From Tribonema minus (lineage: Eukaryota > Sar > Xanthophyceae > Tribonematales > Tribonemataceae), in contig JAFCMP010000490.1 of the NCBI GenBank assembly GCA_017506865.1, forward strand, positions 620,001 through 684,000: a stretch of 64,000 nucleotides of DNA, in the 5' to 3' direction. Below, piece after piece: positions 1 through 64,000 of this stretch. How positions within the stretch are numbered: the stretch's first letter is position 1; every line of letters begins with the position of its first letter. Position numbers and translations under genes: made by a program. The notes under the pieces are model-generated. The model had not been told where the DNA came from. It saw only the letters and a program-made list of their open reading frames with translations, and searched no databases.

Positions 1-886
1 CTTTGCGACAGTCACTTTTCGGGCGTGGTCAGCGCCCGCTCCCGCCCATTGTAAAGTGCGGCGAGGATGGCCGTAGTGCAATTCTGACTTAAGCAAACGT
101 TCACAACGTGTGAGGCTTTATCGATGCGTGTGGCTCCGTCGAACCTTGGCATCGTACCCTCTGCGATGCCATTTACGTTGGCCTTTGTGATTTTTCTTTC
201 TTTTTTTCCCTGGTAGAGACAGCGCATCTCTCCAGCATGGCCAGTGTGCGCCTGTCGCATGAGGTCAGTCATCCAAATCAGTCGCAGATTTCAGCAACTG
301 GTGCGACCAGGCAGTGCGCCTGGTGTCAAAGGCTTACTGCATCGTCGACATTGAACAAAGATCCCGTGGCAGGCTGAAGCTTGCAATGGCTGGCTGCGTG
401 CACCAGACTAGAGCTGCGGATGTACCACAGCAGATTAATGGCTTCCCTAAGTGCATTTCACCGACAGGGCTGAGTTACGCATGGTCAGTTGTGCATCCTC
501 CATGCTGGTCCAGCCTGTGAACACCGCTCATGAAACAGTTGACATCACACATGTAGCTGCATGGTAGACCACCGATAAGCGAGATATTGCAAAGGTCCAT
601 AGCAAGGGGCGAAAGCCTCTTTGCATGCTGCCAGTCGACGTTGCCACTGCTGCACTTTCAAAATGAATTCATCAACGCGGAGTAACACACTGTCACATTG
701 TCGATTTTTTTTGCCTTTGCTGGTGCTGCTGCTGCGCATTGCTGTGTAAATTAAAGGCTCATAGGCTTATACAGTACAAATATAGCATTTGCACAGTGAG
801 TACTACTTCAAGTAGCGCACAAAAGTATGCTGCTTGTAGTTTGATGCCTGCTTCGACAGCATTGTCGTGCAGACATGTTGTACTGC
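1..886. other. non-coding flank, no gene recognised
   Basis: I see no recognisable gene, RNA gene or plastid fragment here. The short open frames on both strands have no family features. The stretch probably includes the 5' flank of the LINE that follows, whose exact 5' end I cannot fix. Confidence 0.4.
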
Positions 887-2496
887 CAACCACTTCAACG
901 TTGGTAGCTGCACGAGGTCGATGCTGAACCCTGAGGCGAGCACATCACACTGTCAGCAAAATCCGCGGCAGCATACGCCAAGGGCATCTGGCAGCAGGTT
1001 GATCACGACCCATCCGGTGACCGTGCCCCTTCAGGCAGCAGTACCTGCAACACTGGGGCACACCATGCCAAGCGTGTGCAGGAGATGAGCACCATGTATG
1101 GTTGCACGGCAGAAGACTTCCTACGGGCGGTAAGGAAGCTGAGTGCATGCACAGGTGCCTGCGGTCTGGTCCATATGTCAGCCAGCGCGGGGCAGAGGCA
1201 ATGCGCGCTGACCTCGCCATGCCACACGTGTCGATGGAACGGAAGCGCCCCCACGCGCGCACGCCCGGCAGTACCCCCGGGCCAGTCCGAGGGCGGGGGT
1301 GCGGGTAGCGACGGCGCGGCCGCGGCGGCGGGGGCTGCCGCAGCGACACCTCCAAAGCCACCGGCGGTGCCGGCTAGTGGTGCTGCCAACTCAAAGTCCA
1401 GCAAGAAACGCCCGGCGGCGACGGCAACCGGCGCGCAACGCCGGCGCCGAACGGCAGCTGCTGCGGCACCGCCTGGCAGCGCCGGCAGCCGCACTCAGTC
1501 TATCAGCCTAAGGCTGCAGGACAGCAGCCCCCCCCACGGGACGGCCGTGGGATGGGCGGACATGGACTTGGACCCGCCGGACGATGCCGCGTCACCGCCC
1601 CCCCCGACCACCACCACCAGTGGCAGGCCCTCAAAGCCCCAGGCACGAGCATCCCTGGCTTGGGACCTCTCGACGCCCTCAGTCGTCCACGCATTTGACC
1701 AGACCAATGACTCAGAGGCGGATCTACTGCTGCTACGGTTCACCACGACTGCCAACCCCTTCCGCACTCAGCTGCAGTGCACCCAGTGGGCACGGCTAGT
1801 GGAGCACGCCACACGACTACTGGCGGACGCCACAGACAGTGCACGTGAGGCGGCACGGGTGCGCCTCCACCATGGTGCCGGGGCGTTTGCTCATCAGGTT
1901 TCTCAGACTCTAGTGCAGCGCGGCTACAGGCTGCTGCACCTGCTAGCAGCAATGGCCTTCGGTAGGCAACCGGAGGGAACCGGTATGCCGCCTGCGGCCC
2001 GGCTGGCAGCGTTGCTGTCTGGCGACTTTGCGGAGCTACTGAGAAAGACGCTGTCAGCAGCAGCGGCGCTGCGGGCCCCCAAACCAAACAACGCAGCTAC
2101 GGCGTCGGCACAAACGAACTTCGATGCCGACTGGACGGAGGCTGACTCCAGGCAGCAAACAGCATGCGCTGCCCTCTCAGGCAAGCGACGGGGGGTAGGC
2201 CTGGCTGCCGCACGACTAGAGGCGCGTGAAGCATGCGCCCCAGCAGACGAGGTCACGGCACAGGTGCTGGCAGCAAAGCACCCTGAAACTGGCACCCGGC
2301 CCGGGGTAGTCGATACGCCAATGGAGCAAGTGCGCGGCCTGGTACGCGACGCCCGGCGGCACTGCTTGCACGGCGCAGAGGTGGCAACGACCGCGGGCCC
2401 GCTGGCAGCGGCAGTCCCGTCTTCGAATCGGGTCAGGCGCATGATCGCAGCGATAGGCCTGAGGATGCTGCTAGCGCAGCCGGACGGCGCCTCAAG

Positions 2497-6256
<3,760 letters not shown>

Positions 6257-6324
6257 AAAATACAAAATCTCGCTCATTAAGATATCGAATTCTTTTAACT
6301 GTGAGTTTATTAACCATAGTACGC

Positions 6325-6453
6325 ATTACGTATGCAATGCCACCGTACCCTTATATTGCAACAGATTATGCTACACAACTTTCTTTATTCACTCATCATG
6401 TTTGGATTGGTGGATTCTGTATTGTTGGTGGTGCTGCACATGGTGCTATATTT
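6325..6453 (+). pseudogene. psaA: psaA fragment (photosystem I P700 apoprotein A1)
   Basis: The plus strand reads [18 protein letters not shown], then THHVWIGGF and GAAHGAIF, a conserved PsaA segment in the central transmembrane region. About 43 codons are recognisable. The open frame continues upstream to 6241, but that part is not PsaA-like, so another AT-rich plastid piece seems to be fused in. It cannot encode a working photosystem subunit. Confidence 0.8.
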
Positions 6454-6600
6454 ACTAATGTATAGCCTTTTCCCCAATCTAGATTTATTTCCATTTCTAA
6501 GATCAAATTATCAGAAATTGCTTTTCGCAATGCGATTCGTTATTAATAGGAAATCAATCTCAAGCAAATACTTTTCCATATATTCAGGCTGCTAGGTGTC

Positions 6601-7239
6601 AGGAGCAGAGGCGTACGTGCTGATGTACTTGCTTGTTCATCTTGTCAATCATAGTGAACGTGCATCAGCGACCAGGCAGCCTGTCAGTGAGGTAAAATCA
6701 TTGAGGTACCCTAAGCTGTTGCAGTACTGTACTAGATCAATCGCTATAGGCGTTGTAGCTGTACCTTTGACCTGATAGTATCACAAAAATCTAAAAGGAT
6801 TGCAGCCATCAGGCGCCATGTCAACGAGCGCTGCGCAGCGTCCTCGGCAATGGGTGCACTACCCTCACAAGGGCGGGGTTGTTTTGTGCATAGTCTACAG
6901 GTATAAGTTGTCTTCACAGCAAAACAGCAGGCAGCAGCTGGTTCATCACCGTGCACGACGTTTTCAGCAGATCGTCTTCGAACGCCACTGTGTCACAGCA
7001 CGGCACGCGCTCCGGGCTGCAGATTGGTGGCAGTTGCACTTGTGACCTGCTGCAGTGAACCTTTGTCACACACTCACAAGAGGTGCACGACCGCCAATCG
7101 AAGACAACGACACATCCATCTTCGCTGTCGCCGATCGCCAGCGTTACGGTGAGCGCAAGGTGCAGAGAACCAAGTGGGTGACCCTGGGTGACCCTGGGAG
7201 GGCGGGGGATGGGGCCCCCCGCACCCACCGAATCCTGGT
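6601..7239. other. host-like spacer between two plastid inserts, no gene seen
   Basis: Composition returns to that of the surrounding nuclear DNA. No convincing coding frame or RNA gene is visible. A GGTGACCCTGG unit is directly repeated near 7177-7197, just before the next plastid insert. Confidence 0.5.
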
Positions 7240-7380
7240 ATGAGTAAATTATTAGATGAAGCCTGTAAAAAAATACTTTCTGTTATTTCCGCAACAGAAA
7301 GCCCAGAAAACATTAAAGGACCTATTCCTTTGCCAACACGGAAAAGGATATATTGTGTATTACGTTCACCGCATGTAGAT
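7240..7380 (+). pseudogene. rps10: rps10 fragment (plastid ribosomal protein S10)
   Basis: AT-rich DNA reads LLDEACKKILSVI, then GPIPLPTRKRIYCVLRSPHV, the core of plastid-type ribosomal protein S10. The S10 frame (47 codons from 7240) begins and ends inside the gene, lacking both termini, and is followed directly by atpD on the opposite strand. It is a nuclear copy of plastid DNA. Abrupt GC-rich flanks on both sides mark the insert edges. Confidence 0.85.
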
Positions 7381-7566
7381 AACTACAATATCTAATTCTT
7401 TACCAAGACGTTGTAATTCACCGCGTAAACTTAAATCAATAACTTTTGATCCAATTTTAATAACTAAACCACCTAGAATTTTTTTATCAATTCGTAAAGT
7501 CAATTGAATATTTGCTGATTGTACGTAAGGTTCTGTATAATTTTTTAAACCATATTCTGAAACAGA
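7381..7566 (-). pseudogene. atpD: atpD fragment (plastid ATP synthase delta subunit)
   Basis: The minus strand reads LRIDKKILGGLVIKIGSKVI followed by DLSLRGELQRLGKELD, matching the C-terminal domain of the CF1 delta subunit, which binds the top of the F1 head. About 60 codons are present without the N-terminal domain. Together with rps10 it forms a 327-bp AT-rich insert whose two pieces face each other. Plastid-encoded atpD is a red-lineage trait. Confidence 0.8.
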
Positions 7567-7786
7567 CCCGGTGGTGCTGGGCAAGTGTGGCATGAAGCGC
7601 AAGACGGCGACAGCACACCATACAGTACACCATACAGTACAGCAGCAGTACAACAGCGGGCGGGATGAGGATATCAAGCTGGATGGCAAGCCAGAGGTAT
7701 GTATGTAGGCAAGTGCCGTTGCCCAACATGCAGTGCTGGTTGAGAAGACTGCCTGAGTTGACAGCGGTTAACAAGTACTAAACAAG

Positions 7787-8593
7787 TCATACAACTCTGC
7801 GGAGTGTTGTTCAAGGAATGTGGTTAGAGAGCGGCGCCTGTGCGCGGCGACGGGGCAGGCGGCGGCAGCTGCTTGGCGGGAGCGTCGCGGAGGAGCAGGA
7901 GCAGCAGGAGGAAGGAGTTCGCAGCAGGGGTTCCAGTGTGCGGCCGGGGACACCGGGGGGGGTAACATCAGCAAATAGGAGGGCGGGTTTTAGTAGATAT
8001 GCTTGCTTTAGTGACAGCATCAGCCTTTGCAGCACCAGTGCCTGGCACTTAGTGATCCATGACCATTGTCCTCAGTTCTGGGCGCTGCTATCAGTGGCCC
8101 AGGCCTGCACAAAGCTGTTCACGGTTAGGACCATTTTGGCAGAGACACGGGAGGCCTCAAAGTGGGTCTGGTCGTGTAGAGGCAGTAGCTTAGGCACTTT
8201 GGTGCAGCATGCTAGTGGGGACCAATCAGGGTTTGGGTGGGGGGTGTTGGGGTTGGGTCGGACTCTTCGTAGCAACAGCATTGATACCTTTAGCACCAGT
8301 GCCTGGTGCCCAGTGATCATTTTGCCTAGAGGCGTGATTCAGACGTGTCAGCATGGTCCTCAGTTCTGGGCGCTGTCAAAGGCGACCCAGGCCTGCATAA
8401 ATCTTTTCCAAGACGGGACAAGTGTGCCTCACGGCTGGGCAACCCTAAGTAGGGTTTGGTTGTGGGGTGTTGGTGGTAGTGTGAAAGGGGGAAGCCTGTT
8501 TGCGTTTGAGTCTCTCTTCGGAGAAGGAATGTTGCATTGAGTGCACATCCACAGAGAGGGCTTTTCGCGCCCCTTGCGAAGCGAAATTAATAA
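7787..8593 (+). mobile_element. retroposon (SINE- or LINE-tail-like) with 14-bp target duplication
   Basis: The segment is flanked by identical 14-bp copies of AAGTACTAAACAAG at 7773-7786 and 8594-8607. It ends in an A-rich tail (AATTAATAAA) preceded by a GGGC...GCCC hairpin near 8558-8572. The last 150 bp (about 8445-8593) recur in reverse orientation at 47286-47435. Internally, a segment around 8025-8120 is repeated imperfectly at about 8296-8400 (CACCAGTGCCTGG through GGCCTGCA). No coding frame with family features is present. Tail plus target duplication point to target-primed reverse transcription. Confidence 0.7.
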
Positions 8594-8607
8594 AAGTACT
8601 AAACAAG

Positions 8608-8908
8608 CGACAAACAAAAGCCCGAAGTTTGTAGTATCTGCATATGTGCCAGCCTTCATATTATACATACAGTTGGGACAGTCAGAGATCAGGAATGCTT
8701 GTTGCTGGATGCGTACATGACCTGTTCAATCCCCAACAATATACATCGTGTAGCGACACGTGTTGTGCCACCTGTTTGCTGGAAACGGATCTGTCATGGC
8801 CCCAACACCTGACCCCCCCCTCCCCTTGCCTCCACTCCGTTGTCGCTGTTGCAGGCTCTCCACCGTGACCTGCTGCTGGCCAGCTAGAGGGGGGCGCGCA
8901 GCATCAGC
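8608..8908. other. spacer with a possible splice acceptor
   Basis: No gene is recognised. A C-rich tract at 8812-8850 followed by TTGCAG at about 8848-8853 resembles the acceptors of the firmly predicted genes in this window, so an exon may start here. Confidence 0.3.
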
Positions 8909-9409
8909 ATGCCAGTGCTCAGCGCGCTCGTCAACTTGCACTACCAGCCTACCTACCTACCTACCCCCGCGCCACCGCGGCAGCTTTGCGTGCGCCGGCA
9001 CCTCTCCGAGTTCAGTGGCGGGGGGCGCAACGAGAGCACTGCTGCAGCCGGCGGCGGCGGCAGCTTCGGCGGCAGCGGCGGCGTAGACGCGTGGACGCCC
9101 AGCAACGCTCAGCAACGCCCCCTCAAGAAGCAGAAGAGCGTGCAGTCGTTCCTGCGCATACCGGAGGAGATTGGAGCTGGCGACTCCGCAGGCGGCAGCA
9201 ACAACAACGGCGGCAGCGGCCGCGCGGCGGCGCGGCAGCGGCAGCGCGGCGCACTACCACTCCCACGTCGCCACGCACGCCATGCTGCACGGCAGCGGAC
9301 CCACCACGTTTTAGTTGCCGCACGGGAGAGGTGCCGGAGCGTGCGCGTGCGTGCGCGCTGTGGAAACTTCAACTTTGAACTTCAACGCAACACTTCGCTG
9401 CAGCCCTAG
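8909..9409 (+). CDS. hypothetical protein fragment, Gly/Ser/Ala-rich
   Basis: A 166-codon open frame that I do not recognise. It includes low-complexity Gly/Ser stretches and one more protein-like stretch, RPLKKQKSVQSFLRIPEEIG. A second protein-like stretch in another frame (RFGHYVDQRTCTPLGAIDDD, about 9476-9540) lies downstream after a CAG-repeat tract and a possible acceptor. The two may be exons of one unrecognised gene. No full gene model can be supported; both the start and the splice sites are guesses. Confidence 0.25.
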   Translation: MPVLSALVNLHYQPTYLPTPAPPRQLCVRRHLSEFSGGGRNESTAAAGGGGSFGGSGGVDAWTPSNAQQRPLKKQKSVQSFLRIPEEIGAGDSAGGSNNNGGSGRAAARQRQRGALPLPRRHARHAARQRTHHVLVAARERCRSVRVRARCGNFNFELQRNTSLQP

Positions 9410-11744
9410 GTCCCTGCGGGGGTCAGGGTGGAGCAGAGGTGGCGGCGGCAGCAGTAGCAGCAGCAGCAGCAGCGCGTGCGCTTTGGACATTACGTGGACC
9501 AGAGAACGTGTACGCCATTGGGCGCTATCGATGACGACTGCATCCTGGACCGCAACACTCACACACACACACACACACGGGAAGCAACACACACCGGGGT
9601 AGAGAACGCGGTGGACGACGCGCAGCTGCTTCTTCAAGTTGCAGTTGCAGTTAAAGAGGCAGACTGCGCATGCATGTGCGGACTTCCGGGGGCTGGCAAG
9701 AGACAGCCTCCGGGTAAGCGTGCTGCTAGATGTTGCTACTGTAGAGCCCTGGCCTGGCAGCTCAGCTGCTCCTAGGGTTAGGGGTTGGGGCTATGGCTTT
9801 AGGGTCTGGGCTGATCCTTCCTGTCATGAGGTGAAGAGGCTTGTGTGCAGCTAGCCGCCTCTGCACACATAGCATTTGGGATTTATCACGAGTCGAGCAG
9901 AGAGTGAGGGGGGGGAGGGGGGGGGTAGCATGCGGGTAGTTGAAGGAGGAGGGGGGAGGGGGGGGGGGAGAGAGAGAAAAGCAGCACAAGCAGTACTGAT
10001 AAAGAGCGCCACTTGCGCTACTGTCAGCCCTTCCGGTGTGATCAGAGTATGTATTATAATCTGTAAGAATACAATTTTATGAACAAGGAAAACAAGAGCA
10101 GGCCTGCAAAGTAGCTGTATGATCATATCCTAGGTATACGGGCGGTGCGGTTGTCCCCACTATGTAGTCTTGCCATAATCTTGTACTCTTTCATCATGTA
10201 GTGCAGCGAGACACAACGTTAACAACATCTGATTGCCGTTCCGGTAGTTGTGCTATGTGCCTGCTCACATGGGGCCCATCTCAAGATGGCTATATCTTGA
10301 GCTTCAACACAGCAGAGGCATGGTCAATGCTTGAAGCACCCGCTTGCTGGCCCCCCTCTGCAACAACAGTCCGAGTGTGTTAGCGCGCCTATCAATACAA
10401 CCCATTTGTTTCATGCAGCACAAACCTGCTTGCTGAAGCTTTTGCATGACTGCTCGTACTGTAGTGCCAGTGTTTCAGTTTGCTCAGTTTGCTCACAACA
10501 AAGGCAATCAATGGAGTGCCTGCCCCGACATTGCTGCTTTGGTCATTGAAGCCTTGCTGCGTACAGTGGGTGCTTAGGTGATAATGGCAATGATTGCGAC
10601 CGTCATGTCGACATGGAGTTGAAAGAATGATGAAGGGCATTTGATGCACATGGCAAGTGAGCGGCGTTGGCTGCTCTTGACAGACTGCACACGTGACCGT
10701 TCAGTGTCAGATCAGTGAACTGGACGGGCCATGCAGCAGATGCACTCAAGTCTGACATTCGAGCGCAAAATGTCCTCGCGGTGCATCGCGGCATGTGCTA
10801 CTAGCATGCTTTGAGGCTATTCCCCAACTCGAGGCACATAACAATACTCTGCGCCACGTCACCACCCCTTAATGCCTACTGACAATCACACGAGATGATG
10901 CTCTTTCGACCAATTCTGGGTTTGGGGCGCAAAACAGCCATTCTACTAGACATGAAGCTTGCAATCAGCACTGAACAGCAAGTGTACTTCGTAAAGTATG
11001 TGTGTCTGTGCATTTGGTGTGTCAGCAGTGTGCAGGGCAACAATGCCAGGCTAGTCTTTACAACCTAAGGATCTTGAGGATGTCACTATTGACGTGCAGT
11101 TTCGATATGCATTGTCGCACAAGTTGCCTGTGAATGCAAATCGCTTCTGCGCGCGCATGTAGTGGTGAGTGCGCGCCGCAGAACAAAGCCTATGCTGGCA
11201 TCAGTGGTACTCAGGCACTCACCTGTGCATGTTTCTGTTGGTTTGTGTGCAATCTGAGAAGATGCGCATGCATACACAAGTGGGACATGCTCATGCACCA
11301 TGTGAATATCTGTTGCTGCCGCTGTACATTCTGGCCTGTACCCCTCTATCACTGCGCAGCAGACACAAATTGCCGCTCACTGCAATGACACTGCTTGTCA
11401 ACGCAAATGTACGGTCTCCACGACATGCAAAGAGTGTTGCTGCACGCACCTCAAACAATGGAATCACCTTGTGCAGAGTGAATCAAGCATTTGCATGCAG
11501 GCAGTGCACACCAGACAAGCAAGCCGAAGCAGCCAGAGGCAGTGGGGGAAGACCAGACAAGGTGATGATTGACGGATGTGTGATATGCATGCATGTAGCA
11601 GACGCAGATTAAAGCGGCAATAATGTGGTGCTCGGCTGCCTAGTGGCAGTAGACCGTAATAAGCTGACCCCCAAAGCCCCGCGCCACATGTGCTAGCACA
11701 TGCAGCGGGTATGCTGAACTCCCCCCCCCCCCCCCCCTGCACAC
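9410..11744. other. long spacer with simple repeats, no gene recognised
   Basis: It contains a (CA)n run at about 9557-9580 and G-rich tracts at 9908-9970. Otherwise it is unremarkable host-composition sequence. Short open frames are present on both strands, but none has a motif, a composition bias or splice context that I can defend. Confidence 0.4.
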
Positions 11745-12136
11745 TGAGGTCACTCCTGCCTCAAGCAACGCCCGTCTGTTCCTGAACCCCAGAGTCCCGC
11801 ACTTCAACTCCCGACCCCCTCCACATGGACTCCCCCCGAAACTGCCTGCCTCAAACGTGGGGGTTCCACACTTCAACTCCCCCCCCCCCCCTCCACACTG
11901 ACGTCACCCCAAACTGCCTGCCTCAAACGTGGGGGTTCCACACTTCAACTCCCCCCCCCCACACACACTGACATCACCCCAAACTGCCTGCCTCAAACGT
12001 GGGGGTTCCACACTTCAACTCCCCCCCCCCACACACACTGACATCACCCCAAACTGCCTGCCTCAAACGTGGGGGTTCCACACTTCAACTCCCGCCCCCC
12101 CCCCCCCCCCCCTGACATCACCCCCAATTGCCTGCC
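11745..12136. repeat. ~70-bp tandem array next to the 3' end of the ankyrin-type gene
   Basis: At least four near-identical units of about 69-70 bp carry CTGCCTGCCTCAAACGTGGG, GGTTCCACACTTCAACTC and a C-tract of variable length. An earlier, more diverged unit starts near 11750. The last unit merges with the 3' end of the minus-strand gene: GCCTGCCTCA lies immediately outside its stop codon at 12137, so the array appears to be built from the gene's 3' flank. Confidence 0.85.
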
Positions 12137-13840
12137 TCAGATGGCCTCAAGCTCAAGCAGGCGCTGCTCCCTTACCCACTCCAGCATGTCGTCGGTCGTG
12201 GCAACGCGCTCGCAGGCGTCCACGTCCCAGGGGCACCTGACAGCGCGCAGCCACTGCAGCACCTCGAGGTGCCCCTCGCGCGCCGCCGCCTCGCACGCGC
12301 TCTTGTCGAAGGGGCAGCCGATACCGCGCAGCCACTGCAGCACCGCCAGACGCCCCGCCTGAGCGGCCGCCTTGCACACGCTGGGGTCGAACAGCGCCTC
12401 GAGCTCGTGCAGGCACTGCAGCACCTTCATACGCCCCTCGCGTGCCGCCGTCTCGCACTCGCTGCCGTCGAAGGGGCAGCCAATGGCGCGCAGCCACCGC
12501 AGCACCTCCAGACGCTGCTCCTGTGCTGCCGCGCTGCACGTGCTGCCCTCGAACGGCGCCTCGAGCTCGTGCGCAGCGCGCAGCAGCGGCAGCTGTCCGT
12601 AGAGCGCCGCAAGCCTGACGGTCTCACCCCACGGCACCCCCGTGCGCTTCAGGTACCGCAGAGCGGAGACCTGACCGCCGCGCGCCGCCTCCTCGCAGGC
12701 GGACTCGTCGACGGCACACTCGATTTCGAAAGTCCACTGCAGGACGTCGACGTGGCCGCCGCGCGCCGCGGCGGCAGGCGTCAGCTCGTCCATGGGGATG
12801 TGCTGGGTGCGAAGGTACTGCAGGGCGGCGAGGTGACCGTGGCGCGCCGCCGCAGCGCAAGTGTCCGGCCACATGTGGCACCCCCGCTCGCGCAGGCGCC
12901 TCAGCAAGGGGACATTGCCTTGTGCCGCGGCAGACACGGCGACGGTGTCGTCCACAGGGCAGTCGTTGTCGATGAGCCACTCCGCGATGCCGTGGTGCCC
13001 GTGGTCGCATGCAGACTTGACGGTGCTGCTACCCCACGGTGCCGGAGGCTGCCTGCTGCGCAGCAGCTCCAGCGCGCCCAGCTGCCCGTGCTTGGCGGCG
13101 GTGTCGCACAGATCAGGATCGCCCATGTAGAACCACCTCGTTGAAGCTTCCCGCAGGAAGGCCATCTGGCCATGCGCAATGGCCGCTTTGAGCATGGTCA
13201 TGGTCCACGTGAAGTGTCCGTTGAGGACGCGGCCACGCACGTGCGCATCGAGGGCCATACCCCAATTGCCGCGGGTTGCCGCACAAACCAGCAGCTTGTT
13301 AACGTCGCCGCAATTCAAGAAGGGTGCCCCACGCGCGACATGACGCTGCCGCTCCCACGCCTCGACCTTGTCCGCATCCGGCAGTGCCGGCGACACCGTG
13401 CCGAAAGTCAGCCGCAGGCTAGTCTGCGCTCCAAACACCTCTCTGTAAAGGTCCCTGAGCTCCACGCAGCAGGCGAGAGTGGCGAAATGTCCAGGGCCGA
13501 TGAACTCCAGAATCCGGGAAGCTGGGCCCAGTGAGTGTTTGGGTGCGCTGCCGCCTTTGGAAGTGTTGTCGTCGACAAGGGCGCGGCCTCCACAGATTGC
13601 TGGCAAGGACAGACGGCGAGGGTTTAGAACGAGGTGGGCCGGAGGACGTCTAGGTGGGTCGCCACGCCCAAGCCGTCCGTCGACCTCGGCGCCTGAACAC
13701 AAGGGTGCTGGGAACGGAACATCTGCTGCTGCTGCTCGGGCTCTCTTGGTCTTGTTTTTGCCGCTACCGCGGCTGCCGCGTTTGCTGCCAGCGCGCTTGT
13801 CGGCCGGAGGGCGCTGCTCCTGGTTGTTCATCTTGTCCAA
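12137..13840 (-). CDS. ankyrin-type repeat protein, intronless
   Basis: A single 567-codon frame. The N-terminus is Lys/Arg-rich (KRGSRGSGKNKTKRAR, a possible nuclear signal). Next comes SRILEFIGPGHFATLACCVE, which resembles the F-box-like head seen in many algal ankyrin proteins. From about residue 190 to the end, degenerate repeats of about 26 residues follow the pattern AAxxGHLxVLQWLRxxGCPxD. Proteins of this type are abundant in algae and giant viruses, and usually serve as protein-interaction modules; no substrate can be inferred. The lack of introns contrasts with the other complete genes here, consistent with retroposition, transfer, or simply a fast-turnover family. The start is the first Met of the frame, with the basic tail right after it. 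Confidence 0.8.
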   Translation of the reverse strand: MDKMNNQEQRPPADKRAGSKRGSRGSGKNKTKRARAAAADVPFPAPLCSGAEVDGRLGRGDPPRRPPAHLVLNPRRLSLPAICGGRALVDDNTSKGGSAPKHSLGPASRILEFIGPGHFATLACCVELRDLYREVFGAQTSLRLTFGTVSPALPDADKVEAWERQRHVARGAPFLNCGDVNKLLVCAATRGNWGMALDAHVRGRVLNGHFTWTMTMLKAAIAHGQMAFLREASTRWFYMGDPDLCDTAAKHGQLGALELLRSRQPPAPWGSSTVKSACDHGHHGIAEWLIDNDCPVDDTVAVSAAAQGNVPLLRRLRERGCHMWPDTCAAAARHGHLAALQYLRTQHIPMDELTPAAAARGGHVDVLQWTFEIECAVDESACEEAARGGQVSALRYLKRTGVPWGETVRLAALYGQLPLLRAAHELEAPFEGSTCSAAAQEQRLEVLRWLRAIGCPFDGSECETAAREGRMKVLQCLHELEALFDPSVCKAAAQAGRLAVLQWLRGIGCPFDKSACEAAAREGHLEVLQWLRAVRCPWDVDACERVATTDDMLEWVREQRLLELEAI

Positions 13841-14689
13841 CGTGACTGCTGCAGCGTGATGGCTGGCTGCTGTGTCGTGTGGTAGAGGCGCGGCATCCGG
13901 TAATCCGTTACTGCAACGGTTTCATCCAACGGTTCATTGGACGGTTACACGGCCAGATGGAAGAAAGGACAGCTGACACTGCTGACTTGGAGAACACAAC
14001 AAAGCTTTTATGCGAGTAAAGCTGATCAGCTGGCGCGATGAGGGCGAGGACAGCACGCTTGTGTCTGCTGCTGCCTGCGTCGTCTGCTACTTAAAGCGGA
14101 CCCGACAGATCGAACCCCGCAAGGTGAGATGCGCGCAGCCCAGTCATTGCCAACAGCAGAAGCATGTACTGTACATAGCTAAGACGCACTGAATAGCAGC
14201 ACCGCGGCCAACCTTGTACCTGCATCCTTACACCTGCGTACGTAATAATTGCTTCAGAGCTGGATCACACATCGTGCCGACAGTGTCGGAGGACTCCCTA
14301 CTCACAACTTGAGGCAAAGGCCCTGTAGCTCAGCGTTGCAGAGCAGGACTCATGCCGTACTTGATGCTAAATGTCTAACACACTCTGCTGCAGGTCAAGT
14401 ATTTCTTGTTGTTGCGCGGGGAGCGCAATCGATGTATGTATGGAGGCGTCTGCCTGAGACAGCACTTGCTGCTCACAGCTTGCTGCAGCTAGTTGAATGC
14501 TGCCATGAGATCGCGGTCTGTACGTATACAACTGAATGCTTAAACAGGAGCCTACAGCCTCGACGCGGAGTGCCTGCAGTACGCAGTTGCCGCCACGAGA
14601 CAATCTGCGATGTCTCAAACAACTTTTGCCAAGTCGTCAGGCACTCAAGTACGACCTTGTCCCTTGCACTTCATTCGACCCCCCCTCAA
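13841..14689. other. spacer upstream of the ankyrin-type gene
   Basis: This holds the presumed promoter of the minus-strand ankyrin-type gene. A direct repeat of AACGGTT-like words occurs at 13914-13946. I recognise no gene, RNA gene or mobile element. Confidence 0.4.
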
Positions 14690-17600
14690 CCTGCAGGTGT
14701 TTGTGAATGTGCACACCAGCAGCTTTTGGCAGCAATGAGGCACGCGGCTTGCCCATGGCCGGTCAAATCCAGGCAGCAGCTGCAACGAAAGACTCGACAC
14801 AAAGTACAGCACCAGATAAGTTGCTGCCCCCTGATCACTGTGTAGTGACATGAGGTATGCAGTTCTGCCACAACAAATCATGCCTCTAGCGTCGTTGAAT
14901 CTTGCAGTGAAAACTCTATCCCTCCACTCGCAGCATGCTGGCATAGTACATGTCTGAGCCATAACCCCCCACTCCAAATCGGCCGGGAGGCCATCGGGCA
15001 GGTGGTGTTCCCCTGCTGCTCTAAGCGCGGGGATTACTATAGTGTTGCGGTTAGCCCGCCCCTTCAAGTTAGATGTCCATGCAGAGGGGAATAGCGAGCC
15101 GACACTAATGTTGAAGTAAAATACTTGAAGTACAAGTACCAAATCGTTGAATACTCCGGTGTGCTGATCGCGGTGCATCAAACTGCCCCCCAGTGATAAT
15201 CAGATCAGAACTGATTAACTTCAACTTAAAGTTGCAGATATTGTGGACAGCTGCAATGTCGATTATAACATGTATGCCAAACATTGTGACAGGTACCATA
15301 CATTTAATTGTCTAAGCCATAACCCCCCACTCCAAATCGGCCGGGAGGCCGTCGGGCAGGTGGTGTTCCCCTGCTGCTCTAAGCGCGGGGATTACTAGGT
15401 TACGGTTAGCCCGCCCCATCAAATTAGATGTCCACGCGGAGGTGAATAGCGAGTCGACACTAATGTCGAAGTAAAATACTTGAAGTACAAGTACCAGAAT
15501 CGTTGAATACTCCGGTGTGCTGATCGCGGTGCATCAAACTGCCCCCCAGTGATAATCAGATCAGAACTGATTAACTTCAACTTAAAGTCGCAGATATTGT
15601 GGACAGCTGCAATGTCGATTATAACATGTATGCCAAACATTGTGACAGGTACCATACATTTAATTGTCTAAGCCATAACCCCCCACTCCAAATCGGCCGG
15701 GAGGCCGTCGGGCAGGTGGTGTTCCCCTGCTGCTCTAAGCGCGGGGATTACTAGGTTGCGGTTAGCCCGCCCCTTCAAATTAGATGTCCACGCAGAGGTG
15801 AATAGCGAGTTGACACTTATGTCGAAGTAAAATACTTGAAGTACAAGTACCAGAATCATTGAATACTCCGGTGTGCTGATCGCGGTGCATCAAACTGCCC
15901 CCCAGTGATAATCAGATCAGAACTGATTAACTTCAACTTAAAGTTGCAGATATTGTGGACAGCTGCAATGTCGATTATAACATGTATGCCAAACATTGTG
16001 ACAGGTACCATACATTTAATTGTCTAAGCCATAACCCCCCACTCCAAATCGGCCGGGAGGCCGTCGGGCAGGTGGTGTTCCCCTGCTGCTCTAAGCGCGG
16101 GGATTACTATAGTGTTGCGGTTAGCCCGCCCCTTCAAGTTAGATGTCCATGCAGAGGGGAATAACGAGCCGACACTAATGTTGAAGTAAAATACTTGAAG
16201 TACAAGTACCAAATCGTTGAATACTCCGGTGTGGTATCGCGGTGCATCAAACTGCCCCCCAGTGATAACCAGATCAGAACTGATTAACTTCAACTTAAAG
16301 TTGCAGATATTGTGGACAGCTGCAATGTCGATTATAACATGTATGCCAAACATTGTGACAGGTACCATACATTTAATTGTCTAAGCCATAACCCCCCACT
16401 CCAAATCGGCCGGGAGGCCGTCGGGCAGGTGGTGTTCCCCTGCTGCTCTAAGCGCGGGGATTACTATAGTGTTGCGGTTAGCCCGCCCCTTCAAGTTAGA
16501 TGTCCATGCAGAGGGGAATAACGAGCCGACACTAATGTTGAAGTAAAATACTTGAAGTACAAGTACCAAATCGTTGAATACTCCGGTGTGGTATCGCGGT
16601 GCATCAAACTGCCCCCCAGTGATAACCAGATCAGAACTGATTAACTTCAACTTAAAGTTGCAGATATTGTGGACAGCTGCAATGTCGATTATAACATGTA
16701 TGCCAAACATTGTGACAGGTACCATACATTTAATTGTCTAAGCCATAACCCCCCACTCCAAATCGGCCGGGAGGCCGTCGGGCAGGTGGTGTTCCCCTGC
16801 TGCTCTAAGCGCGGGGATTTACCATGTTTGCGGTACGCCTGCCCCTTCAAGTTAGATGTCCATGCAGAGGTGAAGTGCCAGACTATAGCAGGCGACGCTG
16901 ATGATGAAGTACAATACTTGGAAGTACAAGTATCAGGCAATCGTTCATTACTCCGGTGTGCTGATCGCGGTGCACCAAACTGCCCCGCAGTGGTAATCAG
17001 ATCAGAGAGCCAGCATGATCAACTTCAACTTGAAGTAGCAGATATTGTGTTGGGCCTGCTGCAATGCTAATCACTACGTGTACGCCGAACATTGTAAGAA
17101 CACAGTTATTCACATCGTCTAAGCCATAACCCCCCACTCCAAATCGGCCGGGAGGCTGTCGGGCTGTTCGTTCTCCCCTGCAGCTGTAAGCGCGGGGAGT
17201 CACGATGTGCGGTACATCCGGCCATCCAAATTAGAATTTGGACAGATGTAGTGTTCTAGCAAGCCAACGGTGATGAATCAGTGCTGATGAAGCAAAATAC
17301 TTCAGTACTTCGGAAGTACAAGCATCAGTACATTCGTTGATACTCCGGCGTGCTTATCGCGGTATGCCATACTGCCCCCGCCCCTCAAAGTATCTTCCTC
17401 AAAACTCCCGACATGCTCCCATCTTCACCAGACCATCTGAATCAAGCACCAGTCACTCCGACTAAGGTGTATAGAATGACGTGCGTTCGTCGCACGCTAC
17501 GGTTTTGACTTTGGTGCACAAGGCTACTCACCGCATGCGCTGCGCAGTGTATCGGGTACAGCCGCCTGTCTCACTTATCACACCGCCTTTGCGCGCATGC

Positions 17601-17760
17601 GCAGCAAGGCAGGCCTCGTGCCTGCCTTGTCTCCTGCCTGCCTTGTTTGCGCATGCTTGTTGTGTGCAGACGGCGCTGTCAACAGCAGAATGAATGAGAA
17701 GAGCCTTGGTGCTTTGCAATACCTACGGACGGATCGCAATAGGTGAGCACGCTATCATTC
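14690..17760. repeat. segmental duplication block A
   Basis: Block A consists of a unique-looking left flank (14690-14957), seven tandem repeats (14958-about 17390) and a right flank (17390-17760). Block B (18590-21810) has the same three parts in the same order. The flanks align with scattered substitutions, so the whole unit, not only the repeat, was duplicated. The left flank holds VFVNVHTSSFW (VFVTAHIRTFW in B), and the right flank holds an AG-bounded, GT-bounded segment around 17670-17742 with a similar partner in B. These may be remains of exons. Confidence 0.75.
14958..17390. repeat. satellite array A, seven units of about 357 bp
   Basis: Units start (at GCCATAACCCCC or its variant) at 14958, 15316, 15672, 16028, 16385, 16742 and 17123. 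The first five to six are nearly identical and 356-358 bp apart; the last is clearly diverged (381 bp). Each unit contains a GC-rich half with CCACTCCAAATCGG, an AT-richer half with ACTTGAAGTACAAGTACC, and the sequence TTAACTTCAACTTAAAGTTG. Open frames repeated with the unit (for example 114 codons on the minus strand) follow the repeat and show no protein family features. Homogeneity at one end suggests recent unit-by-unit amplification. Confidence 0.9.
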
Positions 17761-18589
17761 AGTTCACTCACACAACGTTTTTTTCCCAGCTGAGAGGTTC
17801 CATCAACGCTTTTGCGAGAGGCAACCAAGTGCAGCGCTAGCTTGAAGTGCATCACGACACTTGAGAGGAACACATATTAGAGTTTCACATGCAAGTGAAG
17901 TCGATTAGCTCGCGCATTAGGGGCGTGGAGCGGTTGCTTGCTCTGCCTGCTGCGTTTCTTCCTTCAAAAGCACCTGAACGGAATCCGCTGCAGAGTTGAC
18001 TTGCAATCAGTCGTGGCGCAACAACAGAAGCGTGCGTGTAGCACAGACGTCCTGATCAGCAGCGCTACCATCCTTTCACTTGAAGTTATATCCGTGCCCG
18101 TTTCATCAGAGCTGCACACCAGGCCGCTGAGCGCATTGCTCTTGTATGTAGGCTCTGTAGCTCAAGCGTTCCTTACAGAGCATGATCCCTGCTGCACTTG
18201 CTCATTACACGCTTTGATCTGGCACCCTCTGAGACGCATAGATATCATTCTTGTCATCACACAGACAGGGAGCGCCACAGCCATGTTTGAGCTTGCGTCC
18301 ACTTGTTAAACTGTCGCTGTGTGTTTCGCCATGGGCGGACCGTTGAGTGCTGCCGTTGGCTGGCGGGCTGAACGCATGCACGTGCACGTGTGTGTAAGTG
18401 CAAGGTCATACAGCCTCAAAATGGAATCCCTTTTTTGAAAGAGCAGGCGGCTGGCTGGTTGGCCGTGACACCAAGTAACTCAGTGCCCATGCTACGAAGG
18501 GAGCCAGTTGCATTGCCACTGGCTTCTGCTGCTTCTGCTGATGTATCAGGCAGTCAAGTGGTTGTTCATGACCTTATTTTTCAAACCGC
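17761..18589. other. spacer between the two duplicated blocks
   Basis: No recognisable gene. Open frames such as the one at 17938-18309 have no motifs. The sequence does not align by eye with the region upstream of block A. Confidence 0.4.
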
Positions 18590-21500
18590 ACTCAACTCTC
18601 TCTCGCGCTTCTTCATGTCTTTGTCACCGCGCACATCAGGACCTTCTGGCGGCAGTGAGGTGCGGCTTGGCTGCCACTCCAGGCAGAAGCTGCAATGAAG
18701 ACTGGGCACAAGGAACAGTACCAGATAAGTTGTTGCCCCCTGACCACTGTGTGGTGATACTTCGAAGTACTTCGAAGTATACCGTGTGCAAATCTGCAGC
18801 ACAACTAGTCTCTAGTGCTTCCACCATGTGTTATCTCGCAGTGGAACCCGTATCCCCTTCATTAACAGCGCACTGGCATAGTAGGTACATGCCTAAGCCA
18901 TAACCCCCCACTCCAAACCGGGCCGGAGGTCCGTCGGGCTGTTGGGGCTCCCCTGCTGCTCTAAGTGCGGGGAGTGCCATGTGCGGTACGTCCGGCCATT
19001 TCAAGTTAGATGCCCAGAAAGATGTAGAGTGGTGAAGGTGTTGAAGCAATACACTTTTCACTTTGAAGTACAAGTACCAGGCCAATCGTTGATTACTCCG
19101 GCGTGCTTATCGCGGTATGCCAAACTGCCAGTGCCCCCCACTGATGATCAGAGCCAGCATGAGCAAGCCTCAGCTTGAAGCAAATATAGATTCGGTCCTA
19201 CTGCAATGTCGACCATCACATGTACGCCAAACATTGCAACAGATACCATATTTTGCATTGATTGTCTAAGCCACAACTTCTCACTCCAAAGCGGCCGGGA
19301 GGTCCGTCGGGCTGTTAGTGGTCCCCTGCAGCTCTAAGCGCGGGGAGTACTATGTTGCGGTACGCCTGCCCCTTCAAGTTAGATGCCCATACAGAGGTGA
19401 AGTGGTAGAATAGAGCAAGCTGACGCTGATGATGAACTAGAATACTTGAAGTACAAGCATCAGGCCAATCGTTGATTACCCCGGCGTGCTGATCGCGGTG
19501 CGCCAAAATGCCCCCACTCATAGTCAGTCCAGAGAGCCAGCATGATCAACTTCAACGTGAAGTCGCAGTGTTGGACCTGCTGCAGTGTTGATCATATGAT
19601 GTGACATTAGATGTATGCCATAAAATTGTGACATACTGTATATTGAGTTATCTAAGCCTTAACCCCCACTCCAAATCGGGCCGGAGGTCCGTCGGGCTGG
19701 TGGTGTTCCCCTGCAGCTCTGAGCGCGGGGGAGTCACCGTATTTGCGGTACGCCCGCCCCTTCAAGTTAGATGCCCATGCAGACGTGAAGTGCTTGTGAC
19801 AGTGCTGATGATGAAGTAACATTTGAAGTACAAGTACCAGATCATTCGTGGATTACCCCGGCGTGCTGATCGCGGTGCGTCAAACTGCCCCCTATGCTTA
19901 GAGTCAGCAACATTCTACAAGCTTCGATTTACAAAAATTGTCATCACTTATTTCATCATGATAGTCCTACTGCAATATCAAGCATCACATGTACCCAAAC
20001 ACTCCAACAGCTCCCAGATTTTGCACATGTCTAAGCCATAACCCCCACACCAAATCGGCCAGGAGGTCCGTCGGGCTGTTGGGTCTCCCCTGCAGCTTCA
20101 AGCGCGGGGAGGTCACCAAATGCGGTACGCTCGCCTTCAAGTTAGATGTCCATACAGACGTGAAGTGCTTGTGCAAGACAGAGCAGATGATGAAGTAACA
20201 CTTGAAGTACAGGTATCAGGCCATCTCTGTTGATTACCCCGGTGTGCTAATCGCGGTGCATCAAATTGCCCCCCATGCTTAGAACCAGTGTCATTCTAAA
20301 TGCTTCAGTTCACGAAATTTCCAATCACTTGTTTCACTATGTTGGTCCTGCTGCACTATCAAGTATCACATGTACCCAAAGTAATTCAACAGCTATGTAC
20401 CATATTTAAAATGCTATTTTGCATTGTCTAAGCCATACCCCCCACACCAAAACGGGCAGGAGCTCCGTCAGGCTGTTGGGGCTCCCCTGCAGCTCTAACC
20501 GCGGGGAGTCACCATGTGCGGTACGCCTGTCCCTCAGTTAGATGCCCAGACAGATGTAAAGTTTTTGAGCAAGCCAACACTCATGATGAAGTAATACACT
20601 TTACACTATAAAGTACAAGTACCAGGCCATTTGTTGATGACTCCGGCGTGCTTATCGCGGTGCGTCAAACTGCCCCCCCTGAAATCAGTCCAGCAATGAT
20701 CAACCTCAACTTGAACTTACTCTCATGATGTTGGTCCTGCTGCAATGTAGAGCATCATTTGTACGCCAAACATTGTCACAACATATACAACATATATTGC
20801 CTTATCTCGCTTTGTCTAAGCCACAACCCCCCACTCCAAATCGGGCCGGAGGTCCGTCGGGCCGTTGGGGCTCCCCTGCAGCTCCAAGGGCGGGGAGTCA
20901 GCCATGTGCGGTACCCCCGCCCCTTCAAGTTAGATGCCCAGACAGATGTGAAGTGCTTTAGGAAGCCAATACTGATGATAACGCAGGACACTATACACAT
21001 TGGAAGTACACGTACCAGCCCATTCGTTGATCACTCCGGCGTGCTTATCGCGGTTCGTCAAACTGCCCCCCACTGTAATCAGATCAGAGAGAGCATGATC
21101 AAGCCTCAACTTGAAGTTGCTATCATTGTGTTGAACCTGCTGCAATGTCGAGCATCACATGTACGCCAAACATTGTAATGGATGCCTCGTTTCGCATTGT
21201 CTAGGCCATAACCCCCACTCCAAACTGGGCCGGAGGTCCGTCGGGCTGTTCGTGTTTCCCTGCAGCTGTAAGCGCGGGAGCATGATGTGCGGTACCCCCG
21301 GCCACTCAAGTTAGATGCCCAGAGAGATGTGTGTGCTAGCAAGCCAGCGCTGATGATGAAGCAACGTACTGAAGTAGTAGTATCAGGCCATTCGTTGATA
21401 CTCCGGCTTGCTTATCGCGGTATGCCATACTGCCCCCGCCCCTCAATGTACCTTTCCCAGAAGTTGCGACCTGCTCTAATCCTCACCAAAAAATCTGGAT

Positions 21501-21810
21501 CAAGCACCAGTCATTCCGTCTAAAATGTATAGAAAGAGGTGCGTGTGTCGTGCACTATGTACCGTATTTTGACCATGGTGCGCAAGGCCACTCACCGCAT
21601 GCGCTGCGCAGTGTCTCGGGTACAGCCACCTGTCTCACTTTTCACACCGCCTTTGCGTGCATGCGCAGCAAGGCAGGCCTCGTGCCTGCCTTGCTCGTGC
21701 GCTTTGATGCTTGCTGTGTGCAGGCGCCGCCGTCACCAGCAGAATGAAGGCGAAGAGCCTTGGTGCTTCGCGATACCCGATGGCGGAATGCAAACGGTGA
21801 GCACGCTATC
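18590..21810. repeat. segmental duplication block B
   Basis: Related to block A in both flanks and in the array. The left flank (18590-18896) aligns with 14690-14957, including CACCAGATAAGTTG versus TACCAGATAAGTTG and CCCCCTGACCACTGTGT versus CCCCCTGATCACTGTGT. The right flank (21446-21810) aligns with 17390-17760, including CCGCATGCGCTGCGCAGTGT and GCAAGGCAGGCCTCGTGCCT. Divergence is much higher than among the first units of array A. Confidence 0.75.
18897..21440. repeat. satellite array B, seven diverged units of 373-397 bp
   Basis: Units start at 18897, 19270, 19656, 20035, 20432, 20820 and 21205. They share the core of array A (CCACTCCAAATCGGGCCGGA, CTTCAAGTTAGATGCC, CTCCGGCGTGCTTATCGCGG) but differ from one another by many substitutions and small indels. 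Array B therefore looks older or not homogenised. Like array A it has exactly seven units, so the repeat number may predate the block duplication. Confidence 0.9.
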
Positions 21811-23269
21811 ATTGCGCTCAGTGCAAGCATGCACATGTCCACCTTTGCTGATGCGCCCTAGAACCTGATACTTATCTAGCCCTGCTTCTGAAGATGCCAG
21901 CTGGGCTCCATTGCAGGCTCATGGCCAGTGTATGCAGCAGTTAATATCATCAAGAGGAGTACTAACAAGGATAGCATTGTGCATGTTGATTTGCAGGCAG
22001 CCACAGTATGACACCTGCTAGTTGAAGACCAGTTTTACGTCTTGCAGCATCCTTGCGCACTCTCTCACGTTCAGTGCTGCTGCTGCTGCTTTTGCTGCTG
22101 CAGCTGCTGCCGTCCGGCAAAGACAAGGGGACGCTGCCAGCACACCGACAGCGCCTGATGAGATGGGCTGCGTTGCGCGACCGCTGATGCCACCACCCTT
22201 TGCAACGCCACCAACTGCAACGTCACACGTGCGACGCCGGACCACAACCCGCTTCATCGACGACTCCAGTCTAAATGATAACTTGCCGGCGGAGGAGTGT
22301 CCGGTGTTGGCCGCGCGTATAGACAATGCATGTATACATAGAGAGGTGGTTTGAGGGCACGCTGTGGCACGCTTTGCTAAGGGTTGACATCACCATAAAC
22401 CCTAACTTTAGGGCTGTTGTGCTCACAGCGCTGCGCGCTGCAAAGCTGGGGCACCGACGAGTGCCAGATCGTACTCGCTGTTAGCAGCATGAAGGGCGCC
22501 GGTGCCATGCGCATTAGCTGCTGGCAACCCAGGGGTTCGCTGTTGTAAACTGTCGCAGAGAGCCGCACAATCAGTACACTTGATGGTGCGAGTACAGGAG
22601 TCTGAAGTCATTCACCGGCCAGTCAATGAAACGACTGCACATTGTACCATAGCAAGTTTGCGTCTGCGTTTGCTTGCTTGCTGCCCCTGTGTTTTGGCCA
22701 TTCGCAGTAAGAAAATTGCTTGCTTCTCTGCTTCTTGCCAGATGATGAGGTAGCACTGCTAGCCCTAACCCTAAGGAGTGCAGCTAGTTTTTGAAAAGTC
22801 AGGCTGACGCCGCCAGAAGTTGGAGTGTCACCGACTTGCTGGTCATGAACCATGCAATGCACTGCTGCGCAGTGCAGTTTAGCTTGGCACACGAGGCTTG
22901 ATCGTAGAGTTGACGTTCTGAGTGGTCAGGCGTCAAAGCAGATGCTTGCCTCATGTTCACACTTGACAGATTTGTCAGAACTAGTGTGCACCCAGCAACT
23001 GCAGCAGCAAACCTCCAGAAGCACAAATCCACGAGAACAGAGGAGATGCGGATAAACGGTGTGATTAAACGCGCTTGGCCTGCCCCCCCCCCCCGCCCCC
23101 CCTTCTCCCGTGATGTGCTCTGCTGTGTCGTTGGCAAACTGTAGACTGAAGGGCAGCTCTACTCTGCCCCCGCCGTACGCACCACAACTTGTGAGACTGG
23201 TCCAGTTTGTCTGTCTAGTCTTGTACGTGCCACTTTCGGGACGACTCGACACCACACACATGCACGGCA
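21811..23269. other. spacer with telomere-like words, no firm gene
   Basis: Contains CCCTAA/TTAGGG words (22396-22412 and around 22760). One plus-strand open frame (22022-22354, 110 codons, with an Ala run and VRRRTTTRFIDDSSLNDN) might be an exon but has no recognisable domain and no independent support. Confidence 0.35.
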
Positions 23270-23400
23270 GTGAGCAGCTATTGCCGCATGTTCTACCCCC
23301 AGGAAATGGTGTTGCCACGCACACAGCAGCAGTGAGCAGCTATGCCACCAATTCCATCCTCACTGGATGGTTTTAGAGGGCACACGGCATCAGTGAGCAG
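23270..23400 (-). repeat. two echoes of the 3' end of the lumen-protein gene
   Basis: The sequence CAGTGAGCAGCTATTG...CCACTGAATGGTGTTG that spans the stop codon (23390-23435) recurs at about 23265-23310 and, more decayed, at 23328-23372. All three lie head to tail. Unlike the intron echoes these lie beyond the last exon, but they have the same geometry. Confidence 0.7.
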
Positions 23401-26400
23401 CTATTGTCGCCTGTTCCACCCCCACTGAATGGTGTTGGCGGGTGCAGCGGGGGCGGCGGCGGCTGTCGCAGCTATCGACTCTTTGAGGTCCAACAGCGCG
23501 TCGATGCGTTCTAGCACGGCGATTTCCATGCTGGGCAACGCGGCTTGGCCCTTCTCCTCAAGCGCCTTGTTCACCTGCACACGATTGACGAAAGAACGAC
23601 AGAAATGGTGGTGAGATGCGGTGCGTTGGTCTGTCCTTTGATTGTTGCCGCTGCGTAATCTAGTACTTCAAGAAGTACTTTGAACTATGTGAACATGACA
23701 GAGAGCAAGCGGATGGGTCCCAAAGCTGCAACTTCAACAACGGCAATGACGCCTGCTCCTTGGCAATAGGCATTTTGATCGTTTTACCGTTGAGCTGATG
23801 TGACACATAGACCAGCAACATGCAGTGGGACACAATATGACCCAACACAGGCGCCATTTTTGGGGTCCCCTTTGTGTTTGCTTGTGTCTGTTTGAGACCG
23901 TGCGTGCTTGTAAACAATGCCGAGAGTTGGCATGGTTTGAGCAGGAATTAAAACTACCTGAAGTCCGGCCATACCATAGTACAAATTGAGGCGACTTCCC
24001 CAGAGTCTCAGTCATATTACTTCAAGATGGTGATATCAACTGCGATTTCCCCAGAGGCGCAGTCGTGAGACGTGAACGTCGTGATCTTGACTGCCACTGG
24101 CGACTTTCAGGCACAACTGTCTGCGTGTCCGCACAGTGACAACTTGATGCAACTTCCCGAGGGTCAGCCATGAAAGTTGCACATCGTCGTCTTGAAGTAC
24201 GCACACCACCGTGCATGCCACCTCCTGTTGCGTTTCACATACTCCAAGAGTATAAGTGCATACATGAATCGTACAGACAACAACAACAACACTCGAAAGC
24301 ACAGATATTCAGTCACATCTGCGTACCTGCACAGTGACGATGGCCTCCGTGCGCTGCACCTGCCCCCCCAGCTTGATGGGCTTGCTGATGCCGTACCCCG
24401 TCAAGTCCCCCGCGTCGAGCGTTGCCAGCTTGCCGTCGACATCCAGCACCACCGCCACGCCAATCTCATCCTAAGGCAAGCGAACGAGACCAAAGTCAGC
24501 CAAGAAAAGTCGATCAAGATAAGCTACAGGGGGTAATTCGTATGTGTTGTGACATGAGGTCAGTAGCCTCCCATGTTGAGCGCTGCCCTAGCTTGGCGTC
24601 AACGTCAACCACTACCGCCGCGCCAATCTCATCCTGCGGCACGACAGCAAGACCGACGTCGACCGAGATCAGCTATAGGGGGCAATTATGTCATGAGCAC
24701 ATGCTGACATGGGGGTCGATGCGCCCATGTTGAGCATTGCCCTAGGTTGGCATCATTGTTGAGAACTTCTGGCATGCCAATCTTGTAAGCTAACATGAGG
24801 TCTGGCGTGCGAAATGTCCACGTTGACCAACATGCAGATAAAAATAGGCACACAGGGTAGCACTAACGCGGGGCGGGGTCTGAGCACCATATTTGCGGTC
24901 GAGCGCTGCTGTGATGCAGAGAAGTCAGACCCTGATCATAACCCTAAGATGGATGGCCTTGCATCTAGTATCGTCAGTATGCTTTGGTGCGTGTGTCTGT
25001 AATCAACAACGCATCACTGATTCCGGCCAGCATGGGCAGATGTGCTGTAAGTAGACCTGAGCGGATAGTAACACTTTGAAGTATGGCATTGCCGCATAGC
25101 AGGGTATGCGCACTCTGCAACTGTTGAAGTTGCACTCGCGCATCTGCGTCTGCGCCATGCCTCAACCAACCCCGTGTTCCAAGCCCAATATTGCCATGCG
25201 TTCACACTCCATAAGGTCAGCAGGTAACTGAGAACACCTTGCTCGTGCAGTAGAGCCTATCATTGAGCCGAACTTTCGAGCGGGCACAAGCCAGGGGTAG
25301 AAGCCAAACGCATGAGCCATACTATATGTGCGCCGTCATTGAGCTACAACACATTTGCAATGTTGACGGCAAGTGGGGTTTGAAAACTTCGATGTTGTAA
25401 CTTCAACTCACCTGTGCCCGTGCGTCGTTGAGCCAGACCTCCTTTGTAAGCGGAAAGGCCAGGTCGTCAGCGGTGAGCTCCAGGAGCGCTGGAAACTTCA
25501 ATCCCTTCAGAGGCACCCTGCGCGACAACAGTTACAGCCCACAGCTCAGGGATGTTGGAAGTTGGGAGAGGCTGAGGCTGAGGGGTGTACTGCGCACATC
25601 GTGATGTTGTGGAAAGGCACACCACCTCTTGTGGCCATGAAAACTTCAATGTGAAGTAATGAAAGCACGTGTGTGCCAAGTACAAGTATCGTGCTGCCCA
25701 TGATGTGAGGGTGAGCGGGCTGTTTGTGCAGGATGTGCACCAGCGCGTGCACCTTCCTGATGCTGCCGCGGCGGAGAAACGCTGGCGCAATCACTCATGC
25801 ATTGCGCACCAAAGCACTCTGTGGTCCTTACGGTTGCGGTCAGGGTTAGGGTTTACCCTAGCCTGACCCTGCAGACTGCGCGCGAAAATCACATCATAGG
25901 TACGCGGCCCCTGAAGGCTGCGGCCGAACGCAGCTCCTAACCCTAAGCGCGCGCACGCAGCGTTGATGTAACGCGCGTGCACCACACAGCGTGGGGTATC
26001 ACGCAACGATGCGTCATTCACACCTTCTGGATGCCACAGGCGGCCCGGACCTCCCGAACGCCGTCACAATGAGGCGCGCGTCCTCCGTGTCCAGCTCGGG
26101 GAACGGCCCCACGTCGGGAAACCCCAGGGGGAACGCGTCCGACTTGATGGACACGACGACGCGCGCGATGAGCTCCCCCGGCTCGCGCAGCGCGTCGCGG
26201 CGCAGGACCTCCTGCTGCTCCGCGCGCACGCGCGTGACCTGCCAGCGGGCAGTGGACAATCGCGGGCGCAAAATCCTCAGGGGTGCATGTGTGTGTGTGA
26301 AGACTCTGGAGGTAATCTGGTAGCTCATAGATTGTTTGAGGGAATGCAGAAGAGGGGGTCGCCCCGGGCTCGCGCAGCGCGTCGCGACGCAGGACCTCCT

Positions 26401-29204
26401 GCTGCTCTGCGCGCACGTGAGTGACCTGCCGCGGGTAGTAAATGGGTCGCGGGCAGCATGCAAAATGAGGCCTCGGGGGGGGGGGGGGGGGTATGCGAAG
26501 AGTCTTGCGCTGTTGCTGAATGAGCTTTGTGAGCTCATCTGAATGAGCGCAGAAGAGGAAGGGTCGCACCGGGCTCGAGCAGCGCGTCGCGCCGCAGGAC
26601 CTCAGCTGCCAGAGCAACGCTTGATTGCGGGCAACATGCAGACCAGGCCGCAGCGACGCAGTGCATGGGGAGAATATTTGCAATACTGAATGTGGGGGCT
26701 AGGCTTTGGGCTTGTTTAATGAGGGAAAGTGAAGTGGCGCGCCCGGCTCGTACAGCACGCGCTTGCCCCAGATACTCTTTGAGTATCACACTTTGGAGCG
26801 TCACTCTTGGGAGTGTCACACTTTGAAGCGTCACTCTATGGTACGTCACTCTTTGGAGCGTCACTCTTAGGAGCGACGTCTTCGAAGCGACGCTCTTTGG
26901 AGCGTCACTCTTAGGATCGTCACTCCATGGAGCGTCACTCTTTGGAGCGTCAACCGTTGAAGCGTCACTCACGGGCACACAATCCATCGTGCTCTTTTGC
27001 ACGTGAGCAGGCCGCAGATAATGTGCATAGTAAATGTTGCTGTCCATGTGAGTCGCACATCGAGATCAAATCCGTGTTTTGCAGGATGCTGCAAGGCGCC
27101 TCTCGTGGCTGGTCTCAGATGAGTCATTACTCCCAATGTATTGAGCCACATTGTTGGCTGCAGCTGCGAAGACCTTGCCATCCAACTCGCCTGTGCAATA
27201 ATGTATCGACTGACACAAAATAAGAGCGTTTGGTGAGGAGGCCCAGGACTCGTCCTGCCCTTAAAGTAGAGTTGAAGTTAAGTTTACACCGCACCCCAAC
27301 CCCTTCGCTATCATCTTTTCTGGTTCTGTGGACCGGTCAATTGCAGAATCCTTACACCCAAGTACGGATGCAGCATGTATATGAGTTGAAGTATGCCACA
27401 ACTCAACGATGTGTATGCTGGCAACCTACTGTGTAAGCGGGCAACGTTTCACTACACGTCAGCATGGTAGCCCAGGAAAAGACTGAGACTGGGCGTTTAA
27501 ACGATACGGTGCACTTGTGTGTATGCACGGCAAACCTGATATACTTCAATATGATAACTCAAGAGAGCACACGTCATGTCATGGGATAGCAGTAATGGCA
27601 GTGAAGTGTTGGGAAGCTGAGCACTGCGGACTGCTTGGCATGCGCGCAGTCGCTGCATGTTTCATGAGTATCTACTGTCAGAAAAGAGGTCGGGAGCATT
27701 GGAGTGTGTCTGGCTGACAGGCGACACTGGCATTGATCAGAGGTGACCATAAGGGCCCAAGGTGGGCATATAGCAACAGCTGAGTACGCGTGAGCTTCAG
27801 CAGTCGCCTGCAGTGCGGTTCTCGCAGATGCCATACCAGTGATTTGAGCGTTTCGGGCGCAAGGGTTTGAATTGGACCTTCAGGGAGCTGCCATGAGATG
27901 CCACGAGATCAGCCTGAGCGAAGTGTTGTTGGCAGTATGCTGCCACAACTGTCGACGCAGCACTGCAACTGCTGCTACAGGATCCTCGCCAACAGGTCAT
28001 CAGATTCATCTAATGAGCAGCAAACGACGCCCAACACGTAATATGGTACCGTGCAGCCTCGCAATGTTACGACACCTTCAATTACCTGTTGCCAGCCACA
28101 GGTGAAGTCGGAAGCGCACACGGCATGACGAGTGCGGGGAGGTTGGCAGGTGCAGGCTTATGCATCGCTCGCGCGAGTTGCCCATCCCTGTGGAACCATG
28201 CGCTCAGTTCTGTGCACAAGAAACTGATGGCAGCGGCCCGCAGGCGTGCTAGCTCCAAGGCTCACCGGATTAAGGTCCGGTGACGTGCAAGTGCTGCTGC
28301 TCTGAATTGGTGAGCACTTCTATTACGGCACCCTTGAAAGACATGTAACGTGTGGGGTTGTAGTGAGGTTTTTCACTTTGCAGGGTCTTTCAATTGTCAT
28401 CAACTGCTGACTTATCAATTGTCATCAGTTGGTGGGAGCACATACTGTACTACATCATGCAAGGCTCACACCTGCGGCTAGACTGGTAGTTGTTGTTGAT
28501 TATGTAGACCTTAATTGTGCAAAAGACTAGCCCAGAAGCTTATTTGAAGCAGGATGTCAGAGCCAACGTCACCTGGCTGAGGCCACGTGGTGATCCAGTC
28601 TGATCAGCTGGTAGCACTTCCTTACTGTTGTGCTTGCTGTATGCCCACCTCCAAAATGCCGGCAATAGGGGCAGCACTGATTGCCAGACAGCGTAAATTG
28701 ACCACAAGTATTCATTTCGAGCACCCAATTACGCAATGCCAATGGTACTTTTCGATACACATGCTTGCTACCTCCTTCTTTCTGATGGCAGTTGCTGTTT
28801 TGATGAAGATCATGCATTGGATCATGTTTTCCTGGGAGCGTATCGAGAGCCAATAGGCCGTCTCTCACCTGCTCCGCGGTCGCCTGCTGCGCCAGCTGCT
28901 GCACGGGATTGATGTCCTCCACCGGCTGCTGCTGCTGCGCCAGCTGCTGCTCCTGCACTATGGCAATTCCGCCGCTCTCGCTGCTCCCTCCTTCTTGAAG
29001 CACAGGCGGCACGTCGCCGATGGCAAGCACCGGTGAGGCAGCCACCACGAGAGCTGCAATGGCACTGCATGCCGCCTTCGTGTTCCCCTGCGCCTGCATG
29101 CAAGTGACGCCAGTCCGCGCCCCTGCCCATGCTCTCTGTGGTGCTTGAAGCACGAAGCCATGGACTGCTGCACCGCATAACGCGAGGATGAGGCCTCGTC
29201 GCAT
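23401..29204 (-). CDS. putative thylakoid-lumen protein with tripartite targeting, five exons
   Basis: Exons 29204-28869, 26238-26024, 25517-25412, 24470-24327 and 23574-23401 join in phase to a 324-residue protein. The start at 29204 places a signal peptide first (MRRGLILALCGAAVHG), then Phe17, the plastid-import residue of red complex plastids. A second hydrophobic run (AACSAIAALVVAASPVLA, ending at residue 61) looks like a thylakoid-lumen signal. A Gln/Ala-rich linker follows. The mature part (SGPPVASRRVPLKGLKFP, TADDLAFPL, VVLDVDGKL, GDLTGYGISKPIKLGG) recalls the beta-sandwich C-terminal domain of bacterial CcmI/CycH cytochrome c maturation proteins; this is a tentative likeness, not an established match. 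Introns 1, 3 and the 3' flank carry decayed copies of exon ends. An upstream in-frame Met at 29432 is possible but would bury the signal peptide. Confidence 0.7.
24600..24785 (-). repeat. two echoes of exon 4 start (acceptor side) of the lumen-protein gene
   Basis: On the minus strand, GCCGCAG followed by GATGAGATTGGCGCGGCGGT (from 24638 down) repeats the exon 4 start GATGAGATTGGCGTGGCGGT, including the AG acceptor. A second, more decayed copy lies at about 24730-24785 and shares GCTCAACATGGG-type flanks with the first. Spacing is about 155-165 bp and decay increases with distance from the exon. Confidence 0.8.
26352..26770 (-). repeat. three echoes of exon 2 start (acceptor side) of the lumen-protein gene
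   Basis: Exon 2 begins CAG then GTCACGCGCGTGCGCGC and encodes RAEQQEVLRRDALREPG. Upstream in the intron, a near-perfect copy with its own CAG acceptor encodes HVRAEQQEVLRRDALREPG (about 26352-26430). A second encodes EVLRRDALLEPG (about 26560-26610), and a third remnant is KRVLYEPGAP (about 26735-26770). Similarity falls with distance. Confidence 0.85.
26790..26990. repeat. minisatellite of about 16 bp in intron 1 of the lumen-protein gene
   Basis: About a dozen imperfect head-to-tail units of the type TTTGGAGCGTCACTCT. Variants include TTTGAAGCGTCACTCT and TTAGGAGCGACGTCTTCG. It begins within the region just upstream of the exon-2 echoes. Confidence 0.85.
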
Positions 29205-30064
29205 GGCGCCTCCGGCGCGCTTGCACTGCTGGTGGTGATGCAAAGCTATCTTCCTTCCTCCCACAGCCAAAAAACAACAGCTCCTCCTCGCTCTGCGGAG
29301 CTGGGCATACCTACTGTATGGTGGAGGGTTGAACTTGTGCGAGCGTCTGCGAGGGGTGAATGAGTTTGAAGTTGAAAACTGCGGGGTTAGTAAGAAATAA
29401 AAAAAGCACAGTAGAGAAAATGACATGTACACTGACGCACACTTGCTGAGCGAACCGTGAGTACTGCATAGTGTACATCAGGTGCACATGTGATTGCAAC
29501 AGCGAGAACATGAAGACACAACAGCCAGCAAGCGAGCCCCTGCCAGCGTTCATTTTTCTGTGCACAGTAATCCTTTTGATGATCAACTTTGATGTGTCGT
29601 TGTGGGTCGCTGAGAATGTCCTGCAGGGTAACGAACCTCGTATGCACAAGCGCGCAGTGCTCCATGGCAGCGGCATGTCAACCTCAAGTGCGCTGACCCC
29701 CTGTGGCAACCTTGGCCTGAGATTTGCCAGTTGCTTGAAACTTCAACATCAACTTCACAGGCACTTGCCTCGCCTTCGGCGTCCGTGCCACCATTACGCA
29801 AGTATCTACTTCGAAGTATCGTGGTCGAGACGGCTGCTGCACGGCTGTGGCCTGCAGTTACACAAGCGCACTTCATCCCGCAACGGCTGCCATGACTGCA
29901 ACCTGCGACGCTCCGTCCGCACGTTCCCCATACGGTGCAGTTTACGCACGCCTATGCCCGACGCCTCGCGCCGCCATTATGGCGAGCGGTGCCTCGATTG
30001 ACGCACGTGCACCGGAGGCAGTGTGAATAGCCGCTGTGGCAATGACGACGGTCAACGCGCAATC
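29205..30064. other. spacer between SAS-4 3' end and lumen-protein 5' end
   Basis: Both neighbours are on the minus strand, so this should hold the 3' flank of the SAS-4 gene and the promoter of the lumen-protein gene. It contains CTTCAAC words (about 29748) and a TACTTCGAAGTA palindrome (about 29808-29819). No gene is seen. Confidence 0.4.
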
Positions 30065-33000
30065 TCAGAGCGCCTGCACTGTACCATCAGGGAACTCTCT
30101 GTGCGCCGTTCCGTCAGGCGTGGTCACGTCGCGGTGCCCCTCTGGGTACTCTACGACCCTGACGCCATCGGGGAAGGTGCTTTCGGAGACGCCTCCTGGC
30201 AGCACCACCTGCGTGTGGCGCAAAGTCACAGAGCATTGCTGCATGAGTAAAAAGAAAGACTGTGCCAGCATCGTCACGCGATGGGGTCTGCACACATTGG
30301 TGTGGAGCACTTGCTGAGTGATGGCAAGCTACACAACGTATCACCAGGCGCGCGCGCACCTTGCGCGTGCCGTCGGGAAAGCTGATGTCCTTGTGGCCGC
30401 CAGGACTCCGTGGAGTTCTCCTCAATGCTGGTATACATCATCCTCCTTGCAACAATACGGCATCACCCCAGTATTGTAGACTTAAGCCGTTGAAACTGAA
30501 GTTTCAACTTCAAAGAAGTGTGCACTCAAACGTAAAGCGCCGCACACACCTTGAGCGTCCCGTCGGGAAAGCTGATGTCCTTGCGGCCGTCCGGCGTGTG
30601 CCTCTCCGACTGCCCGCTCGGGAACGAGACCTTCTCAATGCCGCGCGTACACCGTTGCCTGGCCCTACATCCCAGTATAGTACACCATTGAAACTTCGCA
30701 TGCACCACATAAAACGCAAAGCGCCGCACGCACCTTGCGCGTTCCATCGGGGAAGCTGATGTCCTTGCGGCCGTCCGGCGCGTGCCTCTCCGACTGCCCG
30801 CTCGGGAACGAGAACTCCTCGGTGCCATCGGGGTGCGTGGTGTGCGTCGTGCGCGCCGCGGCGTACGTATACGTGACGACGCCGGTGCGCGGGTGCGTGC
30901 GCTTGGTGTCGCCGTTTGTGTAGCACACGACCGCGCTGCCGTCTGCGGCGGCAGCGTGACACACGGGTGCCCAGAAAGCGGTGTTAAAGAAAGAATGGGG
31001 CTGCGGTATGCGGCAGCATGACACACGGGGATGCAGAAAGTGGTGGCACAGAAAGAATAGGGTCCCTGGCTGCCCGCACCAACACGACGCGTTAAGCGCT
31101 AACGTAGGGTCTTTGCTGGTCTGCGGGCAAGGTTTGCGCTGCATCAGCTGCACAATGCGTGTACTCATGTTTTGCTAGCCGAAAGTAGACCAGGTTTCTG
31201 CAAGAGCGTCGTTGGCTGCGGTTTGAAGTAGCGCCGCTTTCATAGTGCTAATATGCCAGCGGCAGAGTTTGATAAAACTAAGCAGCCATGCATGCGGGTC
31301 GTAGAACCACTAGCAAGATGGCAATTGCTACGCATGCAAAGAGATTGCAGATGCGAACACCTTGAAAAGCAGCTGCCCTTGCACAGGCTCCGGCGCGGGC
31401 AGCAAGCTGAAGTTGAAGTTTTTGTGCCTGATATTGCAAGCAGTGACGCACCGCTCCGGAGCGCTGACCCCGGCAGCAGCGCATGACACGTGGCACAAGG
31501 GACAGCCACGGTCGCGGTTGGCACTGCTATGCATCAAACTTCAACTATCATGAGCACTTCAACATCTGAATGGAGACGCACCTGGCAGCACCTCCTTCTG
31601 CGTGCCGTTGGCAAAGCGCACCACGCTGCCTGCGCCCTCTCCGCTGCCGCGCTGCGCCGTGCCCGAGCTCACGCCCCCTGCCACTTGCGCATCCACTTCA
31701 CATGCGACGGCGACGGACGGTCCCGAGCGCTGGTGCCTCCGATCGCCGAACGTAACCATTTTCATCGCCTTCGCTGCTGCCTTATGTGCAGAGATGACGC
31801 CATCGCCGCCGCTGCTGCCGCCGCCATTTGCGGCAGCTGCGCTATTTTCATCGTCGTCAGCGCGCGGTGCTCGCGGTTTGCTGTTGCTGCTGCTGCCGTT
31901 GGTCAGTGCACGCCGCTGCAGCAACGGCGCCGCCGATGAGCCCGCACTGTCCAGCAAGCCCTGGCGCTGCGGCCGCTGCCGAACGCTCAGTACGGCGGCG
32001 GGCGGCGGTGCTGCCGCTGCCGCTGCGCGCGCCGCCGCCGCCGCTGCCGAGCTGCTGTACGAGTCCGCTGCGCTGCGCCTGTCGTCGCGCGCATACGACT
32101 GGCTGTCATCGCCATAGTCGGCGACAACGAGATTGTCGGCAGGAGCGTACGACGCGGCGCCATACCCGCCGTCGCCGCCGCTGTAAGACTGAGCCTCGCT
32201 GCCCACATCCGAGCCGTCCCAGGCTGCGCCGTCGCCGCCGCCGCCGCCACCGCCATTGACGAACATGTCTTCATCCAGCTCCTCTTGCCCCTGGTAGGGG
32301 ACAGTCTCCCTCAACCCCCCCCCTATCGATGCGCCGTTCCGCCTGCCTCCCGTAATCGTGCCGAGCTCAGCTTCACGGTCGCCTACGCGCTCAGGAACGC
32401 CCCCCCCGTGAGGCGCACCAGTGGACCACCGTTTCTGGACGTGACGACGTTCGGCGGCAGGTGCCGTCGTGATGAGCTCCCCCGTGACGGACAGCGCGGT
32501 GGAGGCATCGTAGAACGGCGCCAGAGCTGCGGAACGGGCCAGGAACGGCGCCGGCGCATGCGCGTGCGCGACTGAGGCGTGCTGCAGCGCCTGCAGGCCG
32601 CTGCGCTCGAGGTACGCGACGTGCGCCTCCAGCTCCTCTATGCGCGCCGCTTGCTCCTTGACCTGTTGCGGGGAGGATGACGCGGTGGTAGTGGCGGGAG
32701 GCTGATGCGTAAGCACGTGTGCTTGTGTTGACGCAGCATTGCGCTGCCTGTCGGATTTTCGTGGTTTTGCGGCAAAGCGGGCCTCTGAATGTGTGAGCTT
32801 GACTGCATCGGCCGCTGCGGATCACGGAGCGCGGCGTGCACCTTGGGGTTTCAAGCGCGCGCAACGTGCTGCTCCTTGACTTGTGTGCACAGTGTATGTA
32901 CCTTGTAGCCACAGACAGACGCAAGACGCACATTGTCAACAGCTCGTGCAATGCAATTGTGTCGCGCAATGCCAATGTTTATGTGTCCCAACTGGCACGG

Positions 33001-35667
33001 AATGCCATTGCGCAACACGAACAGCCTGTCACTTGGATACTCTCTGTTTGCGGTCATTGAGCACGGGCACGATCTTCAACCCTAGCGTGTGCTGTTTTGG
33101 CTCCCCCACGAATTTTCATTCAAGCACCATATACCTCTGCAAAGAAGATGTGCGTGCATCATTCTATGTATGTCATGGATTTGTCCCCCGCGCCCCTCTC
33201 CCCCCCTCGTGACTCCCTATGGGGCGTGTGTAGAGGCGAATGCCAGGGAACAACTAGGGATAAATGACACAACTTTCACCACAGCATCCTAGTCCCGGTG
33301 CTTGTGTTAGTCATGCACGTTCATCAAGTCACCTACCTGTGAGGACAGCCGCCCCTCTGCAATGTGGAGGAACTAATTAAATCACGTTCATCCATCATTC
33401 ACTCATGTTATGCACGAACTGACTGATGAGCCGATTAAATCATGTTCATCCATCATTTGCTCATGCTCATGCATAAATTCATCCATATGAACGCATGAAT
33501 TCATCAGAGTGGACAGCCGATAATCCCATCATTCACCCATATTCATTTACTCATAAATGATTGAAATATCCATATGACCGCATAAATTCAACTGAGTGGA
33601 CAGCCGATAATCCCATCATTCACTCATGTTCAATAAATGCATGAATTCATCCATGTGCACGCGTGAATTCACCTGAGTGGACAGCCGCTTCTCCGCAGCA
33701 CGCGCCTTGCGCCGCAGCTGCTCCGCCTCCACCTTCTGCAGCTCCACCGTCGCGCGCAGCCCCTGCAGTTCCGCGCGTAGCTTGGCGGCGCCGCCGGGTC
33801 CCCCGCCCTCCTCGCGCAGCGCGCGCGCGCGCAGCAGCTGCGACTGCCGCGCAGCCGCCCTGTTGTAGCACAGCAGAGGGTCAAGAACGTGGCAACTTCA
33901 ACATTGATAGGGGGCGGTCGCCCTGTTTGGCACAAACATGGCAACTTGAGCTTCAACATGGCTCCTTGCGCAGCACGCGTGCGCGCACAGGCGCTCAGCA
34001 GCTGCGACTGCTGCGTGGCCGCCCTGCCCAACGCAAGGCAATCACACGAGGTAGTGGGGATTTTGAAACTTCAACTTGAAGATCATGGCAGCACCAGTGC
34101 TCAGCTCTTGCGAGGTGCCTGGTGCACTACGCTCTCCACTGGAGATTGAGCACAGGAAACCTGACGTGGGCGCAGAATGCCCGCAGCCTTTTACGCTTTT
34201 CGAAAGGTGTGTCACCTGCGTTCCGCCGCTGCCTCCTGCCTCTGCGCCGCGCACCAGTGCTCAACGGCGGCCCTCTCCGCTTCCGCCCAGCGCCGCACTT
34301 CGCCACGCCGCGCATCGGCCTGCGCAATGGCAGCGCACTTGCATGTTTGAAATGACTATATGTGTGTGGTGGTGTGTGCAGTAGCCAGTGACCCAGCTGA
34401 GCCTCACTCTGGATGTACTGTAGTGAGGTTGTGACCTTGAAGTTGGACCTCGTGAAGTGTGTGTGTGCGACCACAGTATTCGCACCGTATGGTGGTTTGG
34501 CAATGGTGCGGCGCACATTGACCAAGCCTTTGCAACACAACGCACATTTGGCACGTGTTGCTGGTGCACAAATGAATGGACACGCACAAACATGGTGTGT
34601 GTATGAGATGCCACAGTGCTCAATGGCGTGTCCTGCATGTGGCTGCAGGGTTTCGGCGCCCTACTCGGGACGACAAGCCGCATGAGACACAGTGCTCGTC
34701 ACACCAAACGTGACCGATGCAACGCTGGACACGTTGAGACACGAGCGTCGATGACGTAGTTGTGAGGCAGTACACTCATATGTAGTTTGGACAGTGCACA
34801 AGTACCTACATACCTCTTTCAACGCGGACTCCGCCTGCTGCCTGGCCTTCTTTGCACGCGCCTTCTCCTCCTTGCACGCTGACAGCTCCGCGTCCACCTC
34901 CGCCATGCGCGTCGCCAGCGCGTCTGCATTTGATGCGGGTTGGCAGCACACGTGACCAGGATGTGTGAGTGCGTGCCTGGCGGTATTTACGACGACTGCA
35001 AGCCGCGTGCACTAGTGACAACGCATGTTGGGCTGCAACTTGCGCGCGCTGGCAGCCCAGCTCTGGACCCAGTCATCTCCTTGCACATGTTGGAAATCAG
35101 TAAGGACCTGCTTGCTGCCTGCGTAGGTACTGCTACTGATAGCCTACTATTTACCTCAACTTCAACCAATCAACTTCATGTGTGCAGTTTGGTGCACACA
35201 CGCACCTTCAAACCCGCCATCATCGCCCAAACCGCGCTCGGCACTCAATCCCCCCCCCCTCGACACGCCCTGCTCCGCGCCGCCCTGCTCCTTCGCAAAG
35301 CCCCCGCCACTGCCGCCAAAACCCGCCCCCCTTGCAGACCCCGCCGCTGTCGACTGCGCCACGCCCGCGCCTCGCTGCTGCTGCTGCTGCGCAACTGAGC
35401 GTTGCTGCCCTGCGGCAGCCGAACCGAGCCGCTGCTGCTGCTGCTGCGCGCCGCCTCCGAACACACGCCGCACGAGGTCCGACTGCGGCGGCGGCGGCAG
35501 AGGAGCGTCACCGCCGTACGACTCCCCCTCGTCCTCGGTCCACCCCCCTTTGAGAGCCCCCCCTGCAGCGTCGTCGGATACGACGCTCGAGCGCTGCTGC
35601 TCCACCTGCTGCTGCTGTTGCTGCTGCTGGTATTGCTGCACCTCCTGCTGCTGCTGCTGGTGGTGAC

Positions 35668-35699
<32 letters not shown>

Positions 35700-37734
35700 C
35701 GCTGCTGCTGCTGCTGCCGCTGCTGCTGCTGCTGCCGCTGCTGCTGCTGCTGTTCAAAGCGCTGCACCGCATCGGTTCTGCCGCCATGCGTGTGGGAGCG
35801 CGGCGGCCGCGGCTCCCAATCGGAGAAGGGCGAAACTGCCGCCGGCGCGCGCCGCCGCTGGGGGGTTGCGCCGTCCCCTCTGCTGCTGAGCGTGAAGTGG
35901 CAGCGGCAGAGCAAAAATGAGGAATGGGCGAGTTGCTGCTGCTGTCGTGTATGCCATGTCATTTACGACCTGGCATCAACACTTGCCGTTGCATTGAAAT
36001 TTATGTTAATTCAAAAAATGGTGTTCACTTTCATCAACGCCTTGGCGGTGGCTTCTTGAAGCAATGAAGCGGCCAGCTCGTAGTCCTTGTCAGGCGCGCT
36101 ACTCCGGCGGTGTCAGACGTGAGCATGCAGCCCATGTCGTGCATTCAAGGCACACTGCACACAACGTCCACCTTCAGGGTGACATCGAGATGGTCATGCA
36201 CAGGCATCTAAAGTGTCAAGATAAAGCGTCAATTCTTGTGCAACTGCCATTATCACTGTCTGGGGCCCCACAATGCCGGTGGTTCTACCTCATGTATCTT
36301 GACTTTGCCGGCGTATCTCAGACACCATGCTTGATGGCATATTGCTAAATACGCAGCTGGTAACGTAAACTCAGCATTGATGCTGTTGCTAGTGCTTGCC
36401 ATTAGGCCGACAGCCAGTGAGTGTCACTAATGTCTGAAATGACTGCTTCAGCTGCTGGGGCGGATGTTTTGGTGACAGGACCAGAAGTTGGCATGTCTTC
36501 TTGTCTGCTGCCAGTGCAACAGCTTGTTATAACACTGCCTGCTGAAGAGACGGTTGCCATGCTGCGCCATCCGACGGCGCTGTGGCAGCTGCACCTGCTG
36601 CTTGCCGTACCCAAGTCGATCACTTAATGGCATCTTGTTCATGTTCCACTGGTAATGACGCCTTTTGGGTTCACCAACATACTCTTTGCTGAGGAAACAA
36701 GTGTTTCCTCACCTGTTGATCGCTGTTGCCCCATACAGCCCCTCCTCGCTGTCCGCAACGCTCCTAGTCTCTCCTTCCGTGTGGTCAGCAATGTCACCGG
36801 CATCGCCACGAAACCCACCCTGCCGACTTGCTACTGCGCCAACCCTCCCGCTCTCTGCGTCGGCATCCCCCGCGTCGCACCCTCGAGGCAGCTCCTGAGA
36901 AAAAGTTACGGCAGTTACGCCGTAACTGTAATTGCCGCCGCGCTCCTCCTCCTCGTGCTCCACCGACCACTCCTGGTCGTGGTGCGCCTCTCCACCTCCC
37001 CCTGCCCCCCAGTACTGCCCCTCATCATCAAAGAGGGGGTGCTCCCCCGAGAGCACCTCGTCGAGCTCGGCGTCGTCGAGGCTGTTGGCGCTCCACTTGT
37101 GCGACAGCTTATGCTGGTCGAACGACGCGTCGCGAGCGGCTTCAGGGGGGTCGTCGGGCTCAATGGCAGTTGGCGATGCGGGTCCGCGCAGGACGTGCCG
37201 TTCTATGCTCTCGAATTCCAGCATCTCCCGCGCGTGCAGCTCCTGCTCACCGCGCGTCGGCGCAGCCACGAATGTCGTCGCTTCGGACAGGAAAGAGCAG
37301 CCGTGCTCCTCGTACCCCTGCACGGGCTCCGCCGAAGCATCGGTGACAGCCGCTGTGGTGGCGGCGCTGTCATCAGGGCTGCTGTAGGAGGAGTCGCCTA
37401 GGTCACACGCGTGGTATTGCTGCTGCTGCTGCTGCTGCTGAGACTCATCACTTGCGTTCGTACTGCCGCTGCGGCACTGCTGTTTCGCTTCGTCGTCGAA
37501 TGCAGGTGCCTTGATGGCTGCAATTGAGCGCCTGTTGAGAGCAGCGCCTGCGTCGGCAGCAGCACCCTTATGGTTGCCAGTACTCGAGAGCTTTGCAGTG
37601 GCGATCTTGCTCTGAGCCTCGCGCATTTGCCGCTCTCCTTGTTCTATCAGCTCGTCCAAGGACAGCTGGGCTGTGCCTTTGACAGGCAGATCGTCCGAGC
37701 TCGGCCGGTGTCGTCGCTCAGCAGACGACTCCAT
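30065..37734 (-). CDS. SAS4: centriole assembly protein SAS-4/CPAP (CENPJ) homologue, eight exons
   Basis: Exons 37734-36713, 35882-35206, 34923-34814, 34319-34216, 33859-33673, 32662-31582, 30942-30734 and 30208-30065 join in phase to 1177 residues, close to the animal protein (about 1340). SAS-4/CPAP builds the centriole wall and tethers pericentriolar material. The C-terminal Tcp10/G-box domain is unmistakable: VVRFANGTQKEV (about 1045), AVVCYTNGDTKR (1064-1075), TYTYAAARTTHTTHPDG (1084-1100), FSFPSGQSERHAPDGRK (1104-1120) and DISFPDGTRK (1121-1130), ending in several more F-P-D-G strands. Residues about 567-720 are charged coiled coil. Exon 2 encodes a long poly-Gln run (about residues 385-435). 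Exon 1 has LSLDELIEQGERQM. The start Met at 37734 is the second in the frame and chosen because the following sequence is protein-like. The gene implies that the organism makes basal bodies. Confidence 0.85.
30360..30645 (-). repeat. two echoes of SAS-4 exon 7 end, each with a splice donor
   Basis: Exon 7 ends with SFPSGQSERHAPDGRKDI then SFPDGTRK and GTGCGTG. Downstream in the intron, 30645-30550 encodes SFPSGQSERHTPDGRKDI and SFPDGTLK followed by GTGTGTG. A further copy at about 30412-30360 encodes GHKDISFPDGTRK followed by GTGCGCG. The two copies keep open frames over the repeated part, and their donors are in the same phase as the real one. Confidence 0.85.
33325..33640 (-). repeat. three echoes of SAS-4 exon 5 end
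   Basis: The exon 5 end, plus strand GAATTCACCTGAGTGGACAG at 33665-33684, recurs as AATTCAACTGAGTGGACAG (about 33586-33604) and AATTCATCAGAGTGGACAG (about 33498-33516). A remnant (CACCTACCTGTGAGGACAGCC) lies near 33330. The surrounding intron is AT-rich, built of CATTCATTCATCCAT-like words. Confidence 0.8.
33965..34030 (-). repeat. echo of SAS-4 exon 5 start
   Basis: On the minus strand, GGGCGGCCACGCAGCAGTCG and CAGCTGCTGAGCGCC (34030-33985) repeat the exon 5 start GGCGGCTGCGCGGCAGTCGC and AGCTGCTGCGCGCG, which lies 165 bp further downstream. The echo lies upstream of the acceptor, as for other acceptor-side echoes. Confidence 0.75.
35590..35765. repeat. CTG/CAG microsatellite coding for poly-Gln in SAS-4
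   Basis: Imperfect (CTG)n on the plus strand, read as CAG/CAA Gln codons with Arg interruptions on the minus strand within exon 2 of the SAS-4 gene. It lies in a region between conserved domains, so length changes are probably tolerated. Confidence 0.85.
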
Positions 37735-38019
37735 TACAGCAGCTGGGTGCTGGCCACACCGGAAGAGTATGCTGCAGCAGCGAGATACCACCACGCACAG
37801 CTCCAGCTGAAGGCGTCCTTCCCTTTTTTGCGCTTTTTAACCTGAAAGTGACAGTTGGAGTCGCGTGTAGTTCGCGGACGTATTTACGTACGGGGGTGAA
37901 CTTGGCTTGAAATTTGTGAAAAACGCCTGGCTTGCTCATACAGAGCGCCACACGCGCGGCCAGGCAAGGCTGCAGCAGGAGTGGGAGAGCGGAAGGCTGC
38001 TGCGCTTGACGCGTGCACC
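37735..38019. promoter_or_regulatory. divergent intergenic region between SAS-4 and the BT1-family transporter
   Basis: Only 285 bp separate the two start codons, which point away from each other, so the promoters must overlap or be shared. I see no clear TATA box. If the transporter starts at the upstream in-frame Met (37981), the gap is 246 bp. Confidence 0.5.
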
Positions 38020-41000
38020 ATGCTGTCGCTGGGATCTCCGCCGCGGACGGAGGCTTCCCAGGTCTTTTTTCCCTACTCTCCCATCAGCGATCTGCCACAC
38101 CATGCGAAGCAGTTTGCTTCAGCTGCGGGTCTCAAGCTGACCGACGCGTCGAATATTGCCATTCCAATATCCTACTGGCTGATAGGCTTCCTGGGAAGGT
38201 GAGGTGTTGTACTCATTTAGTTCCGTTGCCAGGTGCTCTGCATACGCACGACGCGTCGGGGCCTGAGGTGTGCCTCGCGGTTATGATTATAGTTGGTAGC
38301 GTGTAGGTCCTTCCGCTTGATATCCTGATTCTCACAATCTCTGATACGTAACATTCTCAAGTCATAACTGCAACATGCTTCTGACGATCGTGGATCTGCT
38401 ACACATCGGAAGTGGAGCAAGGAAGACGTTGTTGCCATTGGTTTGTTGCACATCATGGCTGCTGTCATGGCGCACATCAGGCTCACACCAGTCAACACAA
38501 CACAATGTGAAAAAAAAGCACATGCCAATCAGGCCAACAGGGTGTTTTTTGCTCATGTGGTGTGCAACGGCTCTCCTTGGGCTACGATGGTGCTTTTGTA
38601 GAAATGCTCCTGTAGCTATACCGGCGATGCCCCCCAGCAACAGTGTTGTGCGGGCGTATGTAGCTCCTCTAACATAATTGAGCGCATCATTGTTCATTGT
38701 GTGCTTTTGCGTGGCCCGCATTATGTCCCCTTCGCGCGCACAGTGGCATGCATGCGGCCATCATCTGCATGCAGCATGCATTGGACACCAGCGTCATCAG
38801 CATGCTGCTGGCGGTGCTTGTGGCGCAGTTTCTCAACTTCAAATTTTATTCCGCACCATGCGCAGCAGCATTGCACTTTTGTAAACGTAGTAAAATGTTT
38901 ACCAGGCCTGTCGCAGCACAGTCACAGTGTATGCACACCATGTCCACTCAATGCACGCTGGGGACACTGCCACCCCCCCCCCCTCCCCTCGCCCCCCCTT
39001 GAACGCCCTCCCCCTCGCAGCTTCATCGGAACGCCGCTGACGGTGTTCCTGGTGCAGTCGCTCAATGCGCAACCGGCGCAGCAGAACACGATCGGCGTGC
39101 TGCTTAGCATACCCTGGAGCTTCAAGCTGCTGTACGGGTTTGTGAGCGATGTGCTGCCGGTGGGGGGGCTCAGGAGGAAGCCGTACTTTGCGCTGGGTTT
39201 TGCGCTGCACAGGTATGTGGCCCTTGATTTATTGAAAAATACAGAGACGGCTATGATATGCGAGCACTCGATGTAAGAGCGGTCACAGCATACAAGAGTT
39301 TGGACGACTGGATACGGATCTGGTTGATATAGGAGCGGTTTGGTGCTTGGCCTCATATCATGTCCAGCTACCACTAGCCGCATGGGGGGCCTCAGGAGGA
39401 AGCCGTATTTTGTGCTGGGGTTTGCGCTGCACAGGTATGTGGCCTTGTACAAGCAAGTTTGATCTTATCAGTGGGGCATACCTTGTAGATTTATTGCTAT
39501 AGATTATGGGCTCAGTGCTGCCTTCGATTTGAAGTGGATACAAAGGCTTTGCTGGGGTCCTTGCAAATACAGCCCTATCACTTGGGCATGCGTTGCAAAG
39601 TCATCACTAGAAATTTTGGGCTTAGTGCTGCCTTCAATGTCAAAGTGGATACCAAGGCTTCACTGGGGTCACATACAAATACAGCCCCAATGCTTGGGCA
39701 TACGTTGTCAAGTCATTACCATGAATTTTGGGCTTAGTGCTGCCTTCAATTTGAGGTTGATACAAAGGCTTCAAAGGGGTCCCATGCTGCTGGGCGGTGT
39801 CAAAAGAGGACGTTGTGCTCTGCACTTGAATCTGCCTGCCACACATACTACGCATCAGATGATCGATGGCTTGGGGGTAGCAGCCGAATTTATGATGCTT
39901 AAAACCATGACCTGTAACCAGCCACTCAGGCCCATGCTGGCTGAGACTCCTCACCGTACTAATTTGATGCAATTTTCAACAAATCTTGAAGTTGCTCAAC
40001 AAATACTGAAGTTGCACCTTGTCAAACCATAGACGCTGTTGGACTATCCAGGGATGAAACCATCAATGGGCCTCAAATTTGCAGCACAGATGTGTGTATG
40101 TTCAGAAGCACGGCAGAAGCTTCATCGGTGCTTATCGTGTGTGAACGGCTGTGCGGAGCGCATCTCGTCAGTCTGTAAACGTGCCAATAACAAAGTTCAT
40201 TTCGGCATGCTGTTGAAGTCACCTGCAGATGTTTTCTCTCATCAAAAAAAATCGTAGGGCATCTTGCTGAGGGCCACAAGGTCCAGTTCCAAGGCCCCTC
40301 TGGTAATCACTTCGTGTTGAAGTTGATACAACGGCCTCAGACGTCGCGTGCTGCCGGTAGGTGTCAGAGGGGAACGTGTGGTTCACAGTTGAAGTTGCCG
40401 TTTTGCACTTGAAGTGGCACTGCATTTGCCCTCCAGATATATCGTGCACTCGAGTGCTGTTGACTTGGGCAGCAGCTGAACTGAGTGCATACCCAAGCTT
40501 CAGAAAAAGGTATGGATCCCCCGGCATTTGACATATGTTGGGAGCAACATTCATGCCAACAGGGGGAAAGCCACAAATGCTGGGGAAATTAATTCGGTGC
40601 CATTGAAATCAATTCGGTGTCATCATTGCTTGTGCTGCAGTGCCTGCTTCCGCCTGCTGGCGGCACTGAAGCAGCCAATACACATGAAATTAATGCTATG
40701 TAATCAATGCAATGGCACTCATGGTGCTGTGTTTTCATTATGTGCAGCGCTTGCTTCCTGCTGCTGGCGGCGCTAGAGAAGCCGACATTCAGCTCGCTGG
40801 CCGTGCTGCTGTTTGTGGCGACAATAGGGCAGATCATGGCTGACGTCATGGCAGACACGGTGAGCTGAAGTTTTCCTACTTCTACTTCAACCCTCCACAA
40901 TGACATTACTCCAGCAGTGAGCTTGTAGGCGCAGCTCACACCTTCTGCTGCCATTTAGGCAACACATGACAAGCGCGCAGCTTGGATATCAGTGAGTCAG

Positions 41001-44000
41001 TATGACCAGAACAAAAGCCACTGTGCTGCTTTCAAGCCGAGCAGCAAGCTGATGGGTCGCAACTGAAAGCACAGCCTTCACCCTCCGGACCTTGCGTCAG
41101 GCACTGGAGAGGGGGGGGGGGGGGGGGGGGACGTGCAGAGTTGACCATCATACACAACGTTGCACGTGGACCTGCAGAGGACTCTCTCGAAAATGCTGCC
41201 GCATTTCAACGCAGCTGGCGGCTGGCTCAGCAAAAGTGCGACCGGCAATAATGGTAGCGTACGCCCCCAATTTGCTGATAATTCAGACCAGCAAATACCT
41301 CAGAAGTGCATCACTCCAAAGGATCCATTGTGGCATCGCTTCATGTTGCCTGCTTGGCACACCTGGTGATGTCTTTACACGACTACATGCGCTTGTCCAA
41401 GCGGCATTGATTGATTGTGCTCGCTGCTATTCTGACAATGTTCATTTTCGTTCTCCCCCTCGATGCGCAGCTAGTGGTAGAGCGGGCTAGATTGGAGGAC
41501 ACGGAGCAGCGGGGGCAGCTGCAGGCGACGTGCTACGCTGTGCGCTTCATGGGCAGCGTTCTGGGGTGAGTCGCATTCTACAATTATATGTAGTCATATG
41601 CGCCTCGGATTTGCTTACAAGTGCGCCCGCTGCTGTTTCCGAGCCTGCCCATGAGTGCAACGGCTTGGGGATCAATCATGCACGTGTTGGAGCCCGTTTC
41701 ATCAGCAGCTTTGGTATGTGAGTAGTACTCCAAGCCCTCCTGTCCATGTCAGTGCTTGATTGTTGCAGTCCAGTGACATACACCAATTAAAATGGCACAG
41801 CAAATGCCTTCATGAAGTCTGCTCTCATTGTGGTCCTGCTCTCAAGTAACAGAAGCGCGTGGACACTAAGTAGACTCTGGTCTAAAAGTCATTGCTCACC
41901 GGCGCGCCTCGCAATGCTCCGCTGCTGACGCAGGTGTCTCATGGGCGCCGTGGTGTACAACCAGGTGCAGTGGGGGTGGGGCCTGTCCTTCCGACAGGTG
42001 CGTTGAGCGTTTGACACAGCACATGTGTGCACGAGTTGCATATTTTGCGCCTTTCACAGGGCTTCCGCCCCATTAGCGGAAGTAAATAAGGTATGTTGCG
42101 CCGCTGCTGATGCTGTTACGGAGCGCTGTTTCACGCAGACTGCCAGCCTCGCGCAGGTGTCTTGGAGCGCACTGCAGGCAATGAGGACTGCGTATGCTTG
42201 AAGTTTAGGAGGAACTGGATCACCTGGGCATTCTGCCTTATCGTGTTCAACAGTACTTTGAAGTACATGTGTCTGGGCTACTTCGCGCCTTGAGCAAGAA
42301 TAAATGAAAAGTACATGTGTCTGCAGGCGTTGCCCGCTGATGGACACGCTGCTGCTCCATGCTGCTGAGCACTGATGCCACACGAGCGGCAAGCGCGGCC
42401 TAATCATTTTCCTGTTCTTTTGAAGCTTTCGGTGAGGTACATGTTCGTACACCATAGGCATTTGTCGCTGCACACACGTGGGCAGTTCCGTATCGGATGC
42501 AGAATGACTGTGAAAACTGCAGCACTTCAAAGTGGCAGCACTTCTGCAATGCCATTCACGTGCGCCTTCCCTGTCGCATCATGGCATCGCTCAGGTCTGT
42601 TCGCTCAACGGAGCGCTGCCGCTGACGCTGCTGGGCACACAACGCTGCGAACTCTGCACCAGATGCTCCCAACGCCTAAGCTGATTGTTGTTGTGTGCAG
42701 CAGTGCTCATCGCGCATTGTACAGTGCAGTGCAGCGCAGGCACACAACCTATTTCACTTGCATGTGTCTCCTTGTTGCTGTGACACGGCTCAGGTCTGTC
42801 TGCTCACCGGAGCGCTGCCGCTGATGCTGCTGGGCACGACGCGCTGTGGTGCATTCATTGCTGAGCACTGATATCGGTGTGCCCCAATCATCACACACCC
42901 TTCAACCTCTCCACCTCCCCATAAGTGCTGCAAATACATGAATCAGGCGCGACCTCACACGCGCCCCCTGCTATTTCACCGTGACATTGCTCAGGTCTGC
43001 TTGCTGACCGGAGCGCTGCCGCTGATGCTGCTGGGCACGACGCTTTGGACGCTGTACGAGATGGCCGCGACGCCCAAGACGGTCGCGCAGCAGTGCGGCG
43101 ACATCTGGGACACCATCTGCCTCAAGGCGGTGTGGAAGCCCATGGCGTTCGTCTACGTCTTCAACTTCTTCCAGGTACGTAGTCACTTCAACTTTACGGT
43201 TGTGTGTTAGTATTATGTTGCATGCATCAATGGAGGGGGGGGGGTCACGAAGCTAGCTATACAGCAGTGCAATGACATTTGGGATACTATCTGCCTCAAG
43301 GTGGTGTGGTAGCCCATTGCATTTGTATACATCAGGAAGTATGTCCAAAACTTCTTTTAGGTATGGCAGTCGTGCTGGATCAATTCACGAATGCGCGCAC
43401 TGGTCTCCTACGGGAATCCAACATCGCAACAATGCAGCGTATACGCTCATGGCGGTTTTATACAGCAATGCCTCAATGCGATTGAGTAGCTCTACTATCA
43501 GGGTGCTGTATAGGTGGATGCCATGTGCCGCAAACATGACACCTCCTTACCTCATGCCCCGCCATTACGACCAGTACACCCTCCACACCTGTAGTACACC
43601 CTCCACACCTGTGCAGACCGCTTTCTCTCCTTCCAGGTGCAGCAAAATCTTCTTTTGTCGGTGTGCGTCATGGGTTGTTGCGACTGGGCGACATATCCAC
43701 CTCCGGGTGCTATTTATGATAGCTGCGTATACATTGTATGTCTCAGCAAGCGCGCCACAGGCATATCTGCACTTCGCAGACTAGCCTGCAAACTGGATCT
43801 CACAGCGTCGTGTGTTGCTGCATGTACCACCTCTCGCACTGTGGTTGCTGCATTACCTTCGCGTCGTTCGTCTCAACAAGTGTTGTTTGAGTCAACCTTG
43901 ACCCGCTTGTCAGTGCGTATTCGTCTACACAGGTGCCCAACATAGCGGGGCAGTCCTTCCTGCAGCTGTCACTGCACTTATCTGCACTTTAAAGACTGGC

Positions 44001-46164
44001 CTGCAAACCGGACCTCATAGCAGCAGGTGTTGCTGCCTGCAAGTACCACCTCTCGTGCTGTGATTGCCATTCAGCTGCATCAGCCCCTCTTTTGGCTCAA
44101 AAGCATAGTTCAGTTCAACCTCATTTCCCGCGCATCAACGCATGTTTGTCTACGCAGGTGCCCAACATTGCGTGGCAGTCCTTCCTGCAGTTGTCGCTGC
44201 ACTTTGAGCCCTACATGCTGGGTCTCATGGCCACCGCCGGCGCGGTCATGACGTTGCTGGGCATCATCGCCTACAAGAAGGTGCGCTTTGTGGCCATTTC
44301 ATTGAGAGACTACTTCAGTGGATACGTCACATACTGCGTTGCTATGCCGCCAGACATATGGATGGTTACCACCTTGCCTCTCATTGCAGGCTGCAGGGTG
44401 TTTTGCAGACTGATCACCTTGCAAGCGGTGCCGCGGCGCTGCAGACATCCCAAATACTTATGATGTTGCTTGTAAGAAATGGCCTGGAAGCAGAGCGCCA
44501 CGGTTGCATTGTAATTCAGGCTACATTAGAGGTGCATCGCCTGCATGCAAGGATGTCGTCAAGTCAGCGTCACCTGTTGCAGTCACTACATCGACCGCAC
44601 ACCTTCTGTGATTTGGCTACAGATCAGACACCCAGCCTCACACCTTGCATTCATTACCACCGCAAACCCATTTGCACTTTGGTGAGGGCTAGGGTTATGG
44701 TTAAGATACCACCTTAGAAGCGCTTTTGCATCACCGACCTTCCAAGTCTCAGTGGCACAAGCTTTAAGCTCTCCGTCCCTGCCCCCCCCCCCCCCCATTC
44801 TCTCTCTCTCTCTCCAGTTCTTCTTCCACGTGAGCTGGCGCCACATCTACTTCACCAGCGTGTGCGTCACCACCGCCTTCAAGCTGCTGCAGATGTGCCT
44901 CATCTTCAAATGGAACGAGAAGTACCTGCACATGAGCAACCTCTACTTTGCCCTCGGCGACGACGTGATTACGCAGTACATCCAGGTGATGCTTAACAAC
45001 AGTGTATATACGTGGCTGTGGTTCTGTAGGTCCCAGTCTGCGCCAGGTTTTGTGCACGGGGTGCTACTTGTACTTCGCAGCACATTGTGTTCAAGTCCGT
45101 GCATGTACGTGTGTAGAGTACACTCACACTCTATGTATACACAGGCGATGCTCGCTGGTGCTGACCGCAGCACCTGCATGCACTGTGCATTCACTTGCAC
45201 ACGAAATCCAATGGCCTTACCTGTGCTATACATACGTGCCGTATCTTCCTGTGTCATGCTGGCCTTATGCTCCTCCTCTCCTACGGTGCCTGGTACTGAA
45301 AGTAGGCCCATGCTCCTCACATGCCACCGCTTCCAGGGGGTGCAGTTTCTGCCGGTGTGCATCATGTACCTGCGGCTGTGCCCGGACGGCAGCGAGGGCG
45401 CCACATACGCCATGCTCACCACCTTTGGCAACATCGCGCTTGTATGCAGCGCCAGCGTGGTGAGTGGCATGAAGCTGCCGTTTGGTGTGCAACTATGCGT
45501 TATACTTTGAAGTAGCGCATTGCTGTGTGTCAAGCCAAGTGAATCTCCCATGTTCGCAGCCTTCAGCAACATTGCGCTCGTGTGCAGCGCCAGCGTGGTG
45601 AGTGGCACGACGCTGCATTTGAAGTTGCAACAGGTGCAGCACACTTGCCTTGCGTAAGGTCGACTGAATTTCTCTCAGGGCACCGCAGCGCCATGTTCAC
45701 GAGTCCACGGCCGCTGGCAACATAGCGCTTGTGTGCAACGCCAGCACGGTGAGCAACGCAATGTCGTTTTTTCTGGTTTCATCATGGCATCCAGAGAAGC
45801 CCACGTCTTTCATGTGCAGCCGCCGTTTCTGCATTCGAAGTACTGTTGTATGGTCACAGAGTGTCTGCGTGGGCCGGCCGGAGCACCAGTGCATGTCCTA
45901 GTACTTGAAGCTTTTCTGAGTATCCTTGGTAATTGCTGTTCCTCTGTCTGGGAATTCAGCAGCAATGGCAGCGACGCAGGCCTGCAGGCATCAGCAGCAG
46001 CAGCAGCTGCTGATGTGTGCCGCACAACAACGCTAAACAGCGGCGAAGCTGGCAGCAGCAGCTCCTGCTGCACTGAATCACCCCGTGGCGGTTGATCTCA
46101 CCGATGTTGCTCCCGAGACCGGCTTGGGCTACTGCTGCTGCCGAGGGCGCTGGCCAAACAACAC

Positions 46165-46205
<41 letters not shown>

Positions 46206-47642
46206 CAACGTGTTGCAGTTCGCACAGCGGTGCTGCCAGAGGTTTACCCGTAAAGAGTTAAACTTCTCAGTACAGCGCACTAACCGACCTCCGCTAGGAG
46301 CCTTAAACGACATGCAGCGCTACACACTTCACCAGCCATGTAGGGTCTGTGCACTGTGACATACTCCTCGCTCTCTTGTGCATGCACGCTAACGGCCGTG
46401 GCTCCTGCCGAATTGCGTGTACCTGCAGGGCACTCTGCTCAGCAAGATCTGGGAGGTGGGCAACGAGGCGCTGCGCAGCGACGACTTCAACGGCCTGTGG
46501 CGGTTGACGCTCCTCACCAGCTCGCTGGCGCCGATACCGCTGGTGAGGCAACGCGACGTGTGCTGCGACCCTCACTTGACCAATTGTAAGGGGCCTTGAA
46601 GAGCTGATATACTTGACCAGCTCGAAGAGGCCTTGAAGTGCTGATGTTTTCGGTAGGTATACTTCAAGAATTCAGAGAGCGGTGCAGGACAGAAACGCCA
46701 GCCTGGACCTGATTGAGTGCACGACGTGCGCGTGGCATCTGCAGCAACTTTTTGAATGGTGATGAGAATTTCATTGCTGTACTGTTGAAGCATGACATCG
46801 CCAGAGGCACTGCTGTAGACTAGTGCTTCAGGTACTGCAGACGCGCCCGAAGCCTCGCTGGCCGGACCTGCGCGGGGACCTGAGGCGCCGGCGTGAATTT
46901 TATGTTTAACAGGGCTGGTAGGTATGCTCCATGACACGATGGCAGCGAGCACAGGCAAAGTGCGTAGACTGACAAAGTAATCTCAACTGGCGTTACAGCT
47001 TTGTATTGCTGACGGCACCAGTACGCCTAGCCAGACTGTGCAAATCGCTGTCATTTGTTTGTGTGGCAGGCGGAGGATTGTCACCCCCTGTGGGGCACTT
47101 GCAGTGGAAGTTGTTGACCTGCTATGTACACCACACAAAGCTGTGTGGTACTTGTGCAGCCACTCGCCTGCTGATAGCAACACATGCTGTGCATCACTCA
47201 ACGATTGTTCACACACGGCTAAAAAGGCGACTTCATCGGTGACACGCTGCTCCAGTCATTGCGCCTCGTCACGTCCGGTATGTACTTTTGTTTATTTCGC
47301 TTCGCAAGGGGCGCGAAAAACCCTGTCTTTGGATGTGCACTCAATGCAACACTCCTTCTCCGAAGAGAGACTCAAACGCAAACAGGCGTCCCCGCCTTCA
47401 CACTACCACCAAACCCCGTCGACCAAACCCTACTAATGTACGTATGTATCTGTGTGTGCGTTGCGCAGCTGCTGCTCAGGCTCCTGCCCGCCAATCAGGA
47501 CGAGCAGGAGCACCTCATCACCGAGAAGACGCGGTCCCGGCTCGGCGGAAGCGTATTTCTGCTGGTCCTCACCACCTCTCTCGTGTGGTCCATCTCTGAG
47601 TCGTTTGCCGTGGTGCTGAATGCGGAGGCCGGCAGCTCCTAG
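38020..47642 (+). CDS. folate-biopterin transporter (BT1/FBT) family protein, eleven exons
   Basis: Exons 38020-38198, 39021-39212, 40748-40859, 41471-41565, 41934-41997, 42995-43174, 44158-44280, 44818-44985, 45337-45459, 46429-46542 and 47469-47642 join in phase to 507 residues, normal for the family. These membrane carriers move folates and pteridines; some members carry other substrates, so the cargo is not certain. Family signatures are PWSFKLLYGFVSD (91-103), then LRRKPYFALG, and a helix ending GQIMADVMADT with the conserved DV-AD pair. Many further hydrophobic helices fit a twelve-helix carrier. An alternative start 13 codons upstream (37981) is in frame. No plastid-type targeting is evident at the N-terminus. 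The gene is divergent from SAS-4. Introns contain echoes of at least six exon ends, and the last intron holds a retroposon. Confidence 0.9.
39380..39440 (+). repeat. echo of transporter exon 2 end
   Basis: GGGGCCTCAGGAGGAAGCCG, then TATTTTGTGCTGGGGTTTGC and GCTGCACAG followed by GTATGTGG repeats the exon 2 end and its donor, about 222 bp downstream. Both the encoded LRRKPYF-LGFALHR and the donor are kept. Confidence 0.9.
39505..39800 (+). repeat. three tandem units of about 111 bp in transporter intron 2
   Basis: GGGCTCAGTGCTGCCTTC begins units at about 39508, 39618 and 39730; each also has GATACAAAGGCTT and ACAGCCC. They are not coding. The array follows directly on the exon 2 echo, suggesting continued duplication. 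Confidence 0.85.
40630..40680 (+). repeat. echo of transporter exon 3 start
   Basis: CTGCAG followed by TGCCTGCTTCCGCCTGCTGG and CGGCACTGAAGCAGCCAA repeats the exon 3 start (CGCTTGCTTCCTGCTGCTGG, CGGCGCTAGAGAAGCCGA) with its acceptor, about 107 bp upstream. Confidence 0.8.
42095..42850 (+). repeat. echoes of transporter exon 6 start, two strong and one weak
   Basis: The exon 6 start, CTCAG then GTCTGCTTGCTGACCGGAGC, recurs as CTCAG then GTCTGTCTGCTCACCGGAGC at 42794 and CTCAG then GTCTGTTCGCTCAACGGAGC at 42595. The three lie 201 and 199 bp apart. Both echoes keep the acceptor and the CCGCTG-GCTGCTGGGCAC stretch. A weak trace (CCGCTGCTGATGCTG) lies near 42100. Confidence 0.9.
43260..43368 (+). 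repeat. echo of transporter exon 6 end
   Basis: CAGTGCAATGACATTTGGGA, TACTATCTGCCTCAAG and the closing AACTTCTTTTAG-GTA repeat the exon 6 end (CAGTGCGGCGACATCTGGGA, ... AACTTCTTCCAG-GTA) about 172-190 bp downstream. The echo is decayed within its reading frame, so it is not an alternative exon. Confidence 0.9.
43925..43990 (+). repeat. echo of transporter exon 7 start
   Basis: CTACACAG then GTGCCCAACATAGCGGGGCA and GTCCTTCCTGCAGCTGTC repeats the exon 7 start with its acceptor, 225 bp upstream. Confidence 0.9.
45545..45760 (+). repeat. two echoes of transporter exon 9 end
   Basis: AGCAACATTGCGCTCGTGTG then CAGCGCCAGCGTG-GTGAGTGGC at about 45562-45606, and GGCAACATAGCGCTTGTGTG then CAACGCCAGCACG-GTGAGCAAC at about 45715-45756, repeat the exon 9 end and donor. 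Spacing is 140 and 154 bp. Confidence 0.9.
46150..46206 (+). repeat. CTG/CAG microsatellite in transporter intron 9
   Basis: About fourteen CTG triplets with one TTG interruption; intronic. Confidence 0.9.
47286..47435 (-). mobile_element. retroposon copy in the last transporter intron, antisense
   Basis: This 150-bp segment is the reverse complement of 8445-8593 (near-identical around CTCTTCGGAGAAGGA and GTGCACATCCA). It is flanked by ATGTAC at 47280-47285 and 47436-47441, a six-base target duplication. Read on the minus strand, the site is GTAC, as for the other copies. It is a 5'-truncated member of the same family. Confidence 0.8.
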
Positions 47643-48894
47643 ACGTGCAGCGTCTATGTAGTTACCGCTGACTTTGTCAAGGTGGAGTGAAGCTGGGGGG
47701 GGGGGGGGGGGGGGGGGGGGCATGCGGAGGCCGGCAGCCCTAGACGAGCAGAGTCCATGTAGTTACCGCTGAGTTTGTGAAGGTGAAGTAAAGCGCGGGT
47801 GGGGGAGGGAGTGGGGCATGCTGTTTCCGCAGGGACCGCTGATGCGTCGCTTCAGCTGCGAGGGGCATGTGCAAGTCTAACGGGTCGCTATGTCAGTGCT
47901 CGACTGCTCAAGGTGACATGGGGGCGGTGAAGGGGGGGAGGAAGGGGGGGGGCTCTGCAGTTCGGGCGATCTTTGCGCGGGGTATCTGACGCGTGAGGCG
48001 TTGCTTCAGCTATATGAGGCATGTGCAGGTTTGGTGTGACAGTCATCGAACAAGGACATATGGGGCGGAGACAGACACCAATGCGTTTCCGCAAGTACTT
48101 CAGTGTGAAACACTGGAGCTCGAGTCCTGCTGCCAATGGGCCGGCAGGACGCGTGTTGTGAAGAGCTTTTCCGAGTACTTTGCTTCGGTCTACGGACCGG
48201 TAGGGAGGGGTGCCACTGTGTGGGCACATGAGGGGGGGGGGGGGCGGGGGGGCATGGTGATCTTGAGCAGATTTTGGCTCAACTCGGTTATCCACGTCCA
48301 TGTGTATACTGGAGAGAGATACTTGAGAATACAACAAAAAAGGCTTGGCGACTGCGGGCACAGGCACCCCACGTGGTCTGTTCGACATTGAAGTAGGTGT
48401 CACAAAAGCATGGTGTCCACAGAAACCAAAGAGGCCATCGCTGCTGATGGGAGTTTGCAGCTACCGATGCTAGTGGATGGGAAACATACAAGCATATTGT
48501 GTTTGGAAAATGCGCTAGTAAGACATTGCTGCTGTCTCTTAGCAGGTCTGGCAGTGCACACAAATGAAGAAAACGTGGAGACGATGTGTGTGACCTGTCC
48601 TGCACTTGTGACAATGTATGCTGCGGCTGTTGTCATCATTTTTGCGTACTGCATGGTATGCTCCCCCCATGCCGTGTGACCGTCGTTAGAAACTGCATGT
48701 GCTATTCCATCGATGTTTCTCAGTGACATGCAGCAATGCCCCATGGGGGAGGAGAGGGGGTTGCAGGCTGTGATGCGAGTGTGCGCCCAGGTGTTGTCGA
48801 TGCACTGCGCCTCGAAAAATGGTGTACAGTTCCCAAGATGCGTTGCATTGCGCGCGGTAGGACAACAGCTGTCGTACAGGAACGCCCCTAGTAC
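47643..48894. other. spacer between transporter and LINE copy
   Basis: It contains a poly-G run (47696-47720) and a second G-rich tract (about 48231-48251). The segment after the transporter stop is imperfectly repeated: GCGGAGGCCGGCAG and TGTAGTTACCGCTGA at 47622-47670 recur at 47724-47773. That makes another echo of a gene's 3' end. I see no further gene. Confidence 0.5.
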
Positions 48895-49583
48895 ACGGGG
48901 GCACAACGCGACACACACTGCCCAAAAGCGGTGCCTACAGCGCATCTTGAGACAGCACCATGTCTCTATTGTCCGCAATGAGGACGCTAGCGTCTTCAAG
49001 GTACCGGGGTATCGGGCGGACACAGTCATTGGCCCAGGGTGTCTGCACTTTAGCAGTGCATACCGTAACAAGGGAATAGTGCTAGACACAAGTGTGCGCG
49101 CGCCCACAGCGAGCTCGTACCTGACAGGCAAAACAAATGCCTCGAACACGGACGGCTATGCTGCTGGGGTGGGGGAGGACGCGAAGGTCAAGCACCACAC
49201 CGGCACCTTGACGTCATCTTGGGCTTTTGTGCCATTCGTGCAGGAGTCGTACGGACGGCTGGGCAAGCAGACAAGCCTTTTTGTTAAGGAGTTGGCAATG
49301 CACTCAGCACTGTGCTCAGGGGGGGGGAAGGCAGATGTGTTACGCAAGGACGGGTTAGCTAAGCGTCAGATCCACATTGAGCTGAGCATATCGCTGGCGC
49401 GGGAGTTGGCGGAGCGCGTCATGGCATACACACGTGGAGCGCGAATGCTGGGCTGTGTTGCGGCGCCGGTATCCAAACTCCTAGGGCACAGCGCAGACTA
49501 GGCTGCTGCGTTGACGCAAGCTTTTCGATTGCATAGGCAACCCGGCCTCCCTTGGGCCTTTACAAATACAAGTCCATACGTAC
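48895..49583 (+). mobile_element. young 5'-truncated LINE copy, 689 bp
   Basis: It matches 5022-5710 of the LINE at equal length with about five substitutions (roughly 99% identity by eye). It contains only the C-terminal nuclease-like domain and the 3' untranslated region; the frame to the stop at 49501 stays open. GTACACG at 48891-48897 and 49580-49586 is a probable seven-base target duplication that overlaps the element ends. The copy sits about 210 bp upstream of the hybrid-cluster protein start codon. Confidence 0.9.
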
Positions 49584-49792
49584 ACGTGTTCCTTTTGAGC
49601 TGCAGCGCGATCCCGGGCGCAGCCAGTTCTCGGAGGAACAGTCAACGTCCACCATCAGTTTGAAGGTAGTTGACGGTGAAGCAGCCTCGGAGTTTGGATT
49701 AGCGGGATTGGGATTGACGGCGGCCATGGTGTTCACACTCACAACTCGAGCAGTAGCGTTCTGCTGCCGCTGGCCAAACATCACTCTCGACC
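49584..49792. promoter_or_regulatory. 5' region of the hybrid-cluster protein gene
   Basis: Only 209 bp lie between the LINE copy and the start codon, so the insertion must lie in or near the promoter or leader. No TATA element is apparent. A short GGATTAGCGGGATTGGGATT repeat-like stretch lies at about 49694-49716. Confidence 0.4.
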
Positions 49793-52700
49793 ATGACTTC
49801 GATGCGGAAGGGAGCTGTTCTCGTGGCGTTCGCCATGGCGATGCCTGGCACTGCTGCCTTCAACAGGATCCTTGCTGGATCCACTCACAACCGTGTCGCT
49901 GTCGGCCGAGTGTTCACATCCACTGGCCGTAGCCACCGCTATGCTGCTCAGGTACGAGGCACGATCATCATCATCATGTTAAAAAGCGCGTGAGGCGTGC
50001 CTGTTGCTGCAGGGGAGCTTACAGTTCAGACATAGCATGCGATGCATCAACTGTCCCATGTATCCTTCACATGCATTGTCGATACTCTTCGCAGCATTGC
50101 TACCCGAATAGCTAGCGGTCACAGTGCATGCAGCACACTTTTCAACATACTATTAGCACTAAAAGCTGCCTGCTCTCCCTACTGTTCCCCTGTCATCCTG
50201 CGCTGCAGTCTGTTCGCATGGTGGCAACTGCTCCTGCGCCCATCTCCACCGCCGAGCCATACACATCACTGTGCTTTCAGTGCGAGCAGACAGGTGAGCT
50301 AAAGACAATGCACGGAAAAGTTGCTGAAAGCTGGGCCGCCTGCTGCCTCCGCCAACACCTATGGTGACAGTGCGAAGCATTTACGCTACATAGCGTCTGA
50401 TCTCCTCAGCCCGACTATTTTATTGCACAGGTTTTGGTACTCATCGTCTGCTGCAGCGGCTGCTGCACATTTTGCAACAGGCGCTACTAATGCAACAGTG
50501 ACTACTAGTACCAGTATGGGAATTCACCACTTGGTCGCCTGTGCAGCAGCTGCTGCGCACCTCTCAGCACTCTTTGATATTCAGCGCTGCCCCCCCCCCC
50601 CCCCCCTTTCCGCCCTGACAGCGCACGGCACCGGCTGCCACACAAACGTGGGCGTGTGCGGCAAGACCCCCGAGGTGTCGGTGCTGCAGGACCTGCTCAT
50701 CTACCAGCTGCAGGGCATCGCTCAGTACGTGCACGAGGCGCGCCAGGTTAACGGCGCACGGGATGCGGACATCGATCTTTTCCTGCTCGAGGGCATGTTT
50801 TCCACGTGAGTGCTCGCGCCTGCATAGTGATACTGTAGGCCACGGAGCGCTTTAAACTCTAATTCATTCAATCTTGAACTTATGACGCACAACTGCTAGT
50901 ACATACCAGCTGCAGGGCACTGCTCAGTATGTGCGCGAGGCGCGCCAGGTTAACGGCGCGCGCGATGCGGACATTGACCTGTTCTTGCTCGAGGGCATGT
51001 TCTCCACGTGAGAACTTGCGCCTGCTACTGTTTGCCACGGAGCGCTTCAATCATGATCTCAGAGGCCTTAAATGCACAAGGAAGTACCAGCTGCAGAGCA
51101 ATGCTAGAGTATGCAATGTTGCTCAGTACGTGCACGAGGCGCGCCAGGTCGGCGGCGTGCGGGATGCGGACATTGACCTGCTCCTGCTGGACTACCTATT
51201 GCTACGTGCCCCGCAACTTCGCCTGCATACCTCAGCCCTATTTCTAAATTACCATCGCCACTTGCCTTGATTGTTGCCCGCGCTTTTGCCAGGCTGACGA
51301 ACGTCAACTTTGACCCCACGGCGTTTGAGCGCTACCTCGCGCAAGGCGAGCGCGTGCGCGAGCAGGCCAGGGGTATGTACGAGCGCGCGTGCGCCGCCGC
51401 CGGCGTCGCTGCGCGGCAGTTACGCGGCCCCGCGCAGCTCGACCTGTCCGCCATACTGCACGACCGTGATGCCCTGGAGGTGAGACATTTAGGGTTGGGG
51501 TTAGGGTTGGGGTTAGCGAGGGGGGGTCGCTCCATTCACGTTGATGAGAGGAGTCACTTTAGTCGGCATGCATGTGGGGCCTCCATGCTGCTGCCAGCGT
51601 TTCCTGCTGTGGACACGAAAACTTGCTTGCGGCGCGCTTAGGCGATAGCATGATGAAGCACCACTTGTACCATCGAAGTAGTACAAGCATGGGGGGGGGC
51701 ACATGGAGGAGGACGTAGGGGAGGATCCCGAGATGCCATTTGGCGGTGGCGGCGTTTGAGTGGTTGTCGTTGGGACACGTTCAGACTGTCGCACGACATG
51801 TAGATTCCGTACAGCAAGCTTCAAATTAGATGCCATTCATCTGGGCTTTTTGGCGCCCTGAGCGACAATTAATAAAAAGTACAAGCTTATACATGAATGA
51901 CGTAAATTGTTGCTCAACCAGTGTCACGTGATATGCGACAAATGTGTTGGGGGGTACTTGGCTCTTTATCCACTGGCAACAAACCTCAATGCGGGGCGTC
52001 ATATCTTCCCCAACCTGTTTTGAGCAAGCCCCCCCCCCCCCCCCCCCCTCGTGCATCTGCCTGTTGTTCACAGACCAAGGGCCTCAGCGTGGGCGTGCTG
52101 GCGCGCATGGCCGCTGCGCCGCATGAGGATGTTTTTGGTCTCGGCGAGCTGACGCTTTACGGTGAGACACATCGATGACTGGGCGTTTGCAGTGTACATC
52201 AAAGGTACACGGGAGCATATGAGGTAGCAAAGAATGGCAACCATGTCTCAACGGCTTGCGGTGTGCACCAGCAGCGATGCTAGATGAGTCTGGCCCGCAA
52301 AAAATGCATTTGCTCACGGCTTGCAAATGATGTTGGGCTGGTGATGAATTGGCAAGTTCTTCCACACCTTGCAAACTGTGATAATGTGCTTGTAGCTGGG
52401 TGTATGTGCAGCGCTGTCCTTCAGATCAGCACAACTGCAACTCCGTGTTTGTGCTGAAGCACCGTGCTGGACTCAGGGAAATGGCAAGATGACGTAGTGC
52501 AGCCAATCTTGAGAGTAGGAGCTCTGCCCCCCTGCCCATCAGGAAGAGATGCTGCTCATTCTGAGAACTTGCATGTACAACGACACCTGGCGCATGCAAT
52601 GGCAAAAACTCGTGTGCGCCGTCACTACACTACCATTCATCGCCATCACTTTGACAGTATATGTAGACTCCGGTAGCAAGCCTGACATCAACAACCATCT

Positions 52701-55700
52701 GGGCTTTCTGCGCCCTAAGTGAGAACCATCAACAACTATAGTATACAATTACCCCTGTCGCATGCAACAGAGAACGCTCGTGCACGCCCTTATCACTGCG
52801 CTATTCGTCGCCCGTTGACATCAGCTTGACAAGCTTGCGTACTCACCGTTTTCGCTCCGCCGCCGCATCGCTCCGCAGGTCTCAAGGGCATGATGGCGTA
52901 CGCAGCACACGCACGCGCGCTCGGCCAGCCAGTGGAGGACGTGAGCGCTGCTGCCGCGGAGACCATGGCAGCGCTCGCCGATACCAGCTCTAAGTGAGTA
53001 TCTGAGTCAACGAGTAGAGTCAACGAGTAGAGAGAGTGCTAGCAAACGGCAGAGACCATGGCAGCACTCGCCGATACCAACTCCAAGTGAGTATCTGAGT
53101 CATCGCGTAGAGTACTAGCAAAGCAGATGCCATGGCAGCGTTCGCCGATACCAGCTCTAAGTGAGTATCTGAGTCATCAAGTAGAGTGCTAGCAAAGAAG
53201 GAATGGTCCAGGGGTATGTATGCATGACCGACAGACGACTGTTGAGACAAGTCAGCAATCTATAAGGCCATGTAGCGATCACAGCGCGTGTCCTGCGCTG
53301 GCAACCAACTTCACCTTCAACTTCACCTTCCAAGTTGCACCCCTAAACTCCAGATTCAGTGACATGACCTCTCTCCTTGCTTGGCCGCCGCCGCGCGCGC
53401 GTGTTCCCAGGACCATTCCCGAGATGCTGGAACTCGCCCTGGGCGTTGGCGCTGCCAACTACAAGGCCATGGCAGCACTCGACCACGGCCACAACAGCCT
53501 CTACGGGGCCCCCGCGCCGTGCGACGTGCGCACCTCCGCCGTCGCCGGCAAGTGCATCCTCGTCAGCGGCCACGATATTCATGACTTACTCACGGTGAGT
53601 GCGCGCGTTGAACTTTTTACTGAACTTAATTTATGATGAATGAATACTGCCGGCAAAGTGCATCCTCGTCAGCGGCCATGACATTCACGATCTGCTCACG
53701 GTGAGCATTTACCCCTTGATGAACTTCACTGTGAGCATGATTTTTGAAGCTGAACACGAGTTTCGGCCGGCAAATACATGTCCTCTTCAGCGGCCACGAC
53801 ATCCACAAACGCGTGTGCACTTGCGTCTGCACTCATGTGTACTCTGCTGTGTACACTACCTTGTGTACTGCAGATCCTGGAGAAGACCGCCGGCAACGGC
53901 ATCAACGTCTACACTTACGGCGAGCTGCTGCCCGGCACTACCTACCGTGACTTTTGTCTGTACTCATGTGTACTCATGCGTGCTCGACTGTGTACTGCAG
54001 ATCCTGGAGAAGACTGCTGGCAAGGGCATCAACGTCTACACTCACGGCGAGCTGCTGCCCGGCAACACCTACCCAGAGCTCCAGAAGCACAAGCACCTCA
54101 TTGGCAACTGGGGCGGGCCCTGGCAGCTGCAGAAGGTATGTATGCATGTGCAGTTATATACCCCTCTGCTGCTATGTTGGGTATGTTAGGTACAGAGTTT
54201 GCTGCATTAGCTGTGCCACGCAGTGTGAGAGCACCTTGCGATCGTGTGCGTGAAGAAAGGATGTTTGCTGGCTTTGGTGTTTCTAGCGGGGTCACACAAG
54301 CGCGCCCCCGTACGAACACTCGGTAACCTGTGCTCAGCAGGCGACAGTTGGGAGTCACTAACCCTAGCCCTTTCTCAAAACCTAGTGTTCACCGAAGTGA
54401 TGTGGCTCAATGTATCAAGTATCACAGCATGTGCAGCAGGCAGTCACGAGTCGCTAGTGCTCACGCGAGGTGATGTACCTTGAACCACCAGTGGGTATCA
54501 GGACATTGTCGTCATAGCGCGCACAAAAGCCCACCAAGCCGTGGCAACCGCGCAGCGGGCAATCACGTGCCAACTGTTGGGTATTATCACAAAAGCATGC
54601 TTGTGGTTACACTCACAGTCATGCGCGCGTGCATATCGGGTGCTGCAGATGGAGTTTGGAAAGTTTCCCGGCGCCATCGTCCTGACCAGCAACTGCCTCG
54701 TGGAGCCGCAGAAGAAGTACCGCGGCCGCATCTTCACGCGCAAGTGAGGCACTCCCCATTGTGTCTGCCAGAAATTTAATGTGTGAGAGGAAGTCTGCGT
54801 TCAAATGTGTCCATCAACTAAGTAAGCCTCTGATGAGACCTTGTAGAAGCGGGCTGAAAACGGCATGATCGTCACATGCTCTCGCCGCACTGCTGTTACA
54901 GTAGTGTCGTACTACACCATTGAAGTGAGCAACGCTCAGTCCACAGTGCCAGCCTGTACTTGTCAGAACACACACTTCCGCTGGCGCTGATCACAACACA
55001 CACACACCCTGTCGCACTGCGCAGGATGGTGGGGTGGGAGAACATCCCCCACATCGCCGATGACTGGTCCAACTTCGACACAGTCATCGACATCGCCCTC
55101 AGTGCCCCCGGCTTTGCTGAGGACGAACCCGTGACGTCCGTTCCCGCGGGCTACGGCCACAAGGCGGTCGTGGGGCTGGCGGGGCCTATTCTCGAGTCCA
55201 TAAAGAGCGGTGACCTCAAGCGCTTCTTCGTCATCGGCGGGTGAGGCAACAGACTTTTGTTGAAGATTTGCAGTATCAAAGAGGTGTTTCTCAACGGTTA
55301 TTTCTGGCACGGCTTCTCTAGTCTAGGGCATGATTTCACCTCAAAGATCAACCTGCGGGCTACGGCCACAAGGCGGTTGTGGGGCTAGCGGGGCCTATTC
55401 TGGAGTCCATCAAGAGCGGTGACCTACAGCGCTTCTTCGTGATTGGCGGGTGAGAAAATAGACAGTGATGGAAGAAGATTTAGGGGTTTTACAGTATTGT
55501 GCATGACTTCTGTATAGTTGGCGGGCATAATACCACCTCAAGGAACGACCAGCGGGACCTTAGACCTCACTAGCATGTATTCCATCAAGAGCGGCGACCT
55601 CAAGCGCTTCTCTGTCATTGGTGGGTGATAACTTGCTCTCGAATACATACATATTGAAAATTCTGGGGTTTTATGGTATCAAAGAGTCGCTACTCAGCGG

Positions 55701-57785
55701 TAGTTGTGTGCATGGCTTCTCTTCTCTAGTCTCGACAAGTGCTTCGCAAGAAAGGCTGTTGAACCCCCCCCCCCCCCCCTGTCTACTTGCGACGACCCGG
55801 AGCGCTCGTACTTTGGCGACCTTGCACGCCACACGCCCTCACCATACCTACATTCGCCAATGTCACCTGACCTAACCGATACTAAGGTATTTACTTTGCA
55901 CGATGGAACGAAATGTGCCTGACGACCCCCCCCGCCCCCCCCCTTCCCCATTTGTTGCCGCTGTGGCGGAACGGGAGGGCGAGCGCTCCTACTTTGGCGA
56001 CCTGGCGCGCCACGTGCCCTTACTATACCTACCTACCCCAATGTGACCTGACCTGCCCTGACCAATACTTTGCGTGATGAAACGGAGTGTGCTTGACCCC
56101 CCCCCCCCCCCTGCGCTCCCCCCCTGCAGCTGCGATGGTACGGAGGGCGAGCGCTCCTACTTTGGCGACCTGGCACGTCACGTGCCCATCGACGCTGCCA
56201 TCCTCACCCTGGGCTGCGGCAAGTTCCGCTTCAACCGCGACACATTCGAGACGACCAAGGCCGGACTGCCGCGCATGCTGGACGTAGGGCAGGTGCGTTA
56301 CATGAGTCAATTCGAGTATGAGTCTTGAGTCCGAGCGACCATGCTGGACGAGGGCAGGTGCATTGCAGGAGTCGAGTCCACGAGTCGAGTCTAAGTGACC
56401 ATGCCGCTCATGCTGGACGTGGGGCGGGCGTGTTGCCCGAGTCGAGTTGAGTCGAGTAGGAGTCTGAGTGACCCTGCGTCCCTCGCCCCCGCCCTATGCC
56501 TAGCCATTACGTGTGCTGCTGTCATTGCCGGGGGAGTGCAACGACGCTTTTCGTTGTTCCGTTGGCCAAAAGCTGCGCAGCCAGTGCATTCCCGCCTTCG
56601 GCGCCGCCGCCGCAACCCTATCCATTTCGCGTGCCTCTGTCACTGCCCGCGCAGCACAACAGTGCTCAATGTTTCCCGCCAGCCCAAAGCTGCGCTGCCA
56701 GTTCTAATACTTCTTGAAGTAGTCCACAGCTGTGCTGCCAGCACAAGCGTGCGTTCATCATCGCCGCCTCACCTCTGTGTGCCGCATTCATTGCCCGCGT
56801 GCAGTGCAACGACGCTTATGGCGCGGTGCAGATAGCGCTGGCGCTCGCGGGCGCGCTGGAGTGCGAGGTTGGGGACCTGCCGCTCAGCTTTGCCATCTCC
56901 TGGTTCGAGCAGAAGGCGGTCGCCGTGCTCCTCACGTGAGTGGCAAGGGGTCCTGGCGCGTATGTATGGAAACAAATCGAAAGATCGTAGAGCTCTACTA
57001 GTAGGTGACAAGGAGTGGTTAGCCGCAAGAGCCTTCCGCCAATAACCGTGGTCGCCGCTGCAGCAGTCATTGGCAGCAAGTCAAACAGTGCTATCATATC
57101 CACAGTAGTTGAATAGATTTCTGTGTGCACATTTTATAGCGTTCGAGGTATATATGTGTATTGCTTTATGTATGCAAGAGGCCGCATGGTTTGTGATCCT
57201 GCACATGCGCGCGACGTACTCCGCGTGGGGATGCATTGTGGGCCAGCTTGTGGCAAAGCGCATCACCTTCTATACCATCACGACGTATGTTCAAGGTGAG
57301 GTTGCCAACGCGCCGAAGCACCATCGGCACAATTGACATTGGCTACAGCTTTCAGGCACATGTATGCTTGAAGCACCTCACCGCGGCTGCTCGTTCTAAT
57401 TATCTGGGGCATCACCCTAGCTGCAGACGAATTAACGCATGCCGTCGCGCCACGCATGCGCTGGCCAAAACGCTGTGCTGTGCACGGGTACACCGTTGCC
57501 TTGGCGCATTATGCATTCTTCATGTATTCATTTGTTCACGCTTCAGCCATTTCACGCGTTGGCAGTAGCTGCATCGGTGCTCAACTGCTTCACTCTCTTT
57601 TTCGCCCGTCGCGCTGTGCGCACAGGCTGCTGTCTCTGGGCATCCAGAACATCCACATCGGCCCCGCAGCGCCGGCATTCGTAACGCCCGGCATCCTCAA
57701 GGTGCTGCAGGACAAGTACAAGCTGCAGTACATCGACAGCGAGAACTATGAGGCGGATCTGCAGAAGATGCTGCAGGGTATGTAG
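49793..57785 (+). CDS. HCP: hybrid-cluster protein (prismane/hydroxylamine reductase family), plastid-targeted, thirteen exons
   Basis: Exons 49793-49951, 50209-50293, 50622-50805, 51293-51479, 52074-52161, 52879-52993, 53411-53594, 54001-54135, 54649-54743, 55025-55240, 56130-56292, 56805-56935 and 57626-57785 join in phase to 633 residues. HCPs handle reactive nitrogen species (hydroxylamine reduction and NO-related chemistry) with a hybrid Fe-S-O cluster. All expected hybrid-cluster ligands are present: H327 (SGHD), E351 (THGE), C395 (TSNC), C484 (GGCDG, the persulfide site), C512 (LGCGK), C538 (GQCND) and E572 (WFEQK). The N-terminal cluster motif is C75-x2-C78-x8-C87-x6-C94. The first 23 residues are a signal peptide followed by AAF, with Phe23 as expected for import into a red complex plastid. 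The match extends to the C-terminus. Introns hold echoes of at least seven exon ends. Confidence 0.93.
50905..51200 (+). repeat. two echoes of HCP exon 3 end
   Basis: Exon 3 ends with [35 protein letters not shown] and a GTGAGT donor. Copy 1 (about 50905-51011) encodes [15 protein letters not shown] and [20 protein letters not shown] with donor GTGAGA and an open frame. Copy 2 (about 51086-51197) is more decayed ([20 protein letters not shown]) and has lost the donor. Spacing is about 206 and 180 bp. Confidence 0.95.
51689..51877 (+). mobile_element. SINE-like retroposon in HCP intron 4
   Basis: A 189-bp element flanked by AGTACAAGC at 51680-51688 and 51878-51886. It has a GGGC-TTTTTGGC-GCCC hairpin near its 3' end and an AATTAATAAAA tail. 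About 180 bp are about 90% identical by eye to 58990-59172. It is inserted in sense orientation and 5'-truncated relative to the other copy. Confidence 0.85.
52600..52745 (+). mobile_element. old, diverged relative of the SINE-like family in HCP intron 5
   Basis: TGTAGACTCCGGTAGCAAGC and CATCTGGGCTTTCTGCGCCC (52656-52715) correspond to TGTAGATTCCGTACAGCAAG and CATCTGGGCTTTTTGGCGCC in the younger copy. The tail and target duplication are no longer clear. Confidence 0.55.
53040..53170 (+). repeat. two echoes of HCP exon 6 end
   Basis: GAGACCATGGCAGCACTCGC-CGATACCAACTCCAA-GTGAGTATCTGAG (to about 53100) and GATGCCATGGCAGCGTTCGC-CGATACCAGCTCTAA-GTGAGTATCTGAG (to about 53175) repeat the exon 6 end and donor. 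The intron part following the donor is duplicated too, so the unit spans the splice junction. Confidence 0.95.
53645..53812 (+). repeat. two echoes of HCP exon 7 end
   Basis: GTGCATCCTCGTCAGCGGCC and ATGACATTCACGATCTGCTC-ACG-GTGAGCA (about 53657-53706) repeats the exon end with its donor and the ligand motif [11 protein letters not shown] second copy at about 53765-53812 (CTCTTCAGCGGCCACGACAT) is more decayed. Confidence 0.95.
53865..53950 (+). repeat. echo of HCP exon 8 start
   Basis: TGTACTGCAG then ATCCTGGAGAAGACCGCCGG-CAACGGCATCAACGTCTACA repeats the exon 8 start (ATCCTGGAGAAGACTGCTGG-CAAGGGCATCAACGTCTACA) including the acceptor, 127 bp upstream. The frame is open for over 24 codons ([20 protein letters not shown]). 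In this copy His of THGE is replaced by Tyr, while the ligand Glu remains. Confidence 0.95.
55350..55630 (+). repeat. two echoes of HCP exon 10 end
   Basis: GGCTACGGCCACAAGGCGGT through TTCTTCGTGATTGGCGG-GTGAGA (55358-55456) repeats the last ~30 codons of exon 10 with its donor. A second copy, TCCATCAAGAGCGGCGACCT through GTCATTGGTGG-GTGATA (55580-55631), is shorter. Spacing is about 210 and 176 bp. Confidence 0.95.
55785..56025 (+). repeat. two echoes of HCP exon 11 start
   Basis: CGGAGCGCTCGTACTTTGGC-GACCTTGCACGCCACA (about 55798-55834) and GGGAGGGCGAGCGCTCCTAC-TTTGGCGACCTGGCGCGCCA (about 55974-56014) repeat exon 11. Each is preceded by its own C-tract, like the tract before the real acceptor at 56129. 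Spacing is about 180 and 170 bp. Confidence 0.9.
56335..56430 (+). repeat. echoes of HCP exon 11 end
   Basis: ACCATGCTGGACGAGGGCAG-GTGCATTG (about 56339-56366) and CTCATGCTGGACGTGGGGCG (56407-56426) repeat the exon 11 end CGCATGCTGGACGTAGGGCA. The first keeps a GT donor. Confidence 0.8.
56500..56800 (+). repeat. echoes around HCP exon 12 start
   Basis: GTGCTGCTGTCATTGCCGGG-GGAGTGCAACGACGCTT (about 56510-56547) resembles the exon 12 junction GTGCAG-TGCAACGACGCTTATG at 56799, about 270 bp downstream. An intervening AAAGCTGCGC(T/A)GCCAG word repeats at 56570, 56686 and (shorter) 56727. The region is a partly decayed tandem array. Confidence 0.65.
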
Positions 57786-58894
57786 GGGTATGGGGCTAGC
57801 CCTCTAGCGCAGCAGCAGCAGGAAGTGCTCGTTGTGCACGCAGCTGCGGTGCGCAGTGCTGCCAGCGCGCGCGGGCCCATTCTTGCGATGCGCTCTTCTA
57901 CGCCTCTTGCTGGCAGCGGCGCACTAATGTCGTTCCAAACCTCAACAAGGCTGTGATCAGCACGTAGCAGCGGCAGCAGCAGCGGCGGCAGCAGCAGCAG
58001 CGGCAGCAGCAGCAGCAGCAGCCCTTTTTGTGCCCAGATCGGCGTCGGTTTGGCTTTAGTCGTGTTGAGCAACGCCCCTCAGGCACGTTCCCGTTTCGAG
58101 AGCGGGGTCGCGCCGCGCATGGCATACGTGTAGGTATTGCTTAATCATTGCGTATTTCTGCGTGAGTCGTTTTAGACGAGCAAGGGGCAGAATAGAGGCA
58201 GGCGTGGCGCAGCGGTTTCGCCTCCCCCCTCGTTTCACTCCTGGGTACCGGAGTTCACGCGTGCGCTCGTTCCGATGGCGACGTCGCATTGTGAAAATCA
58301 CCGTTGAATGGTGGCGTTCACTGTTGAGTTGCTGCAGTTACCGTCACATGGGCCATCACATGACGCGCTATGGCGCCCCCCATTCCGCTGTGCGCGCTGC
58401 GCGCACGCGCTGGGTGCGGCTGCACGCAGCGCACAAAATGCAAAGCACTGAGCCACAACACAAGTTATCGCTGACTTTCCATCTGTTGCCATTTTCTCCA
58501 CCTACACTTCCTCCGCCCTGCAGTTGCGGCCAGACTTGTCTGTCTTATCGCCTCTCTGCCACCGCTGAGCTGCACCTTGGGCACTGCTTTGTGTGGCTGC
58601 AAGTCTGGCCTTTATTTGTCACCTGTGGCTATGTTGCCTGCACATGCTAAGCGCTCTTACATTCAGCTGCACAAGTGTACGACAGCACTGAGTCTCGTGT
58701 TATTTCCACGCTGTCGATTTCTCTCTGGAGGCCTGACAGCCAGTTGTGGTACTGACTTTAAAGCATTCATGCACACTTTAAAGCATACATAGGGCAGTAG
58801 GCCAGATTCTCACGATCTTGAGTACTCCGTGGCCACGTTTCTACTTGTACATGACATTAAGGTCGAAATGGGCTTTCAAAGCCTGGTACCTGTG
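57786..58894. other. spacer downstream of HCP with a CAG microsatellite
   Basis: Contains (CAG/CGG)n at 57965-58022. GTGGCGCAGCGGTTTCGCC at 58203-58221 matches a tRNA A-box and might be a relic of a tRNA-derived element, but no B box or tRNA fold follows. No gene recognised. Confidence 0.45.
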
Positions 58895-59172
58895 CTCTCA
58901 AGGGCATCGCCCTGGCGCGCTTACGCTCGGCACTGTCGGCAGCGCTCCACATGGCGTACTCTGGCCGTGTCATGACACACATGGCAGAATCCAGGGGAGG
59001 GGGGCACATGGAGGAGGACGTAGGGGAGGACCCCGAGATGCCATTTGGCGGCGGCGGCGTTTGAGTGGTTGTCGTTGCGACACTTTCAGACTGTCATACG
59101 ACATGTAGATTCCTTACAGCTAGATGCCAATCATCTGGGCTTTTTCGCGCCCTGAGCGAGAATTAATAAAAA
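58895..59172 (+). mobile_element. SINE-like retroposon, longer copy
   Basis: A 278-bp segment flanked by GTACCTGTG at 58886-58894 and 59173-59181. The last 183 bp match 51689-51877. It carries the GGGC-TTTTTCGC-GCCC hairpin and AATTAATAAAA tail. The extra 5' part suggests that it is closer to full length. No protein-coding frame is evident. Confidence 0.85.
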
Positions 59173-59181
59173 GTACCTGTG

Positions 59182-60341
59182 ATCTTGAGAACTTCAATTG
59201 TATGCATGACACCTGTTTGTCCCGATCACCTGTTCTTCACCATGGGCAGATTTAACGCCCAGAGGATTTTGAAAAAGGTGTGGCGGCAACATGCAGTATG
59301 CAAGCATCAGAAAGACTTGCCGGCCCAAGACAGCAGCCATCTTGACACACCAGAACCACGCTGCATGTGCAGTCCAGTGCATAGCGCCTGGCGCTGTTCA
59401 CAGTTCACAAATGGTCATACGCAGATGAGAAAAGTAGCATACCACACAGGGCAATGCGCACAGAGAGAATGGCACCGGGCCAACACCAGCCTGCGCGCCG
59501 CAAATAGGAAGGCATGGGAAATGTGCATGTGGTGTTCCGAGTTTGCCCTGGTGAGCATGCGCGGGAAAAACGCCTGTACGCCACATGCAGGATACCGTGT
59601 GTGCTGTGTGCTGTTCAGACATGCCACAGCCCCCCCCCCCCCCGCGCCCCCCCTCTTTCCCTGCTTCCTAAAAAACGTATCCCCGCTTTCTCCCCTTTGA
59701 TAGCCAAACCGACCTTTTCGCGCGCGGTCTCCGGCACCGCGCGGTGCTGCAAGTCTACTGCAGATAAATAGAGAGTCGCTCGTCAATGGTTTCCTATGGT
59801 AGATTCCGCCGCGCTGTGCTACAAAATTGTGTGCCTGTGCTGGTCCCCACTGCAAACTGTCGGCCGGCAGCCCCAACCCCAGTTCAGCGGGCTTGAAAAA
59901 CCCCCCACACAGGACCCCCCCCCCCTCCGGTGTGCCTGCTACCGGCTCTGCTGTTCTGCTGCTACTGCAGGCCAGGGCCTTGTACGCCCTGTCCTGAGGA
60001 TATGTACATAAACCAGTCCCCGCTGGTCGGCCTGCCTGCCGCGCATCGTGCGAGTACAGCAAAGCCTTTGTTTTGCTATGCAGGGGCCAATGCAGCTGCC
60101 GCTGCCGCTGCTGCTGCCGCTGCTGCTGCCGCTGCTGCCGCCGCTGCTGCCGCCGCTGCTGCCGCCACCGCAGTTGCCGCCACCGCAGTTGCCGCTGCTG
60201 CCTCAGCCGCTACGCAACCATGCCTCAGGAGCTGCTGCCACTAGAGGAAGGGGGGTCCCGTGCTGCAGCAGTGTTCAGCACCGGTGCTGCTGCTGGCTGC
60301 AGCAGCTGTGTTCCCGCGAAGACTTGAAGCGGCTCGAACCG
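59182..60341. other. spacer with an unassigned open frame and a triplet repeat
   Basis: A 173-codon plus-strand frame (59179-59700) with several Cys and His has no family features and ends in a Pro-rich C-tract, so I do not call it. A (GCTGCC)n-like repeat lies at about 60090-60210 and can be read as poly-Ala or Leu/Pro in different frames. Confidence 0.4.
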
Positions 60342-63300
60342 CTACAAGCGGAAGCGCTCCGCCATTGGCACAGCCGGCCGCTTGTGGAAGACTGCAGTGA
60401 GCACGGCACATGCAAACATACGCAACGGTGAGCATTCGCCAGGCCCAGCAGCACAGGTGTAGATCTGCAGCGCTGTTAGCGACAGAAGACAACCAACAGG
60501 CCCAGAGTTTTGCGCAAAGCGCCTGTTGCTTTAAAGTGCAGGGTCACTCGGATACGAACTTCTAGTGGTGGCAGTACCAGGCAAAAGTTACCCGCAGGCG
60601 TCATGATCACCACCAGCAAGTGCATGTGCGCATCCCTGCAGGCAACCCACGGGCAACGCGTGCCCACCCGTTGCCCTGCTTTGTATGCTCAAAACACAAC
60701 GACTTCCTACTTTAGGCAAACAGCTGCAGTTGTATCGTGCACTCTAGTATCACTGCAATGGCTTGCAGGCTCATGCTGAGACAATTACAATGTGGAAGCA
60801 CATTGGCAGTTACTGTGTGATCACGTTTGCAATTTACGCATGAAGCTCGCTCGAGGGGGTGACCAAGATCATCATTGACAGCCCTTGCGCCCAGCCCACT
60901 CTGTTCTAGACCAGCAATTGTAGATGCACCCGAGACTGTTAAGCTGAGGGAACCAGAATTCGCTCACCGTTACACTGAGACTGCGCACGTGAGCAGCTGC
61001 AAACTGCATGCGCGCAACATCGCTTAAAGGCGGTTTGCAATCATTAACAGCAACCCCCGCAGCCCCGCCAGCTCTGTTCTATATAGGCCATGAGCGCATG
61101 GCTGTTGCGCTGATTGAGTAGATGCACCTACCGCAATCCCACAAGCTCACAAGTAGCCTGAGATACTGCTAACAAGAGCAAGTCATCGCTTGCGCAATCT
61201 GCACACGAGCCTAGCTTGAGGGGGTGGGTGCCTGAGATCGTCCCCCACAGCCCCCGCTTGTGGTGCTGGCAGAAATACGCAAAGAGTACCTATGTTCTAG
61301 ACCATGAGCGTCCACAACCGTCGCGATGATGGAATCTGAGACACCGCGATTGCCGCACGCAAGCGACTGCTTCCACGAACTGCATGCATACCTCGCTTGA
61401 GGGAGTGCCCTAGATCGTCCCCCACAGCCCCCGCGCCGCGCCCGCGCTCTGTTCTAGACCATTAGCGCCCACAACCGTTGTACTGATTGAAGTTGATGTA
61501 CTGCGATTGCCTAAGCTCACACTGCGCACATGAGCAAGTAATTGCTTCCACGATCTGCATGCGCACCTCGCTTGAGGAGGTGTCCGAGATCGTCCCCCAC
61601 AGCTATGCTCATTGAATTTGATGTACAAACCACAATCCCAAAAGCTCACAGCTAGCCTGAGACACTGCGCACGTGAGCCAGTACTAGCTTCTGCAGTTTG
61701 CGTACGCATACCTCGCTTGAGGGGGTGCCCGAGATCGTCCCCCACAGCCCTTGCTTGTGGTGGTGGCAGTACCACGCAAAAAGTACCTATGTTCGAGACC
61801 ATGAGGGCGCACGACCGTTGCGCTGATTGAATCTGATGTACCGCGATTGCCCAAGCTCACAGTGACGCTGACACTGCGCACGTGAGAGTAATAGCTTCCG
61901 CGATTCCCGTGCGCGTACCTCGCTTGAGCGGGTGCCCGAGATCGTCCCCCACAGCCCCCGCGCCGCGCCCGCGCGCTCTGCTCCCCGACCATCCCACGGC
62001 ATTGTTGCTCACGGCGCCGTGTTCCAAGGCAGCGGCGCCGTTGTGGTTGACATCGGATGATGTCTCCTCTGCCGCCTCTGCCGCCTTGAGGGCCTTTGCC
62101 GTCGTCAGGTACTCGGCGGCCCTGTAGCATGCATAAGCGGTCAACATCGGTTTGAGCACGTCAGGTGTGTCTGAATGACCTCGTTCTTTAGAGTAAGTGT
62201 TCTGTAGCGTAAGTGTCAGGGTGGGGCTCCATGGTCTGCAGCACTCGGGCGCCGCGCATCTGTCACCCTATTGCACGTCACGTGCAGCCCGTGTATGGCA
62301 TACTGTCGTTATAAAAACACCTCTCTAGATACATGTTGCCTCGCTGCGAATCGTCAGGTATGACAGTCACTTCGAAGGTGTGACGTCAAACACTGCGCAT
62401 CTGTCACCCTGTTGCATGTGTACGGCATACTGTTGTTAAATAGCGCTTCTCTAGATACATGCTGCCTCTTCGCCAATCGACAGTATCACAGTAACTGCAA
62501 CTGTGTGACTTCAACTTCATCTGTCGAGCAGGCAGCGGCCCCTGATCTTTCCCGCCACCAGTCCTGCTAACCGCAACAGTCACTTCAACTGACTTCAACT
62601 GCAAATGTCGTGATTTAAACGAGCCGGCTTTTTTGAACGTACGCACGTTGACGGTCCATAACTTCAGCGCATGAAGCGACCAATACCTAACTCCACAGCT
62701 CCCCCTGGTCCTCAAACTTGTGAAGCGCAGCCCCCTCAACGCTTCCTTCACCTGTCGTGCGCGCCGCACCGCCGCTCCAGCCGAGCCCACAGCAACCCCC
62801 CATGCCAGTCGCTGTCTTAAGTGCCCCACCTGCCGTGTACGGCACTGCCATGTAGGCCCACCGACAACTTCAACCTGAAACCTCAAAGTGCGGACTGCAA
62901 CTTCAACTTTGATAGTTCATCTGTCGTGCGCGCCGCGCAGCCGCGCCCTCAGCGCCCACGTGTGCCAGTCGCCGCTGTCCGCGAGCGCCACGCGCGAGAC
63001 GCAGTTGGCGGACAACTTCAACATGCAACTTTAAGTACAAACTTCAACTTCAACACGTCACCTGTCGTGCGCGCCGCGCCGCCGCTCCAGCCGCGCCCAC
63101 AGCGCCCACGCGTGCCAGTCGCCGCTGTCTGCGAGCACCGCACGCGAAACGTAGTTAGCGGCGAGGTCCACGTTGCCCTGCTGCGCCTCCATCGCAGCCC
63201 ACGCCTGCCACACCGCTCCGACGCTGCCCGCGTCCGACCAGACGCGCACCGCCCACTCAAACAGCTTCCTGCAGGGGGGTGCGTGTCGGGGGGATTGGTA

Positions 63301-63861
63301 GGGGGGGGGGGGGGGGGCTGCGGTGAGTGACAGTCCACGTGTGCGGGACGCGGGCAGGGCGCTCCTTGCAGGAGCAAGTCACACGCACACGCGCGTGCAC
63401 ACACACACATGCAGAGCTTGTGCGGGGATAAGTCACATGATCCAGAAGGCATGTGTGCGCGACGAGCGCCGCAAACGCCATGCAGAGGGGGGCAGGGCAC
63501 GCGTGCAGTGATGCTGCCGCGCTCCAGCACAAAAAAGACAGCCGTATACGATGCGTGCGATGGCGGGGCAGAGCGCGGCGGAAGCGGCCGCTGCGAGGTG
63601 CGACATGGTCCATGCAGCAGATAGGGCGCGAAAAAAATTCCCAAGTTTCGAAGTAGCCAATCTTTCTGTAACACTACGGCTTCGTTGATGGTCGGGCAAG
63701 AAACCGAGAGGCCCAATGACTTGCGCGATGTACAGATGGACATTTGCAAAGTGGAGGGTTCACTTACCTTGCACGGTCTGGCTTCTTGAGCCGCCATTCG
63801 CAGATGGCCCATGTTGTTACCAAAGGCCCCAGCCCGTCTGTTCCTGCGCTAGCCAGGGCAC
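60342..63861 (-). CDS. HAT/TPR-repeat protein, 3' part; 5' part beyond the window
   Basis: Exons 63861-63768, 63268-63062 and 62121-61919 join in phase; a terminal exon at 60391-60342 also fits in phase but is short and less certain. The encoded part reads WAICEWRLKKPDRAR, KLFEWAVRVWSDAGSVGAVW, QAWAAMEAQQGNVDLAANYV, SRAVLADSGDWHAWALWARL. These are half-a-TPR (HAT) repeats with the W-x2-WA-x2-E and A-x3-F/Y pattern. HAT proteins act in RNA processing; in plastids, HCF107/Mbb1-type members stabilise photosystem mRNAs. That role is a family analogy only. The C-terminal part (AAEYLTTAKALKAAEAAEE and on) is Ala-rich and not repeat-like. Upstream exons lie past 64000. Both long introns contain donor-side echoes. 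Confidence 0.65.
60845..61760 (-). repeat. array of up to six echoes of a HAT-protein exon end
   Basis: The exon end at 61919 reads, on the minus strand, GCTGTGGGGGACGATCTCGG, then GCACCCGCTCAAGCGAG and the donor GTACGC. Copies with donor lie at 61711 (GTATGC), 61569 (GTGCGC) and 61392 (GTATGC). A copy with a disrupted donor region lies at about 61212-61262, and two remnants at about 61020-61065 and 60850-60895. Spacing is about 140-210 bp. The intervening intron words (TTCTAGACCATGAGCG, CCACAACCGTTG) are repeated too. Confidence 0.9.
62160..62490. repeat. tandem duplication in a HAT-protein intron
   Basis: GCGCATCTGTCACCCT, GGCATACTGTCGTTA and CTCTCTAGATACATGTTGCC (about 62255-62342) recur as GCGCATCTGTCACCCT, GGCATACTGTTGTTA and TCTCTAGATACATGCTGCC (about 62396-62466). 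Non-coding. Confidence 0.8.
62750..63000 (-). repeat. two echoes of the central HAT exon end
   Basis: The exon end at 63062 encodes DSGDWHAWALWARLERRRGA-HDR. Copy 1 (about 63000-62927) encodes DSGDWHTWALRARL-RGAHDR, with its GT donor changed. Copy 2 (about 62820-62752) retains GACTGGCATG, CGGCTGGAGCGGCGGTGCGG and CGCGCACGACAG-GTGAAG. CTTCAAC words flank each unit. Confidence 0.9.
63299..63318. repeat. poly-G/poly-C tract before a splice acceptor
   Basis: A run of G on the plus strand, read as poly-C upstream of the minus-strand acceptor at 63269. It serves as an example of the C-rich polypyrimidine tracts seen before many acceptors in this window. Confidence 0.8.
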
Positions 63862-64000
63862 CTGGCAGACACAGATGGGAAACAAAGAGTACATGGGATC
63901 AGGCCATGATCAGGCCATGACAACGCGCGTGATGTGCAACCAGGCACGCCAATGCAATGCTGCAACCACGAGAAGCAGGAAGCCAGTTGCGCGACAGAAC

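Follow-up and report, generated by a model that had tools for sequence, protein, structure and literature searches.

About half of the introns that we examined in the yellow-green alga Tribonema minus hold old, decaying tandem copies of the neighboring exon's edge. In 10 genes with modeled exons, exon edges were found copied into the adjacent intron at 24 donors and 15 acceptors, in 30 of 63 introns altogether. Such tandem copies of exon edges suggest that introns here grow by repeated duplication across their own splice sites.

Exon edges copied into introns

The analysis covered a 64,000-nt window, that is, the whole stretch of DNA analyzed, together with genes elsewhere in the genome. The modeled set comprises the hybrid cluster protein (HCP) gene of the window, whose exons were fixed by spliced alignment of a related strain's transcript (protein P0001), and nine chaperonin genes outside the window, whose exon models were built by homology (no cpn60 template came up in the PDB at the cut-off applied). 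Copies were called at the 99.9% level of a null of 1512 comparisons between exon edges and introns of other genes, with far exon ends as control. In the array and pair tests, the simulation, and the scan of 160 kb described below, alignments were kept only above a trinucleotide entropy of 3.6. The counts leave out G3 (contig C51), terminal pseudo-exons shorter than 30 bp along with the introns that connect to them, a 193-bp G9 exon that lies between two such ends, and two ~50-bp "introns" (in G1 and G6), each together with the terminal exon beyond it.

Donor-side copies lie downstream of the donor and acceptor-side copies upstream of the acceptor, as the original prediction had it: none of 97 far ends was copied at the 99.9% level (0/47 and 0/50), and at the 99% level 2/47 and 0/50 were. 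The duplicated unit takes in intron bases past the splice site, again as anticipated, with the distal 30 bp of copies 65% identical versus 49% in the null. The spacing, polarity, and self-alignments of the copies mark them as tandem. An expected spacing of 75 to 225 bp describes most gaps between successive copies, but the full range is 74 to 354 bp (median array period, 153). Decay had been said usually to grow with distance, and among the 22 arrays with at least two copies, the nearest copy was the more similar in 17 and the farthest in 2, with 3 ties (sign test, p=0.0007).

Introns with arrays were longer than those without (815 versus 456 bp, p=3e-5, 63 introns). Array frequency was uneven between genes (chi-square p=0.003, on small counts), with arrays in 6/6 introns of paralog G10 and 1/5 of paralog G4. 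These two genes, the one paralog pair examined, have five intron positions in common; the G10 intron is the longer at all five, and since the positions are shared, the introns are not new. Geometry, polarity, neutral decay (below), length, and this pair all agree with the proposal that recurrent tandem duplications across junctions make introns longer, with selection preserving just the copy attached to the exon. The further claim of a genome-wide process stands in that the phenomenon extends past the window, into the nine chaperonin genes, but it is uneven and not universal, and its basis is the window, the ten genes with exon models, and a small number of other families in which profile hits were obtained. 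Among profile hits to AMP-binding genes there was no clear case. An HCP paralog on contig C2 gave profile hits of a like kind, at other exons.

At the boundaries of the duplicated unit, a palindrome or hairpin suggested by eye was not borne out, the signal at 38 boundaries being no higher than background (4.26 versus 4.33). Enriched intron words were simple repeats (TTAGGG-like, ACTTCAA, and ATTCATTC), and some AT-rich words commoner at the unit boundary were taken for ordinary intron sequence.

Genes of the window

P0001 spans all 633 residues over the 13 HCP exons, with 625/633 residues identical. Of the 24 HCP exon ends that flank introns, seven pass the 99.9% null level for a copy in the intron next to them, five at donors (exon ends 50805, 52993, 53594, 55240, and 56292) and two at acceptors (exon starts 54001 and 56130) (Table 1). 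The first copy of the exon 7 end keeps its GT; the second is recognizable in P0009, as is the acceptor-side copy of exon 8. P0009 is a retained-intron product from the related strain that carries the HCP intron 7 copies in orthologous, diverged form. A DNA search for HCP alleles found none, only a dispersed element being matched.

For genes A, B, C, and E, exons were only predicted, from codon usage, and copies were called against a separate null (n=780, maximum 111, threshold 107). Ten of the 50 exon ends tested in these predicted exons were copied in the adjacent flank (A, 2; B, 2; C, 4; E, 2) and none in the opposite flank. All five genes originally named thus carry exon-edge copies; the accompanying figure of more than 20 exon ends was not reached at the threshold used, which gives 17 (7 in HCP and 10 in the other four). 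Profile scans of aligned frames recovered Tcp10_C, BT1, and Prismane, and a Pfam scan of two forward frames found no family. Gene B also contains a separate local repeat at 33417-33694 (offset 173).

Table 1. Positions of exon-edge copies and their source exons in the window
Feature	Position	Strand	Evidence
Gene A, predicted exon 24336-24467; acceptor-side copy, offset 161	24336..24783	-	score 181
Gene A, predicted exon 26053-26241; acceptor-side copies near 26357-26407 and 26569-26609	26053..26609	-	score 264
Gene B (Tcp10_C domain), predicted exon 30722-30952; donor-side copies 30547-30648 and 30342-30401	30342..30952	-	score 250
Gene B, predicted exon; acceptor-side end copied within the flank above it	33679..33882	-	score 144
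Gene C (BT1/FBT transporter), predicted exon 39016-39195; donor-side copy 39383-39444	39016..39444	+	score 152
Gene C, predicted exon 43004-43174; acceptor-side copies (offsets 199, 401), donor-side copy 43262-43333	42557..43333	+	scores 195 and 169
Gene C, predicted exon 45328-45477; donor-side copies, offsets 138 and 282	45328..45753	+	score 217
HCP (hybrid cluster protein / hydroxylamine reductase) gene, 13 exons, 12 GT-AG introns	49793..57782	+	spliced alignment of P0001; Prismane / hydroxylamine reductase profiles
HCP exon 3, source of donor-side copies	50622..50805	+	spliced alignment, copy test
Two donor-side copies, end of HCP exon 3, offsets 202 and 401	50893..51226	+	last 35 bp identity 0.86 and 0.63
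Donor-side copies, end of HCP exon 6 (52879-52993), offsets 93 and 167	53021..53187	+	
Donor-side copies, end of HCP exon 7 (53411-53594), offsets 106 and 224	53649..53818	+	
Acceptor-side copy, start of HCP exon 8 (54001-54135) and upstream intron, offset 127	53825..53946	+	
Donor-side copies, end of HCP exon 10 (55025-55240), offsets 209 and 384	55352..55624	+	
Acceptor-side copies, start of HCP exon 11 (56130-56292), offsets 349 and 169	55800..56038	+	
Donor-side copy, end of HCP exon 11, offset 135, strongly decayed	56381..56427	+	
Gene E, predicted exon 61899-62120; donor-side array below it, offsets 181-868	60835..62120	-	score 227
Gene E, predicted exon 63064-63267; donor-side array, offsets 169, 310	62747..63267	-	score 232

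Placement of the arrays and origin of the copies

Fifteen of the 39 arrays in the modeled genes cross a donor, 13 an acceptor, and 6 both; the remaining five, with no crossing of at least 8 bp, reach 2 and 5 bp into the exon or stop 0, 14, and 29 bp short of it. We simulated uniform duplication followed by decay and applied the same detection. Inner arrays made up 55 to 63% of those simulated, versus 5/39 observed, and arrays more than 30 bp from any junction made up 40 to 48%, versus 0/39. Of the arrays detectable from intron sequence alone, 29/34 cross a junction. Grouping pairs into arrays could mask inner arrays joined to junction arrays, and a count of pairs serves as the check: 73 of 85 cross a junction, 8 lie within 30 bp of one, and 4 are inner, 3 of these matching an exon edge. 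There was one independent inner pair, in G6, and one weak inner pair in HCP intron 5 (E=8e-5, 66 bp from the acceptor). A contrary result comes from an intron-only test with exons masked, in which 20/38 arrays were "inner" versus 20.6 expected at random, a neutral outcome by itself; we retain the result but dropped the test as a classifier, as it misses junction copies with a short intron part. By comparison with the full test, most of its "inner" arrays are parts of junction arrays. Across 160 kb lacking gene models, a coding-like copy was present in 37/56 arrays versus a shifted expectation of ~27, a modest excess, and in random stretches in 19/25 versus a shifted mean of 14.4 (maximum, 20). 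Because genes differ, the arrays are not entirely independent of one another. In the ten genes, arrays are in excess at junctions beyond random placement, and the expectation that junction repeats would outnumber other intronic tandem repeats is borne out on the full test, the intron-only version being neutral.

Some of the geometry reflects a survival filter: random duplication with survival of harmless events accounts for the arrangement of the copies, but not for arrays hugging the junctions. We consider it probable that duplications spanning junctions recur, with the exon copy kept, the extra copy decaying, and breaks presumably concentrated at exon edges. Each short tandem duplication would break once within an exon and once within the intron beside it. 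Where the unit crosses a donor, the first copy would still splice and the second would turn into intron; where it crosses an acceptor, the last copy would remain exon. With the protein unaltered, such events would survive, whereas wholly exonic duplications mostly would not and are presumably purged. The new copy would decay neutrally, later duplications at the same junction would shift older copies inward, and the intron would grow stepwise from its edges, presumably still today. Fill-in and end joining of offset breaks, as described in human and mouse cells (PMC8355091), offer a possible molecular route. Why exon edges should break is a matter of speculation (transcription, R-loops, or nucleosome edges). 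A stronger version, to which we give somewhat less than an even chance, holds that a mutational process seeds duplications specifically at exon edges, with one break in the exon, and is a main source of intron length. It might be tied to nucleosome edges, transcription, or splicing, and introns would then add length inward from their edges in the manner of tree rings, the most recent copy lying at the splice site.

Two alternatives share the core of recurrent junction-spanning duplication and differ on anchoring only, so that the confidence placed in each overlaps. In one, which seems unlikely, duplication is uniform and interior arrays are lost faster, by deletion or repeat contraction, while the exon-adjacent stretch is shielded because deletions that reach the exon are lethal. 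Deletions must spare the exon, and such loss would yield edge-anchored survivors without targeted breaks; however, far copies of junction arrays persist up to ~800 bp from the junction, so the interior is not lost that fast, and an effect that we guess at about a factor of two would fall below the deficit seen. In the other, which we find harder still to credit, duplication is uniform along the gene with no junction preference, selection purges events that disrupt exons, and the constrained exon copy favors our seeing the junction-spanning ones. The exon share of the duplicated unit ranges from 0.08 to 0.80, which means that breakpoints vary; tandem duplication by itself would produce the geometry and polarity, and the intron-only classification fits random placement. 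Set against this are the scarcity of inner and distant arrays relative to the simulation and the predominance of crossing arrays among those detectable from the intron alone.

Decay was analyzed with 90-bp exon edges at the threshold from 60-bp edges, which yields 44 copies versus 39 in the main count. Their identity to the exon is 65 to 98%, and exon-versus-copy differences by codon position are.126/.112/.200. A GT or AG is kept in 34/44 copies (77%), which might suggest decoy, back-up, or alternative splice sites or exon ends under selection, as might the one retained-intron product, P0009. Yet the neutral expectation is the same (.88 squared, 77%), the codon-position differences are those of an unconstrained copy, and HCP copies contain stops in the exon frame. 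The splice sites used in P0001 are those attached to the exons, and P0121 agrees end to end with the spliced model of G10. Among the 44 copies there was no intact, selected second exon: codon positions differ as under neutrality, and splice sites have been lost. These tests fit neutral decay of the additional copies, and a function for them is very improbable.

Introner elements, described from Amoebophrya, Aureococcus, and Micromonas as families common to several genes (PMC7789003), likewise place repeated sequence within protist introns, and repeats occur here in introns of many genes. Mobile introns or another transposable element carrying the sequence can nonetheless be given almost no credence: the Tribonema minus copies match one exon edge of their own gene, equal matches to introns of other genes are found at only ~1 in 1000, the 38 unit boundaries show neither terminal inverted repeats nor hairpin enrichment, and introns sit at shared positions in the one paralog pair. 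An assembly or haplotype artefact, conceivable in a 554-contig assembly given that tandem repeats are prone to misassembly, is unlikely to the point of being negligible because the related strain's RNA-derived protein P0009 carries orthologous, diverged HCP intron 7 copies, and the copies' divergence and the intact modeled exons also speak against it.

Relation to known systems and proposed growth of introns

Intron lengthening is usually attributed to transposon insertion. Tandem exon duplication, as in mutually exclusive exons, involves whole exons with intact frames; it too repeats exon sequence within an intron, whereas the copies here are partial, decayed edges. In the model of intron gain by AGGT duplication, tandemly duplicated gene pieces also become intron, but there an AGGT-bearing exonic piece gives rise to a new intron, while here the unit already holds a real splice site, and no intron gain was seen. 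A closer parallel is intron 2 of potato RdRp, where a tandem duplication crosses the intron-exon boundary (PMC4974935); the unit joins the 3' part of an intron to the 5' part of the next exon, and splice signals are inherited from the parent junction. That case is a single event that produced a new intron and added exon sequence, whereas in Tribonema minus existing introns are affected, repeatedly and on donor and acceptor sides, and the extra copy is nonexonic in the models. In human and mouse cells, small tandem duplications arise at breaks without a need for flanking repeats, the break ends being filled in by CST-Pol alpha-primase and then joined (PMC8355091). They were shown there at engineered breaks with overhangs down to 43 bp and are introduced as the most frequent human insertions of <100 bp. 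The array periods here, by comparison, have a median of 153. Duplication across a splice junction is already known from a single potato gene; in open-licence full text, we did not find junction-anchored duplication described as a genome-wide source of intron length.

Exon-edge copies could mislead gene predictors and short-read spliced aligners. For the alga itself, 30 of the 63 sampled introns preserve a record of lengthening through duplication of the splice junctions that bound them, in polar order where several copies are present, so that sequence can reveal how fast and in what order copies arose and how mutation and selection balance at splice sites. If the anchoring at junctions is indeed mutational, it would point to breaks localized at exon edges.

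Exon-edge copies in HCP and the chaperonins

Tribonema minus is a xanthophyte stramenopile alga, and the assembly holding the window comprises 158 Mb in 554 contigs. The exon model of the hybrid cluster protein/hydroxylamine reductase gene (HCP; 49793-57782) was built from P0001, the protein of a EukProt Trinity transcript from a related strain, which is identical to the window product at 625 of 633 residues (script count); the model has 13 exons separated by 12 GT-AG introns. No identical protein named for T. minus was present among the best 120 homologs of the window HCP; the only T. minus entry was a paralog, P0002 (named hybrid cluster protein at NCBI), with 13 matches in C2:996569-1004451, 7 of them 92 to 99% identical. 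The window gene may be missing from, or fragmented in, the public annotation.

Self-alignment and translation of HCP showed the exon end, donor, and some intron sequence repeated downstream, and the exon start and acceptor repeated upstream, forming arrays in the adjacent introns. Chaperonin profile matches were grouped into ten further genes (G1 to G10); for nine of these, exon models came from spliced alignments with GroEL or solved relatives. Joined frames were open in the five chaperonin genes checked, and the G10 product matched a related-strain transcript protein, P0121, at 99% over its length. The sample is thus ten modelled genes, with transcript support via the related strain for HCP and G10; its 63 introns have 62 GT donors and 63 AG acceptors.

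Exon edges of 60 bp were each compared by alignment with the intron beside them, and alignments against introns from other genes supplied the null (n = 1512; maximum, 148; 99.9% threshold, 107.5). Above this threshold, copies were found for 24/63 donor edges and 15/63 acceptor edges, on either side in 30/63 introns. Far-end controls in the ten modelled genes gave 0/47 and 0/50 (2/47 and 0/50 at the laxer 99% level), bearing out the original observation that donor echoes lie downstream and acceptor echoes upstream. By self-alignment, 33/63 introns carried arrays, spread unequally among genes: 6/6 in G6, 6/6 in G10, 6/8 in G7, 4/5 in G1, 5/12 in HCP, 2/5 in G2, 2/6 in G8, 1/8 in G5, 1/5 in G4, and 0/2 in G9. 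In the other four window genes, 10 of the 50 exon ends predicted there had a copy, and none had one in the opposite flank.

Further families were judged by eye, without a statistic, from profile matches overlapping in profile coordinates. An extra match repeating an exon end downstream or an exon start upstream suggests the same exon-edge copying in kinesins (C246, C511), a tRNA synthetase (C445), chaperonins (C5, C51, C135), and the HCP paralog (C2), which has two extra matches, at exons other than those in the window HCP. Some overlaps were ambiguous, e.g., C101 in the kinesin scan, C4 and C527 in the tRNA synthetase scan, and C4 in the AMP-binding scan; the profile scan of AMP-binding genes gave no clear case.

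Probable anchoring of arrays at splice junctions

Since a unit of ~150 bp placed randomly in short introns would often cross a junction anyway, a test of anchoring was needed. From intron sequence alone, 20/38 arrays appear inner, and random placement predicts 20.6. When exon edges are included, 34/39 arrays extend 8 bp or more across a junction, and the remaining 5 all reach within 29 bp of one; among arrays detectable from intron sequence, 29/34 cross. At the level of pairs, 73/85 cross; of the remainder, 8 are within 30 bp of a junction and 4 are inner, 3 of which have a copy matching an exon edge. We simulated uniform duplication with neutral decay under the same detection (30 array-free introns, six times each, three decay levels); 55 to 63% of detected arrays were inner and 40 to 48% lay more than 30 bp from a junction, versus 0/39 observed (probability, ~2e-9 at 40% if arrays were independent, which they are only partly). 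The junction excess in these ten genes therefore exceeds what a survival filter and detection bias produce. The claim that junction repeats are commoner than other intronic repeats stood in these genes with exon edges included, while its intron-only version was neutral.

Decay of copies and proposed intron growth

The exon part of 44 copies averaged 86% identity to the exon over the aligned part (range, 65 to 98%). Differences by codon position (.126,.112, and.200) are as would be expected of an unconstrained copy and an exon that tolerates chiefly silent changes. GT or AG was retained in 34/44 copies, which equals the neutral expectation (77%), and on these two grounds we see no sign of selection maintaining the 44 copies. 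The distal 30 bp of the intron part were 65% identical, versus a null of 49%, so the copied unit extends past the splice site, as had been proposed. P0009, a related-strain product, reads through HCP intron 7; it includes a stretch resembling the second donor copy of that intron in the window (MSSSAAT..., about 22/26 residues, manual count) and a frame-shifted stretch resembling the acceptor copy, where the intronic part is about 28/52 identical and the adjoining exon 45/46 (manual count). These orthologous, diverged copies indicate that copying took place before the two strains diverged, and the lower identity of the intronic part that copies evolve faster than the exon.

Of the 22 arrays that contain two or more copies, the copy nearest the exon was closer to it in sequence in 17 and the farthest in 2, with 3 ties. 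Decay thus usually grows with distance, as first noted; duplications that each span the junction and set a new copy beside the exon would produce this order. Median intron length was 815 bp with arrays and 456 bp without (p = 3e-5). The paralogs G4 and array-rich G10 have five intron positions in common (equal exon lengths), and the G10 intron is longer each time (G10/G4, in order: 2382/357, 897/479, 1131/772, 865/302, and 823/524). No arrays were found in 19.9 kb flanking G5 (CCT-alpha; L057, L058) and 7 in 20 kb flanking G10 (cpn60; L059, L060), a hint that array density varies by genome region.

A dispersed element in HCP intron 4 (1578 first-look candidate genome copies, 40 scored) has, as judged by eye, a short flanking duplication starting GTACA in about half of 10 aligned copies, and resembles the 3' end of a retroelement truncated at its 5' end.

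Other sequence features of the window
Feature	Position	Description
Long ORF	2287-5628	Presumably a reverse-transcriptase element; its C-terminal part recurs, incomplete, at 48400-49501
AT-rich ORF	5861-6325 (-)	Taken to resemble organellar tatC; perhaps an organelle DNA insertion
81-bp repeats	12229-12585	Within a long minus-strand ORF, presumably ankyrin-like; perhaps tolerated duplication inside an exon
Satellite arrays	14951-17379, 18887-21437	Similar-looking units, ~356 and 373-381 bp
TTAGGG-like repeats	51489-51516	Short; in introns of several genes, also at L047
Dispersed element	51691-51883	~193 bp, HCP intron 4; G-run at 5' end, terminates near AATAAAAAG; partial copy near 59008

Possible mechanism and known relatives

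Small tandem duplications have been shown to form when complementary overhangs at break ends are filled in and the ends are then joined (PMC8355091). In such a frame, one break would lie in the exon and the other in the intron; duplications inside the exon would mostly be harmful, and junction-spanning ones silent. The array period (median, 153; IQR, 124 to 171) is near nucleosome size, yet broad, and carries no weight in our argument. Hairpins were looked for at unit boundaries and not found.

Introners are families of elements shared among genes (PMC7789003). Searches of the open-licence literature turned up no report of junction-crossing duplication as a genome-wide process. The relatives are a potato gene in which an intron was gained by tandem duplication spanning an intron-exon boundary (PMC4974935) and the Rogers model, in which new introns come from duplicated AGGT-bearing exonic pieces (PMC3443670). 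The tandem step is common to both and to the Tribonema copies. Unlike these intron-creating cases, and with no gained intron seen in the Tribonema genes examined, the Tribonema copies add to existing introns, at many junctions.
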